DNA of 47,741 nucleotides from a virus (IMGVR_UViG_3300026521_000074:1-47741), one strand, 5' to 3'; shown: positions 1 through 47,741, numbered from the stretch's first letter. Made by a program: numbers and translations. Notes: generated by a model not told the origin, from the sequence alone.

Positions 1-616
1 ATACGAATGTTGCTCCTATTTCTTCTTTTGAAGCTTCCCTAAACTCTATGGAAGCTGTACTGTTGTATATATCGTCCATGTCGAAAGTTAATGTGTCTGA
101 GTCCCATCTTCCAAAGTAACAATTTTGTAATATTGTACACTCTGGCTCTAAGTCCCTTTCAAAAGATGCATTAACCCTAATAGTTGTGATAGGTAGCCCT
201 AGTACATCATCAAACCCTTCGGTGACTTCAAGTATCTTATAAAGTCTTGGCTCACCTTCTAAATATATAAACTGTAAGTGCTCAGTAAATGCTACTATCT
301 CATAACTCTTCTTGACAGTTAATATAAACTCTCCTTTAGGTACTGGGTATAGAAGCTTGTAGTCATTCTTAAATGATGGGATAAAAAATCTTTGGTGCTT
401 CCCTTTACAGTACTTGAAAAATCCTGCAAATTCCCAACGCTCTTGTCGGTTGTCAAAAGAAAACTTATAACGTAACTTAGAAAAGTTACCATGTTGTATA
501 TTTAGTATACGTTGTTGGTGAATATCACCAATAATATTGTACTTATTCTCTACTGTTAAATTGATAGTGTCTATTGGAGTTACCCAATCTAGCACTTCGT
601 AACCTTCGTATGTCAT
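1..616 (-). CDS. Distal tail/baseplate-type protein, C-terminus outside window
   Basis: About 205 codons are visible, read leftwards from ATG at 616-614 and running off the window edge, so the C-terminus is missing. The start overlaps the stop of the preceding gene (ATGA), with GAGGAG just upstream. The visible protein begins MTYEGYEVLDWVTPIDTINL and is rich in aromatic residues and beta-strand-like alternation, with a segment RYKFSFDNRQERWEFAGFF followed by an F-I-P-S-F motif. No catalytic motif is seen. Position at the end of the tail module, after the tape measure, suggests a distal tail or baseplate component; this is inferred from gene order only. A CGATATAC element lies 17 bases before the start, inside the previous gene. 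Confidence 0.6.
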   Translation of the reverse strand, partial: MTYEGYEVLDWVTPIDTINLTVENKYNIIGDIHQQRILNIQHGNFSKLRYKFSFDNRQERWEFAGFFKYCKGKHQRFFIPSFKNDYKLLYPVPKGEFILTVKKSYEIVAFTEHLQFIYLEGEPRLYKILEVTEGFDDVLGLPITTIRVNASFERDLEPECTILQNCYFGRWDSDTLTFDMDDIYNSTASIEFREASKEEIGATFV

Positions 617-1158
617 AGTAACTCCTCTATAAGTATATCGCCTTTAATAAATCTCTCCCCACTATAAGTAGTGTTGATAACCTCTTTTACAAAACCTTTA
701 AAGGAAGGTATTGCAAACATTCCTTTATACACAGTCGTATTTGCAGAAACTTTTAAGTAGTACTGCCCAATCTCTGTAATAACTGCTGTGTTAGCTTCAT
801 CATATTGTTGATAAAGTATAACCTCATTCCCCACTTTAAAATCTGACCAACGGGTGTCAGCAACTTGTATAGTAGTGCCATCAACTGTGTCTGCTGTAAT
901 CTCTACATACTGTGTCCACAAAGGTTGTATGACAGTCTGGTGTTTAGCAGGTTTGAATACATTTAAGTACCCTTTATGTTTTTCAGTGTTATGTATTGTG
1001 ACAGAGTACCTAGTCCTATAAAGAGGATGTTGTCGCATAGCCTCTGAAACTAATACATTATTCATAGAAATGAATAGTTTAGTTTTAAAAAATATTGCCT
1101 CTGAGTAAGAGCCTTTATCTGGCTCTACCATAAGTAGCTCTAAATTAGTAAGGGACAT
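613..1158 (-). CDS. Minor tail protein, single-domain paralogue of the neighbouring gene
   Basis: 181 residues. I place the start at ATG 1158 because AAGGAG lies 8 bases upstream; an in-frame ATG at 1182 has no such site. The whole protein resembles the C-terminal part of the gene just upstream: both have PDKG-(S/T)-Y-x-E-(A/S)-I, then a V-T-(I/M)-H block, a K-(P/S)-AKH block, PLW-(T/S)-Q, and near the C-terminus an S/Y-GER-(F/Y)-IKGDI motif. This is a domain duplication seen directly in the sequence. It overlaps the upstream gene by 14 bases and the downstream gene by 4, so translation is probably coupled. The role is inferred from position: a small virion protein at the distal tail, perhaps a ring or hub subunit. 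Confidence 0.6.
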   Translation of the reverse strand: MSLTNLELLMVEPDKGSYSEAIFFKTKLFISMNNVLVSEAMRQHPLYRTRYSVTIHNTEKHKGYLNVFKPAKHQTVIQPLWTQYVEITADTVDGTTIQVADTRWSDFKVGNEVILYQQYDEANTAVITEIGQYYLKVSANTTVYKGMFAIPSFKGFVKEVINTTYSGERFIKGDILIEELL

Positions 1159-2599
1159 AATATTCTCCTTCTCTAAATTCAATGACTTCTATATCACCTT
1201 TGATATATCTTTCACCTTCATAAGAAGTAGCTATCTCTCCCTTCACTATTGCAGGGAATGCAGGTACAACAAATGCACCTTTATCTGCAACTACTGCTCT
1301 TGAAAACATCAAACCTTCACTAACGATGGCAGAAATTTGTCTCAAGTAATACTCATCTGGGCGTACATAAACAAAAGCCCACTCATTTACTCTAAAGTCA
1401 CAGCCACTTGTATCACATTTACAGAATAAAGATGTTTCCATATCTTGCTCAAGAATAGTAACTTGACTCCATAAAGGATGTTGAAATACTACGTGCTTAG
1501 CACTTTTTAGTATATTCATAAATGATTTATGATAATCTGTCCTATGCATTGTAACTGTATACTTACAAGAGTACTTCCAGTTTTGCATTAACGGTTTAGT
1601 CTTCACTACGTTATTTACACTTTTGAATTCTAATGTATTATACTGAATAGACTCATGGTATGTACCTTTGTCTGGTATAATTAGAATATCTGGTGATTGT
1701 CTTCTGTGAATATCAACACAAATACTAACTCTTTGAAAAGAGCCAAAACGGTAAACCACTTCATCAAATTTAATAGTAAAGAAATCTCTAACGTCCCTTC
1801 TACCTAATCCTGCATAAGCATGAATTACAAAAGTTAATGTACCCCCTGCAGGGAGTATAGTACCTACACCTATATCACGTAAGTCTATACCTAACCAAGC
1901 AGGTACTAACATTTCTGTAACTCTTAAATCATAAGGCTCTCCAGAAGTAATAGTAAACTCTACGTCTTTGTCTCTGGTAATAACTCCAAACTTAATACAC
2001 TTATCTTGTGCAGTTGCTCCAATCTCTCCTTGATTTACTATAGGATTTTTATTGATTTGGTGCACATTATAACGCTGACTTAGCCAAGGAAAGAAAGACT
2101 CATGTACAAACTCGTTGTCAGTGTTTTCTAATTGGTTTAACAAACCTTCTACATAATGTACTTCTACTGGCACATCTCCACCACTTGCATAAGTATACTT
2201 TGTAGTTATTAAAGGACTTTTAGTACAACGCTCAGCCATCATAAAGTCGCCTTCAAAGATAACTATAATATCTTCAAAAGTAACTGTTGAGTAATCTACT
2301 TTATATTCTTGAATGTAATAAGTAGGGAAGTAAGTAAACCCAGTAGTTTGTTTTAAAGCAGACTTTCTATGTATAATAGAAATAACTGGTTGCTCAGAAA
2401 TCTCTGAAAATTCTTGAATACTTTTTACAGTAGCCAAAGCTAAAGGCATAACCCATGTACTAATACTTTCTTGAATATCCTCTGACTCTACTTCATAAGA
2501 GTGCTTCTCAAAAGAGACTACTACTTTCTCGTAAATGTCATTGGTCTCTTGTATAGAGTTACCATCTAGGTAACCCTTTAGTCTTAGTTTAAAGCCCAT
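1145..2599 (-). CDS. Distal tail/baseplate protein with duplicated C-terminal domain
   Basis: 484 residues, ATG at 2599 preceded by AAGGG. The N-terminal 300 residues are a beta-rich region without a motif I recognise. The C-terminal about 180 residues, from IIPDKGTYHES onward, are homologous to the complete product of the next gene. This copy alone carries a small cysteine cluster, FCKCDTSGCDF, which could bind metal or form a disulphide in the virion. The order tape measure, two fibre-like proteins, then this gene fits a baseplate or tail-tip protein. No enzyme motif is visible. The assignment to virion structure is from context; the duplication is from direct comparison. Confidence 0.6.
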   Translation of the reverse strand: MGFKLRLKGYLDGNSIQETNDIYEKVVVSFEKHSYEVESEDIQESISTWVMPLALATVKSIQEFSEISEQPVISIIHRKSALKQTTGFTYFPTYYIQEYKVDYSTVTFEDIIVIFEGDFMMAERCTKSPLITTKYTYASGGDVPVEVHYVEGLLNQLENTDNEFVHESFFPWLSQRYNVHQINKNPIVNQGEIGATAQDKCIKFGVITRDKDVEFTITSGEPYDLRVTEMLVPAWLGIDLRDIGVGTILPAGGTLTFVIHAYAGLGRRDVRDFFTIKFDEVVYRFGSFQRVSICVDIHRRQSPDILIIPDKGTYHESIQYNTLEFKSVNNVVKTKPLMQNWKYSCKYTVTMHRTDYHKSFMNILKSAKHVVFQHPLWSQVTILEQDMETSLFCKCDTSGCDFRVNEWAFVYVRPDEYYLRQISAIVSEGLMFSRAVVADKGAFVVPAFPAIVKGEIATSYEGERYIKGDIEVIEFREGEYYVPY

Positions 2600-2613
2600 C
2601 TTTTGCCCTTATT

Positions 2614-3510
2614 TTAACTTAGTGGATAGAGTATCACGTTTATATCTGGTATTTGTGATATTGGTAATGATATATACTTTTTAGAATTTATAGTTTCTTC
2701 AATCAACATATCTGGGAAAGTCCAATATTTAGCACCATAACATCCAGCAGGTAAAAACCCAGCCAACTCTAAAGCTGTATCAGCTCCTGCCAAGCTGGTA
2801 TTACAGTGCACTGATATAGGTGACACATATAATCCATGCACTGGGTAATTTTTAGCAAACATATAAGTGTGTGCCAAATCATTCAGCCTCCCTTGAAGCC
2901 CCTCAATAGAGTCGGTAGTACCAAACCCTGCTTGATACCAATGCTCATTATAATGTACTCCAAAATAACTTTTACCACTTTTATGAGAGGTAATCCAAGT
3001 AACACCATCAAGATAATTATGAGACTTATCTAAAGCACTATATAAAGCTATAATTCTGTAAGGACCACCAGAGTCAGTATGTGCCCCTTGCCAAACAATA
3101 TGTACTAAATCCCTATTAATTACAATAGCTGTGTATGTCGGAGATAGTGTCCTACCCCATCCAGTGGTAAAATTATAACTACCACTTGTACCTTCTCTTG
3201 AAATAGCATCTTTTGGTGCTTCTGGTTGAGAGTCCCAAGCCAAGTTTAAGTCAGTATCTCTACTGTAAGCAATTTCAATCCCCCCTGCGTACGGTGCTCT
3301 AAACTGCATTGCTAAAGTTTGTCCAGAAGTAGTGTTGATAGATTGTATCCATAACTCTTCTAATCTATTTTGTCCAGTAAATGGGGCAGGAGAATGCACA
3401 CGGTGTTTCACTTCCCAATCCCCATTGGCTGTAATTACTTCATCAACAAAATCTAAAGGGCTTCTGAAGTCCCCTAAATCTGCTTTTTGGTAATGATATG
3501 TGTATGCCAT
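2614..3510 (-). CDS. Tail-tip/receptor-binding-type virion protein
   Basis: 298 residues. The sequence is rich in Tyr, Trp, Gly, Ser and Thr, with short beta-strand-like stretches and no hydrophobic anchor, as in phage tail-tip and fibre proteins. A run such as YRIIALYSALDKSHNYLDG resembles repetitive beta-structure. The gene lies between a LamG-domain gene upstream and the duplicated tail-tip gene downstream, 9 bases after the upstream stop. The first residues, MAY, match those of the upstream neighbour, but the rest is not clearly related. I do not recognise a named family. A role in adsorption or as a minor tail protein is inferred. Confidence 0.55.
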   Translation of the reverse strand: MAYTYHYQKADLGDFRSPLDFVDEVITANGDWEVKHRVHSPAPFTGQNRLEELWIQSINTTSGQTLAMQFRAPYAGGIEIAYSRDTDLNLAWDSQPEAPKDAISREGTSGSYNFTTGWGRTLSPTYTAIVINRDLVHIVWQGAHTDSGGPYRIIALYSALDKSHNYLDGVTWITSHKSGKSYFGVHYNEHWYQAGFGTTDSIEGLQGRLNDLAHTYMFAKNYPVHGLYVSPISVHCNTSLAGADTALELAGFLPAGCYGAKYWTFPDMLIEETINSKKYISLPISQIPDINVILYPLS

Positions 3511-3519
3511 AAGTTTCCT

Positions 3520-5571
3520 TTATTCTAATCTTAATAGTAACATAGAGTTTTGCCCAGACTGTGTACAATCTGTGTAGGCTAAATGCTCAATACCGTCAAT
3601 AATTACTATATCTTCTGGGGTAGTATCTAATGCTTGGATGCCATAAACTCCATAGAAAGTGCCCATCTCTTCTGGAGAAAAACCATAACCATAATAGACA
3701 CTGAAACCTTCCCAAGCCCAAGCTCTTGTATCTGTACCCCTACCACTAGGTATATCAGAATTATAATGCTGACTGTGATATACAGCCCATACATTGTAAG
3801 AGTTACCTGCTTGTACATAATTAGCTCTTTTAGATGGTGCACCAATTCTTGTAGGCACTTGCCATCTATACTGCCCATACCAGTTACAAGTATGTTGATA
3901 ATAAAAGCCAGATTTAAAATCGGCACTACCAGTGTACCAATAATCATTACCAGTATTTCTAGTACCTACTACCGTTGTATATAGTTTATCTTGTAAAGAG
4001 TCTCCTCTACCTAGGTATAATGTCTGATAAACTGGCAGTTGCTGCACAGTACTTTGGTCAAAAATCTTAAATACCATCACGACATACTCATTAGTGGCAA
4101 CTACCCAATACTTATCTATAATAGTATCTGTTGGATGTGCCCCAAGAGTATAAACTCTAGGAGAAGTCCCTTTGTTATGCCATTGATGAGTAGTAGTGCC
4201 AGAATACATACTATTCATGTGTTGTATCTCTGCATCCTCTGTCCGTGCAACAGAAGACTGTTTTAAAGCATCATATCTATAACTATAATAAGGATACCCA
4301 TTAGGGTACATTTGCACTGTATGTATATTCCCTAAGTTGTCTTTATTCTCCATATCAATTACTGGTAAGGTTGTTGCCTCATCCCAAGTAAACGCATCGT
4401 AAATCTCTGGTGCACCTGCATTGGTAGCATCTGAAGAGTCATAAGAAGTGTCAATTTGTGATTGACTTAATTTACCTCTCCAAATTACTGGGTCAGCCAC
4501 ATCACCAAAACTTCCAATACCTCCAAGGACTGGACGGGTCTGTGAAATATAACTTGTGGTGTAATCCCCAAGATGTTGCTTATCTAAATAAACAGAGATG
4601 GTATTAGTAGCTTTATCCACCACCACTGTAACTAAAAACCAATCTGACATACTCTTACCACAAGTAGATAGGTAGTTTTCCATAGAGAAATCTTTATTCC
4701 ATCTAAAAGCAGTATAATTATAACGAGAAGCTCCCATGTACGTTTGGTATCTTTGCCCAATGCGTAGTTGTCCATTTTGTAACTGCACAGAGAGTGTACC
4801 ACCGACTACATTATAATCTACTGTAGAATATAAAACCTCTCCATAAGAAGGTCCGTAGTTGTTTTGTCTTGCATGAAATACATCTTTTACCCACAGTTGT
4901 AAAGTAAAATCTGTAGGAGCATTGGCATCTGTATTTCCTAAAGATGCAACACTAGAATATGGACCACCTATTGCGAAGTAATTTGTTTGTGACCCAGTAC
5001 GATTGTCAGTAGTGTATCCATAACGTGCTTTTTTATGAGGACGCATAGCACAAGACCCATTTTTTGGACCAGTAATATAATAAGCATCCCCACGTTGTGG
5101 AGCTAACCACTCACTACCATACTGAGGAGTTTTTTGCTTCATCCCTTTAACATATAGAGGAGGTCGGCTAATATCCCCATTAGGGCAAATAGTACGTGGT
5201 GTCCACTCTGGGTAAACTGCTGCTTTAGTACTAAATGAAACAATATCATTAAGTGCCCAAGCTTGAGTACCATCTTTAATTGTAAATTGTAAAATTCCAT
5301 TATTATATAATGTATCTACATAAGCATCAGCTGTGTAACCAGTCAAGTTACCCATCACAGTAAATCGTGCAGGGTACGCTGAGTCTACACAAACTAATGT
5401 CCATGTTTCTGTAGTTGAAGTTGCCGAAGGTGCAGAAAGCTCAAAAATAGCTCCATTACCACTAGCAGACTCGTAATTAACCTCAGAGATACTTGTCATT
5501 TCTCTCATAAATCTGTACATATCTATATACATTTGACGGAAGGTGACATCCTTCCCAATTCTGTAAGCCAT
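3520..5571 (-). CDS. LamG/concanavalin-like domain tail protein
   Basis: 683 residues, ATG at 5571 with AGGAGCG upstream. Residues about 215-370 look like a laminin-G/concanavalin-like lectin jelly roll: DFTLQLWVKD begins the fold, then a VVVDKATNTISVYLD strand pair and a closing WRGKLSQSQID segment, the usual LamG order. Such domains in phages bind carbohydrate or decorate the virion. The N-terminal 200 residues and the Tyr/Trp-rich C-terminal 300 residues are unassigned. A late-promoter-like CGATATAC (5597-5604) lies 25 bases upstream, between the tape-measure stop and this start, so the gene probably begins its own transcript. The likely role is host-surface recognition at the tail tip. 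Confidence 0.7.
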   Translation of the reverse strand: MAYRIGKDVTFRQMYIDMYRFMREMTSISEVNYESASGNGAIFELSAPSATSTTETWTLVCVDSAYPARFTVMGNLTGYTADAYVDTLYNNGILQFTIKDGTQAWALNDIVSFSTKAAVYPEWTPRTICPNGDISRPPLYVKGMKQKTPQYGSEWLAPQRGDAYYITGPKNGSCAMRPHKKARYGYTTDNRTGSQTNYFAIGGPYSSVASLGNTDANAPTDFTLQLWVKDVFHARQNNYGPSYGEVLYSTVDYNVVGGTLSVQLQNGQLRIGQRYQTYMGASRYNYTAFRWNKDFSMENYLSTCGKSMSDWFLVTVVVDKATNTISVYLDKQHLGDYTTSYISQTRPVLGGIGSFGDVADPVIWRGKLSQSQIDTSYDSSDATNAGAPEIYDAFTWDEATTLPVIDMENKDNLGNIHTVQMYPNGYPYYSYRYDALKQSSVARTEDAEIQHMNSMYSGTTTHQWHNKGTSPRVYTLGAHPTDTIIDKYWVVATNEYVVMVFKIFDQSTVQQLPVYQTLYLGRGDSLQDKLYTTVVGTRNTGNDYWYTGSADFKSGFYYQHTCNWYGQYRWQVPTRIGAPSKRANYVQAGNSYNVWAVYHSQHYNSDIPSGRGTDTRAWAWEGFSVYYGYGFSPEEMGTFYGVYGIQALDTTPEDIVIIDGIEHLAYTDCTQSGQNSMLLLRLE

Positions 5572-5596
5572 ATTTCGCTCCTATGTTATCTTAGGA

Positions 5597-5604
5597 GTAT
5601 ATCG
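5597..5604 (-). promoter_or_regulatory. Late promoter-like CGATATAC
   Basis: On the minus strand this reads CGATATAC, 25 bases before the start of the LamG tail gene and after the tape-measure stop. It is one of about ten matching sites before late genes. No conserved -35 box is visible. Confidence 0.55.
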
Positions 5605-5613
5605 TCAATGGTG

Positions 5614-8600
5614 CTACCCATTGATGATATTGTTAATAACTTCTCTACCTCTTCTCGATGTTGCCCAGCTTTCTATAACGGCAGGGTCTTGAGAGTTTAC
5701 AATTACTACCTCAGACTTCAAGCTATCGGCAAGTTGTGCCAACTCTCTTGTCTGTAATGATGAAGACTCAGACTTGTTTGTGTCTTGCTTCTCACTAGGT
5801 GTTGGAGTAGCTGTGTTTCTCTTGTTAGCTGCTTTTATAGATGCTACCTCATTTTGAGTAAGTACATACTCACCTTTCTTAAGGACTGCGTTGATTTCAT
5901 CATCTTTTAATCCCCCAACTCCAGAAGACAACGGTTTATCCGTATATCCCCCAGTATGGAATTTTTGTGACTTAATTTGTGCAACTTGTGCCATACCTTT
6001 GGCAACCGTTAAGGCTACGTTGATATAGTTGAAAGGTGGTACACCAACTGCCAAGGCATTCGCTGCTGCTGTATAAGTACTCATAATCGCTTCTGCAACT
6101 CTAAGTGCTTTCATAGCATTTAACCAACCTTTGGTTTTAATCAACCCAGTTGTATACATAGTTTCCATAACACCTGCTAATTCTCCTGCCATAGCTCCAT
6201 ACGTTTGAGCTTTTAAATCTCTATACGCTTGGTCTAGGGCAGCTTTCTTATCAAGGTGCTCTTTCTGTCTTGCCAAGTCAAGCTCCATTCTCTGACGCTC
6301 ATAGTCGTCTTGAGTGATAGCTCCTTCTTGTCTTAGTGTCATAAGCTCTTGCTCTTTGACTCTTTGTAACTCTTCTACTCTTGTGTAGTACTCATTCAAC
6401 TTTTGGTATCTAGCTTCGTACTGTTTTGCAACACTTAAATAGTCTAACCCAGTCTCATTTACAGAGTCTTGGTTGATACTTTTCTTAGTGTCATATAAAG
6501 AGCTGTTTACATACAGTGCTTTAAGCTCTGCAATCTTCTCTTTAGATGCTTCGGCTTTTCTACCCATCTCATCTATCTTCATTAACTCTGACTCAACATC
6601 TAACTTAATAGATAGGTCATAGTCACCTGCAATAGCTCTGTAACCTGCTTCAAGCTTCTTTAAAGCCCTCTGTGCTCTCTCAACTTGCTCAGCGTGTTTC
6701 TCTGCTGACTTAGCAGCACTTGCAGCGTGAGACGCAGTTGATTTAGCATGACCTTTAGCAGTCTTTAAAGCACCATTTAGAGCCTTGAAGTTTTTAGAAG
6801 CAGAAGTTGCCTTTTGTATAGCAGCCGACATTTGATTTTGTAAGTCTACTAACAATGCTCCTTTAGTTTCAGCATCTGCTACAGCTGCATGAGACATAAT
6901 ATAGTTGTAAGCTTCTGCCAACTGAATGAGTGTTTGCTCCATTTCAATTAGAGTAGCTTTCGTACTAATTCTCATTCTATCAGCTTGTTCAGTGGATAGT
7001 GAGGCATTTCTTATCTGCCAACTTAAATCTATCCCAGTCCCTAACTTAGAATTTATTTCTGCGTAGCTCATGTTTATATTCTCAGTACTAGAAATCATAC
7101 CATGAATAACATTAGCTAACTTCTCGGCTTTTTCAACAGATTTAGCTCCACCCAAGTCTTGAGTCTTAGCCATTTCTCCTGCCAGTCTCTGAACACTTCC
7201 ATTCAAGTCATCATAAGCATTGATAATTTCTTTTACCTTACTTACTGCTGTTGCCCCAGTTTCTCCATATTGTAGCTCTAGTTGTGCTAAAATATTTTTA
7301 AGATTGTTTAAGGCAACTGCTTTACCTTTAGCTGTGTCAGCATTTGCAAACTCTTTCTCAGCTTCTGTAACTCTTTGCATCAATTCATAAAACTGTGCAT
7401 CCACAGAGTCTGTAGGGATATTAGCCATTGCATTAGCTAACTCTACATTAAACTTCTCAGCTAACCCTGCTGCTTGTGCTCCTGCCATATTCATACTGTT
7501 TTCAAACTGTTGGTTGAAACTAGCTAGTTGTGGTGCAACATCTAACCCAGCTTTTACTTGGTTTCTAATTGAATTACCCATTTCTGAGAAGCTATCAATT
7601 ATACTTTTACCAATAACTGCATTAGTCTTACCACCAAAATCTGCTATCTTACTTTGTAAGTTAGTGACTTCTTCTTTTAACTTAGCTTCTGTAGCTGCAT
7701 CAATGTTAGGAGTAACTTTTAAGTAAAGTTTAACAGCATCTAACTTACCTTGTAAAGTAATTAGGTGTTTTTCTAACTCTACTCCTAAGTCTTTTCCTTT
7801 AAACATATTAACGTCTACGTTGAAAGTCTCTTTGAGTTTAGCTTTTAAAGCCTCTAACTCTCTGGTACGTTGCTCTAAACCTATGCCAGTAACTCCATTA
7901 CTTACTAAAGTGTCTAAGGTAGATTGCTTTGCAGCTATCTCATCCATTAACTTAGTAACACCTTGTGCATAAGAATTTGCTGCTTCTTCAAAACCAACTT
8001 TGATTTTTATTGTGCCAATTTGTTGTTGTAATCTTTCTTTACGCTTCAACAACTGACCAATTAATTGTTGGTTACCATCAGCTTCTGCTAATTTTATCTC
8101 TTGAGTTATTGTACGTATCTCAGTATTACCTACTTTGATTTTTGCATTCAACTCTTGAATTTTTTGCTTCTCTCTAAGTACTTTAATGTGCTCCTCATCT
8201 TTAAGGATTGCCATTTCTAATTTAGCAGCTCTATTAATCTCTGCTTGGGTAGCTTCATGAGTTGTATCATTTAACAACTTCATTACTTGCCCCAACTCAG
8301 CACGATTATTCTGAATTCTTTTGTCAAGACTTTCAGCTTCTGTCTGCAAGTTATTGTACTTCTTTTGTTTCTCTGCTACAGTGTCTACCTCGTCACCGTA
8401 ACTAGCTAAAGCTATTGCAGCCCCACCAACGGCACTTGCTGCTAGAATTGCCCAACCTATAGGGTTACTTGCTAAGAAGAGTCTAACTGCTACTGTAGCA
8501 GCTCCAAAACCTCTAGCCAAGGCAAACATATTAGCCACAAACGGACCAATAGCAGTAGCTGCCACACCCACCATAGTACTGAATGAGCTTACCATAGATA

Positions 8601-11193
8601 TTACTTTTGATATTGCCAGAGTCATTGCTGCCCACTTAGCTATATCAACAATTAGGTTTATCTTCTCCAAAACTGCTGCTGAGTTATTTTTGATATAATC
8701 AAAAAACTTAGCCATATCATCTAAAAGAGTTTGTATGACTGGTGCAGCAGTTTCTCCTAAAGAAATGAAGGCTGCACTTGCAGCTGCTTTCATTTTCTCG
8801 AAAGATGCTTGGTAACCGTCTGAAATTAGGTTAGCCTTATCAATCTCACCTTGTACACCCTCATTAAGAGTTGTAAAGTGTCTTAAAAACTCGTCAGCAT
8901 TGTTTCTCAATAGTGTAATTGAGTTGGATGCAAGAATATCCATACCTTTAATGGTTTTCTGGAATTCACTATTACTCAAACTTTTAAGTCTACTAGCAAT
9001 CCAAGTCATAGCTTCATCGGCACTTTTCTTACCTTTTTGCATTTGAGCTGCAAAGGCTTCTTGGGTTGTCCCTAATTTTAGGAAAAACTCTTGTGCTGCT
9101 GTAGAGTTGTCTTTCATCAATGATGAAAATCTACGGATTTGTGTACCAATAGTAGAGGCATTAACCCCTGCATTTGAGAATGATGTAGCCATAGCATTGA
9201 TTGCTTCCATACTAATACCTGCTGCCGATGCTGCTGCAAGTGCGTAGTTTGAGAATGTACCAATATCTTGTGTACTTAAACGTGATTGGTTAGCTACATA
9301 AGCAAGTTGGTCACCTACCTCTTTAAGTACTGGGTGGGTTGCACCAAATACTTGTTGGTAAGTAATAACTGCTGATGCAGATACTGCAATACTATCACCA
9401 GTAAGTTTAGCCATCTTGATAACCACTTCTGTAGCTTCTGCAACTTTCTCAGTAGCAATACCTGCACGTCCTAGTGCTAGAGCTGCATCGTTAATATCAG
9501 TAACGCTACCACCCCAAGCTCTACCAAGATTTAACAAATCTTGTGTTAAGTTTTTGGCAGTGCCAGATGTAACGTCAAAAACGGCTTCAATAGTACGCAT
9601 TTGTGTATCAAACTCAACTACAGAGTCTATACCATTTCTCATAAGTGCTATAACTTCATAAATACCTGCATACATAGATGCATAAGCTACAGCTCTTTTA
9701 AGAATGTTAGTACCCCATTTAGTACTACTCAACTCTGATAAATTAGCTTTAACTTCTTTTATCTTCAAGTTTGTGTTACCAAACTCTTGTGTAACTGCTC
9801 TTGTCTCATCTTTTAGTTTACTTAAAGATGCAGAGTCTACTTTCCCGTCAATAGTACCTACGTTTCTAACTCTACCCATTAAGTTGTTTATCTGAGCAAG
9901 TTTTTGCTCCAACTCTTTTGCAGCAGCGTTAGCAGCCTTCAAAGACTCTGTAGTTGCGTAAGGTTTCTTAGACTTAGTTAATCTTTCTATATCAGCTAAC
10001 TGACCTTCCATTTTAGTACGGAGTGCTAGTAGTTTTTGCTCAGTTGCAACTTTCTCTTTCAAGTTTTTATTAAGCTCTGCTTCAAACTGTAAAGCTTTTG
10101 TCAAAGTAGCGTTGTACTCTTGTGAGCCTTTAGTCAAATCAAATTGCTCAACGGCAGCTTTTCTAAGCTCTGCTACAACACTATTGACTGCGTCTCTAGT
10201 ACCTTCTGCAATCTTTTCATTACTTAGAAGTTGTTGTCCCAAGTTATCAGCTTGTGCATTAAGCATTTTATACTTATTGTACCTATCTTCAATAAGTTTT
10301 ACATTCTTTTTGGCAATAGTGTACTCATCCCTACCACCTTTAGTTACTTTATCTTGCTCAGCTGAAATTTGTTTTAGGAATACTCCCATCTCTTTGTAAG
10401 CAACTGAGTTTTTATCCATAGCACCTTGGGCACTTAGCAAGTCAGTTTTTAGACCTTTAGTATATTTACTAAAGTCTTGCATATCTGATAATAGTTTTGG
10501 GTTTACTTTTAAACCCTTCATCATAGCTTCAGCCTCTTTTAGAGGAGTGTTAAAGTCTTGTAATGTGCCATAAATCTTTTGTAACTCTGCTTCATAAGTC
10601 TTGGCTTCAGCTGAATTTAAGTTTAGAGTTTTCATAGTACTAAGTAACTCTTTTATTTTAAGTAACTTTTGAGTACGTGAGTCTAACTCTCTATTAAACT
10701 TTGCAAGAGGTGCAACACTATTTGCTGCCTCTGCTTTAATACCTGCTTCAACATATAAGTCTGTCAAATTTTTAATCTTAATCTTGTTTTTATCAAGAAG
10801 AGTGAGAGTTTTTTGTATCTCATCTTCTTGAGCAGAAAAAGCTGACTTACTGTGTTGTGAAAGTCTTTCCATTTCGATGTTAGTCTTAGCCATTACGTTG
10901 AGCATTTCTCTATAAGAGTCAATTAATGCTGCACTAGCATCATCTTCACTCATCCCGAAATCCTCTGGTTTTTTCAATGCCTTCATAGCATTTTCTAACT
11001 TATTGAATTTAGAGACAGCCCCTGCAACCATGTTATCAAGTTGTTTATTGAATACTTTATCAATACCCAAGTCTTGAAATCTGTTGCGTAACTCTGGTAC
11101 AGTAGCCATGATACGTTGAAGTTTATTCTGCATATCCTTCGTACCAGACAAAGCCATCTTTACGTCAATTTCGTAATGTTTAATTTTTTCCAT
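5614..11193 (-). CDS. Tail tape measure protein
   Basis: 1859 residues, the longest gene here. It sets tail length and is threaded through the tail tube in known siphoviruses. Residues 1-500 are dominated by Lys/Glu-rich coiled-coil heptads. Around residue 525 begins the PhageMin_Tail core, with VEFDTQMRTIEAVFDVTSG, then ALALGRAGIA and a conserved Ser/Ala/Gly-rich block. Residues about 850-935 are strongly hydrophobic, with several Ala/Gly-rich membrane-type helices ending in GWAILAASAVGGAAIALASY. More coiled coil follows, then a Ser/Ala/Lys linker. At about 1.5 A per residue the tail would be near 280 nm; that is an inference from other siphoviruses. The gene follows the two overlapping chaperone genes, the standard order, and is separated from the second chaperone by 3 bases. 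Confidence 0.97.
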   Translation of the reverse strand: MEKIKHYEIDVKMALSGTKDMQNKLQRIMATVPELRNRFQDLGIDKVFNKQLDNMVAGAVSKFNKLENAMKALKKPEDFGMSEDDASAALIDSYREMLNVMAKTNIEMERLSQHSKSAFSAQEDEIQKTLTLLDKNKIKIKNLTDLYVEAGIKAEAANSVAPLAKFNRELDSRTQKLLKIKELLSTMKTLNLNSAEAKTYEAELQKIYGTLQDFNTPLKEAEAMMKGLKVNPKLLSDMQDFSKYTKGLKTDLLSAQGAMDKNSVAYKEMGVFLKQISAEQDKVTKGGRDEYTIAKKNVKLIEDRYNKYKMLNAQADNLGQQLLSNEKIAEGTRDAVNSVVAELRKAAVEQFDLTKGSQEYNATLTKALQFEAELNKNLKEKVATEQKLLALRTKMEGQLADIERLTKSKKPYATTESLKAANAAAKELEQKLAQINNLMGRVRNVGTIDGKVDSASLSKLKDETRAVTQEFGNTNLKIKEVKANLSELSSTKWGTNILKRAVAYASMYAGIYEVIALMRNGIDSVVEFDTQMRTIEAVFDVTSGTAKNLTQDLLNLGRAWGGSVTDINDAALALGRAGIATEKVAEATEVVIKMAKLTGDSIAVSASAVITYQQVFGATHPVLKEVGDQLAYVANQSRLSTQDIGTFSNYALAAASAAGISMEAINAMATSFSNAGVNASTIGTQIRRFSSLMKDNSTAAQEFFLKLGTTQEAFAAQMQKGKKSADEAMTWIASRLKSLSNSEFQKTIKGMDILASNSITLLRNNADEFLRHFTTLNEGVQGEIDKANLISDGYQASFEKMKAAASAAFISLGETAAPVIQTLLDDMAKFFDYIKNNSAAVLEKINLIVDIAKWAAMTLAISKVISMVSSFSTMVGVAATAIGPFVANMFALARGFGAATVAVRLFLASNPIGWAILAASAVGGAAIALASYGDEVDTVAEKQKKYNNLQTEAESLDKRIQNNRAELGQVMKLLNDTTHEATQAEINRAAKLEMAILKDEEHIKVLREKQKIQELNAKIKVGNTEIRTITQEIKLAEADGNQQLIGQLLKRKERLQQQIGTIKIKVGFEEAANSYAQGVTKLMDEIAAKQSTLDTLVSNGVTGIGLEQRTRELEALKAKLKETFNVDVNMFKGKDLGVELEKHLITLQGKLDAVKLYLKVTPNIDAATEAKLKEEVTNLQSKIADFGGKTNAVIGKSIIDSFSEMGNSIRNQVKAGLDVAPQLASFNQQFENSMNMAGAQAAGLAEKFNVELANAMANIPTDSVDAQFYELMQRVTEAEKEFANADTAKGKAVALNNLKNILAQLELQYGETGATAVSKVKEIINAYDDLNGSVQRLAGEMAKTQDLGGAKSVEKAEKLANVIHGMISSTENINMSYAEINSKLGTGIDLSWQIRNASLSTEQADRMRISTKATLIEMEQTLIQLAEAYNYIMSHAAVADAETKGALLVDLQNQMSAAIQKATSASKNFKALNGALKTAKGHAKSTASHAASAAKSAEKHAEQVERAQRALKKLEAGYRAIAGDYDLSIKLDVESELMKIDEMGRKAEASKEKIAELKALYVNSSLYDTKKSINQDSVNETGLDYLSVAKQYEARYQKLNEYYTRVEELQRVKEQELMTLRQEGAITQDDYERQRMELDLARQKEHLDKKAALDQAYRDLKAQTYGAMAGELAGVMETMYTTGLIKTKGWLNAMKALRVAEAIMSTYTAAANALAVGVPPFNYINVALTVAKGMAQVAQIKSQKFHTGGYTDKPLSSGVGGLKDDEINAVLKKGEYVLTQNEVASIKAANKRNTATPTPSEKQDTNKSESSSLQTRELAQLADSLKSEVVIVNSQDPAVIESWATSRRGREVINNIING

Positions 11194-11196
11194 CTA

Positions 11197-11868
11197 TTAG
11201 CCTTTTTTCTGCTGTTTTTTCATCTCTTTCAACTCTTCTTCACGCAACTTTTGAGTTACTAACTGTGATGATATAACAAAAAACCTAGTTTGGTCGTAAA
11301 GACCTCCTTCATCTGGCATTAAGTTTTTATCATACATACTGTAGCTTTCTATTGCAGCATCTAGTAGAGCTGGTTCTAAATCATATATCGGACAATGGCG
11401 ATACACCTGCCTACCTACCATTATAGAAAAGTCCTTACTTTTCTCTTGCTCACCTCGTATCCCACAATTCCTAACTCTATCTAGTTTTTTATACTGACAT
11501 ACATCACATTTCCATGAGTCCCCTTTAAAGGTATCATCAAAGGCTATAGTGATAGTGGTCTGTAAAGTTTTTAATTCTTCTTCTGGTACAGAGGACATTT
11601 CTAATATCTTCTCGGAAGTTTCCATAATAACATCTGGATTTAATTTATCAAGTGGGTGAGTGTTGCCAAGCTCATCTATTACCTCCAAGATTGCAGTTTT
11701 GCAAACTTGGTAGGCAAATAGGTTATGCCTATTTTGGCGAAGGAGGTTTGTGAGTGCATCTAACTCTTTATAAGATAATGCACGGAAGGTGATTTGATAT
11801 TCAACAGAGTCCGTGTAACGCTCTGGGATATAGTAATATATCCCTTTACTTACTCGGTTTTTCTCCAT
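11197..11868 (-). CDS. Second tail assembly chaperone-like protein with cysteine cluster
   Basis: 223 residues from ATG 11868, which has AAGGA 8 bases upstream; the frame stays open only to a TTG at 11895. It overlaps the first chaperone by 23 bases in another frame and abuts the tape measure, the position of the frameshift-produced GT extension in lambda-like phages. Here the overlap needs +1 or -2 slippage, not -1, and a good ribosome-binding site argues for independent initiation. Residues about 120-165 contain WKCDVC, then NCG, then RHCP, a Cys4-like cluster suggestive of zinc binding and not typical of gpT. The C-terminus is a Lys/Glu helix, EELKEMKKQQKKG. The role is inferred from position: chaperoning the tape measure during tail assembly. 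Confidence 0.65.
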   Translation of the reverse strand: MEKNRVSKGIYYYIPERYTDSVEYQITFRALSYKELDALTNLLRQNRHNLFAYQVCKTAILEVIDELGNTHPLDKLNPDVIMETSEKILEMSSVPEEELKTLQTTITIAFDDTFKGDSWKCDVCQYKKLDRVRNCGIRGEQEKSKDFSIMVGRQVYRHCPIYDLEPALLDAAIESYSMYDKNLMPDEGGLYDQTRFFVISSQLVTQKLREEELKEMKKQQKKG

Positions 11869-12286
11869 CTTTTTTATCCTTTGAAATCTTTGCAAAGTTA
11901 CCTAGGTAAATATCAATGTTGTCTGGGTCTTTAGAGATGCTTACAACTGTGTTAGCAATCTCTGTAATGATGTCAAGAGGTAGTAAGTCAAGAGACTCAT
12001 CAAGCAACTCGCCCTTACCATTCTTAGCAGGGAAAATAGGTTTCTCATCTTCATCAAACATATTTGACCAATCAACAACACCTTTTTTAAGTACTGCCCA
12101 GTTAAATGTACCAGTAGTAAAAGAGATTGACTCATCTTGGTTAATCTTAGCCATTTTATCCTCTAGGATAGTAAACTGTCTTGGAGGAAGTCTCTTAATC
12201 GTAACAGTGAATGGGTTTTCCTCACCTCTCTCTGAAAGTGGAGTAAACTCATAGGTTTCTTGTGTCTTTTTGATAGTAATTGCCAT
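11846..12286 (-). CDS. Tail assembly chaperone (gpG-like)
   Basis: 146 residues. It sits between the major tail protein and the tape measure, where lambda gpG and its relatives lie. The sequence has a short beta-rich N-terminus with a PLSERGEENPFTVTIKRLPPR stretch (here shortened to its first part), an acidic middle, and a C-terminus with DIITEIANTVVSIS, consistent with the small helical chaperone family. The stop at 11846 falls inside the next gene. An A6 run on the coding strand (11875-11870) lies in the overlap and could permit slippage. A CGATATAT element is 18 bases upstream of the start, so expression may be set separately from the highly expressed major tail protein. Confidence 0.75.
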   Translation of the reverse strand: MAITIKKTQETYEFTPLSERGEENPFTVTIKRLPPRQFTILEDKMAKINQDESISFTTGTFNWAVLKKGVVDWSNMFDEDEKPIFPAKNGKGELLDESLDLLPLDIITEIANTVVSISKDPDNIDIYLGNFAKISKDKKDGEKPSK

Positions 12287-12304
12287 CGTAGTCCTTTTTT
12301 GTTT

Positions 12305-12312
12305 ATATATCG
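12305..12312 (-). promoter_or_regulatory. Late promoter-like CGATATAT
   Basis: Reads CGATATAT on the minus strand, 18 bases before the chaperone start and downstream of the hairpins that follow the major tail protein gene. This suggests a promoter that restarts transcription after partial termination. Confidence 0.5.
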
Positions 12313-12349
12313 TGACTTAGGCAATGTAATGGAAGTATATGTAGTAAAT

Positions 12350-12402
12350 AGTTAAAAATTAATAGGGCAAAAGCCTCACAGCAGAAAGATTATACTTTCT
12401 GA
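12350..12402 (-). terminator. Hairpins after major tail protein gene
   Basis: Read leftwards, the end of the major tail protein gene forms CAGAAAG-tataat-CTTTCTG, with the stop codon in the loop. It is followed by GGC-tttt-GCC and then a T-rich run, ATTAATTTTT. This is a plausible weak intrinsic terminator or 3' stabiliser for the abundant tail-tube message. Confidence 0.5.
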
Positions 12403-13430
12403 TGTGCGATGAATAGTGCTTCACCGTTAGCGTCTTCGTAGCCTTCAAATTCAATTTTGTTGGCAAGTACTCCATCGTCATCTTCAATAGATACAGATGT
12501 ATAACGTACTCTTGGAAGGTAGATAGCAAACTTATAGCTGTTTGCACCGTCAGTTGAACCCATTTCAAGGTAGATAGCAGCATCAACAGAGTTTTTAAAC
12601 TTGTTAAGCTCATCATAGTTTTCAAATGTAACTGTAAGTGAACCTTTTACCATTTTAGCAGTAATGATTTTATCAGTAATACCAGATGATGTAAGTGCTT
12701 CTCTGTCAGATACTGTGTTATCAATACTGAATTGTAAGTCTTTCGCTTCATAAGCAACATTATCAACTGTAAATGACGCATTCTTACCAACGTAAGGGTT
12801 AGCAGAAATAAATACAGATGGTAGGATAGCCTCACCAGAGTTAGTTGTAAACCCTGCTGCACCAGTATCAAATGAAACAGTAGCAATATCTGCAACTGGG
12901 AAATCAAATGTAACTGAGTTAGGTACAATACCAGAGTAAGTGATTATCTCTGAGTCTGTTGCATCACAACCTAGGAATTGTTTAATTGCTAGTGACTCTT
13001 GCCCACCACAAGGTTTGTTTAGTTTATAAAGTACTGCTTCACCAGTTTCACCTGCTGCCACTTCATAAATCATATTTGCTGCTGTACCTGCTGCATCAGA
13101 AACACCAATAAGTGCTCCAGTGTCTGGACCTGCAATCTCTTTACTTCCTAGTGCAACCTCTAAGATTACGCTACCATTAATATCGTTATCTGTACCCCCA
13201 ACTGGGATAAGCTCAACAGCGAATGTACCCGACCCAGACTCTTTTCCTGGGAGTTTTGGTGACTGTAAGAATGAATTTGAAACGGCTTTACGCTCAATAG
13301 CATCAATCTCTGGTTTCAGAGCAGTATCTGATGTAACTTCAACAACATCTTGGTCAATGAATGTACCACCACTATTGAATGTAGCTTCTTTAATAACTGC
13401 GTATATCGCACTTGTACTTCTATAGCTCAT
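12390..13430 (-). CDS. Major tail (tube) protein
   Basis: 346 residues, ATG at 13430 with AAAGGA upstream. The N-terminus MSYRSTSAIYAVIKEATFNS and the following E-(V/I)-T-SDTALKPEI pattern are typical of phage tail-tube subunits that start with an extended arm before a beta-barrel. The rest is beta-rich and contains repeated Ser/Thr/Val strands and an SLTVTFENYDELNKF segment. The size and the position before the chaperone pair and tape measure support the call. A CGATATAC element 28 bases upstream and hairpins right after the stop suggest that it is transcribed as its own abundant unit. I cannot exclude an extra Ig-like domain in the C-terminal third. Confidence 0.85.
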   Translation of the reverse strand: MSYRSTSAIYAVIKEATFNSGGTFIDQDVVEVTSDTALKPEIDAIERKAVSNSFLQSPKLPGKESGSGTFAVELIPVGGTDNDINGSVILEVALGSKEIAGPDTGALIGVSDAAGTAANMIYEVAAGETGEAVLYKLNKPCGGQESLAIKQFLGCDATDSEIITYSGIVPNSVTFDFPVADIATVSFDTGAAGFTTNSGEAILPSVFISANPYVGKNASFTVDNVAYEAKDLQFSIDNTVSDREALTSSGITDKIITAKMVKGSLTVTFENYDELNKFKNSVDAAIYLEMGSTDGANSYKFAIYLPRVRYTSVSIEDDDGVLANKIEFEGYEDANGEALFIAHQKV

Positions 13431-13457
13431 TTATGTGTCCTTTGTTTTTCTTTTAAT

Positions 13458-13465
13458 GTATATCG
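13458..13465 (-). promoter_or_regulatory. Late promoter-like CGATATAC
   Basis: CGATATAC on the minus strand, 28 bases before the major tail protein start, followed by ATTAAAAG. A nearly identical follow-on (ATTAAACG) occurs at the site before the 404-residue LamG gene. Confidence 0.55.
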
Positions 13466-13486
13466 TCCTTATTACAGCCTACTGTC

Positions 13487-16177
13487 TTATGCAATAATTG
13501 CTAAGACAGTTTCTTGTAATGTAACGTCCTCTGGTGGGTTAATAGCCACAGTACCTACTGTGATTATACTATCAACTAACTCGTTTATGTCGGTGTTGTC
13601 AATTCCATCAGTGCCTACTGTACCTACAGTGACAATGCCCGTAATAACTTCTAAAGTTTCTACTAACTGGATTGCTTTATTAGGATGCCTATTTCTAAAC
13701 CAATAAGTTACCTCTTCTTGATTTACATATTCCATAGGTACAACTCTAATACCTGCGTCTTGTCCACATACATTATATCGAATGTATTTAGTGGTAAAGT
13801 CAGTAACCTCTACAGTTTCGTTGATTACTTTTGCAATTACTGAGTAAGCTCCTGCTCCTGCCACTACAAAAGAGGTATTCTCAAATAGAGAGTTACTCTC
13901 TAAGTTACTAATAGGAGTACCTATAGTAACTATATGAGTAGGTACATCATTTACACCTACTTCCTCGTTTTGAGTAAGTTTTGGTGGCATACCTGCCTTT
14001 GTATTTTCTAATAACTGCATTCCTTCCGAAACAATTTGTCTACGTGGAGTAACTAAATGCCCTCTATCCTCTAGCAACATCTTTTCATTAACTGACTTTA
14101 ACAATCTAGGTTTAACGTGCCAAAGGTTTCTGTTTACTTCAAACTTCAACTCATGAAATTTAGTACCCTTCCTTGGAAAGAATATAGTAGTATCTAAGTA
14201 GTACTCAGCAGGGTATAATATTTCATCACATGAATATTCAATCTTGAAAGTGTAATCAAAATTTAAGTTTGATGATATTTTACCGTTAGAAGTCTCAGTG
14301 TACTTTCCACTATACTCTGTCTTAAACACCAAGTCATACTCATCTTCATAGGCATAAGTTGGGTTGTTAGTCAGTGTTATCATAATATTATTGAATGTAC
14401 GATTATCTTTAAAGTAATTCCAATTTTGAATATATTTAATATCTTTTGGCTCACCTAAATCAATTCGTATATAAGCTGCTGAGGTGTTGCTACCATAATA
14501 TGCAGAGTTATCTTTAATACCGTCTACTATCACCTGCTTATTGTTAGTACCAGTGTAGTATGCAATTACTGGCTTACCTATAGCCAAACTTGCTCCACCC
14601 TCATCTTGCACGTCAATCTCATCTATGTAGCAATAACTATTTATACTACTACCACCAGTCATTCTATAATCCACATACCGATACTTCTTACGAGTCTTCA
14701 CAACCTCTATATCTTCAATAACTGTTGGAATAGTCTTTCCATTAAGTTTATACTCAGAGTCAAAGATTGTAAATGCTAATGGCATCTTCTGGTCAGTCAG
14801 TGTCGCAATAGTCTTACCAGATGACTGTAATGTAAATAATTCACTATCTGTCAAGCATCTGTTAAACACTCTAAAGTCATAAATAAGATGAGCTTTGTAG
14901 TACCATCTATCTCCTATATAAAGATAACCCTCCTCTAACCAATCTACTGTTTTATAAGTTGTAGCTCCATCAACAATCTTACCATCTAAGATAATCTCGT
15001 AGGAATTCTTAGTCTGTCTCATGACTAAAAATTGCCATTTATTTGGCTGCATTACTTCTGCAGAGTTTTTCGTAATAGTCACTCCATCATTATTTACATG
15101 ACTGTGTATAACTCTTGTGTTTCCAGAATATAGCCAGAGGGCTTGTGTGCGTTGATTATTTGCATTATCAATACTAATGTGCCAAATATTTAGATACTGA
15201 TTATAGTTGATAACCGATATTTGCACCCAAGCACAAGTGGTTAATCCCTCAGCTCCCGTTAAAGGCAACTTGTCGGCTGTGCGAATACTCTGCCCAGAGT
15301 TATAACTCATATAATCTAATGCTTTATACCCGTCTTCCAAATCAGAGTATATTGGTGTGTAGTTAGCCGTAGCAACTTGATTACCCGTAACATCCTGCAA
15401 ATCTCCATTAAGTGGAAAGTAACATAACTGGCTACCATCACCAAACGGGTCAGCATCAAACTTATAATCCCTATTACGTCTTACAGCAGGGAAGTGAGTT
15501 AAAGCTTCTTGATACTCTGTGTCTACTGTTATAATGGGCATACTGGCATCAAAGTCTTCATTAAAAGCTAGACTTTTTACACCATAGTAATCAATAGTGC
15601 CTAAAACAGAGTAGCCTACATTGCCTCTAGTTTCTGTCCATTCAAACTTTAAGTATCTATAAGAGTGAGGAGCTATACAATCAAAAGCATACTTTCTACC
15701 TAATTCAAGAGTCTTATAATTACGACTATCAATTACTACCCAGTTTCTATCATCTGCCGAGCCTAGTAACTTCCAAGAGCGTGGTAGTGAATTAACATCA
15801 CCAGAGTAAGGTGTTGTAAGTACATATCTTGTTACAAATAGAGGCTTCTCTGCATCATACTTAATCCAACCGTGAGGGTTTTCCCATCTTACGCTTGTAG
15901 AGGTATCTCTTGAAAATACTTTATAAGCATTTATTCTTTCATCCCCAACTAAATTACTAAAAACACTTCCAGTAGGATGACCGTTATTAGTCATAAGTGG
16001 CATAGCAAATGAAAATTCTTGCATATAGTTAGTGTAGCTTGGCAGTTCCTCAACAATTTTTACAGAGGTGGCTGAGACGAATTGCTCAAACCCTACTGTC
16101 TGTACATCAGTTTGTTTTAGTAGTGTATTATCAACTTCTGTTGTAAGTACACCGTTTGTATCTACGCTATGTCCCAT
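13487..16177 (-). CDS. Large virion protein with LamG and two discoidin-like domains
   Basis: 896 residues; its ATG overlaps the previous stop (TAATG) with GAGGAA upstream. Residues about 50-190 resemble an F5/8 type C (discoidin) fold, with WKLLGSADDRNWVVID and SYRYLKFEWTE. Residues about 305-445 form a LamG jelly roll, with GLTTCAWVQI, NKWQFLVMRQTKNSYEIILDG and a closing YDFRVFNRCLTDSEL. A second discoidin-like segment spans about 495-605. These folds bind glycans in other systems. A gene of this kind between the tail terminator and the major tail protein is unusual, since fibres normally follow the tape measure. It could decorate the tail tube or head. The domain calls come from pattern recognition, not a profile search. 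Confidence 0.7.
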   Translation of the reverse strand: MGHSVDTNGVLTTEVDNTLLKQTDVQTVGFEQFVSATSVKIVEELPSYTNYMQEFSFAMPLMTNNGHPTGSVFSNLVGDERINAYKVFSRDTSTSVRWENPHGWIKYDAEKPLFVTRYVLTTPYSGDVNSLPRSWKLLGSADDRNWVVIDSRNYKTLELGRKYAFDCIAPHSYRYLKFEWTETRGNVGYSVLGTIDYYGVKSLAFNEDFDASMPIITVDTEYQEALTHFPAVRRNRDYKFDADPFGDGSQLCYFPLNGDLQDVTGNQVATANYTPIYSDLEDGYKALDYMSYNSGQSIRTADKLPLTGAEGLTTCAWVQISVINYNQYLNIWHISIDNANNQRTQALWLYSGNTRVIHSHVNNDGVTITKNSAEVMQPNKWQFLVMRQTKNSYEIILDGKIVDGATTYKTVDWLEEGYLYIGDRWYYKAHLIYDFRVFNRCLTDSELFTLQSSGKTIATLTDQKMPLAFTIFDSEYKLNGKTIPTVIEDIEVVKTRKKYRYVDYRMTGGSSINSYCYIDEIDVQDEGGASLAIGKPVIAYYTGTNNKQVIVDGIKDNSAYYGSNTSAAYIRIDLGEPKDIKYIQNWNYFKDNRTFNNIMITLTNNPTYAYEDEYDLVFKTEYSGKYTETSNGKISSNLNFDYTFKIEYSCDEILYPAEYYLDTTIFFPRKGTKFHELKFEVNRNLWHVKPRLLKSVNEKMLLEDRGHLVTPRRQIVSEGMQLLENTKAGMPPKLTQNEEVGVNDVPTHIVTIGTPISNLESNSLFENTSFVVAGAGAYSVIAKVINETVEVTDFTTKYIRYNVCGQDAGIRVVPMEYVNQEEVTYWFRNRHPNKAIQLVETLEVITGIVTVGTVGTDGIDNTDINELVDSIITVGTVAINPPEDVTLQETVLAIIA

Positions 16178-17391
16178 TATAATTCCTCATCATAAATTGC
16201 TTTGATTTCTTCATCAAATAATTTTCTACCATACCACCGTACTTTTCTCATAAACATATAAGCATCTGTAGCAGTACCACTACCACCTATACACATCCAA
16301 CTTCTTACCTCTTGCCAAAACCCCCCATGCATTGCAACATCATCTACACCTGCTTGATACACTCCATTTATAAATAAACGTACTGAGCTTTCATCATAAG
16401 ATACTGCAACATGAGTCCAAGTATTCGCAGGGATAGTTGCAGATGTATTACACCTACCCTTCCCAGAAGTGTCTAGTTGGAAGTACAGTTTATTGTCTGC
16501 AGGTATCCACAGAATATTTCTACCCGAAGATGCAGCATCACAAAAGACGGGGTCATAATTTCTACCATCAGCTCTACGATAAATCCATGCAGAGCCAGTC
16601 CCTTGGTTTTGGTTTGGAGCATAAACTGGAAGTATATAGTCACCATCCCCATCCAGTACTAAATATTTATTTACAGTATCTATATGAGCATTCCCATAAA
16701 TTAGTACTCTATGTTTTGTAGGGTATACGGGAGTCATATCATCTGAAAATGTAAAATAAAAATCATAATCCGTAGGGGCATCAAACTTTGTAGGGAAAAT
16801 TACACCCATATTATGTTGAGCTATGACTTTATCATTGTGATACACTGGGTAAACACACTGGAAAGTATTTTCATAGTGACATCCCCCTTTATTTGTATTC
16901 TCCAATGGAGTTATCTCAAAAGGTCTTGGATGTTGTAAGTTAGGTGTATTTCTAAACATATCATAAGCATCGAAAGCATTGGTGGTGTCTAATCCTTCAA
17001 CACATTGTAATCTCTTAGCATTTAAGTGCATATATTGCATTTGTTGAGGCTTATGATACGCCATATCTGCATGATATATAATACCACTATTTGCAAAAGC
17101 TTGTCTAGTCGTTATGATAGGACTATCCTTATCAAAATAAACAACTTGAATATTACTTTTATCTCTAAATAGATTATCTGCGTACTTGAAATCTTTTGCA
17201 CTATCAAAAGCAGCTTGTGCCACAGTGTCTGTTAAGAATTCAATATCTTCTACTGGAGAGTCTGATGTGATTATTACTTCTCCAGTAGGAATACCAGAGA
17301 CTACTCCTGCTGAATAGTTTTGAAGATTACCGTCACCCCAATCTACTGTAACTGGTACGTCTACTTTAAAAGTTATTTGTTTGAAAATCAT
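16177..17391 (-). CDS. LamG-domain virion protein with PKD-like N-terminus
   Basis: 404 residues. The N-terminus MIFKQITFKVDVPVTVDWGDG contains the V-D-W-G-D-G signature of PKD-like and bacterial surface-repeat folds (residues about 14-21). Residues about 260-404 form a LamG lectin domain, with GSAWIYRRADG, an NTWTHVAVSYDESSVRLFING strand pair (first part of it shown) and a closing MRKVRWYGRKLFDEE. It overlaps the next LamG gene by one base, so the two are probably co-translated. A CGATATAC lies 26 bases upstream. Both genes sit between tail terminator and tail tube genes. They may be decoration or adhesion proteins carried along the tail, which is inference. Confidence 0.7.
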   Translation of the reverse strand: MIFKQITFKVDVPVTVDWGDGNLQNYSAGVVSGIPTGEVIITSDSPVEDIEFLTDTVAQAAFDSAKDFKYADNLFRDKSNIQVVYFDKDSPIITTRQAFANSGIIYHADMAYHKPQQMQYMHLNAKRLQCVEGLDTTNAFDAYDMFRNTPNLQHPRPFEITPLENTNKGGCHYENTFQCVYPVYHNDKVIAQHNMGVIFPTKFDAPTDYDFYFTFSDDMTPVYPTKHRVLIYGNAHIDTVNKYLVLDGDGDYILPVYAPNQNQGTGSAWIYRRADGRNYDPVFCDAASSGRNILWIPADNKLYFQLDTSGKGRCNTSATIPANTWTHVAVSYDESSVRLFINGVYQAGVDDVAMHGGFWQEVRSWMCIGGSGTATDAYMFMRKVRWYGRKLFDEEIKAIYDEEL

Positions 17392-17416
17392 TTTTAGCCT
17401 TTACACATCGTTTAAT

Positions 17417-17424
17417 GTATATCG
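17417..17424 (-). promoter_or_regulatory. Late promoter-like CGATATAC
   Basis: CGATATAC on the minus strand, 26 bases before the PKD/LamG gene and between it and the tail terminator stop. Confidence 0.55.
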
Positions 17425-17431
17425 GCTTATG

Positions 17432-17848
17432 TTAAAATCTATGTAAGTATGTTACACTGACTTTAAGTTGTGCGATTGAGTACGGGTGTACTGTCCCACC
17501 GTCACGTTTTAGCTCCGTGACCATTGTTTCTATTGTGTTACACTTTAGGTAAGTGTTGTCCATTATTAAAGCTTGTACTTCTTCAATAAGCTCTGTTAAA
17601 ACATCCTCGTATTCGTTAGAAGGTTGTTTATTATAAATGTACACCAAAATAGTACCAGTGTATTTGGCTTTATTGTTAGTAACATTATCTCTGTGAGCAT
17701 ACTCTTCTGAATATACTACAGCTATAGAAGGAGTCCTAGTTACCTTAGTCCAAACTGGTACAATATTTTTATACACTTTTTTAAATGAGGGTGATGCTTC
17801 AAAGTCTAATACCAACTCATCCACAGCCTCTTTTCTTATCAATGCCAT
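17432..17848 (-). CDS. Tail terminator/completion protein
   Basis: 138 residues. The pattern is that of the small tail-terminator family: an N-terminal helix (VDELVLDFEAS), a strand pair with PSIAVVYSEEYAHRD, a central YTGTILVYIYNKQP strand, a helix EYEDVLTELIEEVQALI, and a final strand pair ending QLKVSVTYLHRF. This order matches the fold of lambda gpU-like proteins, which cap the tail tube and join it to the head. The gene follows the neck protein gene with a TAATG overlap and precedes the tail genes, as expected. Identification rests on position plus predicted secondary structure, as sequence identity in this family is low. Confidence 0.7.
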   Translation of the reverse strand: MALIRKEAVDELVLDFEASPSFKKVYKNIVPVWTKVTRTPSIAVVYSEEYAHRDNVTNNKAKYTGTILVYIYNKQPSNEYEDVLTELIEEVQALIMDNTYLKCNTIETMVTELKRDGGTVHPYSIAQLKVSVTYLHRF

Positions 17849-18327
17849 TATATTAATCCTGCCCTTTCTAAAGTTAGTAATTCAAAGATGTCATCCATAG
17901 AGTTAAACCCTCTAGTACCTTTAAATATATCATCCATCCATCCAACCCAGTTTGGTGTTTTACCATCCTTACGTTTTCTGTAACCTTGACTTGTAAATTC
18001 TGCGTAAGGTACACCAATCTCGCCCCAAGAGGTGATAGAATAGTTACCTGCACCAGTCACATTAAATTTTACACCACTACTAATAGAGTCTCTCTGCTTA
18101 CCCGTATTTAGGTAAGGGAATTTTCTATTTAGTGGACGAGTTTTATGCCATTCTGACTCACCTAATGGGTCACTTAAAACGGCAGTAACTTCTCTCTCCC
18201 ATGCTCCTAATTGCTTACGAGCACTCTCAGCGTAACCTTTGGCTAAATATTGACCGTACTTGTTAATATCAAGACGGATATTTTTCCATAACTTACGTCC
18301 TATATTATTTGTCCAAGTACCTGCCAT
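17848..18327 (-). CDS. Neck/tail completion protein (HK97 gp10-like)
   Basis: 159 residues. It is basic, with an N-terminal helix containing KLWKNIRLDINKYGQYLAKG. It then has a segment LNTGKQRDSISSG, which resembles the T-G-x-L-R-x-S-I motif of HK97 gp10-like and Mu gpG-like neck proteins. After it comes a GVPYAEFTSQGYRKRKDG stretch with the Y-A-x-x-x-x-x-G pattern seen in the same group. It overlaps the next gene by one base and follows the connector gene by one base, so this is a compact neck operon. Function in head-tail joining is inferred from these motifs and the order. Confidence 0.75.
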   Translation of the reverse strand: MAGTWTNNIGRKLWKNIRLDINKYGQYLAKGYAESARKQLGAWEREVTAVLSDPLGESEWHKTRPLNRKFPYLNTGKQRDSISSGVKFNVTGAGNYSITSWGEIGVPYAEFTSQGYRKRKDGKTPNWVGWMDDIFKGTRGFNSMDDIFELLTLERAGLI

Positions 18328-18328
18328 A

Positions 18329-18880
18329 TTATAACCTTATTGGTTGTCTTGTTTCAAAGTAAGCTGTAATGTTTCTAGGTATTCCAGAAAACATCTTTGT
18401 ACTCTCTTTAACCCCAGTAGAGATTTGGTCTACACCTTCTAACCCCTTGTCGGCAGTCCTATATAGCCAAGCAGCTAACTGCACACAATGCTCAATATCC
18501 CCTTGAAATTCTGGGGTATTAAGTACGCCAGAAGTATAACTAAATTTAAAAATTCCATACTCATAAAGTATAGGCTCGTCAAAGATAAGTGTTGCATCCA
18601 TAATATTGAAAGTTGTTGGCTCTGGTGTGCCATCTGGACGTATAACTGTCACAGTGTCTTCAATAACTGGGGCTTCGGGTAGGTAAATCTTGTTACGTCT
18701 TGAAGCTGTCAGCATCTTTTTACTAACAACTTGTGTATCAAGAATATTATACCTATACTGAGAAGAAATATATCCTGCAGCCCCTTCACAAAAAGACTTT
18801 AGATATTCCTCTTCCTCAGTATCTGTGTTAGGGATACGTAGATACTGCTTTAATGCTATTAAAAGCTCATCTATTACCAT
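18329..18880 (-). CDS. Head-tail connector protein (gp6-like)
   Basis: 183 residues. The N-terminal helix bundle pattern, LIALKQYLRIPNTDTEEEEYLKS, with an aromatic residue and the I-(S/T)-x-x-Y-R motif a little later, is characteristic of HK97 gp6 and SPP1 gp15 adaptor proteins that bind under the portal ring. A beta region with IRPDGTPEPTTFNIMDA follows, then a helix with HCVQLAAWLYRT and a C-terminal tail ending AYFETRQPIRL. It sits between a small Lys-rich gene and the neck protein gene. Start at ATG 18880 has an AAAGGG-type site upstream. Confidence is moderate to high from family pattern and order. Confidence 0.8.
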   Translation of the reverse strand: MVIDELLIALKQYLRIPNTDTEEEEYLKSFCEGAAGYISSQYRYNILDTQVVSKKMLTASRRNKIYLPEAPVIEDTVTVIRPDGTPEPTTFNIMDATLIFDEPILYEYGIFKFSYTSGVLNTPEFQGDIEHCVQLAAWLYRTADKGLEGVDQISTGVKESTKMFSGIPRNITAYFETRQPIRL

Positions 18881-18893
18881 AATTTACCCTTTA

Positions 18894-19154
18894 TTATTTT
18901 GTTTCTTCACCATCTTTAGGAGTCTCTTCTTTAGGAGTCTCTTCTTTTACTACCTTTTTCTTTCTAGGTGCTCTCTTCTTAGTCTCTGGTTTAGTCTCTA
19001 CTTCTCTTGAAAGAAGAATAAACCAACTTGGGAATGTGTCTAAAAGGTAATCTGCGTCCTCTTTTTCTACATCGTAAACCCCACCATTGTGGTCTGGGTC
19101 AAATTTAGTCCCTCTACTTTGCAAACCTGCTCCAGTAAATTTAATTGATACCAT
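18894..19154 (-). CDS. Small head-associated protein with basic/acidic repeat tail
   Basis: 86 residues. The first 50 residues form a small domain with YDVEKEDADYLLDTFPSWF, a pattern common in short phage proteins encoded between capsid and connector genes. The rest is Lys/Glu/Pro-rich and disordered-looking, with a KKRAPRKKK basic cluster and a repeated EETPK pentapeptide. The repeat is a perfect tandem 15-base duplication (18915-18929 and 18930-18944). I do not recognise a named function. The location suggests head completion, and the charged tail could contact DNA or the capsid interior. A CGATATAC lies 28 bases before the start. Confidence 0.6.
   Translation of the reverse strand: MVSIKFTGAGLQSRGTKFDPDHNGGVYDVEKEDADYLLDTFPSWFILLSREVETKPETKKRAPRKKKVVKEETPKEETPKDGEETK
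18915..18944 (-). repeat. Tandem 15-base repeat, 2 units
   Basis: Two identical copies of TTTAGGAGTCTCTTC (plus-strand reading) encode the repeated EETPK in the C-terminal tail. Being a multiple of three, the unit can expand or contract without a frameshift. Confidence 0.85.
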
Positions 19155-19181
19155 TTTGTAATCCTTGTATTATATTTACAA

Positions 19182-19189
19182 GTATATCG
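19182..19189 (-). promoter_or_regulatory. Late promoter-like CGATATAC
   Basis: CGATATAC on the minus strand in the 55-base gap between the amidase stop and the 86-residue head protein. It marks a likely transcription restart for the neck genes after the lysis cassette. Confidence 0.55.
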
Positions 19190-19209
19190 TAGAAAGTATC
19201 ACCTTTAGT

Positions 19210-19758
19210 TTAAATTGCAAATGTAAACTCTATAAAGGCTCTTTCTAACTCTTCTCTATACTTGCCACCTCTTGAAAAGTCTGCTATCTCAGCAGGTCCA
19301 AAAAATGCTTCTGAAATTAGAGATATACTTCTACCGATTGATAGTTGATACCCACCTCGTTGTTTTCTACCAACTGGTTTAAGTCCTCTATCATGGTTAT
19401 GTAGATATTTATTAAAACAGTTATCAAGAATTCTGGCATACTTCTTACCATTACGTGATGTTTTGTAATAAAGTACTTCATGACCCTTAACTTTTAAGTT
19501 ACTTGATGCATTAAAGTGCATCTCTAAGTCTAAGTTTGCTCCCCAGTGGTCTACGTCAGTGTGCAGTAAGCGTACTGCCTTAGAATAGCCATACTGGGCT
19601 TGATTAGGTCTGTGAAATACTCTGTATTGGTGTTTTGGATTTAGTTTTGGAAGGATGTCTTGAATAAACTCAGACCAGAAGGCGTTTTCTGTGATAACAC
19701 CTACAGCAGCTCCTTGTTTTCTAAAAGCATCATGTCCAGCTATAAGTGCTATTTTCAT
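19210..19758 (-). CDS. Endolysin: N-acetylmuramoyl-L-alanine amidase
   Basis: 182 residues, a single catalytic domain of the Amidase_3 type that cleaves the amide between N-acetylmuramic acid and the stem peptide. Zinc ligands are visible in order: His9 in IAGHDA, Glu24 in TENAF and His81 in LEMHFNAS; the catalytic Glu is probably Glu150 in LISEAFFG. No signal peptide or wall-binding domain is present, so it needs the holin to reach the wall. It is encoded immediately after the holin with a one-base gap, inside the structural region between the capsid and connector genes, not after the tail genes. AGGGA precedes the ATG. Confidence 0.88.
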   Translation of the reverse strand: MKIALIAGHDAFRKQGAAVGVITENAFWSEFIQDILPKLNPKHQYRVFHRPNQAQYGYSKAVRLLHTDVDHWGANLDLEMHFNASSNLKVKGHEVLYYKTSRNGKKYARILDNCFNKYLHNHDRGLKPVGRKQRGGYQLSIGRSISLISEAFFGPAEIADFSRGGKYREELERAFIEFTFAI

Positions 19759-19759
19759 A

Positions 19760-19981
19760 TTAGTCCCTCATTGAGTTTAGTTTTTCTACACTTCGAGCAC
19801 CATAGTAGGTAGCTGCTGTAGTAGTAATAAGTATTTTGAATAAGTCAATATACTCTTTTGGCACATTAAAGTCTGCTGAGGAAGCATCATAAGCTGCAAG
19901 AGCAGTAATGAATACTATCATGTAGACTAAAAGTAATGGGCGTGTATTCTTTGAGATTGCGTTATCTTTTAACTTTTCCAT
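19760..19981 (-). CDS. Holin, 3TM/GTA-type
   Basis: 73 residues, start at 19981 with GGGAGG upstream. A hydrophobic helix (RPLLLVYMIVFITALAAYDA) is followed by a polar turn with NVPKEYIDLFKIL and a second hydrophobic stretch running into ATYYGARSVEK. The Y-(G)-x-R-x-x-E-K ending and the overall layout match the holin family found with gene-transfer-agent and phage amidases. It would form inner-membrane lesions that release the amidase. It overlaps the preceding coiled-coil membrane protein by 20 bases and precedes the amidase directly. The gene order spanins, coiled-coil protein, holin, amidase makes the role likely. Confidence 0.8.
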   Translation of the reverse strand: MEKLKDNAISKNTRPLLLVYMIVFITALAAYDASSADFNVPKEYIDLFKILITTTAATYYGARSVEKLNSMRD

Positions 19982-20390
19982 TGAATACCTCCCTATGTTG
20001 CATTTCTAACTTAATAACCTCTTTTTCTAAATAGTTACACTTATCAGTTGCACTATGTACATCTGCATATAGGTAACCAAATACTGCTAAAACTACTGCC
20101 ACTGAAACTGATATAGCCATTCTAAGTCTATTGAAACTAAGAGCCGTACAAAATTCTTTTACTTCTGTACTTTTTTCATGAGCCTCATTTGTATGCTTAT
20201 GTAAGTTAGCCACAGCCTCATGTAAAATATCAATGTCTTTAGCATTCTGCTCAACAGTGATAGAAATCTTAGTAAAATTGTCCATAGAGCTGATAATTCT
20301 TTCAGTTTGTTTTGTCTGTTGCTCTTGTATAATAGTTAGTCTTGTTAAAGCTTTCTCCATTAAAGAGACTCTCTCACTCATGTCTGGCAT
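19962..20390 (-). CDS. Coiled-coil membrane protein of the lysis cassette
   Basis: 142 residues from ATG 20390, chosen because AAGGA lies about 8 bases upstream; the frame is open 7 codons further. Residues 1-80 form a long amphipathic coiled coil (RVSLMEKALTRLTIIQEQQ and HEAVANLHKHTNEAHEK). One transmembrane helix follows (LRMAISVSVAVVLAVFGYLY), then a short charged tail. This layout recalls XhlA-type holin partners, though those have the helix near the C-terminus. It overlaps the holin gene and the small upstream gene. A role as antiholin, second holin or membrane anchor is inferred from the cassette only. Confidence 0.6.
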   Translation of the reverse strand: MPDMSERVSLMEKALTRLTIIQEQQTKQTERIISSMDNFTKISITVEQNAKDIDILHEAVANLHKHTNEAHEKSTEVKEFCTALSFNRLRMAISVSVAVVLAVFGYLYADVHSATDKCNYLEKEVIKLEMQHREVFNGKVKR

Positions 20391-20532
20391 TGTTAGTGTC
20401 CTTGTTTGCAAATTTTTTATTGTACTCTTCTATCTGTTTGTTGAGTCTCTCATTAGCAGCAAGGCACTCTTTCAACTTGTCAATCAACTCCTCAAATTCT
20501 TCGATAGGCATTGTTACTATTTTTTTACTCAT
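20374..20532 (-). CDS. Small coiled-coil protein of the lysis cassette
   Basis: 52 residues, MSKKIVTMPIEEFEELIDKL at the start, then a second helix containing ANERLNKQIEEYNKK. It has no membrane segment. The ATG lies one base after the outer spanin stop, with AAGGA in the end of that gene, and its stop overlaps the next gene by 17 bases, so it is embedded in a chain of overlapping lysis genes. The sequence is highly charged and probably helical. I do not recognise a family; a regulatory partner of the holin or coiled-coil protein is possible but not shown. Confidence 0.65.
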   Translation of the reverse strand: MSKKIVTMPIEEFEELIDKLKECLAANERLNKQIEEYNKKFANKDTNNARHE

Positions 20533-20533
20533 G

Positions 20534-20695
20534 TTAATCCTTCGTAGTTACTGTAAAGTGTATATCAGAAGGTTTCTCTACTTTCCAAGTCTGTAGCTTA
20601 GGGCATTCTTTCTCAACGTATACAATACGCTCAGTACAGCTATTTAAAGTTAATAGTGTAGTTGCCATCACTAAGATTACTAATACTCTTCTCAT
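20534..20695 (-). CDS. Outer-membrane spanin lipoprotein (Rz1-like)
   Basis: 53 residues. The start MRRVLVILVMATTLLTLNSC is a lipoprotein signal peptide with lipobox LNSC and the modified cysteine at residue 20, leaving a 34-residue mature periplasmic peptide. AAAGGAGG precedes the ATG. It begins inside the 3' end of the inner-spanin gene, overlapping it by 56 bases in another frame, the usual overlapping arrangement of spanin pairs. Together they would fuse the inner and outer membranes at the last step of lysis. It requires an outer membrane, which is the best direct evidence for a Gram-negative host. Confidence 0.85.
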   Translation of the reverse strand: MRRVLVILVMATTLLTLNSCTERIVYVEKECPKLQTWKVEKPSDIHFTVTTKD

Positions 20696-20927
20696 TAGAT
20701 ACCTCCTTTTTAGTTTCCTTCTCTTTCTGGAAGGTAATCTCTTGCTTTTGCTCGAAAGAGGCTGTCTTATGAGCTTCTTGTACTACCTTTGCAGTAGTTG
20801 CACTGTTTTGTAATTTTAATTCGTAGTTGTCTATTGTGCTAGACTGGTAATAAATGTAAAAACCTACGAGAGAGGCAAATACTAAGCCTATAATTGTTAA
20901 AGTTAATGTGGAGTTTAGTTGAAACAT
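20640..20927 (-). CDS. Inner-membrane spanin (Rz-like)
   Basis: 95 residues. One N-terminal transmembrane helix (TLTIIGLVFASLVGFYIYY) anchors a periplasmic coiled coil rich in Lys, Glu and Gln (EQKQEITFQKEKETKKEV), which ends in a short non-helical tail. This is the usual build of an inner-membrane spanin. The outer lipoprotein partner starts within its last 56 bases. It follows the major capsid gene after tandem hairpins and opens the lysis cassette. The ATG at 20927 is preceded by AAAGGA. Confidence 0.82.
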   Translation of the reverse strand: MFQLNSTLTLTIIGLVFASLVGFYIYYQSSTIDNYELKLQNSATTAKVVQEAHKTASFEQKQEITFQKEKETKKEVSNEKSISNLSDGNYTINFK

Positions 20928-20947
20928 GGAGTATCCTTTTGTAATAT

Positions 20948-20983
20948 CTCCCGAAGAGGGAGGTTGGTACTCCCAGAAGGGAG
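20948..20983 (-). terminator. Tandem identical-stem hairpins after capsid gene
   Basis: Two hairpins in a row share the same 5-base stem: CTCCC-gaaga-GGGAG (20948-20962) and CTCCC-agaa-GGGAG (20970-20983). They fill the gap between the capsid stop and the spanin start. No T-run follows, so a 3' stabiliser or attenuator for capsid mRNA is as likely as a terminator. The stems also contain CCTCC, which could mask ribosome-binding sites. Confidence 0.6.
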
Positions 20984-20988
20984 GTAGC

Positions 20989-22191
20989 TTAGGCTACGTT
21001 TACCAATGCTGCGACTGGAGTGAAACCAGCTGATAGCATTTTGAAGTCGAAATCTCTAAATCCTACGTATAGGTTAGTTGAGCTTACTGCTCTACGCTCT
21101 ACTTCAACTGTAACATTACCTCTGTCAGCGACTGCAAAGTAACCTTTGTTTACGATAACAAGAGCTGTCAATGTGCCAGTACCTGCGTTTTGACCAGTTG
21201 CATCAAGGTCAGTACGTACATACTCAGAAACAACGATTGGGATGCCCCAGATTTTTCCAAGCTCACCAGTGATGATTGTTGCAGCAACACCATATTTATC
21301 TACCGTGATTACTTCTGGCAATTCAAGCAATTTGAATGCTGTTGAGAAGTTTACGATGATTACAAGGTCTGCAAGGTTTACACCATATACACCAAGTACT
21401 TGTCTAGTAGCTGCGATTGTAGCTGCTGTTGGAGCAACACCACCACCATCAACTGTGTTACCTGCTGTGATAGCAAGTTTAAGTAATCCATCAAATGCTT
21501 TACGTACATCATTTGAGTTAGCGATTGCTGTGTCCCCATTGATGATTGCATCTTCTGATGCTTTTGCAAGTGATTTAACAAGTCTAGCACGTACAATATC
21601 TGTCATCATAACAACAGACTCGTGGTCAGCTTGGTCAGTAACACCAACAAGTGTTTTGATACGTTTAGTTTCAAAAGTTACTTTCGCTGAACTGATTGCA
21701 GACTCGATAGCATCGTCACCTGGGGCGATTAGGTATGCTTGTACATCACCAACGATTGCAGGGATTGAGAATTGATTTCTATTCTCTGGCATATTCACTT
21801 TTGCAAAAAGACTTTCGATTTTAAGCTCAAGCTCTAAATCTTCAAGAATTTGAGTTGAAAACTCTTCTGCCAACCAGTTTGGTACGTCTGTAGGTACGAT
21901 TGCTTTCTCAATCATATCTGCTAACTCTTTATAACCTTGCATTTGCTCAACTGGCTTGTCAAGTAAAAGTGAGTTAAGGTACATATCAGCTGATTTTTTC
22001 TTGAGTTTAGTCAAGTCTTTAGCTGTAAATGTTGCTTCTCCATCAAATTGAGTTTTTCTCTCTGCCATTTGGTCAGCGAAAGACTGCTCTAAGTCTTTTA
22101 ATTTATCAGCAGATGCTGCTTTTTCAGCAGTAAGTTGGTCAGCCAACTCTTTTACTTTTACTTCTAAATCTTCGATTGCTTTAATTTTCAT
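20989..22191 (-). CDS. Major capsid protein, HK97 fold
   Basis: 400 residues, following the protease by 2 bases. The first about 50 residues are a charged coiled coil (IEDLEVKVKELADQLTAEK), matching the scaffold-like delta domain that the prohead protease removes. The mature part has typical HK97-fold elements: a PTDVPNWLAEEF lead-in to the N-arm, a SIPAIV strand, FETKRIKTLVGVTDQ in the E-loop/P-domain region, then a long spine helix with MMTDIVRARLVKSLAKASEDAI. This is followed by the A-domain and a C-terminal GFRDFDFKMLSAGFTPVAAL. The call rests on length, the delta domain, and the protease-capsid gene order. Confidence 0.93.
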   Translation of the reverse strand: MKIKAIEDLEVKVKELADQLTAEKAASADKLKDLEQSFADQMAERKTQFDGEATFTAKDLTKLKKKSADMYLNSLLLDKPVEQMQGYKELADMIEKAIVPTDVPNWLAEEFSTQILEDLELELKIESLFAKVNMPENRNQFSIPAIVGDVQAYLIAPGDDAIESAISSAKVTFETKRIKTLVGVTDQADHESVVMMTDIVRARLVKSLAKASEDAIINGDTAIANSNDVRKAFDGLLKLAITAGNTVDGGGVAPTAATIAATRQVLGVYGVNLADLVIIVNFSTAFKLLELPEVITVDKYGVAATIITGELGKIWGIPIVVSEYVRTDLDATGQNAGTGTLTALVIVNKGYFAVADRGNVTVEVERRAVSSTNLYVGFRDFDFKMLSAGFTPVAALVNVA

Positions 22192-22193
22192 TT

Positions 22194-23519
22194 TTATTCC
22201 TCGTTTTTATTGTCTGTTAGTACTTCATTTAGCGTGTCTGCTAGACCTGCGTATAGTACAAATAACTGCTCAACACCCTCTGGAGTTTGTTTTGCAGACC
22301 CAATGAATGACTCAATGTCACTCAATCCAATTTTGCCACTGTCAGATTTAGTGTTACCCTCACCATTATCTGGATTTTGAGTGTCATTATCTTGTTCAGT
22401 ACCTTCTGAAGTATTTATCGTAGTTTCTTCTGACGATTGTTCAGTTGTTACTTCGGTTTCCTCAGTTTCTTTTGTCACTGTGGCATCTTCGGTAGTCTCA
22501 GTACCTTCCTCTGTAGTTACAACAGTCTCTTCTTGAGTCTCTGTAGCTTCTGTCTCTTTGGTTTTCATTTCTTCTGTGTCCTTTTTACTTTCTTCAAGTC
22601 CTGCAACGAACTCGTCTAAGTTTTGGAGCATAGCTTCCTCAATTAAACCATCTTCAAATAACTCTTGGAAGTGACCTTTAAGGTGCTCTGCTGCAACTAA
22701 CTTTTCGTCTACAGAGAGTATATCGTCATCTTGCACACCTTTAAGTGCACTAAATGCAGAAATTAATCCACCTTTATTCAAAATAAGTTTACCATCAATC
22801 AATTCGTGATGTGGAAACTTCCATGTTTCAGCATCTTTTACATCTTTTACTATCAAATAAGAGTCCGAGATAAAATCTTCTTTAGCAATATCTACTAAAG
22901 TATCTTTCATAACTTGTTTATCAATAGTACGCCACTCTTTTGTTTTCAACTCTGCTTGTTTAACTCTGATAGTCTCTTTAGAAATAGCTTTACTACCTAA
23001 AAGACAAACACCACTTTGGCACGGAGCATCTGTAAGCACTGTAAAAATTGAGTCTTGGTTATCTGGCACAGATACAATAGAAACTTCTAGTAACTTTGTT
23101 TGTGTCCATAAATACACTCCATCAACTTCTGCATAATCAAGTATTTGAAACCCGATAGAGAATGTTTTTAGAATGCCATTAAGTACTCCGTAATATGCTT
23201 TATCATTCATAAACTTATGTACTTCTGCTTCAATGTAAAGCCCATCTACTCTAATATCAATATTGATAATTTTACCAATCGGCTTTTGTTTATCATGACT
23301 ATATAGTAGAATAGGGTTTTTCATATAATCTTTTAAATCATACCCTTGTGGTAGTACAGACTCTTCCGAACGGTCTACAACAAGTTTACCATTATCGTCC
23401 AAGTATCTGTTTGCATATCCAGAGATAACTACTACATCAGTACCACGTTGCTCTACAGAAGTCTCTTTAACTACTAGCTCAACTTGTGAGCCAATAATTT
23501 TGTTTTTATCTATCTTCAT
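22194..23519 (-). CDS. Prohead maturation protease with long C-terminal extension
   Basis: 441 residues. Residues 1-165 are an HK97 gp4-type serine protease with a visible triad: His75 in LLYSHDKQKP, Ser121 in LKTFSIGF and Glu145 in LLEVSIVSVPDN. It cleaves the capsid delta domain during head maturation. Residues about 210-310 form a second module with WKFPHHELIDGKLILNKGG and EKLVAAEHLKGHFQELFEDG. This pattern recurs in several phage protease fusions and may be a scaffold. A long Glu/Thr-rich low-complexity region (about 315-400) and a short helical C-terminus follow. The acidic region could act as an internal scaffold. A GTATATCG inside the gene at 22718 is probably chance. Confidence 0.92.
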   Translation of the reverse strand: MKIDKNKIIGSQVELVVKETSVEQRGTDVVVISGYANRYLDDNGKLVVDRSEESVLPQGYDLKDYMKNPILLYSHDKQKPIGKIINIDIRVDGLYIEAEVHKFMNDKAYYGVLNGILKTFSIGFQILDYAEVDGVYLWTQTKLLEVSIVSVPDNQDSIFTVLTDAPCQSGVCLLGSKAISKETIRVKQAELKTKEWRTIDKQVMKDTLVDIAKEDFISDSYLIVKDVKDAETWKFPHHELIDGKLILNKGGLISAFSALKGVQDDDILSVDEKLVAAEHLKGHFQELFEDGLIEEAMLQNLDEFVAGLEESKKDTEEMKTKETEATETQEETVVTTEEGTETTEDATVTKETEETEVTTEQSSEETTINTSEGTEQDNDTQNPDNGEGNTKSDSGKIGLSDIESFIGSAKQTPEGVEQLFVLYAGLADTLNEVLTDNKNEE

Positions 23520-23527
23520 CTTTTCTC

Positions 23528-24916
23528 CTATTTACTGTTGTTTGAGTTATTATCTTGAGTCGTGGGCATATCTGCATCACCACCATTAGGGTCAGTAGAG
23601 CCGTTAGGACTTGTTGTGTTATTACCACCACCTAGTGTACCACCATCTTCAACATAAGAGGCATTCTCACCAAATAAGTACGCAGCTAAAATATGTTTAT
23701 CAGCATTATCTTCATCAAGCTTAGGTAAACCTACTAAGTTTCTTGCTTCGTTTAGTGACGCAATACCAGTAGAATACATAGTTTTACTTGCTGTAGCTTT
23801 AGTCTCTAATGGAGTCTCTAGCTCTGTAATTCTATCTAAGTCAAAATAGAATGTTAATGTTGGGTCTGAAAACTTCTCTCTCAAAAACACTGTGACTTGG
23901 TCTTGTATCTTATACAGATAAGGACGTACAGCTGTGTTAAAAGTAGCCTTCATTAACTCTTGTGGGTGAGAGGTTGATTGCTCAGCCCCACCCAATGCAA
24001 TAGGGTTTATTTTAAATACCCTAAATACTCGTCTCTCTGATATTTCAATAGAGTCAAGTAACATAGCATCTTTAGGAGTTGCTTGTACGGTGTTGTAAGT
24101 CATACTTGAAGGTAGTACTACTGTACCACGTCTTTCTGACCCTTGACTTCCATATAACTCCTTAAACTGCTCTCTAACTTCTGTAATCTGCTCTGGTGAG
24201 AGATTATACTCAGATTGTAAAATACCACTTAATATAGTAGAGCCTTCATAAAACTGTTTAAGCTCTGCAATAGATGATGACTCTAACAACAACGTATCAA
24301 TCAAAGGTCGTACCGAAGGCACACCATAATAGATATTATTTATTGTGGGGTTTTTAAAGTGTATTACTTCATCAGCTTTATAAGCCACTTTGTCTAAGTA
24401 AATATACCCAGTAATAAACTTACGCTTATCTGGTACAACTTTAACTTGACTTGGTGGACCTAAGTGCCAACTTTCAAATCTACCCTTTACTAACTCGTGA
24501 GAGATAAAACTATTACCCCCTAAAAAAGCTCCTTGTACTATTAATTCAATCATTTCTCCCCAACTCTGAAATTGATTAGGTGCACCCAACCAAGCTGTTA
24601 GCTTAGCATCTGTTACGGTTTCCTCTTCACCAGTTGTAGGGTTAATCTTGACAAGTCTTGGTATAGCTTGACTTGCAGCTTTAGAAACATAATCTACAGC
24701 CGAAAAGATTAACTCAGAAGTGTGTAGGTAATTTTCCTCTGTAGTCTTTGCTAAGGGTTTATTACCATCTGAATATTTTTCAAAGTACTTAGAGGATGCT
24801 TTCGTAGATTTAGTATGTCCTGCTACAAGGAGCGTGTTAATGCCACCGAAGTCATCAACATTAGCACTCGGTGTGTCGGTTTTTGATTTTCCAAAAATTC
24901 CTCCAAATATACCCAT
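23528..24916 (-). CDS. Portal protein, HK97 family
   Basis: 462 residues. It forms the dodecameric ring at the capsid vertex through which DNA is packaged. The start MGIFGGIFGKSK, the helix SELIFSAVDYVSKAASQAIP, the W-x-E-(M/L)-IELIVQGAFLGGNSF block and the KADEVIHFKNPTINN stretch are typical of HK97-type portals. The YGVPSVRPLIDTLLLE and FKINPIALGG motifs in the wing and crown region are also family features. The C-terminal about 35 residues are Asn/Gly/Ser/Pro-rich and likely disordered. It begins with ATG 24916, preceded by AAAGGA and a CGATATAC 24 bases upstream, and is separated from the protease by 8 bases. Confidence 0.93.
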   Translation of the reverse strand: MGIFGGIFGKSKTDTPSANVDDFGGINTLLVAGHTKSTKASSKYFEKYSDGNKPLAKTTEENYLHTSELIFSAVDYVSKAASQAIPRLVKINPTTGEEETVTDAKLTAWLGAPNQFQSWGEMIELIVQGAFLGGNSFISHELVKGRFESWHLGPPSQVKVVPDKRKFITGYIYLDKVAYKADEVIHFKNPTINNIYYGVPSVRPLIDTLLLESSSIAELKQFYEGSTILSGILQSEYNLSPEQITEVREQFKELYGSQGSERRGTVVLPSSMTYNTVQATPKDAMLLDSIEISERRVFRVFKINPIALGGAEQSTSHPQELMKATFNTAVRPYLYKIQDQVTVFLREKFSDPTLTFYFDLDRITELETPLETKATASKTMYSTGIASLNEARNLVGLPKLDEDNADKHILAAYLFGENASYVEDGGTLGGGNNTTSPNGSTDPNGGDADMPTTQDNNSNNSK

Positions 24917-24939
24917 GTGTATCCTTTAATTATTTGTGA

Positions 24940-24947
24940 GTATATCG
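24940..24947 (-). promoter_or_regulatory. Late promoter-like CGATATAC
   Basis: CGATATAC on the minus strand in the 52-base gap between the large terminase and the portal gene. It would let head genes be transcribed independently of the terminases. Confidence 0.55.
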
Positions 24948-24968
24948 TTACTTGTAATAACTCTTGCA

Positions 24969-26303
24969 TTAAATCTTGATTATCTGTGAACCAGCTTGGA
25001 TTTTGTAAGTAGCTACTAAGTAACGAAGTGTTGATAAAGATAAATCGAAATGCTTAAACTTTTTAGTTTTTTTAACTGTTTTTGTTTTTGCATTTTGCCA
25101 ATATAGGTTTTTTATTTCCCCAATTAAATCTGGGCAGTTATCAGATATAAATAACTTGCCTTGGTAGAAGGCTTGATTTACATATTTGATACCCTCATCA
25201 ATCTTATTATAAGCAGGAGTAGTGTATATACTATAATCTACAGATAAATCATTAGCCACTTGTGCAGCAGCAGGGTCGATAAATCTGTCACGTATCTTCC
25301 CAAACTGACTGTCAAGTTTCTTAATCTCTTTTTGATGATAAGATATAGGAGCTTCATTATCTTTATACTCTCCAACAATATAAATATTTCCAGTCAGAGG
25401 CTCTACAAAACCTACTAAGTACCCAGTGTTATCTGTAAACCCAACATCTAGTGCTGCAATAAACAAACTATCTTTGTTATACTTAATAGTGTTGTGCTCA
25501 ACAACATTCTTATCTTCTGTAAAGGCATAGTAAATAAGCTCTCCGTCAGATTTAGACCATTTACCTTCATACTCTCTACCAAATGTCACTGGGTCAAGCT
25601 CTCTACGCTTACTCTCTATAAATGACTTAGGTATGTACGGGTTATCCTCTGTTGGGAATGTAAAGTTTGTATATCCCGAATACTTCTTAGAAGTGGCTCG
25701 TGAGATAAGCTCATATAAATCATTACTTTCATCCCTAGCTGTACCAATAAAAATTGCCTTAGCATTGTTATACCCATCCTCATTAGTACCAAAATCTGCC
25801 ATAGCAGGTTGGATGTAGTTTTCAAACAAATCTACAAGGTCATCAATATCTTGCCCTTCATCTACAATTACTAACGAGAATTTTCTACCAAGTGCATTTG
25901 CAACTGATTTAGGTGATACAACAAATATAGTTGCCCTATTCTCTAATGTAAATGTGAGAGCTTTAGAGTCTCTTGATACAATCTTAATACCCATACTTAC
26001 AATAGTACGCTCAATGTTTTCAAACATTGTCTTGGCATTTGAGAATGTAGGTGTTATCAGTAGAATAGAGGCATTAGGTATTAAAAGCTCAGCCGAGGCT
26101 GCTTCCGAGATAGCGTAAGTCTTACCAAAACGTCTCCCACAAGTAATTGTCATAATACTGAAATTACCTTCAAAGAAGGTGTCTAGTATTAGTGCTTGTT
26201 TTGGGTGAGGTTGGAAGTTAGTTACTTCATAAATCTTTTCTTTGTTGAGCTGCTTCTTTACAGAAAGGTATATCTCAACATCTGGTGCTAATCTTTGCTC
26301 CAT
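24969..26303 (-). CDS. terL: Terminase large subunit
   Basis: 444 residues. The ATPase domain carries Walker A GRRFGKT (residues 56-62) and Walker B VIVDEGQD (145-152, catalytic Glu after the Asp), with a coupling motif IFIGTARDE near 185-192. The C-terminal RNase H-like nuclease shows AALDVGFTDN (Asp286) and RFIDPAAAQ (Asp343) as likely metal ligands. It drives DNA into the prohead and cuts the concatemer. The ATG is preceded by GGGGGA and follows the small subunit by one base. The C-terminal ITY-like positions and Lys-rich KTKTVKKTKKFKHFD stretch may contact DNA. Assignment is secure; the packaging strategy (cos, pac or direct repeats) cannot be told from this gene alone. Confidence 0.96.
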   Translation of the reverse strand: MEQRLAPDVEIYLSVKKQLNKEKIYEVTNFQPHPKQALILDTFFEGNFSIMTITCGRRFGKTYAISEAASAELLIPNASILLITPTFSNAKTMFENIERTIVSMGIKIVSRDSKALTFTLENRATIFVVSPKSVANALGRKFSLVIVDEGQDIDDLVDLFENYIQPAMADFGTNEDGYNNAKAIFIGTARDESNDLYELISRATSKKYSGYTNFTFPTEDNPYIPKSFIESKRRELDPVTFGREYEGKWSKSDGELIYYAFTEDKNVVEHNTIKYNKDSLFIAALDVGFTDNTGYLVGFVEPLTGNIYIVGEYKDNEAPISYHQKEIKKLDSQFGKIRDRFIDPAAAQVANDLSVDYSIYTTPAYNKIDEGIKYVNQAFYQGKLFISDNCPDLIGEIKNLYWQNAKTKTVKKTKKFKHFDLSLSTLRYLVATYKIQAGSQIIKI

Positions 26304-26304
26304 A

Positions 26305-26859
26305 TTATCCCCCAGTTATCTGATTAACAATACTCAAGTATACGTTATCAGATGTACCTAATTCTTTTTTCTGTCTTTCTTTCAACATACCATCAGCAAT
26401 CATAAGCATATCAACAACATCCTTCTTAGTAGCCTTACTAAAGTCACCATCATACTCTTCTTCTATCTTTTCGAGCTTGGCATCTATAATTTTATTTACT
26501 ATACGAAGTCTGCCCTCTAATGATGAAGCGTATTGGGCGTTTACAAGCTCCGAAACGAAATCTTTGATGTGTGGCTTACCTAAAGTGTTTCTAACGGTTG
26601 TAGGGCTAATTCCAAGCTCCTCAGCTATACCCTTAGTAGACTTACCAATACTATACAACTCACAGATGTTTGTTTCTAGGGCTGTCATAGGTGTGGCAGG
26701 TGCTACTTCTACAATAGGGTGATGCACTACTTCTTCAAAATCCTCTGACTCATCTTCAAATTGTACATTAGAGACTGGCAAGTTTTTTATCATATCTTGC
26801 ACGTCCTCATCAAGCACTTTTAGTCCTTGAATATCTTCGTTTGTTACCTTAATTTCCAT
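26305..26859 (-). CDS. terS: Terminase small subunit
   Basis: 184 residues. A Glu/Asp-rich N-terminus of about 60 residues leads into a helix-turn-helix, with ICELYSIGKSTKGIAEELGIS followed by a recognition helix TTVRNTLG (residues about 65-95; the first stretch is abbreviated in sense, not in position). A helical region suited to oligomerisation follows (VNKIIDAKLEKIEEEY, DVVDMLMIADGMLKE). This build and its place directly before the large subunit support the call. It would recognise the packaging site. The start at 26859 has AGGAGA upstream, and an 81-base sequence with multiple short dyads occupies the leader; it could be the cognate site or a control element. Confidence 0.85.
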   Translation of the reverse strand: MEIKVTNEDIQGLKVLDEDVQDMIKNLPVSNVQFEDESEDFEEVVHHPIVEVAPATPMTALETNICELYSIGKSTKGIAEELGISPTTVRNTLGKPHIKDFVSELVNAQYASSLEGRLRIVNKIIDAKLEKIEEEYDGDFSKATKKDVVDMLMIADGMLKERQKKELGTSDNVYLSIVNQITGG

Positions 26860-26869
26860 ACATTCTCCT

Positions 26870-26950
26870 AACTTTCTTTAAATGTGGCTCAAAGCCCCAG
26901 TACAGCGTACTTTCAGTGGGGTGGTCAAGACCATCAGTTTACTGTTTACC
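26870..26950 (-). repeat. 81-base inverted repeat, copy A, in small terminase leader
   Basis: Read on the minus strand this is 74/81 identical, without gaps, to 43701-43781 on the plus strand. It covers the last four codons of the upstream zinc-ribbon gene and nearly all of the leader of the small terminase gene. It contains short dyads CAGT-aa-ACTG, GGTC-tt-GACC, ACT-gaa-AGT and GGCT-ttg-AGCC. Confidence 0.9.
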
Positions 26951-27211
26951 AGAATTACTAATATTATTTACAAAAGTATATAATCCATTTTCTAGTAATG
27001 CTATAAATAATTCTTTCTTTTGACGTGGACTAACCACTTTACCAAATCTTAGTAATCTGTCATTTGCTTCTGTACATACGTGACATCTTGTTTGTCTGTT
27101 GTATTCTCTTAATGGAGCACTAGCCAGTCTGCCACACGAGCACACATAATTTATATTACCATTTTTAACACCATACAGATTAACCAATCTTGGGGATTTT
27201 ATATCAATCAT
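26939..27211 (-). CDS. Small zinc-ribbon-like protein
   Basis: 90 residues, ATG at 27211 with AAGG upstream and a CGATATAC 27 bases before the start, so it is the first gene of the late minus-strand run. Two cysteine pairs, VCSCG and RCHVC about 20 residues apart, suggest a small zinc ribbon; the C-terminal half is a basic helix (RQKKELFIALLENGL). The last four codons lie within the 81-base repeat, so its C-terminus GKQ is partly set by that element. No named family is recognised. A late regulator or a packaging accessory factor is possible, given that it precedes the terminases. Confidence 0.6.
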   Translation of the reverse strand: MIDIKSPRLVNLYGVKNGNINYVCSCGRLASAPLREYNRQTRCHVCTEANDRLLRFGKVVSPRQKKELFIALLENGLYTFVNNISNSGKQ

Positions 27212-27237
27212 TTTTATACCTTAAACTTTTCTTTATT

Positions 27238-27245
27238 GTATATCG
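27238..27245 (-). promoter_or_regulatory. Late promoter-like CGATATAC (first of the late run)
   Basis: CGATATAC on the minus strand, 27 bases before the zinc-ribbon gene, at the divergence point with the plus-strand operon. Confidence 0.55.
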
Positions 27246-27325
27246 CACTTTATACACATTATTGGGCTAAATTGACTAATATGTGATATTACTTTGAAAT
27301 ATTTACGATATATGTTATATAGCAC

Positions 27326-27354
27326 TTGACATTAGAAGCTTTTAGTGTTATAAT
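27326..27354 (+). promoter_or_regulatory. Sigma70-type promoter
   Basis: TTGACA (27326-27331), 17-base spacer, TATAAT (27349-27354), followed by AC. It drives the 27.4-31.2 kb operon. The TG before the -10 box (GTTATAATAC) is shared with other promoters in the right arm. Confidence 0.85.
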
Positions 27355-27379
27355 ACGTGTATAAAAACTTAAAGGAGTT

Positions 27380-27421
27380 ATGATGAAAATCAAAACACAA
27401 CTAGGAGAAACAGATGGGTAA
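27380..27421 (+). CDS. 13-residue leader peptide
   Basis: A short reading frame, MMKIKTQLGETDG, has a strong AAAGGAG site and starts about 25 bases after the predicted -10 box. Its stop TAA overlaps the first codons of the next gene (ATGGGTAA), so terminating ribosomes could reinitiate there. It may be a translational leader. It is too short to assess by homology. Confidence 0.5.
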   Translation: MMKIKTQLGETDG

Positions 27422-27758
27422 AGATGTACCAGTGATGCCACCTCTAAATGAGAAGGTTGCAAGAGGAAAAAAACGTGGTAGAAAACGTAAACTTGTTTTT
27501 GTAAAAGGTACAGAGGTATCTTCTGAAACATTTGGTGTTGGTACTGTACTTAGAGAAGGTATGAATGGTATACTTATCTGTGATTTTGGTGGCTCAGTTA
27601 GAGAAGTACCAAAAGATACTTTAGCAATACGTGAAGGTGATAGTGCTGATGACGTTGCAGATGTAGAAGAGAATTTAACACCTATTGATATGGGTTATGA
27701 TGGCTCTGATGATGATGGTGCTATTGGTGATACAGACAATGGAGTAAGTGATGAGTAA
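27414..27758 (+). CDS. Basic/acidic protein with AT-hook-like and Tudor-like parts
   Basis: 114 residues. Residues about 17-27 (ARGKKRGRKRK) resemble an AT-hook, a minor-groove DNA-binding motif. Residues about 38-72 (FGVGTVLREGMNGILICDFGG) match the small beta-barrel seen at the C-terminus of UvrD/PcrA helicases, where the F-G-x-G-T-V motif binds RNA polymerase or nucleic acid; the first 20 residues of this stretch are the diagnostic ones. The C-terminal 40 residues are very acidic. As first full gene of the operon it could be a transcription or chromatin-type regulator, which is inference. It overlaps the leader peptide at its start and the next gene at its stop. Confidence 0.65.
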   Translation: MGKDVPVMPPLNEKVARGKKRGRKRKLVFVKGTEVSSETFGVGTVLREGMNGILICDFGGSVREVPKDTLAIREGDSADDVADVEENLTPIDMGYDGSDDDGAIGDTDNGVSDE

Positions 27759-28053
27759 AGAGAATGAAGAGGTAGAAACTTTAGTAGAGGCTATGGATTA
27801 CTTCTTACCTATCAACTTAGTCCAACAACGGGACATCACTTTAAAAGCTCTTAATGAGGAAGGTGAAGTAGATGATATTGAGCTTACTCTTGATATGACT
27901 TGGGCTAAAGGGATGTTAGGTGTTATGCCACTATTCCGTACTTTAGAAGCAGCTAAAGAGTATGCAGGTGAAGCTGCTGAGGTACTTGTATTTTCTGGAC
28001 CGATGATTAAAGGATTTGAAGATGAGCAAGAAACTGATAAAATTGACGGATGA
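27751..28053 (+). CDS. Unrecognised small acidic protein
   Basis: 100 residues from ATG 27751, preceded by GGAG; an in-frame GTG lies one codon upstream. It overlaps the previous stop by 8 bases and the next start by 32. The N-terminal half is acidic with a LVEAMDYFLPINLVQQRDI segment, and the middle has DIELTLDMTWAKGMLGVMP. There are no membrane segments or metal motifs. The tight overlap on both sides suggests coupled translation within the operon. No function is assigned. Confidence 0.65.
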   Translation: MSKENEEVETLVEAMDYFLPINLVQQRDITLKALNEEGEVDDIELTLDMTWAKGMLGVMPLFRTLEAAKEYAGEAAEVLVFSGPMIKGFEDEQETDKIDG

Positions 28054-28513
28054 TTGGGCACTTCATCCTAAAGTTGCTGAGCAATTAGTTCCAGTACTAA
28101 CGCAAAACCAAAAAGATTTACTAACTCCCATACTAATCAACTCTTCGAGTATTGATAGTATACGTAGGTCTTTTCTGGAATTGTTTAGAAAAACAAATAG
28201 TTTATTTTCACCACTTAGTTTTAGGTACTCCTACTCCTTCAACGTATCTGGTAAAAGAAACATTACAGTTGTACCAAAGTACTATCTTGAAAAAGACTTG
28301 AATATGATGGTAAATGACTACAAGATTATTACACAAGTTTCTCATATTGTACCAGAAGGTAAAGATTGGGAAGAAGAGGCTTACGAGCTTATTAACTACT
28401 TCCAAGGGAGTGCTGCAAAGACAGCTTTCGAGTTAGTGAAAACTTATTGTGATGATGGTACATATAGGGGCTATAAATGCAGAGAGATATTCAGAGACAA
28501 ACCAGTAAGGTAA
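28022..28513 (+). CDS. Unrecognised protein of the early operon
   Basis: 163 residues from ATG 28022, with AAAGGA 7 bases upstream; a TTG two codons earlier is less likely. The sequence has basic helices (SIDSIRRSFLELFRKTN), a beta-rich centre (FRYSYSFNVSGKRNITVVPK) and a helical C-terminal third ending GYKCREIFRDKPVR. There is no clear catalytic signature. Its C-terminus overlaps the next gene by 37 bases. Context suggests a nucleic-acid-related role, but this is weak. Confidence 0.65.
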   Translation: MSKKLIKLTDDWALHPKVAEQLVPVLTQNQKDLLTPILINSSSIDSIRRSFLELFRKTNSLFSPLSFRYSYSFNVSGKRNITVVPKYYLEKDLNMMVNDYKIITQVSHIVPEGKDWEEEAYELINYFQGSAAKTAFELVKTYCDDGTYRGYKCREIFRDKPVR

Positions 28514-28797
28514 AGAAACGTCCATATAAAAAACTAACTGATGAGGATGTTGAATTTATTACAAACAACTACTTAGTACTATCTGACAAAAGACTTGGAT
28601 GGATACTTGGTAGGAATGAGGCAACTATTAGGAAGCACAGACAGCTACTAGGACTTAGTAGAGTTAAAGTAAATATTCAAGAGGTGTTGGCAGAAATGCC
28701 AATTATTGTCTGGATGCCACGAAGTCACTTTGATGGCACAGACACAGATTTAAAAAATTTAAAAATTATCGGAGAAAATTATGACAGAAGCAATTAG
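28477..28797 (+). CDS. Helix-turn-helix DNA-binding protein
   Basis: 106 residues. After a basic N-terminus (QTSKVKKRPYKKLTDEDV), residues about 22-65 form a homeodomain-like helix-turn-helix: VEFITNNYLVLSDKRLGWIL then GRNEATIRKHRQLLGLSR, where the second stretch is the recognition helix. The C-terminal 40 residues are unassigned. Small proteins of this kind in phage operons are usually regulators or DNA-binding accessories. It overlaps both neighbours (37 bases upstream, 17 downstream). Target sites are unknown. Confidence 0.7.
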   Translation: MQRDIQRQTSKVKKRPYKKLTDEDVEFITNNYLVLSDKRLGWILGRNEATIRKHRQLLGLSRVKVNIQEVLAEMPIIVWMPRSHFDGTDTDLKNLKIIGENYDRSN

Positions 28798-29323
28798 ACT
28801 AATCCAAGGTGTTACATCACCTGCACAAGTAAACAGAATTATTGATTGGAATTATGGTAGAAACAAACTAGAGCTTGACTCAAACCTTGAAATCAATATG
28901 TTAGCAGAAGAGGCTAAAGAGTATTTTGATGCAAAAACATTTGTGGACAGAGTGGATGCAGTATGTGACCTTATCTTTGTAGGAGTTGGTACACTTGCCA
29001 AAACTTCCAATGCTTACCACCTTTCAGCTAAGGAGCTATTTGCACCTATTGACTTTATTCTTACTGACTTTGTTGGTAGAGTAGAAGCAGAAGGTATTTC
29101 ATCAGAGGTGTTCATGGGTATGCTCACTGAAAGCTTAGATGCAGTTATCACTGCAAATGAGGAGAAGGGTACAGACAGAGACGAGAATGGTAAGGTTAAA
29201 AAGCCAGAAGGTTTTGTACCACCAGAAGAGAGAATTGCAGAGATTGTAGAGAAGTTTAAAGCTCTCTCCACAGAGGCAGCTACACAAGACATGGGACAAG
29301 TGTTTCCACAAGGAGGTAATTAA
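28781..29323 (+). CDS. MazG-like NTP pyrophosphohydrolase
   Basis: 180 residues. Residues about 38-70 carry the all-alpha NTP-PPase signature: MLAEEAKEYFDA supplies the E-E-x-x-E metal ligands (Glu43, Glu44, Glu47) and RVDAVCDLIFVGVG supplies the D-x-x-x-D pair (Asp59, Asp63). A later NEEKGTDRDENGKVKKPEGF segment resembles the loop seen in phage phosphoribosyl-ATP-pyrophosphohydrolase-like proteins. Enzymes of this group hydrolyse dNTPs or NTPs to monophosphates, or in phages lower (p)ppGpp-type signals. It begins 17 bases inside the previous gene and its stop shares a base with the next start (TAATG). The substrate is not predictable. Confidence 0.78.
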   Translation: MTEAIRLIQGVTSPAQVNRIIDWNYGRNKLELDSNLEINMLAEEAKEYFDAKTFVDRVDAVCDLIFVGVGTLAKTSNAYHLSAKELFAPIDFILTDFVGRVEAEGISSEVFMGMLTESLDAVITANEEKGTDRDENGKVKKPEGFVPPEERIAEIVEKFKALSTEAATQDMGQVFPQGGN

Positions 29324-29583
29324 TGCCATTACCAAAGAAACTAAACTGCCAAGACGTAGATAGTATCTTCCAAAACTTTATTGGGGGTGCTACGGTCAAG
29401 GCAATAGCAGAAGACTTAGACGTTACCAGACTTACAGTTACAAGAGTCCTTCGTAAAGAGACTTACCAAGACTGTACAGAAGCTCATGCCAAGCTACCAG
29501 AAAACTTCTTTGAAACTGTTGATGAGCGTATGAAAGCAAACCAACGTAGAAGTAGAGGACAAGGCAAGAAGGTGAATTCGTAA
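29323..29583 (+). CDS. Small helix-turn-helix protein
   Basis: 86 residues, with GGAGG just upstream. Residues about 8-50 form a resolvase-like helix-turn-helix: VDSIFQNFIGGATVKAIAEDL (first helices; abbreviated) then DVTRLTVTRVLRKETYQD as the recognition part. The C-terminus is basic (ANQRRSRGQGKKVNS). It resembles small phage DNA-binding regulators. Start and stop both overlap neighbours by one base (TAATG), so translation is coupled. It is likely a regulator or a terminase-like HTH relic; regulator is preferred given the operon. Confidence 0.7.
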   Translation: MPLPKKLNCQDVDSIFQNFIGGATVKAIAEDLDVTRLTVTRVLRKETYQDCTEAHAKLPENFFETVDERMKANQRRSRGQGKKVNS

Positions 29584-29852
29584 TGAAAAAACTTGCAGAT
29601 TTCCTTCTATGGGTTGGCGTTATTCTGAGTTTGCTTGGGTTAGCCACAACTACTGGGTTTTACTTTAGTAGTATTATCCACTTTGGGGTGTCTGAGGCAG
29701 TCCATTTTGTTGATGTAGCTCTCCTAACCCTACGAGTCGCAGTCACTGGTACATTCTATTTTGTAACACTTATCATTAGTGTCCTATCTTTGGGGCTTCC
29801 TATTGATGGGTTGGATAAATTCCGTGATAGTAAGACACCAGATACTGTGTAA
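29583..29852 (+). CDS. Two-helix membrane protein
   Basis: 89 residues with AAGGTG upstream of ATG 29583. Two long hydrophobic segments are visible: residues about 5-30 (FLLWVGVILSLLGLATTTGF) and about 47-72 (ALLTLRVAVTGTFYFVTLII). The ends are charged. It would sit in the inner membrane. No family is recognised. It lies between an HTH gene and a small cysteine-rich gene, and could act in host membrane takeover or exclusion. Confidence 0.65.
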   Translation: MKKLADFLLWVGVILSLLGLATTTGFYFSSIIHFGVSEAVHFVDVALLTLRVAVTGTFYFVTLIISVLSLGLPIDGLDKFRDSKTPDTV

Positions 29853-30057
29853 CTTATGTGACACCCTTGCAGCACCTTTATGTAGCTGTGAGAGTGTTGC
29901 TGTAGTCTATACAAAAGAAGAAAAAGAAGTTTTAGCAGTTTATACTAATGATTTATCCCAGTGTACTCTCCTAAAAGTTTGGGAAGATGACGAAGGACGT
30001 ATCCATAAGGTAAACAAACTACGACATATAACTGAGGCGAAAGTCTCTAAAATTTAA
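29806..30057 (+). CDS. Small cysteine-cluster protein
   Basis: About 83 residues if started at ATG 29806; a GTG at 29779 and a GTG at 29824 are alternatives, and the start is uncertain because the first part overlaps the membrane protein gene. The cysteine cluster CNLCDTLAAPLCSC could bind zinc. It is followed by a beta-rich domain (VAVVYTKEEKEVLAVY, TLLKVWEDDEGRIHKV). The true protein may start near the first cysteine. Function unknown. Confidence 0.5.
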   Translation: MGWINSVIVRHQILCNLCDTLAAPLCSCESVAVVYTKEEKEVLAVYTNDLSQCTLLKVWEDDEGRIHKVNKLRHITEAKVSKI

Positions 30058-30071
30058 GCTTGGAGGCATAA

Positions 30072-30527
30072 ATGCACTACAATTTCGCAGAAGATTTAAA
30101 AACTTCTGATAAAATAGAGGTAAATGTTATAAAAAAACTACAAGAAGCTTACAAAGACTTCAAGTTTCATTCATTTTCTGGCACTAAAGGTTTTGATTGT
30201 ATCTTTTCTATGGGGGAAAAGACCTATTCTTTAGAGATAAAAGCAGACTTTTTTGCAGTAAACACTGGTAATATGGTGGTAGAGTATGAGAGTTGGGGTA
30301 AACCAGCAGGTATTGTAACAACTAAAGCTAACTTTATAGCTTATGCAATGATGAGAAGTATAGATGATTTCGATTTGTATTTAATAAATACTGAGAAACA
30401 GCGTAAAATGATTGCAGATGAGTTGTATTTTGATACAATGGTAGGTGGAGACATCGGTAGTAACACTAGATTATACCGATTTAAGATGGATTTATTCAAA
30501 GAGTACGCAACAGAAGTAAAGGTGTAA
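30072..30527 (+). CDS. PD-(D/E)XK nuclease-like protein
   Basis: 151 residues, with GGAGG before the ATG. The restriction-endonuclease-like core is visible: Asp42 in KGFDCIF, then Glu55-x-Lys57 in YSLEIKAD, the D...E-x-K metal triad. A following GKPAGIVTTKANFIAYAM block is a pattern seen in phage proteins related to Holliday-junction resolvases and restriction-like nucleases. Such enzymes cut branched DNA or degrade host DNA. It lies in the operon with the MazG-like and HTH genes, suggesting DNA metabolism. I am fairly confident of the fold and less of the substrate. Confidence 0.72.
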   Translation: MHYNFAEDLKTSDKIEVNVIKKLQEAYKDFKFHSFSGTKGFDCIFSMGEKTYSLEIKADFFAVNTGNMVVEYESWGKPAGIVTTKANFIAYAMMRSIDDFDLYLINTEKQRKMIADELYFDTMVGGDIGSNTRLYRFKMDLFKEYATEVKV

Positions 30528-30529
30528 CA

Positions 30530-31087
30530 ATGGTATCATTAGTTAGTTTGAATTATTTAATGGAAAATACTCTTTTGAGCTTGAATTTGCAGCATGGTTC
30601 AGCTCAATTCAAAAACCTCCTAAGATTATACAGAGAAGATAAGGCAACTTTCCAGTTTACTATACACTTTGGAGAAATTTACTTGGGTGTTATATCTAAA
30701 GAAAACTTCACGGATAGGTATTACATTAAGTTTCATTTTGGTGCTTCGGCTATAAGAGAGAGGATGACTATTTTTGATTATCGTACCATTTTAAATAGAT
30801 TTTTACTAGGAGAATTAATAATTCTTGAAGAAGATTTTATACAATTATCTCAAATTTACGCAGCAGGAGAGGTGTTACAAGCCCGTAATGAGTTATCAGA
30901 GGTAAACATTCCTGCAAGTAAGGAATTTATGTTTGATTGGCAAGTTAGTAGTGAAGGTTTTGTCTCTATAGAAGGGGTGTCACAACCTTATTACTTAAAA
31001 ATTAGTGTAGTAACATTAAATTTACTTATAGTAGCTTGGAGGAGAATGGATGCAGAAAAACATAAAGCAAAAGCCGAGAAACTTTGA
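30530..31087 (+). CDS. Unrecognised protein of the early operon
   Basis: 185 residues, starting 2 bases after the nuclease stop with AAAGG upstream. The N-terminal part is helical (LENTLLSL-like pattern within MENTLLSLNLQHGSAQFKN). Then comes a beta segment (FTIHFGEIYLGVIS, YYIKFHFGASAI) and a helical middle (DYRTILNRFLLGELIILEED). No catalytic motif is seen. The C-terminus overlaps the start of the next small gene, whose strong ribosome-binding site lies inside this coding sequence. Confidence 0.65.
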   Translation: MVSLVSLNYLMENTLLSLNLQHGSAQFKNLLRLYREDKATFQFTIHFGEIYLGVISKENFTDRYYIKFHFGASAIRERMTIFDYRTILNRFLLGELIILEEDFIQLSQIYAAGEVLQARNELSEVNIPASKEFMFDWQVSSEGFVSIEGVSQPYYLKISVVTLNLLIVAWRRMDAEKHKAKAEKL

Positions 31088-31190
31088 CATATTGAAAAGT
31101 TATCGTAGAGAGATTAATCTGGTTACAAAAACTGTACCAGATAAAAAGAAATATTCTGGGAAGGAGAAGCATAAAAAGCTTCCCTTTTGA
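31050..31190 (+). CDS. 46-residue basic protein, last gene of the operon
   Basis: The frame begins MQKNIKQKPRNFDILKSYRR and ends KEKHKKLPF. GGAGGAG lies just before the ATG, inside the previous gene, which supports real translation. The product is strongly basic (many Lys and Arg) and could bind nucleic acid. Its last codons form the stem of the terminator hairpin, and TGA lies in the T-run. It overlaps the previous gene by 38 bases. Confidence 0.6.
   Translation: MQKNIKQKPRNFDILKSYRREINLVTKTVPDKKKYSGKEKHKKLPF
31158..31188 (+). terminator. Intrinsic terminator of the 27.4-31.2 kb operon
   Basis: GGGAAGgagaagc...gcTTCCC-type hairpin with a nested GAAGC/GCTTC stem, followed by TTTT. It overlaps the end of the last operon gene and precedes the converging minus-strand genes. 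Confidence 0.7.
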
Positions 31191-31209
31191 TTAATAGTTA
31201 ATTTTAAAG

Positions 31210-31223
31210 AGGTCCGAAGACCT
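31210..31223 (-). terminator. UUCG-tetraloop hairpin after minus-strand genes
   Basis: On the minus strand AGGTC-TTCG-GACCT forms a five-base stem with the very stable C(UUCG)G loop, then CTTTAAAATT. It lies 7 bases past the stop of the 168-residue gene. A second short stem, CTAAG-taacaa-CTTAG, precedes it and includes the stop codon. Likely terminator. Confidence 0.65.
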
Positions 31224-31229
31224 AAGTTG

Positions 31230-31736
31230 TTACTTAGGGTCTTCTTCTTCCTCACCTTGTTGTGGTACATAAGGGATAGCCTCTTGTGGAGCTAGATAAA
31301 TTTTACCATAAAACCCACTTGACTCCATTTTACTACCAAATCTTTCAAACTTGATAGAGTAGGTATCAGCTTTTCCACCTAATATAGCAGTATCTTGTCC
31401 TGCTTGTAGGTTAATTCCATTAGTGACAATATTAATGTCACTTACATCAAACGTAACTACTGCATCACCATAAGCCTCTGCATCTTCTACAGCTGCCTCT
31501 ACAGAAACACCTAACATTTGCGTCTCTAAAAGTCCAAGTACATCTTCTGAAAACGTAACTACAATGTTATCAGCAGATAAAATTGGAAGTTGAAGTCTAC
31601 ATTCAAGTGCGTTATTTTCATTAGGTGTAAAATCACTAGCTTCAACTAGCACTTTTCTAACACCGTCTTTCACAGCCTCTTTAACATTAGCCGAAGCTAA
31701 TGGAAGAGGAGCAATATTTAGATTTTTAATTCCCAT
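31230..31736 (-). CDS. Probable virion protein, paralogue-like to its neighbour
   Basis: 168 residues, with AGGAGA before ATG 31736. Beta-rich and acidic, without cysteines near a motif or membrane helices. The first 30 residues (NLNIAPLPLASANVKEAVKD) resemble those of the upstream gene (FAPLALDAAKTKEAM), and both contain a LRL/LQL-P strand next. This suggests an old duplication. The pair is transcribed from a late-type CGATATAT element, so these are probably structural, for example head decoration or tail proteins. The C-terminus is a Glu/Asp-rich tail (QQGEEEEDPK). No family is recognised. Confidence 0.6.
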   Translation of the reverse strand: MGIKNLNIAPLPLASANVKEAVKDGVRKVLVEASDFTPNENNALECRLQLPILSADNIVVTFSEDVLGLLETQMLGVSVEAAVEDAEAYGDAVVTFDVSDINIVTNGINLQAGQDTAILGGKADTYSIKFERFGSKMESSGFYGKIYLAPQEAIPYVPQQGEEEEDPK

Positions 31737-31752
31737 CTATTCTCCTTTTATC

Positions 31753-32262
31753 TTATACTTCTACTGGTAAAGGTATTGGAGCATCTAAGTCCATAAATCC
31801 ACCTTCTACAACACCAAACTCACCTAGTGCTCTACCAACTCTAGGAGCAGTAAGTAGATTGTAACTACCATTTAGGTATAGTGAAGTGCCTCTTACAGTT
31901 ACATTAACTGAAGGGTCTTCTTCAATATTACCATCTTCCTCTAGTGTTGCGTATAGCTCTGCTGCATCAACACTGATAGTGTACGATTGTAGGCTGTAAG
32001 CTTCCTCATCTGTAGTTTTGTGGTTTACTGTAGGAGCTATTGTAAACTCTCCACCCGTATTCTGTGCTACTTCCAACCATTCTTTACCCAAGATAATGTG
32101 TAAACCGTCAGTAGCTGCCATATCAATGTTAATTTCTGCGTTGAAGACATTACGAGACTCCGTACACATTTCTGGAGTGAGTCTTAAAGTTGCCTTAGCC
32201 TCACCCATAGCTTCTTTTGTTTTGGCAGCGTCTAGTGCCAGTGGTGCGAATTCAATATTCAT
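31753..32262 (-). CDS. Probable virion protein of the late pair
   Basis: 169 residues, with AAAGGAG before ATG 32262. A helical N-terminus (DAAKTKEAMGEAKATL) is followed by repeated beta strands (VFNAEINIDMAA, YTISVDAAELYATL, NVTVRGTSLYLNG). It is acidic, with no anchor or enzyme motif. It shares its N-terminal pattern with the gene downstream. The CGATATAT element 29 bases upstream ties it to the late regulon although it lies far from the other late genes. A decoration or minor capsid role is inferred. Confidence 0.6.
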   Translation of the reverse strand: MNIEFAPLALDAAKTKEAMGEAKATLRLTPEMCTESRNVFNAEINIDMAATDGLHIILGKEWLEVAQNTGGEFTIAPTVNHKTTDEEAYSLQSYTISVDAAELYATLEEDGNIEEDPSVNVTVRGTSLYLNGSYNLLTAPRVGRALGEFGVVEGGFMDLDAPIPLPVEV

Positions 32263-32290
32263 GAATTTCTCCTTTGTTTTTAAGATACCA

Positions 32291-32298
32291 ATATATCG
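32291..32298 (-). promoter_or_regulatory. Late promoter-like CGATATAT
   Basis: CGATATAT on the minus strand, 29 bases before the 169-residue gene, followed by TGGTATCT. Confidence 0.5.
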
Positions 32299-32381
32299 AC
32301 TAAAACACTTTAGTATGTACCCTAAGAAAACCTTAAGTTTATTATGTTAATATAACACTATAAATAAACAAGGAGAAAATT

Positions 32382-32684
32382 ATGTTTTCAACAATTTACT
32401 TATGGCTTTATGCCATTACCGTCATCGTGGGGATAGTTGCTATCTTTAGAAGTGTTGTCAAGTTTGAGCACTTTTTTGTAGTAGACTTAGCAATAGTTTT
32501 AGTAGCCGTAGTGCTATTCTTAATACCAGTATTCCAATGGTGGTTACTATACCAATTCATCAAGCACGAGCCAGATGTATTCTTTTTAGATGAAGACCCT
32601 TTTGCAGCTATGTTAGAGAGACTTGCCAAGAAGTGGGAAGGATTTTTAAACTATGACTTATTTAATATAGGTGGTAAGAAATGA
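32382..32684 (+). CDS. Small membrane protein
   Basis: 100 residues, AAGGAG before ATG. Two hydrophobic segments, LWLYAITVIVGIVAIFRSVV and FVVDLAIVLVAVVLFLIPVF, are followed by a soluble tail (EDPFAAMLERLAKKW). First of three overlapping membrane-protein genes. A weak AT-rich promoter may lie around 32335-32360, but no clear -35 box is seen. Function unknown; such clusters in phages can affect the host envelope or exclude other phages. Confidence 0.65.
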   Translation: MFSTIYLWLYAITVIVGIVAIFRSVVKFEHFFVVDLAIVLVAVVLFLIPVFQWWLLYQFIKHEPDVFFLDEDPFAAMLERLAKKWEGFLNYDLFNIGGKK

Positions 32685-32932
32685 CTTTATTCTATCTATT
32701 TGTAGTGTTTCCTTTTATTGTCAATATGTCTTTACTGGCAGCTATTGTAAGATTTAAAATATGCGAGGGTACTATTGGTACTTTACTACTTGGTAGTTTT
32801 ATTATATTTTTATCAGTTATACCATTTGTAAACTTGGTAGCACTGGTAGTCATCTTGGTAGAGAATGATGACATCTTTGGAGTCTCTGACCTTCTTGAAA
32901 AACCTTTGTGGAGTAAGAAGGATTGCAGATGA
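32681..32932 (+). CDS. Small membrane protein
   Basis: 83 residues. ATG overlaps the previous stop (ATGA). Two transmembrane segments are visible, FYLFVVFPFIVNMSLLAAIV and GTLLLGSFIIFLSVIPFVNL, the second running on into VALVVIL. A short charged C-terminus (LEKPLWSKKDCR) follows. No motif is recognised. It is translationally coupled to both neighbours. Confidence 0.65.
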   Translation: MTLFYLFVVFPFIVNMSLLAAIVRFKICEGTIGTLLLGSFIIFLSVIPFVNLVALVVILVENDDIFGVSDLLEKPLWSKKDCR

Positions 32933-33189
32933 TAACTAGACAGCACATGAAAGGGGCTATGAGTGTTGGTAGTATGGTGGGGCTTGGAGCTTTACTGTAC
33001 ACCAACATTTGGGTCACGGGCATTCAAGCAGCTTTTGTCTTTGGATTTCTACTATCTATATTTAGAGTGGTATTCTACAAAGAAGATTTTGATGATACCT
33101 ATATAGCAATGTCCACATTTGGTGGATTAATATTAATGGTTACTTACGCTTCTGCGTGGTTTGCTTTGTACGGGACACAAGCCCCGTAG
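32929..33189 (+). CDS. Small membrane protein
   Basis: 86 residues from ATG 32929, which overlaps the previous stop (ATGA) and has AAGGA upstream; a TTG two codons earlier is less likely. Three hydrophobic segments are visible: MVGLGALLYTNIWV, IQAAFVFGFLLSIFRVVFY and FGGLILMVTYASAWFALYG. It converges on the propeller gene, with 4 bases between stops. Confidence 0.65.
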   Translation: MITRQHMKGAMSVGSMVGLGALLYTNIWVTGIQAAFVFGFLLSIFRVVFYKEDFDDTYIAMSTFGGLILMVTYASAWFALYGTQAP

Positions 33190-33190
33190 C

Positions 33191-33220
33191 AACTTACATA
33201 TTATAAACTATATGTAAGTT
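33191..33220. terminator. 11-bp-stem hairpin between converging genes
   Basis: A perfect 11-base stem, AACTTACATAT / ATATGTAAGTT, with an 8-base loop, sits at the 3' end of the minus-strand propeller gene and just past the stop of the plus-strand membrane gene. It lacks a T-run, so the terminator function is only likely by position. Confidence 0.5.
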
Positions 33221-34402
33221 TGGTGGTGTAGCTCCAACTGGAGTTGCAACACTTCCATTCTCGATAGGTAATGAGCTGTATATAACATTCGCACCTACTG
33301 GAATATCATAAGTAGGGTAAATATAATCATCAGAGAATACTTCTAAGATTTGGTAGTTACCTGCATCACATACATATATCTTACCATTATTTACCAAGAC
33401 ACTGATAGGGTTATTCATAGCATTGCCCTCATGCTCCATACCTGCCACATATTCCAATCTGTGATGACCTACACTAAACATAATCTGTCTAGTAGTTAAA
33501 TCAAATCCTACCACTTTCTTTAAAGACCCAGACACGATGTATAAGATGTTACCATCAATTACAAAGTCAGTAAGTTTCAAATCCAGTATAGTAGAGTCAT
33601 TTGGGGGCGTAATAGCTGTCTGATACGTTAAAGTATCTGCTACGGCATCGTAAGCAAAGACATCAATACGATTATCAAGCCCAACATAAACAGTATCATT
33701 ATATACCCTAAGTGAGCGTGGGTTAAGTGTTTCATTATCTGCTCCCATTCCAGTATTGTCATACTGTAAGTGTGTTTTAATCCAAACGCCATTAGCGTCA
33801 AACTCTTCTACAGTACCGTTGTAGTGGTCCAAGTCTCCTGCACCATCATAAGTAGCAACCATAATATTACCATTAGACATTGTTGCAATCCCATAAACCT
33901 TTCCAAGTTTACCGTCCATTGCCTTACCTCTGGAATTATAAACTCCAAATTCCCAATCAATAACACCAGTAGATTTATTCATACCTAAAAGCATATAGCC
34001 ATTAGTACCTATAATGTAGTGGGTGTCTGTGACAGCAACTCTACGTGCATACAAGTGTGGTGCAGCATTCATAATGTGCATTTTCTTAACTGCAAAGTTT
34101 TCATCAAAGATTGTAATACCTTTACTGTAATCAGCTAAAACATAATCTGTGCCATCTTGCTCAAGGCAGTAAGGGCTTGTGATAGTTTTTGGATTAAGTA
34201 ACCTTGAGACTTTAAGTCCATTATCAACTGTAAAGTTGCTTGGCTCTAATTCTTTATACTCTATAAGAGAGTTTTTCATTTCTGTTAAACAATTCGGCAA
34301 TACTGCTGACTGCAAAGCTGGGCGAGTCTGTACAGATGCGTCCACAACTTTATAGCTACCGTCAAGTAGTAGTTGCAAGAAGTCTGGTAATAGTGTGCTC
34401 AT
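33194..34402 (-). CDS. Beta-propeller (NHL-like) virion protein
   Basis: 402 residues. After an N-terminal helical 40 residues, the rest shows repeated beta-propeller blades: YGIATMSNGNIMVATYDG, LRVYNDTVYVGLDNRIDVF, TDFVIDGNILYIVSGS and ISVLVNNGKIYVCDAGNYQI, each with the hydrophobic-turn-strand pattern of NHL or WD-like repeats. No transmembrane segment is seen. A CGATATAC 26 bases before the start and AGGAGC upstream of the ATG place it in the late regulon. Propellers in phage virions can act in receptor binding or glycan contact; the role here is inferred. The last codons form one arm of a hairpin. Confidence 0.68.
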   Translation of the reverse strand: MSTLLPDFLQLLLDGSYKVVDASVQTRPALQSAVLPNCLTEMKNSLIEYKELEPSNFTVDNGLKVSRLLNPKTITSPYCLEQDGTDYVLADYSKGITIFDENFAVKKMHIMNAAPHLYARRVAVTDTHYIIGTNGYMLLGMNKSTGVIDWEFGVYNSRGKAMDGKLGKVYGIATMSNGNIMVATYDGAGDLDHYNGTVEEFDANGVWIKTHLQYDNTGMGADNETLNPRSLRVYNDTVYVGLDNRIDVFAYDAVADTLTYQTAITPPNDSTILDLKLTDFVIDGNILYIVSGSLKKVVGFDLTTRQIMFSVGHHRLEYVAGMEHEGNAMNNPISVLVNNGKIYVCDAGNYQILEVFSDDYIYPTYDIPVGANVIYSSLPIENGSVATPVGATPPNLHIVYNM

Positions 34403-34427
34403 GTGTGCTCCTAAATTTTATTTACTT

Positions 34428-34435
34428 GTATATCG
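34428..34435 (-). promoter_or_regulatory. Late promoter-like CGATATAC
   Basis: CGATATAC on the minus strand, 26 bases before the propeller gene, back to back with the plus-strand promoter at 34459. Confidence 0.55.
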
Positions 34436-34458
34436 TCTATAAAGTAAGGGACTGAGAC

Positions 34459-34487
34459 TTGACAAATAACTTTAAAGCTGTTATAAT
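34459..34487 (+). promoter_or_regulatory. Sigma70-type promoter
   Basis: TTGACA (34459-34464), 17 bases, TATAAT (34482-34487) with the same TGT lead-in as the other right-arm promoters. It serves the endonuclease-like gene. Confidence 0.85.
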
Positions 34488-34515
34488 GTATTTAAAAATA
34501 ACTGAGGAGCATTGG

Positions 34516-35211
34516 ATGAGTGCCGATGGATTTATACAAAGAGCAAAGGTAATACATGGGGATAAATATGATTATAGTAAAGTTGAATATATAAATACAA
34601 AGACTTCGGTAATTATTATATGTCCTACACATGGTGAGTTTGAGCAAGCAGCCTATAACCACACTAGGGGATATGGTTGCCCCTCTTGCAGAGGACTCCC
34701 TTTAGAAGCTTTTATACAAAGAGCAAAGTCAGTGCATGGAGATAAGTATGATTATAGTAAAGTTGTTTATAAAAATGTTTATAGTAAAGTCATTATAATT
34801 TGTAAAAAGCATGGTGAGTTTGAGCAAGCAGCCTATAACCACACTAGGGGATATGGTTGCCCAATATGTGCCAAGTCTAAATTACATGAAGGTGCAAATA
34901 CTTTCTATATCTGGCAAGAAGCTGATAGTAACCGTTACAAGATTGGTATAACTTCCAAGTCTTTGCAAGTGCGTATGACTGACGTTAGTAGGAAGCTTAA
35001 TATAACACCTATACCCATACTGGAGCTAAAAATTGATGACGCTTTCAGCTTGGAGCAAAGCCTCTTACAAATATTTGCCGAAGATGTATACGATGGGGAA
35101 GGTTATGGCGTAGAATTTCTAACACTAACTGATGAAAAATTAAGCAAGTTGCTGCACTTAGTTAAGCAGGTAAGTAAGAATGGTTTACCAGAGCACTTAA
35201 AGTTATATTGA
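34516..35211 (+). CDS. GIY-YIG/T5orf172-like endonuclease with two zinc-ribbon repeats
   Basis: 231 residues from ATG 34516, with GAGGAG upstream and a promoter 28 bases before. The longer frame to 34459 begins in the -35 box and is not real. Two 60-residue repeats (about 5-65 and 66-125) share FIQRAK-x-HGDKYDYSKV and CPTHGEF or CKKHGEF, ending RGYGCPSC or RGYGCPIC, the DUF723-type Cys-His zinc module of homing endonucleases. Residues about 130-210 contain NTFYIWQEADSNRYKIGITS and a later EQSLLQIF, as in T5orf172/GIY-YIG nucleases. A free-standing homing endonuclease is the best guess. The two repeats share an identical 53-base stretch, so the duplication is recent. Confidence 0.75.
   Translation: MSADGFIQRAKVIHGDKYDYSKVEYINTKTSVIIICPTHGEFEQAAYNHTRGYGCPSCRGLPLEAFIQRAKSVHGDKYDYSKVVYKNVYSKVIIICKKHGEFEQAAYNHTRGYGCPICAKSKLHEGANTFYIWQEADSNRYKIGITSKSLQVRMTDVSRKLNITPIPILELKIDDAFSLEQSLLQIFAEDVYDGEGYGVEFLTLTDEKLSKLLHLVKQVSKNGLPEHLKLY
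34630..34862 (+). repeat. 53-base identical direct repeat within the endonuclease gene
   Basis: 34630-34682 and 34810-34862 are identical, 180 bases apart (60 codons). The bases between them have diverged, so a recent conversion or duplication is likely. Confidence 0.9.
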
Positions 35212-35213
35212 CA

Positions 35214-35237
35214 AGCCTTAGTATATATACTAAGGCT
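35214..35237. repeat. Perfect 24-base palindrome
   Basis: AGCCTTAGTATA followed by its exact reverse complement, with no loop. It starts 3 bases after the endonuclease stop. No T-run follows. It could be a terminator, a protein-binding dyad or a cleavage site. Confidence 0.7.
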
Positions 35238-35470
35238 ACTATGAAGTATATTTCTCTTCCTCGGCAGCAACTAGAGTTTGGGGAAGCATTCTTCTTTTAT
35301 AGTAACTTTATAGGGCTTGGTCAGAGGTTGATTGGTAGGTTTAATGTAACATCTTATAAGTGCCGAGAGGGTGTGAGGAGTCCCCTACCGTCTCCCACAA
35401 CCTTAAAAGAAACTTAACCCTCCCCTATAAACTACCTTCCAACCCCTGCAAACCACGTCCACACCGTGAC

Positions 35471-35574
35471 TAAGCAACCTTTAAGCTAACACACACAAGC
35501 ACAAAGCAACTGCAAAGCAACTGAAAAGTATATAAGAATAACTTATAAGTAACTGTTAAGCAACCTTTAAGCTA
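35471..35574. repeat. 18-base direct repeats, iteron-like
   Basis: TAAGCAACCTTTAAGCTA occurs at 35471-35488 and 35557-35574, exact copies 86 bases apart, about eight helical turns. AAGCAACTG units lie between. Confidence 0.75.
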
Positions 35575-35646
35575 TGTTATGGTAATACGCATACATTATA
35601 TATATAAAGGGGGCGTAAATGATAATAGCTCTCATTACCACTAAAA

Positions 35647-35663
35647 AGTCATAGGCTATAACT
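35647..35663 (+). repeat. 17-base dyad copy 1 (right arm half decayed)
   Basis: AGTCATAGGCTATAACT, flanked by A5 and T5. One base of the right arm differs from the family (A for G). Confidence 0.8.
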
Positions 35664-35697
35664 TTTTAAAACTTTTTAAGAAAATTTATTTTTTCTC

Positions 35698-35727
35698 TTG
35701 ACTTCTTAATCTTTTTAATGCTATAAT
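35698..35727 (+). promoter_or_regulatory. Sigma70-type promoter
   Basis: TTGACT, 18-base spacer, TATAAT. Serves the 31-residue gene at 35782; a dyad AGATA-acaac-TATCT follows at about 35738-35752. Confidence 0.75.
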
Positions 35728-35781
35728 CTTTTCAAGTTAGATAACAACTATCTAGCAATTAACTTTTAATAAGGTGGTAAC

Positions 35782-35877
35782 ATGGTAGGCAGTAACTTAC
35801 TAGGCGTTAAAGGTGGTATTAATTACATTACACCTATTAACCCAAACGAAAAAGGATATAATCTTAAAAAGTCATAG
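35782..35877 (+). CDS. 31-residue peptide ending inside a dyad element
   Basis: MVGSNLLGVKGGINYITPIN is the start, and the frame ends LKKS then TAG. It has AAGGTGG before the ATG and its own promoter. The stop codon lies inside the second dyad copy (AGTCATAG). The product is small and neutral, with no membrane helix. Real expression is plausible because promoter, ribosome-binding site and frame agree, but no homology can be judged at this size. Confidence 0.5.
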   Translation: MVGSNLLGVKGGINYITPINPNEKGYNLKKS

Positions 35878-35886
35878 CTTATGACT
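35870..35886 (+). repeat. 17-base dyad copy 2
   Basis: AGTCATAGCTTATGACT, fully paired, flanked by A and T runs, containing the stop codon of the 31-residue gene. It may act as a terminator for that gene. Confidence 0.85.
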
Positions 35887-35896
35887 TTTAAAAAGC

Positions 35897-35926
35897 TTGA
35901 CAGTTTAAGGTTAGAAACTGTATAAT
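35897..35926 (+). promoter_or_regulatory. Sigma70-type promoter
   Basis: TTGACA, 18-base spacer, TATAAT, then GATAGC-aagta-GCTATC (35935-35951) in the leader. The leader CAATTAACTTTTAA is shared with the promoter unit just upstream, pointing to a duplicated leader. Confidence 0.85.
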
Positions 35927-35973
35927 ACAAAACAGATAGCAAGTAGCTATCAATTAACTTTTAAGGAAACGAA

Positions 35974-36612
35974 ATGAAAACTACATTTAAGACAGCAAAG
36001 GCATTAACAAACGAGTTTATCAAAACGATTAAGACAGCAGAAAAAAGCAATGCACAATATTTGTTAGCTTTGGCAAAACTAGCAAAGGACGGCAAAGTAA
36101 CTTATAATGACTTACACGCAACTAATAAGCAACTGAACGAGGCTACAAAATCAACTGGCATTACTACTTTTAAAAATGTAGCTATGATAGTTGGGCGTAT
36201 GTATGACAAAAAAACTGTTAAGGGTAAATCAACGCCTTATCAACTTAATTTAAGCGTTATTGACAGCGTTATAGCGTTGGGCGTTGGTGCAAGTATGGCA
36301 AAACTCCAAGCAGTACGCAAAGAGGGTAAAGAGGTACAGAAAAAAACTACAGAGAAAACGGCTAAAACTGTAACGGGTACGGCTGAAGATGTAGTGCAAG
36401 TGGACGTTAAAAAAGAGGTGCAAAGCATTAAAGATGAAGTTATCCAAAACGCTACACAAATAGCGAAATTATCTAAAGATGACTTGACAGATAAATTTTA
36501 CGACCTTTTAAGCTCTATCGAAGATATGGCACAAACTTTCGACCCTGCAAAAAACCCTAACCAAACGGCAGTCATTATCGCAAAAATGGAAAGTCTTGCA
36601 AGTAGCTTTTAA
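35974..36612 (+). CDS. Helical, Lys-rich protein
   Basis: 212 residues, TTAAGGAAA before the ATG. The N-terminal two thirds are Lys/Ala-rich and mostly helical (AKALTNEFIKTIKTAEKSNA, QYLLALAKLAKDGK), with a Lys/Thr-rich linker (KKTTEKTAKTVTG) and a C-terminal helical domain (DDLTDKFYDLLSSIEDMAQ). There is no membrane segment or metal motif. A strong promoter of its own and position next to the candidate origin suggest an abundant early DNA-associated protein, but this is inference. No family is recognised. Confidence 0.65.
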   Translation: MKTTFKTAKALTNEFIKTIKTAEKSNAQYLLALAKLAKDGKVTYNDLHATNKQLNEATKSTGITTFKNVAMIVGRMYDKKTVKGKSTPYQLNLSVIDSVIALGVGASMAKLQAVRKEGKEVQKKTTEKTAKTVTGTAEDVVQVDVKKEVQSIKDEVIQNATQIAKLSKDDLTDKFYDLLSSIEDMAQTFDPAKNPNQTAVIIAKMESLASSF

Positions 36613-36654
36613 GCTACTGCAAGGGTACTTGACAACTCCAGACCAACCACAAAA

Positions 36655-36671
36655 AGTCATAGGTTGTGACT
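36655..36671 (+). repeat. 17-base dyad copy 3
   Basis: AGTCATAGGTTGTGACT with one T-G pair in the stem. It follows a TTGACA-like sequence at 36629 and lies far from any start codon. Confidence 0.85.
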
Positions 36672-36896
36672 TTATAAAACATTTCACAACCTACAATAAC
36701 AAGACGGCATAATGACGCAAAAGCTAAAATTTTGGAAACCTTCAAAATTTCCAGTCTCAAGCCCACAAAGCCCGTCCAGACTTATAAAGTAACTTGTAAA
36801 GCCAATAAAATAAAAAAGGTGGCAAGTTATTTAGTGGGTGTTGGTTAAGTTTGAGTTAAATTCACGGTGGCAGTTGGTAAGGTGAGTGTGTGCTGT

Positions 36897-36925
36897 TTGA
36901 CAGTTTGTGATAATTATTATATACT
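36897..36925 (+). promoter_or_regulatory. Sigma70-type promoter
   Basis: TTGACA, 17 bases, TATACT. It serves the 113-residue gene, with a long leader of about 140 bases that contains a large hairpin and a dyad. Confidence 0.7.
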
Positions 36926-36956
36926 ATGGGTAAGAATTTGGGCAGTTATTTGATGC

Positions 36957-36993
36957 TTTTTTATACATATATTTATTATGTGTGTATAAAAAA
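36957..36993 (+). terminator. Long AT-rich hairpin in a leader
   Basis: TTTTTTATACA pairs exactly with TGTATAAAAAA across an inner partly paired loop. It is flanked by A and T runs, so it could terminate transcription on either strand, or attenuate the message starting at 36.93 kb. Confidence 0.55.
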
Positions 36994-37009
36994 GTGGCAG
37001 TTGCTAAAA

Positions 37010-37026
37010 AGTCATAATCTGTGACT
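37010..37026 (+). repeat. 17-base dyad copy 4
   Basis: AGTCATAATCTGTGACT, 45 bases before the 113-residue gene, with T-run after it. Confidence 0.8.
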
Positions 37027-37071
37027 TTTCAGTTATCGGCACTTTAAAAATTAACGATTAAGGAATTTAAA

Positions 37072-37413
37072 ATGTATGGCAAACAAGTAAAAGCATATAG
37101 AGCTGTTATAAACGGTACGATTACAAATTATGTAGGTAGTCAAAAGTTTATTATCCCAGTTTCGGCAAATATCGTTGAAGTTACCTCTCATTTTGAGACA
37201 GCTTCTAATAAGTTTTTCAGCAGTCAAGTTTTAGAGGGCTTGAATTTTGATAGGGCTACATCTACAAAAGATAAGAGAATGTACTTCAAAGCTGAATGTA
37301 GTTACAATAAAGGGCTTACAACTGAGGTGCTAAATGTGACAGAAGTTGAAGTGAAGATATACGAAATTTACAATGATGCAAGTGAGAAGTTAGTAACTTT
37401 TAACACCTTGTAA
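37072..37413 (+). CDS. Unrecognised beta-rich protein
   Basis: 113 residues with the conserved TTAAGGAATTTAAA-ATG start cassette. It alternates polar and hydrophobic residues (FIIPVSANIVEVTSHFETA, VLNVTEVEVKIYEIYND), suggesting a small beta fold without membrane segments. No cysteine motif beyond a single Cys. It sits alone between non-coding stretches, with its own promoter and leader. Function unknown. Confidence 0.6.
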   Translation: MYGKQVKAYRAVINGTITNYVGSQKFIIPVSANIVEVTSHFETASNKFFSSQVLEGLNFDRATSTKDKRMYFKAECSYNKGLTTEVLNVTEVEVKIYEIYNDASEKLVTFNTL

Positions 37414-37474
37414 GTTACTGTAATTTACGTTACAATAATAGTAGGAATTGCTTAATATTTGGGCAGTTTCAAAA

Positions 37475-37491
37475 AGTCATAGGCTATGACT
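37475..37491 (+). repeat. 17-base dyad copy 5
   Basis: AGTCATAGGCTATGACT, perfect arms, 26 bases before the lipoprotein gene, followed by AATTAACAAAATTTAAGGA. Confidence 0.9.
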
Positions 37492-37517
37492 AATTAACAA
37501 AATTTAAGGATTAACAG

Positions 37518-37811
37518 ATGAAAAAGACAATTATGAGGGCATTATTTGCAGGTATGCTTCTAGTAAGTTGTGGTGAAGTTGCTACAGCAGTTGAGAAAAG
37601 TGTAGGAGTTGAATGTCCTATGACAGAGGTGTATGATATTTATACACCAGTGAGTACATTAGAGTATGAAGTAGAGTTGGTGGTTACAAATTCGGAGTCA
37701 ATCCCTAACCAAATCGTGGAAATCGAGCAACCCCTTGATGATATTTATGAGGTTGTGGTAAGAGGTTTGAATGGTTGTGAAGTAGAGCATTACTACTTCT
37801 ATGGAGTGTAG
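37518..37811 (+). CDS. Small lipoprotein
   Basis: 97 residues. MKKTIMRALFAGMLLVSCGE is a lipoprotein signal with lipobox LVSC and Cys18 as the lipidated residue. The mature 80 residues are acidic and contain two more cysteines (VECPMTE, NGCEVE), perhaps a disulphide. Early-expressed phage lipoproteins often act in superinfection exclusion by blocking receptors or DNA entry; that role is inferred from the class, not shown here. It follows a dyad with an AAGGA site and is followed by a gene 2 bases after its stop. Confidence 0.72.
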   Translation: MKKTIMRALFAGMLLVSCGEVATAVEKSVGVECPMTEVYDIYTPVSTLEYEVELVVTNSESIPNQIVEIEQPLDDIYEVVVRGLNGCEVEHYYFYGV

Positions 37812-37813
37812 TC

Positions 37814-38215
37814 ATGCAAGAATATAATTTATTTTTATTTGCTAAGTTGTATGAAGAGATTATTGGCAAGAGTGAAGAAGAGTATGACATACAATTTGAA
37901 AAACTTGGAAAGTTGTATGATGAGTTTTCATTAGGTAGTAGATTTAATGTGGATGAGAAAAGTCAGTATGATTGTATGGTAGATTTCTTTGAAGATTTGA
38001 AATCCAACACACCCGATACTAAGGCGTACATTGTAGAGCTTAGTGTAATGACTAGAGTATTGGCAGTTGAGGGTACAGAAGATGAGGAGTTTATTCGCTT
38101 GGCTATTAAGTCTTTACTAACTGATGTGGACTTAGAAGAAAAGATGGCAGGTGGGTTGATTGGTATCACCGAAGATTTTGATGTGCCTTATGGGGCTTGT
38201 ATAACTGATAAGTAA
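37814..38215 (+). CDS. Unrecognised acidic protein
   Basis: 133 residues, GGAG before ATG. Helical N-terminus (EYNLFLFAKLYEEIIGKSEE), acidic throughout, with a C-terminal segment KMAGGLIGITEDFDVPYG. There is no membrane segment or metal motif. It probably shares a transcript with the lipoprotein gene, starting 2 bases after it. A dyad copy begins 2 bases after its stop. Confidence 0.62.
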   Translation: MQEYNLFLFAKLYEEIIGKSEEEYDIQFEKLGKLYDEFSLGSRFNVDEKSQYDCMVDFFEDLKSNTPDTKAYIVELSVMTRVLAVEGTEDEEFIRLAIKSLLTDVDLEEKMAGGLIGITEDFDVPYGACITDK

Positions 38216-38216
38216 A

Positions 38217-38233
38217 AGTCATAGGCTATGACT
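38217..38233 (+). repeat. 17-base dyad copy 6
   Basis: AGTCATAGGCTATGACT right after a stop codon, then AATTAACAATTAAGGA and the next start. This is the typical arrangement of the family. Confidence 0.9.
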
Positions 38234-38256
38234 AATTAACAATTAAGGAATTTAAA

Positions 38257-38775
38257 ATGAGCCAGTTAAAGAAGTTTGTGGATAGTGTACAAAAGAAATT
38301 AAGTAAGGTTGAAGATAAAGTGGATTGCCCAAATGCAGGTGGGTGTGCTGTAATAGCCCTTAGTGCTTATAGATATTTGGAGAGAAAATTCCCCGAAGAT
38401 ATGCACAAAGTTAGTATAGTTTTCCTATTCACTGAGGGTAGTTTTGATGAGAATGAAGAGGAGCGTCTTAGAAATAATCAAGCAGGTAGCTGTAGTCATT
38501 GTATGCTACGAATTAGTGAGGTAGGTGGTGAGCGTTATATAGATTGTGAAGGTGATTATACTTGGGATGCTCTTGTAGATGATTATGGTTTTGCTAGAGA
38601 ATTGGCAATCACTCCTGCTCAATGCTTATGTGCTATCAACTATAGAAGTTGGAATACTGTGTTTGAGAGAGAGGAGTCTTTACCTATTATTACTAAAATA
38701 TTTGGTAAGGGAAGTACAGAAGGTATCAACAAAGATTGGAAGATAAAGGATAAGCCATGTCCAGACCAGAAGTAA
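38257..38775 (+). CDS. Papain-like/cysteine protease-fold candidate
   Basis: 172 residues. Cys30 in NAGGCAVIALSAYRYL, His81 in SCSHCMLRI and Asp96 in YIDCEGDY are spaced and placed like a Cys-His-Asp triad of papain-like proteins. The G-G-C helix start is seen in several phage families of this type, so a protease, amidase or transglutaminase-like activity is possible. Cys79 and Cys82 next to the His could instead bind metal. No signal peptide is seen, so it acts in the cytoplasm. Its end overlaps the kinase-like gene by 19 bases. Confidence in the fold is moderate; the substrate is unknown. Confidence 0.55.
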   Translation: MSQLKKFVDSVQKKLSKVEDKVDCPNAGGCAVIALSAYRYLERKFPEDMHKVSIVFLFTEGSFDENEEERLRNNQAGSCSHCMLRISEVGGERYIDCEGDYTWDALVDDYGFARELAITPAQCLCAINYRSWNTVFEREESLPIITKIFGKGSTEGINKDWKIKDKPCPDQK

Positions 38776-39332
38776 TTGGTAGAGGGGCGTTTACTAAAGT
38801 TTGGGGTGATGGGAAAGATGCCTATATAGCCTCAACTTGTGTAGCCAAACAAGCTATTAGTGATATGTATGAGCATCCTATGATACCTAAGTTAGAGTAT
38901 CTTGGAGTAGTACCTTATAAAGAGGATATTAAAATCTATAAAGCTCCACGTTATGAAAAGATAGTACGTCCTAGTGAGCAACTATCACCACGTCATTACT
39001 TATATTATAAGCAACTCACTAAAGCTTTTAGAAGAGATTATGGTGGGTATGGTAGTGCTTGGGGTTTCGGTACAATTTCTGATAAGTTACAAGAGAGTGA
39101 GCTTACCCCTTACCTACGTGATGTGTTAATGGATATGCTAACATACACTTCAAGCTATCTTGGACAGCATGGAGTATGTATGGAAGTATCTCCACGCAAC
39201 TTGATGGCTTATAAGGGCAAACTTATCTTAAATGATTTGTTTTTTGATACAGATATGGTGGATGAAGAGGGATATTACCCTTACTATCTTAAAATACTAC
39301 GCTTTAATACCTTGAAGGCTGCGATTGAATAG
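38757..39332 (+). CDS. Protein kinase-like protein
   Basis: 191 residues, AAGGA before ATG. The start IGRGAFTKVWGDGKDAYI resembles a kinase glycine-rich loop, followed by CVAKQ where the ATP-binding Lys would be (Lys31). The region VCMEVSPRNLM (142-150) aligns with a catalytic loop in which the usual HRD Asp is Glu143 in E-V-S-P-R-N, with the metal-binding Asn148 kept. LILNDLFFD supplies Asp160 as the DFG-like Asp. The E-x-S-P-R-N form is a pattern I recall from phage kinase-like proteins, so it may be active in another way or be a pseudokinase. It is short for a kinase. Coupled to the papain-like gene, it may modify host proteins. Confidence 0.6.
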   Translation: MSRPEVIGRGAFTKVWGDGKDAYIASTCVAKQAISDMYEHPMIPKLEYLGVVPYKEDIKIYKAPRYEKIVRPSEQLSPRHYLYYKQLTKAFRRDYGGYGSAWGFGTISDKLQESELTPYLRDVLMDMLTYTSSYLGQHGVCMEVSPRNLMAYKGKLILNDLFFDTDMVDEEGYYPYYLKILRFNTLKAAIE

Positions 39333-39347
39333 TCACAGCCTATGACT
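39331..39347 (+). repeat. 17-base dyad copy 7
   Basis: AGTCACAGCCTATGACT followed by a T5 run, overlapping the kinase-like gene's stop (TAG at 39330-39332). The upstream GGCTGCGA inside the gene can pair with TCACAGCC with one mismatch. Confidence 0.85.
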
Positions 39348-39352
39348 TTTTC

Positions 39353-39398
39353 AGAGGTAAGGGCGTTTAATAGTACACCTTAGAGGGTGGCGAAAGGA
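39353..39398 (+). repeat. Second leader cassette, copy 1
   Basis: AGAGGTAAG-n4-TTTAAT-n2-(T/G)ACACCTT ... GCGAAAGGA is shared with 43028-43078. Both precede a very small gene with a hydrophobic N-terminus. Confidence 0.65.
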
Positions 39399-39400
39399 AA

Positions 39401-39607
39401 ATGATGAAGTATTTACTATTGATAGCACTATGTGTAGGTATTAGTGTAGCTGATGAGAATAAATCTCAAAATATCAGTGACCCTTGTGACAAGGCTATTG
39501 AAAAAGCTACTAAGGTACACTGGGATTATGTAAACGGAAAGACAACTATAACACACAGTTATAATGAGCGTATAAAAGCAGAGAAAATCTGTGGATTTAA
39601 ACTATAA
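39401..39607 (+). CDS. Small secreted protein
   Basis: 68 residues, GAAAGGAAA before ATG. MMKYLLLIALCVGISVADEN is a Sec signal peptide with likely cleavage after SVA. The mature 50 residues are charged, with two cysteines (DPCDKA and KICGF) that may form a disulphide in the periplasm. No family is recognised. Together with the lipoprotein at 37.5 kb, it suggests early modification of the host envelope. Confidence 0.65.
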   Translation: MMKYLLLIALCVGISVADENKSQNISDPCDKAIEKATKVHWDYVNGKTTITHSYNERIKAEKICGFKL

Positions 39608-39635
39608 AGAGGAGGTGTCACATAGTATTATAAGC

Positions 39636-39664
39636 TTGACTTATGCTGTAATATATGTTATAAT
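39636..39664 (+). promoter_or_regulatory. Sigma70-type promoter with two-state leader
   Basis: TTGACT, 17 bases, TATAAT, in the shared form GCTTGAC...TGTTATAATAC. Its leader carries a dyad copy plus an upstream pairing arm GCAGTGA. Confidence 0.85.
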
Positions 39665-39700
39665 ACAGCTGATTTAGACAAAGAGTTGCAGTGATTGAAA

Positions 39701-39717
39701 AGTCACAGCCTATGACA
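39701..39717 (+). repeat. 17-base dyad copy 8
   Basis: AGTCACAGCCTATGACA, 24 bases before a start codon. Upstream GC-a-GTGA (39689-39695) can pair with TCAC-a-GC of the left arm. Confidence 0.85.
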
Positions 39718-39740
39718 AATTAAAATATTAAGGAAATAAA

Positions 39741-40160
39741 ATGGAAACAACTAATCCAAAACTAAGTTTAGACAACAACGCAGAGACAATCAGTAAAGCA
39801 TTCGGTTATGATACTATGAAAGAAATGCAAAAGGCTTTTGAAGATGGCACAATGGGTGAAGATAAAGAATTTGCATTCAAGCTTATTGTAGCTGTGGACT
39901 CACTACCAGAAGGTGCATCTGCACTAATTATGGTACTCCTAGAGTCAATTTATGGTGAAGATATTGTGTATAATAAATCATCAATGGCTGAAACTTTGGC
40001 AAACGGTATTACAGACAAAGATGCAAGAAACAAAATCGAAATGATTGCAATGATGGCAACAATGAAAAGTCATATTGACGGTATGAAAAGTGGTGCAGGT
40101 CTTGGTGGACTTGGAGACTTAGGCAGTATGCTTGATGGACTAAAAGGTATGATGAAGTAA
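39741..40160 (+). CDS. Unrecognised helical protein
   Basis: 139 residues, TTAAGGAAA before ATG. Mostly helical (AETISKAFGYDTMKEMQKAF, ARNKIEMIAMMATMKSHIDG) with a Gly/Leu/Met-rich C-terminus (GAGLGGLGDLGSMLDGLKGMM). There are no cysteines and no clear membrane helix, though the C-terminus is amphipathic. It has a strong promoter and the two-state leader, so it is likely well expressed and regulated. Function unknown. Confidence 0.62.
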   Translation: METTNPKLSLDNNAETISKAFGYDTMKEMQKAFEDGTMGEDKEFAFKLIVAVDSLPEGASALIMVLLESIYGEDIVYNKSSMAETLANGITDKDARNKIEMIAMMATMKSHIDGMKSGAGLGGLGDLGSMLDGLKGMMK

Positions 40161-40161
40161 A

Positions 40162-40178
40162 AGTCACAACTTGTGACT
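40162..40178 (+). repeat. 17-base dyad copy 9
   Basis: AGTCACAACTTGTGACT, fully paired with a C-G pair at the variable position. It starts 2 bases after a stop codon and is followed by TTTT. Confidence 0.9.
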
Positions 40179-40219
40179 TTTCTAACCAAATAACAAAAAA
40201 AAAATATTAAGGAAATATT

Positions 40220-40666
40220 ATGAATAACAATTTAATCGAAGTAACAGTAGGCGTAGACGGTAAAGGTATCACTCATGTAGATGGACATCCAGCAGAGGTG
40301 CTTCCTGCACTTGCAAATGCAATGGGACACATTTTTGCACACTTTGGTAAAGTACCACCTCTTGAAGATTTGATGGAAATGAGCGTTGAAGCTACTTGTA
40401 ACGAGCCTTTTATGCTACAAGTTTCAGAAAGTAACACTGGCTTTGGTGGGTGTGAAGAGTGTCTACTCTCTGCTGTGGCAGATGTAATGAAAGCTGTTGC
40501 TACAAGCTTGGAGCTTGATGCAAGACTCACTCAAGACTTGTACGAAAAACTGTATGAAGATGCTAAAGAAATTTCGGTGCAAAGTGCTGAGCAAGTGCCA
40601 GAAGAGAAACAATTTTCAGAGCTTGATGATGACATTAAAGCTAAAATGGGTATGTTGGAGGACTAA
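40220..40666 (+). CDS. Unrecognised protein with cysteine pair
   Basis: 148 residues, TTAAGGAAA before ATG. Beta-rich N-terminus (LIEVTVGVDGKGITHVDG), then helices (EVLPALANAMGHIFAHFG), a GFGGCEECLLSAVADVMKA segment with CxxC that could bind metal, and an acidic helical C-terminus. There is one more Cys at TCNEPF and two His in the helix. Next gene starts directly after its stop with GGAGGA inside its end. Confidence 0.6.
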   Translation: MNNNLIEVTVGVDGKGITHVDGHPAEVLPALANAMGHIFAHFGKVPPLEDLMEMSVEATCNEPFMLQVSESNTGFGGCEECLLSAVADVMKAVATSLELDARLTQDLYEKLYEDAKEISVQSAEQVPEEKQFSELDDDIKAKMGMLED

Positions 40667-40918
40667 ATGTTTTCCAAACTTATGAAAGCCCTTGACCACT
40701 TCATTGAGGTTGAGGACACCCCTTATGAAGTAGCTACAATTTTGTTAAAAGACACTTGTAGCTTTCATAATCCGTTTGTAGATAAACACATCCCTTATGA
40801 CAAGGAGATTGATGTGACGATTGAGGTTGCCTCTGGTGTGTACTCTTGGGAGTATAAGACTGGACGCTATATTGATGTACCAAAAGATTTTATAGAAGAA
40901 ATTGAGGTAGTCGCATAA
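40667..40918 (+). CDS. Unrecognised small acidic protein
   Basis: 83 residues, GGAGG upstream within the previous gene. No membrane helix. It contains beta-like segments (EIDVTIEVASGVYSWEYKTG) and two His/Cys residues (TCSFHNPF, DKHIP). The stop TAA overlaps the start of a dyad copy. Probably co-transcribed with the gene before it. Function unknown. Confidence 0.58.
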   Translation: MFSKLMKALDHFIEVEDTPYEVATILLKDTCSFHNPFVDKHIPYDKEIDVTIEVASGVYSWEYKTGRYIDVPKDFIEEIEVVA

Positions 40919-40934
40919 GTCATAAGCTATGACT
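40918..40934 (+). repeat. 17-base dyad copy 10
   Basis: AGTCATAAGCTATGACT overlapping a stop codon, followed by T5 and TATTAAGGA. Confidence 0.9.
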
Positions 40935-40955
40935 TTTTAATATTAAGGAATTAAA

Positions 40956-41198
40956 ATGAGTAACAAAATACCTAAGATTGATGATTTTATCGTATACCCT
41001 TTTGAGTTTGAATTTGTAGTAGTAAATCAAAAAACTGGTGAGGTTGTGAAAGCCCCTACAAATGCGAGTTGGGACGGTGTACCCGTGACAGCTAACTCTC
41101 TAAAAGCTTTGTATGTTAGTACTCCACTTAAAAATTATGGGCACAAACACACAAAAGAAGTTGAAGCTTGGTGGGAAGAGTATTGTAAAGGAGCATAA
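40956..41198 (+). CDS. Unrecognised small protein
   Basis: 80 residues, TTAAGGAATTAAA-ATG. A short beta region (FIVYPFEFEFVVVNQKTGE) and a basic/aromatic C-terminus (YGHKHTKEVEAWWEEYCKG). No signal or membrane segment. The next gene begins 1 base after its stop with AAAGGAG in its end. It opens a chain of five very small genes. Confidence 0.58.
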   Translation: MSNKIPKIDDFIVYPFEFEFVVVNQKTGEVVKAPTNASWDGVPVTANSLKALYVSTPLKNYGHKHTKEVEAWWEEYCKGA

Positions 41199-41199
41199 A

Positions 41200-41301
41200 A
41201 TGGAAGCTTTTTTTGTAGAGTATGGAGTGTGGGCTATTTTCTTTATAGCTCTTGTATATGTATTGGTAGCACCAGAAATAGGAGAATATGATGGTAGTTG
41301 A
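41200..41301 (+). CDS. 33-residue membrane peptide
   Basis: AAAGGAG precedes ATG 41200. The single hydrophobic helix lies in VEYGVWAIFFIALVYVLVA, ending with a short acidic tail. Upstream in-frame extension to 41113 lacks a ribosome-binding site. It overlaps the next gene by 14 bases. Single-helix phage peptides often modulate host membrane proteins. Confidence 0.55.
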   Translation: MEAFFVEYGVWAIFFIALVYVLVAPEIGEYDGS

Positions 41302-41479
41302 AGTAGCATTGATAGAAGAATTGATTATGCACAGTCTTGTAATGGTTACAATTACTGGTGGTATAGTTGTAAAGCGTAAGTATGTTAAAGGTTATCGTCC
41401 ACACTTCTCTAAAATTAGAGTTATCAGACGTGCAATAAGAAAATTGGAGGTACATGATGAAACTACAGCTAAGTTTTAA
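41288..41479 (+). CDS. Small membrane-associated basic protein
   Basis: 63 residues, AGGAGA before ATG. An N-terminal hydrophobic helix (ELIMHSLVMVTITGGIVV) is followed by a strongly basic tail (KRKYVKGYRPHFSKIRVIRR). This would place the basic part in the cytoplasm by the positive-inside rule. It overlaps both neighbours. Confidence 0.58.
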   Translation: MMVVEVALIEELIMHSLVMVTITGGIVVKRKYVKGYRPHFSKIRVIRRAIRKLEVHDETTAKF

Positions 41480-41555
41480 GGATAAGGCGTTTGTTTGGTT
41501 TATAGATTTTGCTATATTTTGTGCGATACTGTATGGTATTGCTTTATTTGATTAA
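41454..41555 (+). CDS. 33-residue membrane peptide
   Basis: GGAGG precedes the double ATG. A basic/polar N-terminus (MMKLQLSFKDKA) leads into a single helix (FVWFIDFAIFCAILYGIALF). The start is nested in the end of the previous gene. The stop TAA forms the start of the TTAAGGA site of the next gene, so the two are coupled. Confidence 0.58.
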   Translation: MMKLQLSFKDKAFVWFIDFAIFCAILYGIALFD

Positions 41556-41564
41556 GGAATTAAA

Positions 41565-41852
41565 ATGAGAGAAATGACAGTTGGTGAGAAGGCTTATCGA
41601 AGTTACAAGGCAGTACGTGTGGTAGGATTTAAAGTCCTATTATTTGGTGGGGCTACAGCAGTGGCTATGTGGGTATGGCATTACTACACAGCACACCCAC
41701 ACCCTTTTGAAACTTATATGATAGACAATTCCAAAATGGCGTTGTATATTGAAGCATTGAAAGCTTTGATGTATGAAGCATGGGCAGAGGCTGGGACAGT
41801 TATGGAAGAAGAGATTGCAGAAGTTGCAACGGAAGGAGCTACAAATGCTTAA
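41565..41852 (+). CDS. Small single-helix membrane protein
   Basis: 95 residues, TTAAGGAATTAAA-ATG. A basic N-terminus (YRSYKAVRVVGFK) precedes one helix (VLLFGGATAVAMWVWHYY), then a soluble, helical, acidic C-terminal half (EALKALMYEAWAEAGTVMEE). It overlaps the ATPase gene by 8 bases, so the two may be functionally linked, for example as a membrane anchor; this is a guess. Confidence 0.6.
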   Translation: MREMTVGEKAYRSYKAVRVVGFKVLLFGGATAVAMWVWHYYTAHPHPFETYMIDNSKMALYIEALKALMYEAWAEAGTVMEEEIAEVATEGATNA

Positions 41853-42429
41853 TACAGACAAGTTAAAACCTATCAGCACTACATCTTTGCAACCCCTTTT
41901 GGGGATTAAGTGCTTAACAGCAGAAGGTGTTACAGTATTTGCAGGACTTAGTGGTTGTGGTAAATCTGTGTATCTTGCAGGAGTATTTAAACAGTTGCAG
42001 GATAATGGTTACAACCCTTACTACCTAAACTATGATGAGAGTCCTATGGAGATTGACAGCTATGAGCCAGTAACTTTAGAAGATTTGAAAGATTTGGTAA
42101 AAGAAGCTGATGACAAAGATGTTGTCTTTATTGACACCCTTAAAGCATTTTGTAGCTATAGTGATATTGACATTGATGACGACAAAGAAGCTTACAAAAT
42201 GATGGAAGCCTTTACAAGAATGTCAAGAGATACTGGGGTTACAATTATCCTAGTACATCATGTGGATGATAAGGAAAATCTGGAAGGCTCTACTTCTATC
42301 TATGAAGGTGCTGATGCAGTCACTATCTTTGAGCGTAATAAAGACACTGGTATTATGTACGGTAATATCAAAAAACAACGCTTTAGTTTTGATTGTGAGG
42401 CTAGTGTAAACTTGGAGCTTTATGAATGA
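41845..42429 (+). CDS. RecA-like P-loop ATPase (RepA/AAA_25-like)
   Basis: 194 residues from ATG 41845 (GGAGCTACAA-ATG with AAGGAG just before); the frame is open to 41773 but that part belongs to the previous gene. Walker A GLSGCGKS lies at 34-41, a LNYDES segment matches the catalytic Glu strand of RecA-like folds, Walker B VVFIDTL at 93-99, and IILVHHV at 134-140 is the motif found in RepA/KaiC-like and Sak4-type ATPases. GSTSIYEGADAV follows, as in the RepA group. It may load or remodel replication proteins, or be a single-strand annealing recombinase partner. The fold is confident and the role is inferred. Confidence 0.78.
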   Translation: MLNTDKLKPISTTSLQPLLGIKCLTAEGVTVFAGLSGCGKSVYLAGVFKQLQDNGYNPYYLNYDESPMEIDSYEPVTLEDLKDLVKEADDKDVVFIDTLKAFCSYSDIDIDDDKEAYKMMEAFTRMSRDTGVTIILVHHVDDKENLEGSTSIYEGADAVTIFERNKDTGIMYGNIKKQRFSFDCEASVNLELYE

Positions 42430-42617
42430 GAGTTGTAAAAGTAACAGCAGGTATTGGTACAAAGTTTTGGTTAGCTTGTCCAGAAACTGGTAAAGTTATT
42501 AACATTAATCGTACTGGTGCTAAAAAAGTAGCATCCGTATGTGATGTAGATATTGAAACAAAAACATTAGAGGAGCTTGAAATTCTCAAGCAGGAATATA
42601 AAAGTCATAGGGTATGA
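42426..42617 (+). CDS. Small protein coupled to the ATPase, stop inside a dyad
   Basis: 63 residues; ATG overlaps the ATPase stop (ATGA). Beta-rich N-terminal half (VVKVTAGIGTKFWLACPETG) and a helical acidic C-terminus (KTLEELEILKQEYKS). Its last codons, KSHRV-stop, are encoded by the dyad copy at 42604, so the element has supplied the C-terminus. Function unknown; coupling suggests partnership with the ATPase. Confidence 0.6.
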   Translation: MRVVKVTAGIGTKFWLACPETGKVININRTGAKKVASVCDVDIETKTLEELEILKQEYKSHRV

Positions 42618-42620
42618 CTT
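42604..42620 (+). repeat. 17-base dyad copy 11
   Basis: AGTCATAGGGTATGACT. Its first 14 bases are coding and provide the TGA stop of the previous gene. TTAAGGA follows 10 bases later. Confidence 0.9.
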
Positions 42621-42641
42621 ATTAAACATTAAGGAAAAATT

Positions 42642-42938
42642 ATGGTATCAGAAGTAAAACAAACACAGATTATTATGACATTAGCAGAAAAAGGTGGAGA
42701 GTTTTTAGCAAATAGAGTAGGAGACATCCCACCAAACCATGCTATAGGCTTGTCACATTTATTGGCGATAGCACCTATGCTTATGAAAGAAGAGGAAGGC
42801 ACTCCCGTAGATGCAGTACAAGATTTGATTGACCACGTTACAGATATTGGAAAATCTAAAGGTGGCTCAACTGAGGAAAAGTGTGAAACTCCTATTGCTT
42901 TATTGCAAGAGTTTAAATCATACTTAGAAAAATGTTAA
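42642..42938 (+). CDS. Unrecognised helical protein
   Basis: 98 residues, TTAAGGAAAAATT-ATG. Helical (TQIIMTLAEKGGEFLANRVG, NHAIGLSHLLAIAPMLMKEE) with no long enough anchor to be clearly membrane-bound, and an acidic C-terminal half with a single cysteine pair (EKCETP, LEKC). A 30-residue membrane peptide starts inside its last codons. Function unknown. Confidence 0.58.
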   Translation: MVSEVKQTQIIMTLAEKGGEFLANRVGDIPPNHAIGLSHLLAIAPMLMKEEEGTPVDAVQDLIDHVTDIGKSKGGSTEEKCETPIALLQEFKSYLEKC

Positions 42939-43024
42939 GCAGTATGTTGATGGTAGGTGTATTAGTCACCACCATTATGGCAGTTAGTATTGAAGTCTTG
43001 CAGAGAATTGATGCAAGACTTTAA
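42932..43024 (+). CDS. 30-residue membrane peptide
   Basis: The frame MLSSMLMVGVLVTTIMAVSI then EVLQRIDARL overlaps the previous stop by 7 bases. One hydrophobic helix with a short charged end. The ribosome-binding site is weak, so expression would depend on coupling. Confidence 0.4.
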   Translation: MLSSMLMVGVLVTTIMAVSIEVLQRIDARL

Positions 43025-43027
43025 AAG

Positions 43028-43078
43028 AGAGGTAAGCAAGTTTAATGTGACACCTTTAAGAGACAGAGAGCGAAAGGA
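43028..43078 (+). repeat. Second leader cassette, copy 2
   Basis: Shares AGAGGTAAG-n4-TTTAAT-n2-GACACCTT ... GCGAAAGGA with 39353-39398. It precedes the 20-residue membrane peptide. Confidence 0.65.
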
Positions 43079-43084
43079 GATAGT

Positions 43085-43147
43085 ATGTCTGATGGAGAAT
43101 ACTTCCTATTACTTTTATTAGTATGGTGGTTTATATTAAGTAGCTAA
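43085..43147 (+). CDS. 20-residue membrane peptide
   Basis: MSDGEYFLLLLLVWWFILSS with GAAAGGAGA 5 bases before the ATG. Almost entirely one hydrophobic helix. The strong ribosome-binding site and the shared leader with the 39.4 kb secreted-protein gene support expression. Confidence 0.45.
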   Translation: MSDGEYFLLLLLVWWFILSS

Positions 43148-43192
43148 ATAAGCACGTTTTACCTATAACCTATAGTAAGGTATAGGTAGGGC

Positions 43193-43253
43193 TTTTAAAA
43201 TGCCTTTTTGACCCCTTAGCGTTACGCTGTGAGGATTTTAAGGTATTTTAAAA
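43193..43253 (+). ncRNA. Long structured element before a dyad
   Basis: TTTTAAAATGCCTT pairs with AAGGTATTTTAAAA over 14 positions (one G-U), closing a 33-base loop that contains AGCG-tta-CGCT. The loop also has GCTGTGA, which can pair with TCATAGgC of the dyad that follows. It fills the gap between two genes. Whether it is a leader structure, terminator or independent RNA is unknown. Confidence 0.5.
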
Positions 43254-43269
43254 GTCATAGGCTATGACT
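43253..43269 (+). repeat. 17-base dyad copy 12
   Basis: AGTCATAGGCTATGACT, perfect arms, joined directly to the long hairpin and followed by TTATTAACAATTAAGGA. Confidence 0.9.
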
Positions 43270-43292
43270 TATTAACAATTAAGGAAAAGAAA

Positions 43293-43694
43293 ATGAAGAA
43301 ATTACAAAAAATGGTAGTAGATAAATTGTTTGATATACACTCTAGGTTGAGTAATATAGACTCTGTATCTACTTTGAAAGAGGATTTAGAGGAAGTTAGT
43401 GTAATGGTTAGAGATTTAGGTGATGCAGTGCAACTTGCAGACTACCCAGTTACAGATAATAGAGGGTTTAATGAGGTGAGTATGTCTAAAGATGAGCCTA
43501 CCTATTTGTTTAAAGATAGTGCAGAGATAGTTACAAAGGTAATTTCTAAGTACTCTCCAAGAGAGGTAAAGATAGAAACACCAAAAGAAGCTTTAGAGTG
43601 GTATGACTATTTGACAAACTGTACTTACACACCTAACCTAGAGTTAGCAAAAACAATTCTGTTTAATTACATAGTCGATAATCTTAAAAAGTAG
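43293..43694 (+). CDS. Unrecognised helical protein
   Basis: 133 residues, TTAAGGAAAAGAAA-ATG. The N-terminal 50 residues are an amphipathic coiled-coil-like helix (LQKMVVDKLFDIHSRLSNID). The C-terminal half is helical with a YDYLTNCTYTPNLELAKTIL segment resembling a helical repeat, though no family is recognised. The 81-base repeat copy B begins 6 bases after its stop. Confidence 0.58.
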   Translation: MKKLQKMVVDKLFDIHSRLSNIDSVSTLKEDLEEVSVMVRDLGDAVQLADYPVTDNRGFNEVSMSKDEPTYLFKDSAEIVTKVISKYSPREVKIETPKEALEWYDYLTNCTYTPNLELAKTILFNYIVDNLKK

Positions 43695-43700
43695 GAATTA

Positions 43701-43781
43701 GGTAAACAGTAAACTGATGGTCTTGACCACCCACGTCAAATGACGCTGTACTGGGGCTTTGAGCCATATTTAAAGAAAGTT
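43701..43781 (+). repeat. 81-base inverted repeat, copy B
   Basis: 74/81 identical to the reverse complement of 26870-26950, no gaps. Differences cluster in a 10-base centre (six of seven). In both copies the centre can form a 3-base stem (positions 34-36 with 40-42) through compensating changes. It is followed after 6 bases by a TTGACA promoter. Confidence 0.9.
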
Positions 43782-43787
43782 GAGTAT

Positions 43788-43816
43788 TTGACATTTATAG
43801 CAAAAGATGTTATAAT
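43788..43816 (+). promoter_or_regulatory. Sigma70-type promoter with two-state leader
   Basis: TTGACA, 17 bases, TATAAT, then ACATTT. Its leader contains GTTGTGA (43840-43846) which can pair perfectly with TCACAAC of the following dyad. Confidence 0.88.
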
Positions 43817-43853
43817 ACATTTGTATTTGAAATAAGAGGTGTTGTGATTGAAA

Positions 43854-43870
43854 AGTCACAACCTATGACT
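43854..43870 (+). repeat. 17-base dyad copy 13
   Basis: AGTCACAACCTATGACT, followed by TTTTAACAATTAAGGAG and a start codon. Confidence 0.88.
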
Positions 43871-43892
43871 TTTAACAATTAAGGAGTTTAAA

Positions 43893-44066
43893 ATGATGTT
43901 ATTTTTAAGTTTATGGGCATTAGTTTGTTACACACTTGCAGTGTTTGTAGCTATAGACAAAGCAGATAATGATAGAGAGTTAAGTAATGCAGAAGTAGTA
44001 TTATGTTTACTTGCACCTATATCAGTACCAATCACTATCATACAAGTACTTGTAGAAAAGGATTAG
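43893..44066 (+). CDS. 57-residue two-helix membrane protein
   Basis: TTAAGGAGTTTAAA precedes the double ATG. Helix one is LFLSLWALVCYTLAVFVAI; a polar loop with DKADNDRELS follows; helix two is VVLCLLAPISVPITIIQVLV. The short ends are charged. The N-terminal half of a longer overlapping frame in this region is not real. Function unknown. Confidence 0.6.
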   Translation: MMLFLSLWALVCYTLAVFVAIDKADNDRELSNAEVVLCLLAPISVPITIIQVLVEKD

Positions 44067-44068
44067 AT

Positions 44069-44491
44069 ATGTGTTATGGGTATAATAAACTTGCAAGTAT
44101 GCAAGGGGCAAAAGACTTCTATGAAGATAACATAGATGATTATGATGAAGCAAGAGAGGAAGCATGGAATGATTACGTTACTAATACTGTTATGGATGAG
44201 ACATCACAAACATTGATGTCGGGTGTTATTCTAGCTAACATTAAAGATAACTATAGTGGTGATTTTAATGCTTGTGATTTATCAGAATGGCTCTTAGAAG
44301 TGGCTGAGAAGGTACTTAAAGAGGATAACAATGATTATCTTGCAGAGTTATATACTAGGGTGTCTGAAAACTTAGAGGACTTTGAGTTTCCAGATGAAGA
44401 TGAGTGGATTGCCAACAAGTATGAAGGCACTCTTGGAGATATAGCAGACCAGTGTTATGAAGAAGCACGGGACAGAGCTATGGGATTATAA
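44069..44491 (+). CDS. Unrecognised acidic protein
   Basis: 140 residues from ATG 44069, with AAAAGGA 7 bases upstream; the frame stays open to 44003 inside the membrane gene. Very acidic and helical (YEDNIDDYDEAREEAWNDYV, LSEWLLEVAEKVLKEDNND). It has few basic residues and no metal motif, so it might mimic nucleic acid charge, as some phage anti-host proteins do; that is speculation. Followed 9 bases later by the next gene. Confidence 0.6.
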   Translation: MCYGYNKLASMQGAKDFYEDNIDDYDEAREEAWNDYVTNTVMDETSQTLMSGVILANIKDNYSGDFNACDLSEWLLEVAEKVLKEDNNDYLAELYTRVSENLEDFEFPDEDEWIANKYEGTLGDIADQCYEEARDRAMGL

Positions 44492-44500
44492 GGAGATTTT

Positions 44501-47741: not shown

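Follow-up and report, generated by a model that had tools for sequence, protein, structure and literature searches.

An intergenic element with a directional core, shared by the small terminase leader and early promoters of related phages, as a probable control site

The window analysed here, the whole IMG/VR virus record IMGVR_UViG_3300026521_000074 (47,741 bases, hereafter W), carries two inverted copies of an 81-nt sequence lying 17 kb apart, one in front of the small terminase gene and the other in front of an early promoter, which raises the question of what a single sequence could be doing at two such different places. W is a siphovirus-type genome, in which the large terminase gene terL (24969-26303; phrog_2, E 1.2e-26) and the genes for the portal, protease, major capsid protein and tape measure protein all lie on the minus strand, and most of the small early genes on the plus strand. 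A gene for an HNH-type endonuclease contains a 152-nt direct repeat (83%) at 34531-34862.

Copy A (26870-26950, minus strand) fills the 79-nt gap between a gene for a 90-aa protein (26939-27211, minus) and the small terminase gene terS (26305-26859, minus; phrog_3802, E 2.2e-6) downstream of it; the stop codon of the former (TAA, 26939-26941) lies inside the copy, whose end is separated from the terS start by about 10 nt. Copy B (43701-43781, plus strand) is located between the stop of a 133-aa gene (43694) and a perfect TTGACA-N17-TATAAT promoter (43788-43816, plus; 12/12 consensus match), which begins 7 nt past its end. The repeat search of W aligned the two copies without gaps at 74 of 81 positions (91%), and self-BLAST stretched the pair to 91 nt at 89% (E = 1.7e-26). 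The ungapped inverted-repeat score was 60, as compared with 14-17 in 20 shuffles, so that the match is far beyond chance. The centre (CACTGAAAGTA, 26908-26918 on the minus strand, in copy A; ACGTCAAATGA, 43733-43743 on the plus strand, in copy B) accounts for six of the seven differences, the seventh being a C/T change after GAGCC. The original prediction, made from W alone, was confirmed in these respects: the repeat itself, the clustering of differences in its centre, and the placement of copy A before terS, with the upstream stop inside it, and of copy B just before a strong promoter.

The 90-aa protein (CSCG...CxxC) appears zinc-ribbon-like by eye and had no family match. A small CSCG..CxxC protein precedes terS in W, in both relatives described below and in two further records (L078 and G37), the homologies being judged by eye; it could be a packaging partner or a regulator.

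Relatives were sought with both the element and the phage proteins. An exact scan of 2.9 million viral contigs with an 18-base core recovered four copies in one contig, IMGVR_UViG_3300005095_000010 (G1, 57,561 bases), plus a match in one G+C-rich unrelated contig that we took as chance. The terL search recovered G1 again (92% identity) together with the 12.9-kb contig IMGVR_UViG_3300026519_000118 (G2, 87%) and more distant records, and the major capsid protein search added further, more distant relatives. One distant relative lies on a MAG contig that bears the label Desulfurellales (ranked by the NCBI taxonomy as an order within Campylobacterota); it is from this relative only that a hydrothermal-vent origin of these phages is suggested. 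Exact and degenerate core scans of the viral contigs returned only G1, G2 and chance coding-type matches, a sequence profile run over 11 related records found no copies beyond seven in all, and the core was absent from 25 genomes of the phylum of the Desulfurellales MAG. Among named phages and plasmids, no match to the element was obtained, the matches at E 0.3 concerning only its A+T-rich flank.

Across W and G1, which align collinearly, nucleotide identity is about 70%. Nothing in W corresponds to the right-hand 10 kb of G1, and further copies of the element may be missing from W for this reason. Four tRNA genes of G1 (Ser, Asn, Met, Ser; L022 15810-16186, corresponding to about 55.8-56.2 kb of G1) lie near exonuclease and metallophosphoesterase genes; this region has no counterpart in W, which is thus probably a fragment.

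The family so defined comprises seven copies in three phages, with two in W, four in G1 and one in G2. The single copy of G2 (2578-2647 in L023, plus) precedes terS and is syntenic with copy A, as is G1b (19405-19480, plus; 19404-19483 for the syntenic stretch in L020), which forms the terS leader of G1; all three are located between the CSCG..CxxC gene and terS. G1c (4474-4549, minus) is syntenic with copy B, and both follow the end of a gene and precede a perfect TTGACA/TATAAT promoter (at 4468 in the case of G1c). Two further copies of G1 lie elsewhere, G1a (5550-5611, plus) between two minus-strand genes and antisense to both, and G1d (53532-53607, plus) about 25 nt before another early promoter, between divergent units where no gene reads into it. 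The expectation that one element would be common to an early and a late (terS) locus was thus borne out in a genome about 30% divergent, where it recurs at both places in the same gene order and in two additional copies.

The seven copies have in common a directional core, GGnAAAC...ACTGATGGTCTTGA(C/G)C(A/G)CCC, and align almost without gaps over the first 55 columns of the element. A 5' box GGnAAAC (GGTAAAC in W, at 26944-26950 on the minus strand in copy A and 43701-43707 on the plus strand in copy B; GGGAAAC in G1; GGAAAC in G2) is followed by 4-6 variable bases, by the 20-base core ACTGATGGTCTTGACCACCC (26919-26938, minus, in copy A; 43713-43732, plus, in copy B), by a hypervariable centre of about 10 bases that also differs between the G1 copies, and by a lineage-specific 3' half, in which ..TTTGAGCCA is common to W and G2 and ACAGCG..ATAAG-A5-CTTAT-GGGC is private to G1. 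The exact 81-mer of W, which the original prediction had proposed to look for in other phages, was absent from the relatives, whereas its 20-base core was retained, being identical in all the copies of W and G1 and carrying two changes in G2 (...GAGCGCCC), a mixed outcome for that check. This conservation of the core at the same places in related phages indicates that the element is probably a shared control site.

The copies resemble each other more within a genome (91% in W, 79-99% in G1) than between genomes at matching loci (57% for the copy A locus, 65% for the copy B locus of W and G1), which is the pattern of concerted evolution inside individual genomes. G1b has in common with G1a and G1d not only the element but also 18-30 nt from the 3' end of the preceding gene, so that G1a and G1d came from the terS locus. 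This sharing and the within-genome homogenisation would also suit a simpler explanation, in which the element is duplicated terS-leader DNA, spread and homogenised by recombination and functionless beyond copy A. Yet the synteny between copy B and G1c implies that copy B predates the split between W and G1 with its core unchanged since then, and centres and flanks vary where the core does not. We consider a functionless duplication of this kind unlikely.

The original prediction had described the element as a chain of short dyads that could form an operator. CAGT-aa-ACTG, GGTC-tt-GACC and GGCT-ttg-AGCC are indeed present in W but mostly not conserved in the relatives: the first is absent in G1 and G2, the third is replaced in G1, and GGTC-tt-GACC, the only one of the four proposed dyads found in both W and G1, is broken in G2, which leaves little of a multi-dyad operator. 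The proposed preservation of a central stem by paired changes was likewise weak, with ACT-GAA-AGT (3 pairs) in copy A, CGTC-AAAT-GACG (4 pairs) in copy B and two pairs or none in the copies of G1 and G2; no fixed stem is preserved.

What is preserved is the position of the element with respect to genes and promoters. In three copies (B, G1c and G1d), the core lies 71, 75 or 91 nt upstream of a perfect early promoter and points toward it, and at the terS loci it lies 75-118 nt ahead of the terS start. In six of the seven copies the element has the direction of the promoter or gene that follows it, and in five of the seven a stop codon read in the same sense lies upstream, no more than about 10 nt from the start of the element. 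An intrinsic-terminator-like hairpin directly follows G1b, before terS, and a similar one follows G1a (by eye).

The promoters themselves deserve mention. A motif ACGATATAC/T occurs about 20-35 nt before many late gene starts in W and G1 and is probably a late promoter element unlike sigma-70; on the minus strand of W it is found at 34436, 32299, 27246, 24948, 19190, 13466, 12313, 5605 and 641, and likewise in G1. The occurrence GCGATATA at 27239-27246 (minus) lies about 300 nt upstream of copy A. On the plus strand of W, the region 35647-47343 contains 14-17 copies of another short dyad, AGTCAYAR-n-YTRTGACT, with A4/T4 flanks, most of them standing after an early promoter or the end of a gene and ahead of the ribosome-binding site that follows. 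Its counterpart in G1, AGTTAYAR..YTRTAACT, occurs at 13-16 places, both arms having changed together between the two genomes; these dyads could be dimer operators or RNA hairpins.

The distribution of the copies also bears on the proposals that the element is a packaging site (pac/cos-like and bound by terminase), a replication origin, or a recombination site capable of inverting 17 kb. Lambda-type cosB sites lie next to terS, as copy A does, and a phage that encodes recombination functions, such as the RuvC-like resolvase and exonuclease of G1, could recombine inverted arms of 81 nt. Nevertheless, only copy A adjoins terS in W and G1 holds at least four dispersed copies in both orientations, a poor fit to pac or cos. 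W and G1 have the two loci in the same order with no trace of inversion, and no contig end falls at any copy, the contigs being fragments. A role in packaging, replication or inversion appears unlikely.

The main rival to a DNA site, and the next explanation after it, is a transcribed RNA element, that is, an attenuator, a terminator-linked leader or a put-like antiterminator that would control read-through into terS or into the next early unit. The sense placement of most copies close behind a stop codon, the terminator-like hairpin between G1b and terS, and the asymmetric core, which can form a UGGU-CUUG-ACCA hairpin in W and G1, all agree with it, as does the longer fold that W and G2, but not G1, could share. 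The fold energies of the single sequences were, however, no better than those of shuffles (z between -1.1 and +1.1). RNAalifold predicted as consensus a pair of weak hairpins (-2.0 kcal/mol), a helix as long as the best common one turned up in 4 of the 60 column shuffles of an all-pairs test, and no fold was common to all copies, G2 breaking the core hairpin. None of the Rfam covariance models matched. A structured RNA was not retained as an explanation on these tests, none of which rose clearly above shuffles, and G1a (antisense) and G1d (where no gene reads in) argue further against a role as RNA, which we regard as possible but somewhat less likely than a DNA site.

A short coding sequence was rejected as well, the differences being distributed evenly across codon positions and the frame with ATGGTCTTG being interrupted in copy B. 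Short reading frames (ATGGTCTTGACC.., MVLTT, and TDGLDHP..) were interrupted or lacked a start, showed no codon-position bias and gave no protein or family match.

Several relatives of these phages have intergenic repeats of their own around terL, including L078 (150 nt, 88%; 1091-1238 and 2578-2725), G3, G4 and G37 (49 nt, exact; 16442-16490 and 16541-16589 in L119); the direct repeats located in L024 lie at 452-522 and 1966-2035, and those in L025 at 7225-7303, 8692-8773 and 15817-15860. Their sequences differ between lineages, so that lineage-specific repeated segments near terminase genes are frequent in the wider phage group. These segments appear unrelated to the element, and one of them carries a terminator-like hairpin, a point that would favour an RNA role. 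We do not claim homology between the element and the repeat of G3, G4 and L078 (GTGTCAAAAACCATAATCATTGTTTTG), since, on either strand and over many comparisons, the best core alignments had shuffle rates of 0.4-2% and the others 7% to 100%.

Our preferred explanation, held tentatively and with somewhat less than an even chance of being correct, is a directional control site that acts at the DNA level at transcription-unit boundaries and is read by a phage protein. Cis-acting sites of about 65-80 bp would mark chosen boundaries, before terS and certain early promoters; a phage-specified DNA-binding protein would recognise the linear core GGnAAAC...ACTGATGGTCTTGAccaCCC, and the bound core would control transcription past or into the next unit, in the manner of an operator or road-block site. 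We infer all three of these components, the protein reader, the action on DNA and the effect on transcription. A D5-like transcriptional regulator encoded at 28477-28797 (plus; phrog_323, E 2.5e-4, a weak match) is only a candidate for the reader.

A DNA-level site of this type is consistent with the invariant linear core, the conserved loci, the common direction of most copies and the fact that no recognised transcript reads G1a or G1d in sense. Since an RNA role does not readily cover the antisense G1a, nor G1d in its divergent promoter region, these two copies favour DNA, and greater likeness within than between genomes would be expected if all copies had to fit one factor and recombination homogenised them. 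Against this explanation, the distance between core and promoter varies, which would be unusual for an activator or repressor site, the copies of the terS loci follow a promoter-like motif by about 300 nt instead of coinciding with one, and copies are few, only one of the five perfect early promoters of W and two of the seven of G1 carrying the element. A dimer site is doubtful, the sole dyad common to W and G1, TGGTC-TT-GACCA, being broken in G2. Moreover, G1a and G1d, by the flanks that they share with G1b, may be stray functionless duplicates, in which case the chief objection to RNA would fall away.

More speculatively, and in our opinion improbably, the element could represent a new class of its own among phage control elements. 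A long asymmetric site, constant in its core, free to vary in its centre and homogenised by recombination within each genome, would then let one phage-coded factor link the terminase gene with chosen early units, and the centre would perhaps set the strength or specificity of each copy. If terS were indeed tied to early units through one factor, this would show how one distant lineage of uncultivated phages times packaging relative to early genes, and the 20-base core and its predicted binding partner offer a testable target. The family also provides a clear case of non-coding phage repeats that evolve in concert within genomes while keeping their positions between species.

A literature search for a described equivalent yielded general analogues only. 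The stretch UGGUCUUGACCA of the core matches E. coli boxA at 9 of 12 positions, and among genomes of the phylum to which the Desulfurellales MAG belongs, rRNA leaders contain CGGTCTTTTAAA or TGATCTTTTACA; the likeness to nut/boxA is short and may be due to chance, and no partner hairpin recurs in every copy. The reversed core (GGTGG..TCAAG) partly resembles the L5 stoperator, a resemblance presumably fortuitous. The put RNA antiterminators of HK022 are likewise about 70 nt long and present in two copies per genome, but they fold into two stem-loops downstream of early promoters (PMC9378689), whereas the element has no stable common fold and its copies differ in placement, A following a late-promoter-like motif by about 300 nt and B, G1c and G1d standing ahead of promoters. 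With the SAS/ESAS of cluster K mycobacteriophages, the element has in common that function-unassigned repeats beside genes are kept at the same genes between relatives (PMC3203893). SAS are, however, 13 bp long, are associated with the starts of translation and can in part pair with 16S rRNA, and ESAS consist of paired arms with a variable spacer (PMC3203893), while the core of the element stands well before the terS start or ahead of promoters and does not form two inverted arms. The stoperators of cluster A mycobacteriophages are also dispersed, asymmetric and mostly co-directional, with a sequence that drifts with the lineage (PMC6550527, PMC9283540). They differ in being 13-bp sites, bound in temperate phages by a known immunity repressor that halts elongation (PMC6550527, PMC9283540); the conserved unit here is longer (65-80 bp), with at most four known copies per contig, in unrelated phages, and no repressor or integrase appeared among the phage proteins scanned. 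In sum, dispersed regulatory repeats are known in phages, and the element is a variant of them confined to one lineage.
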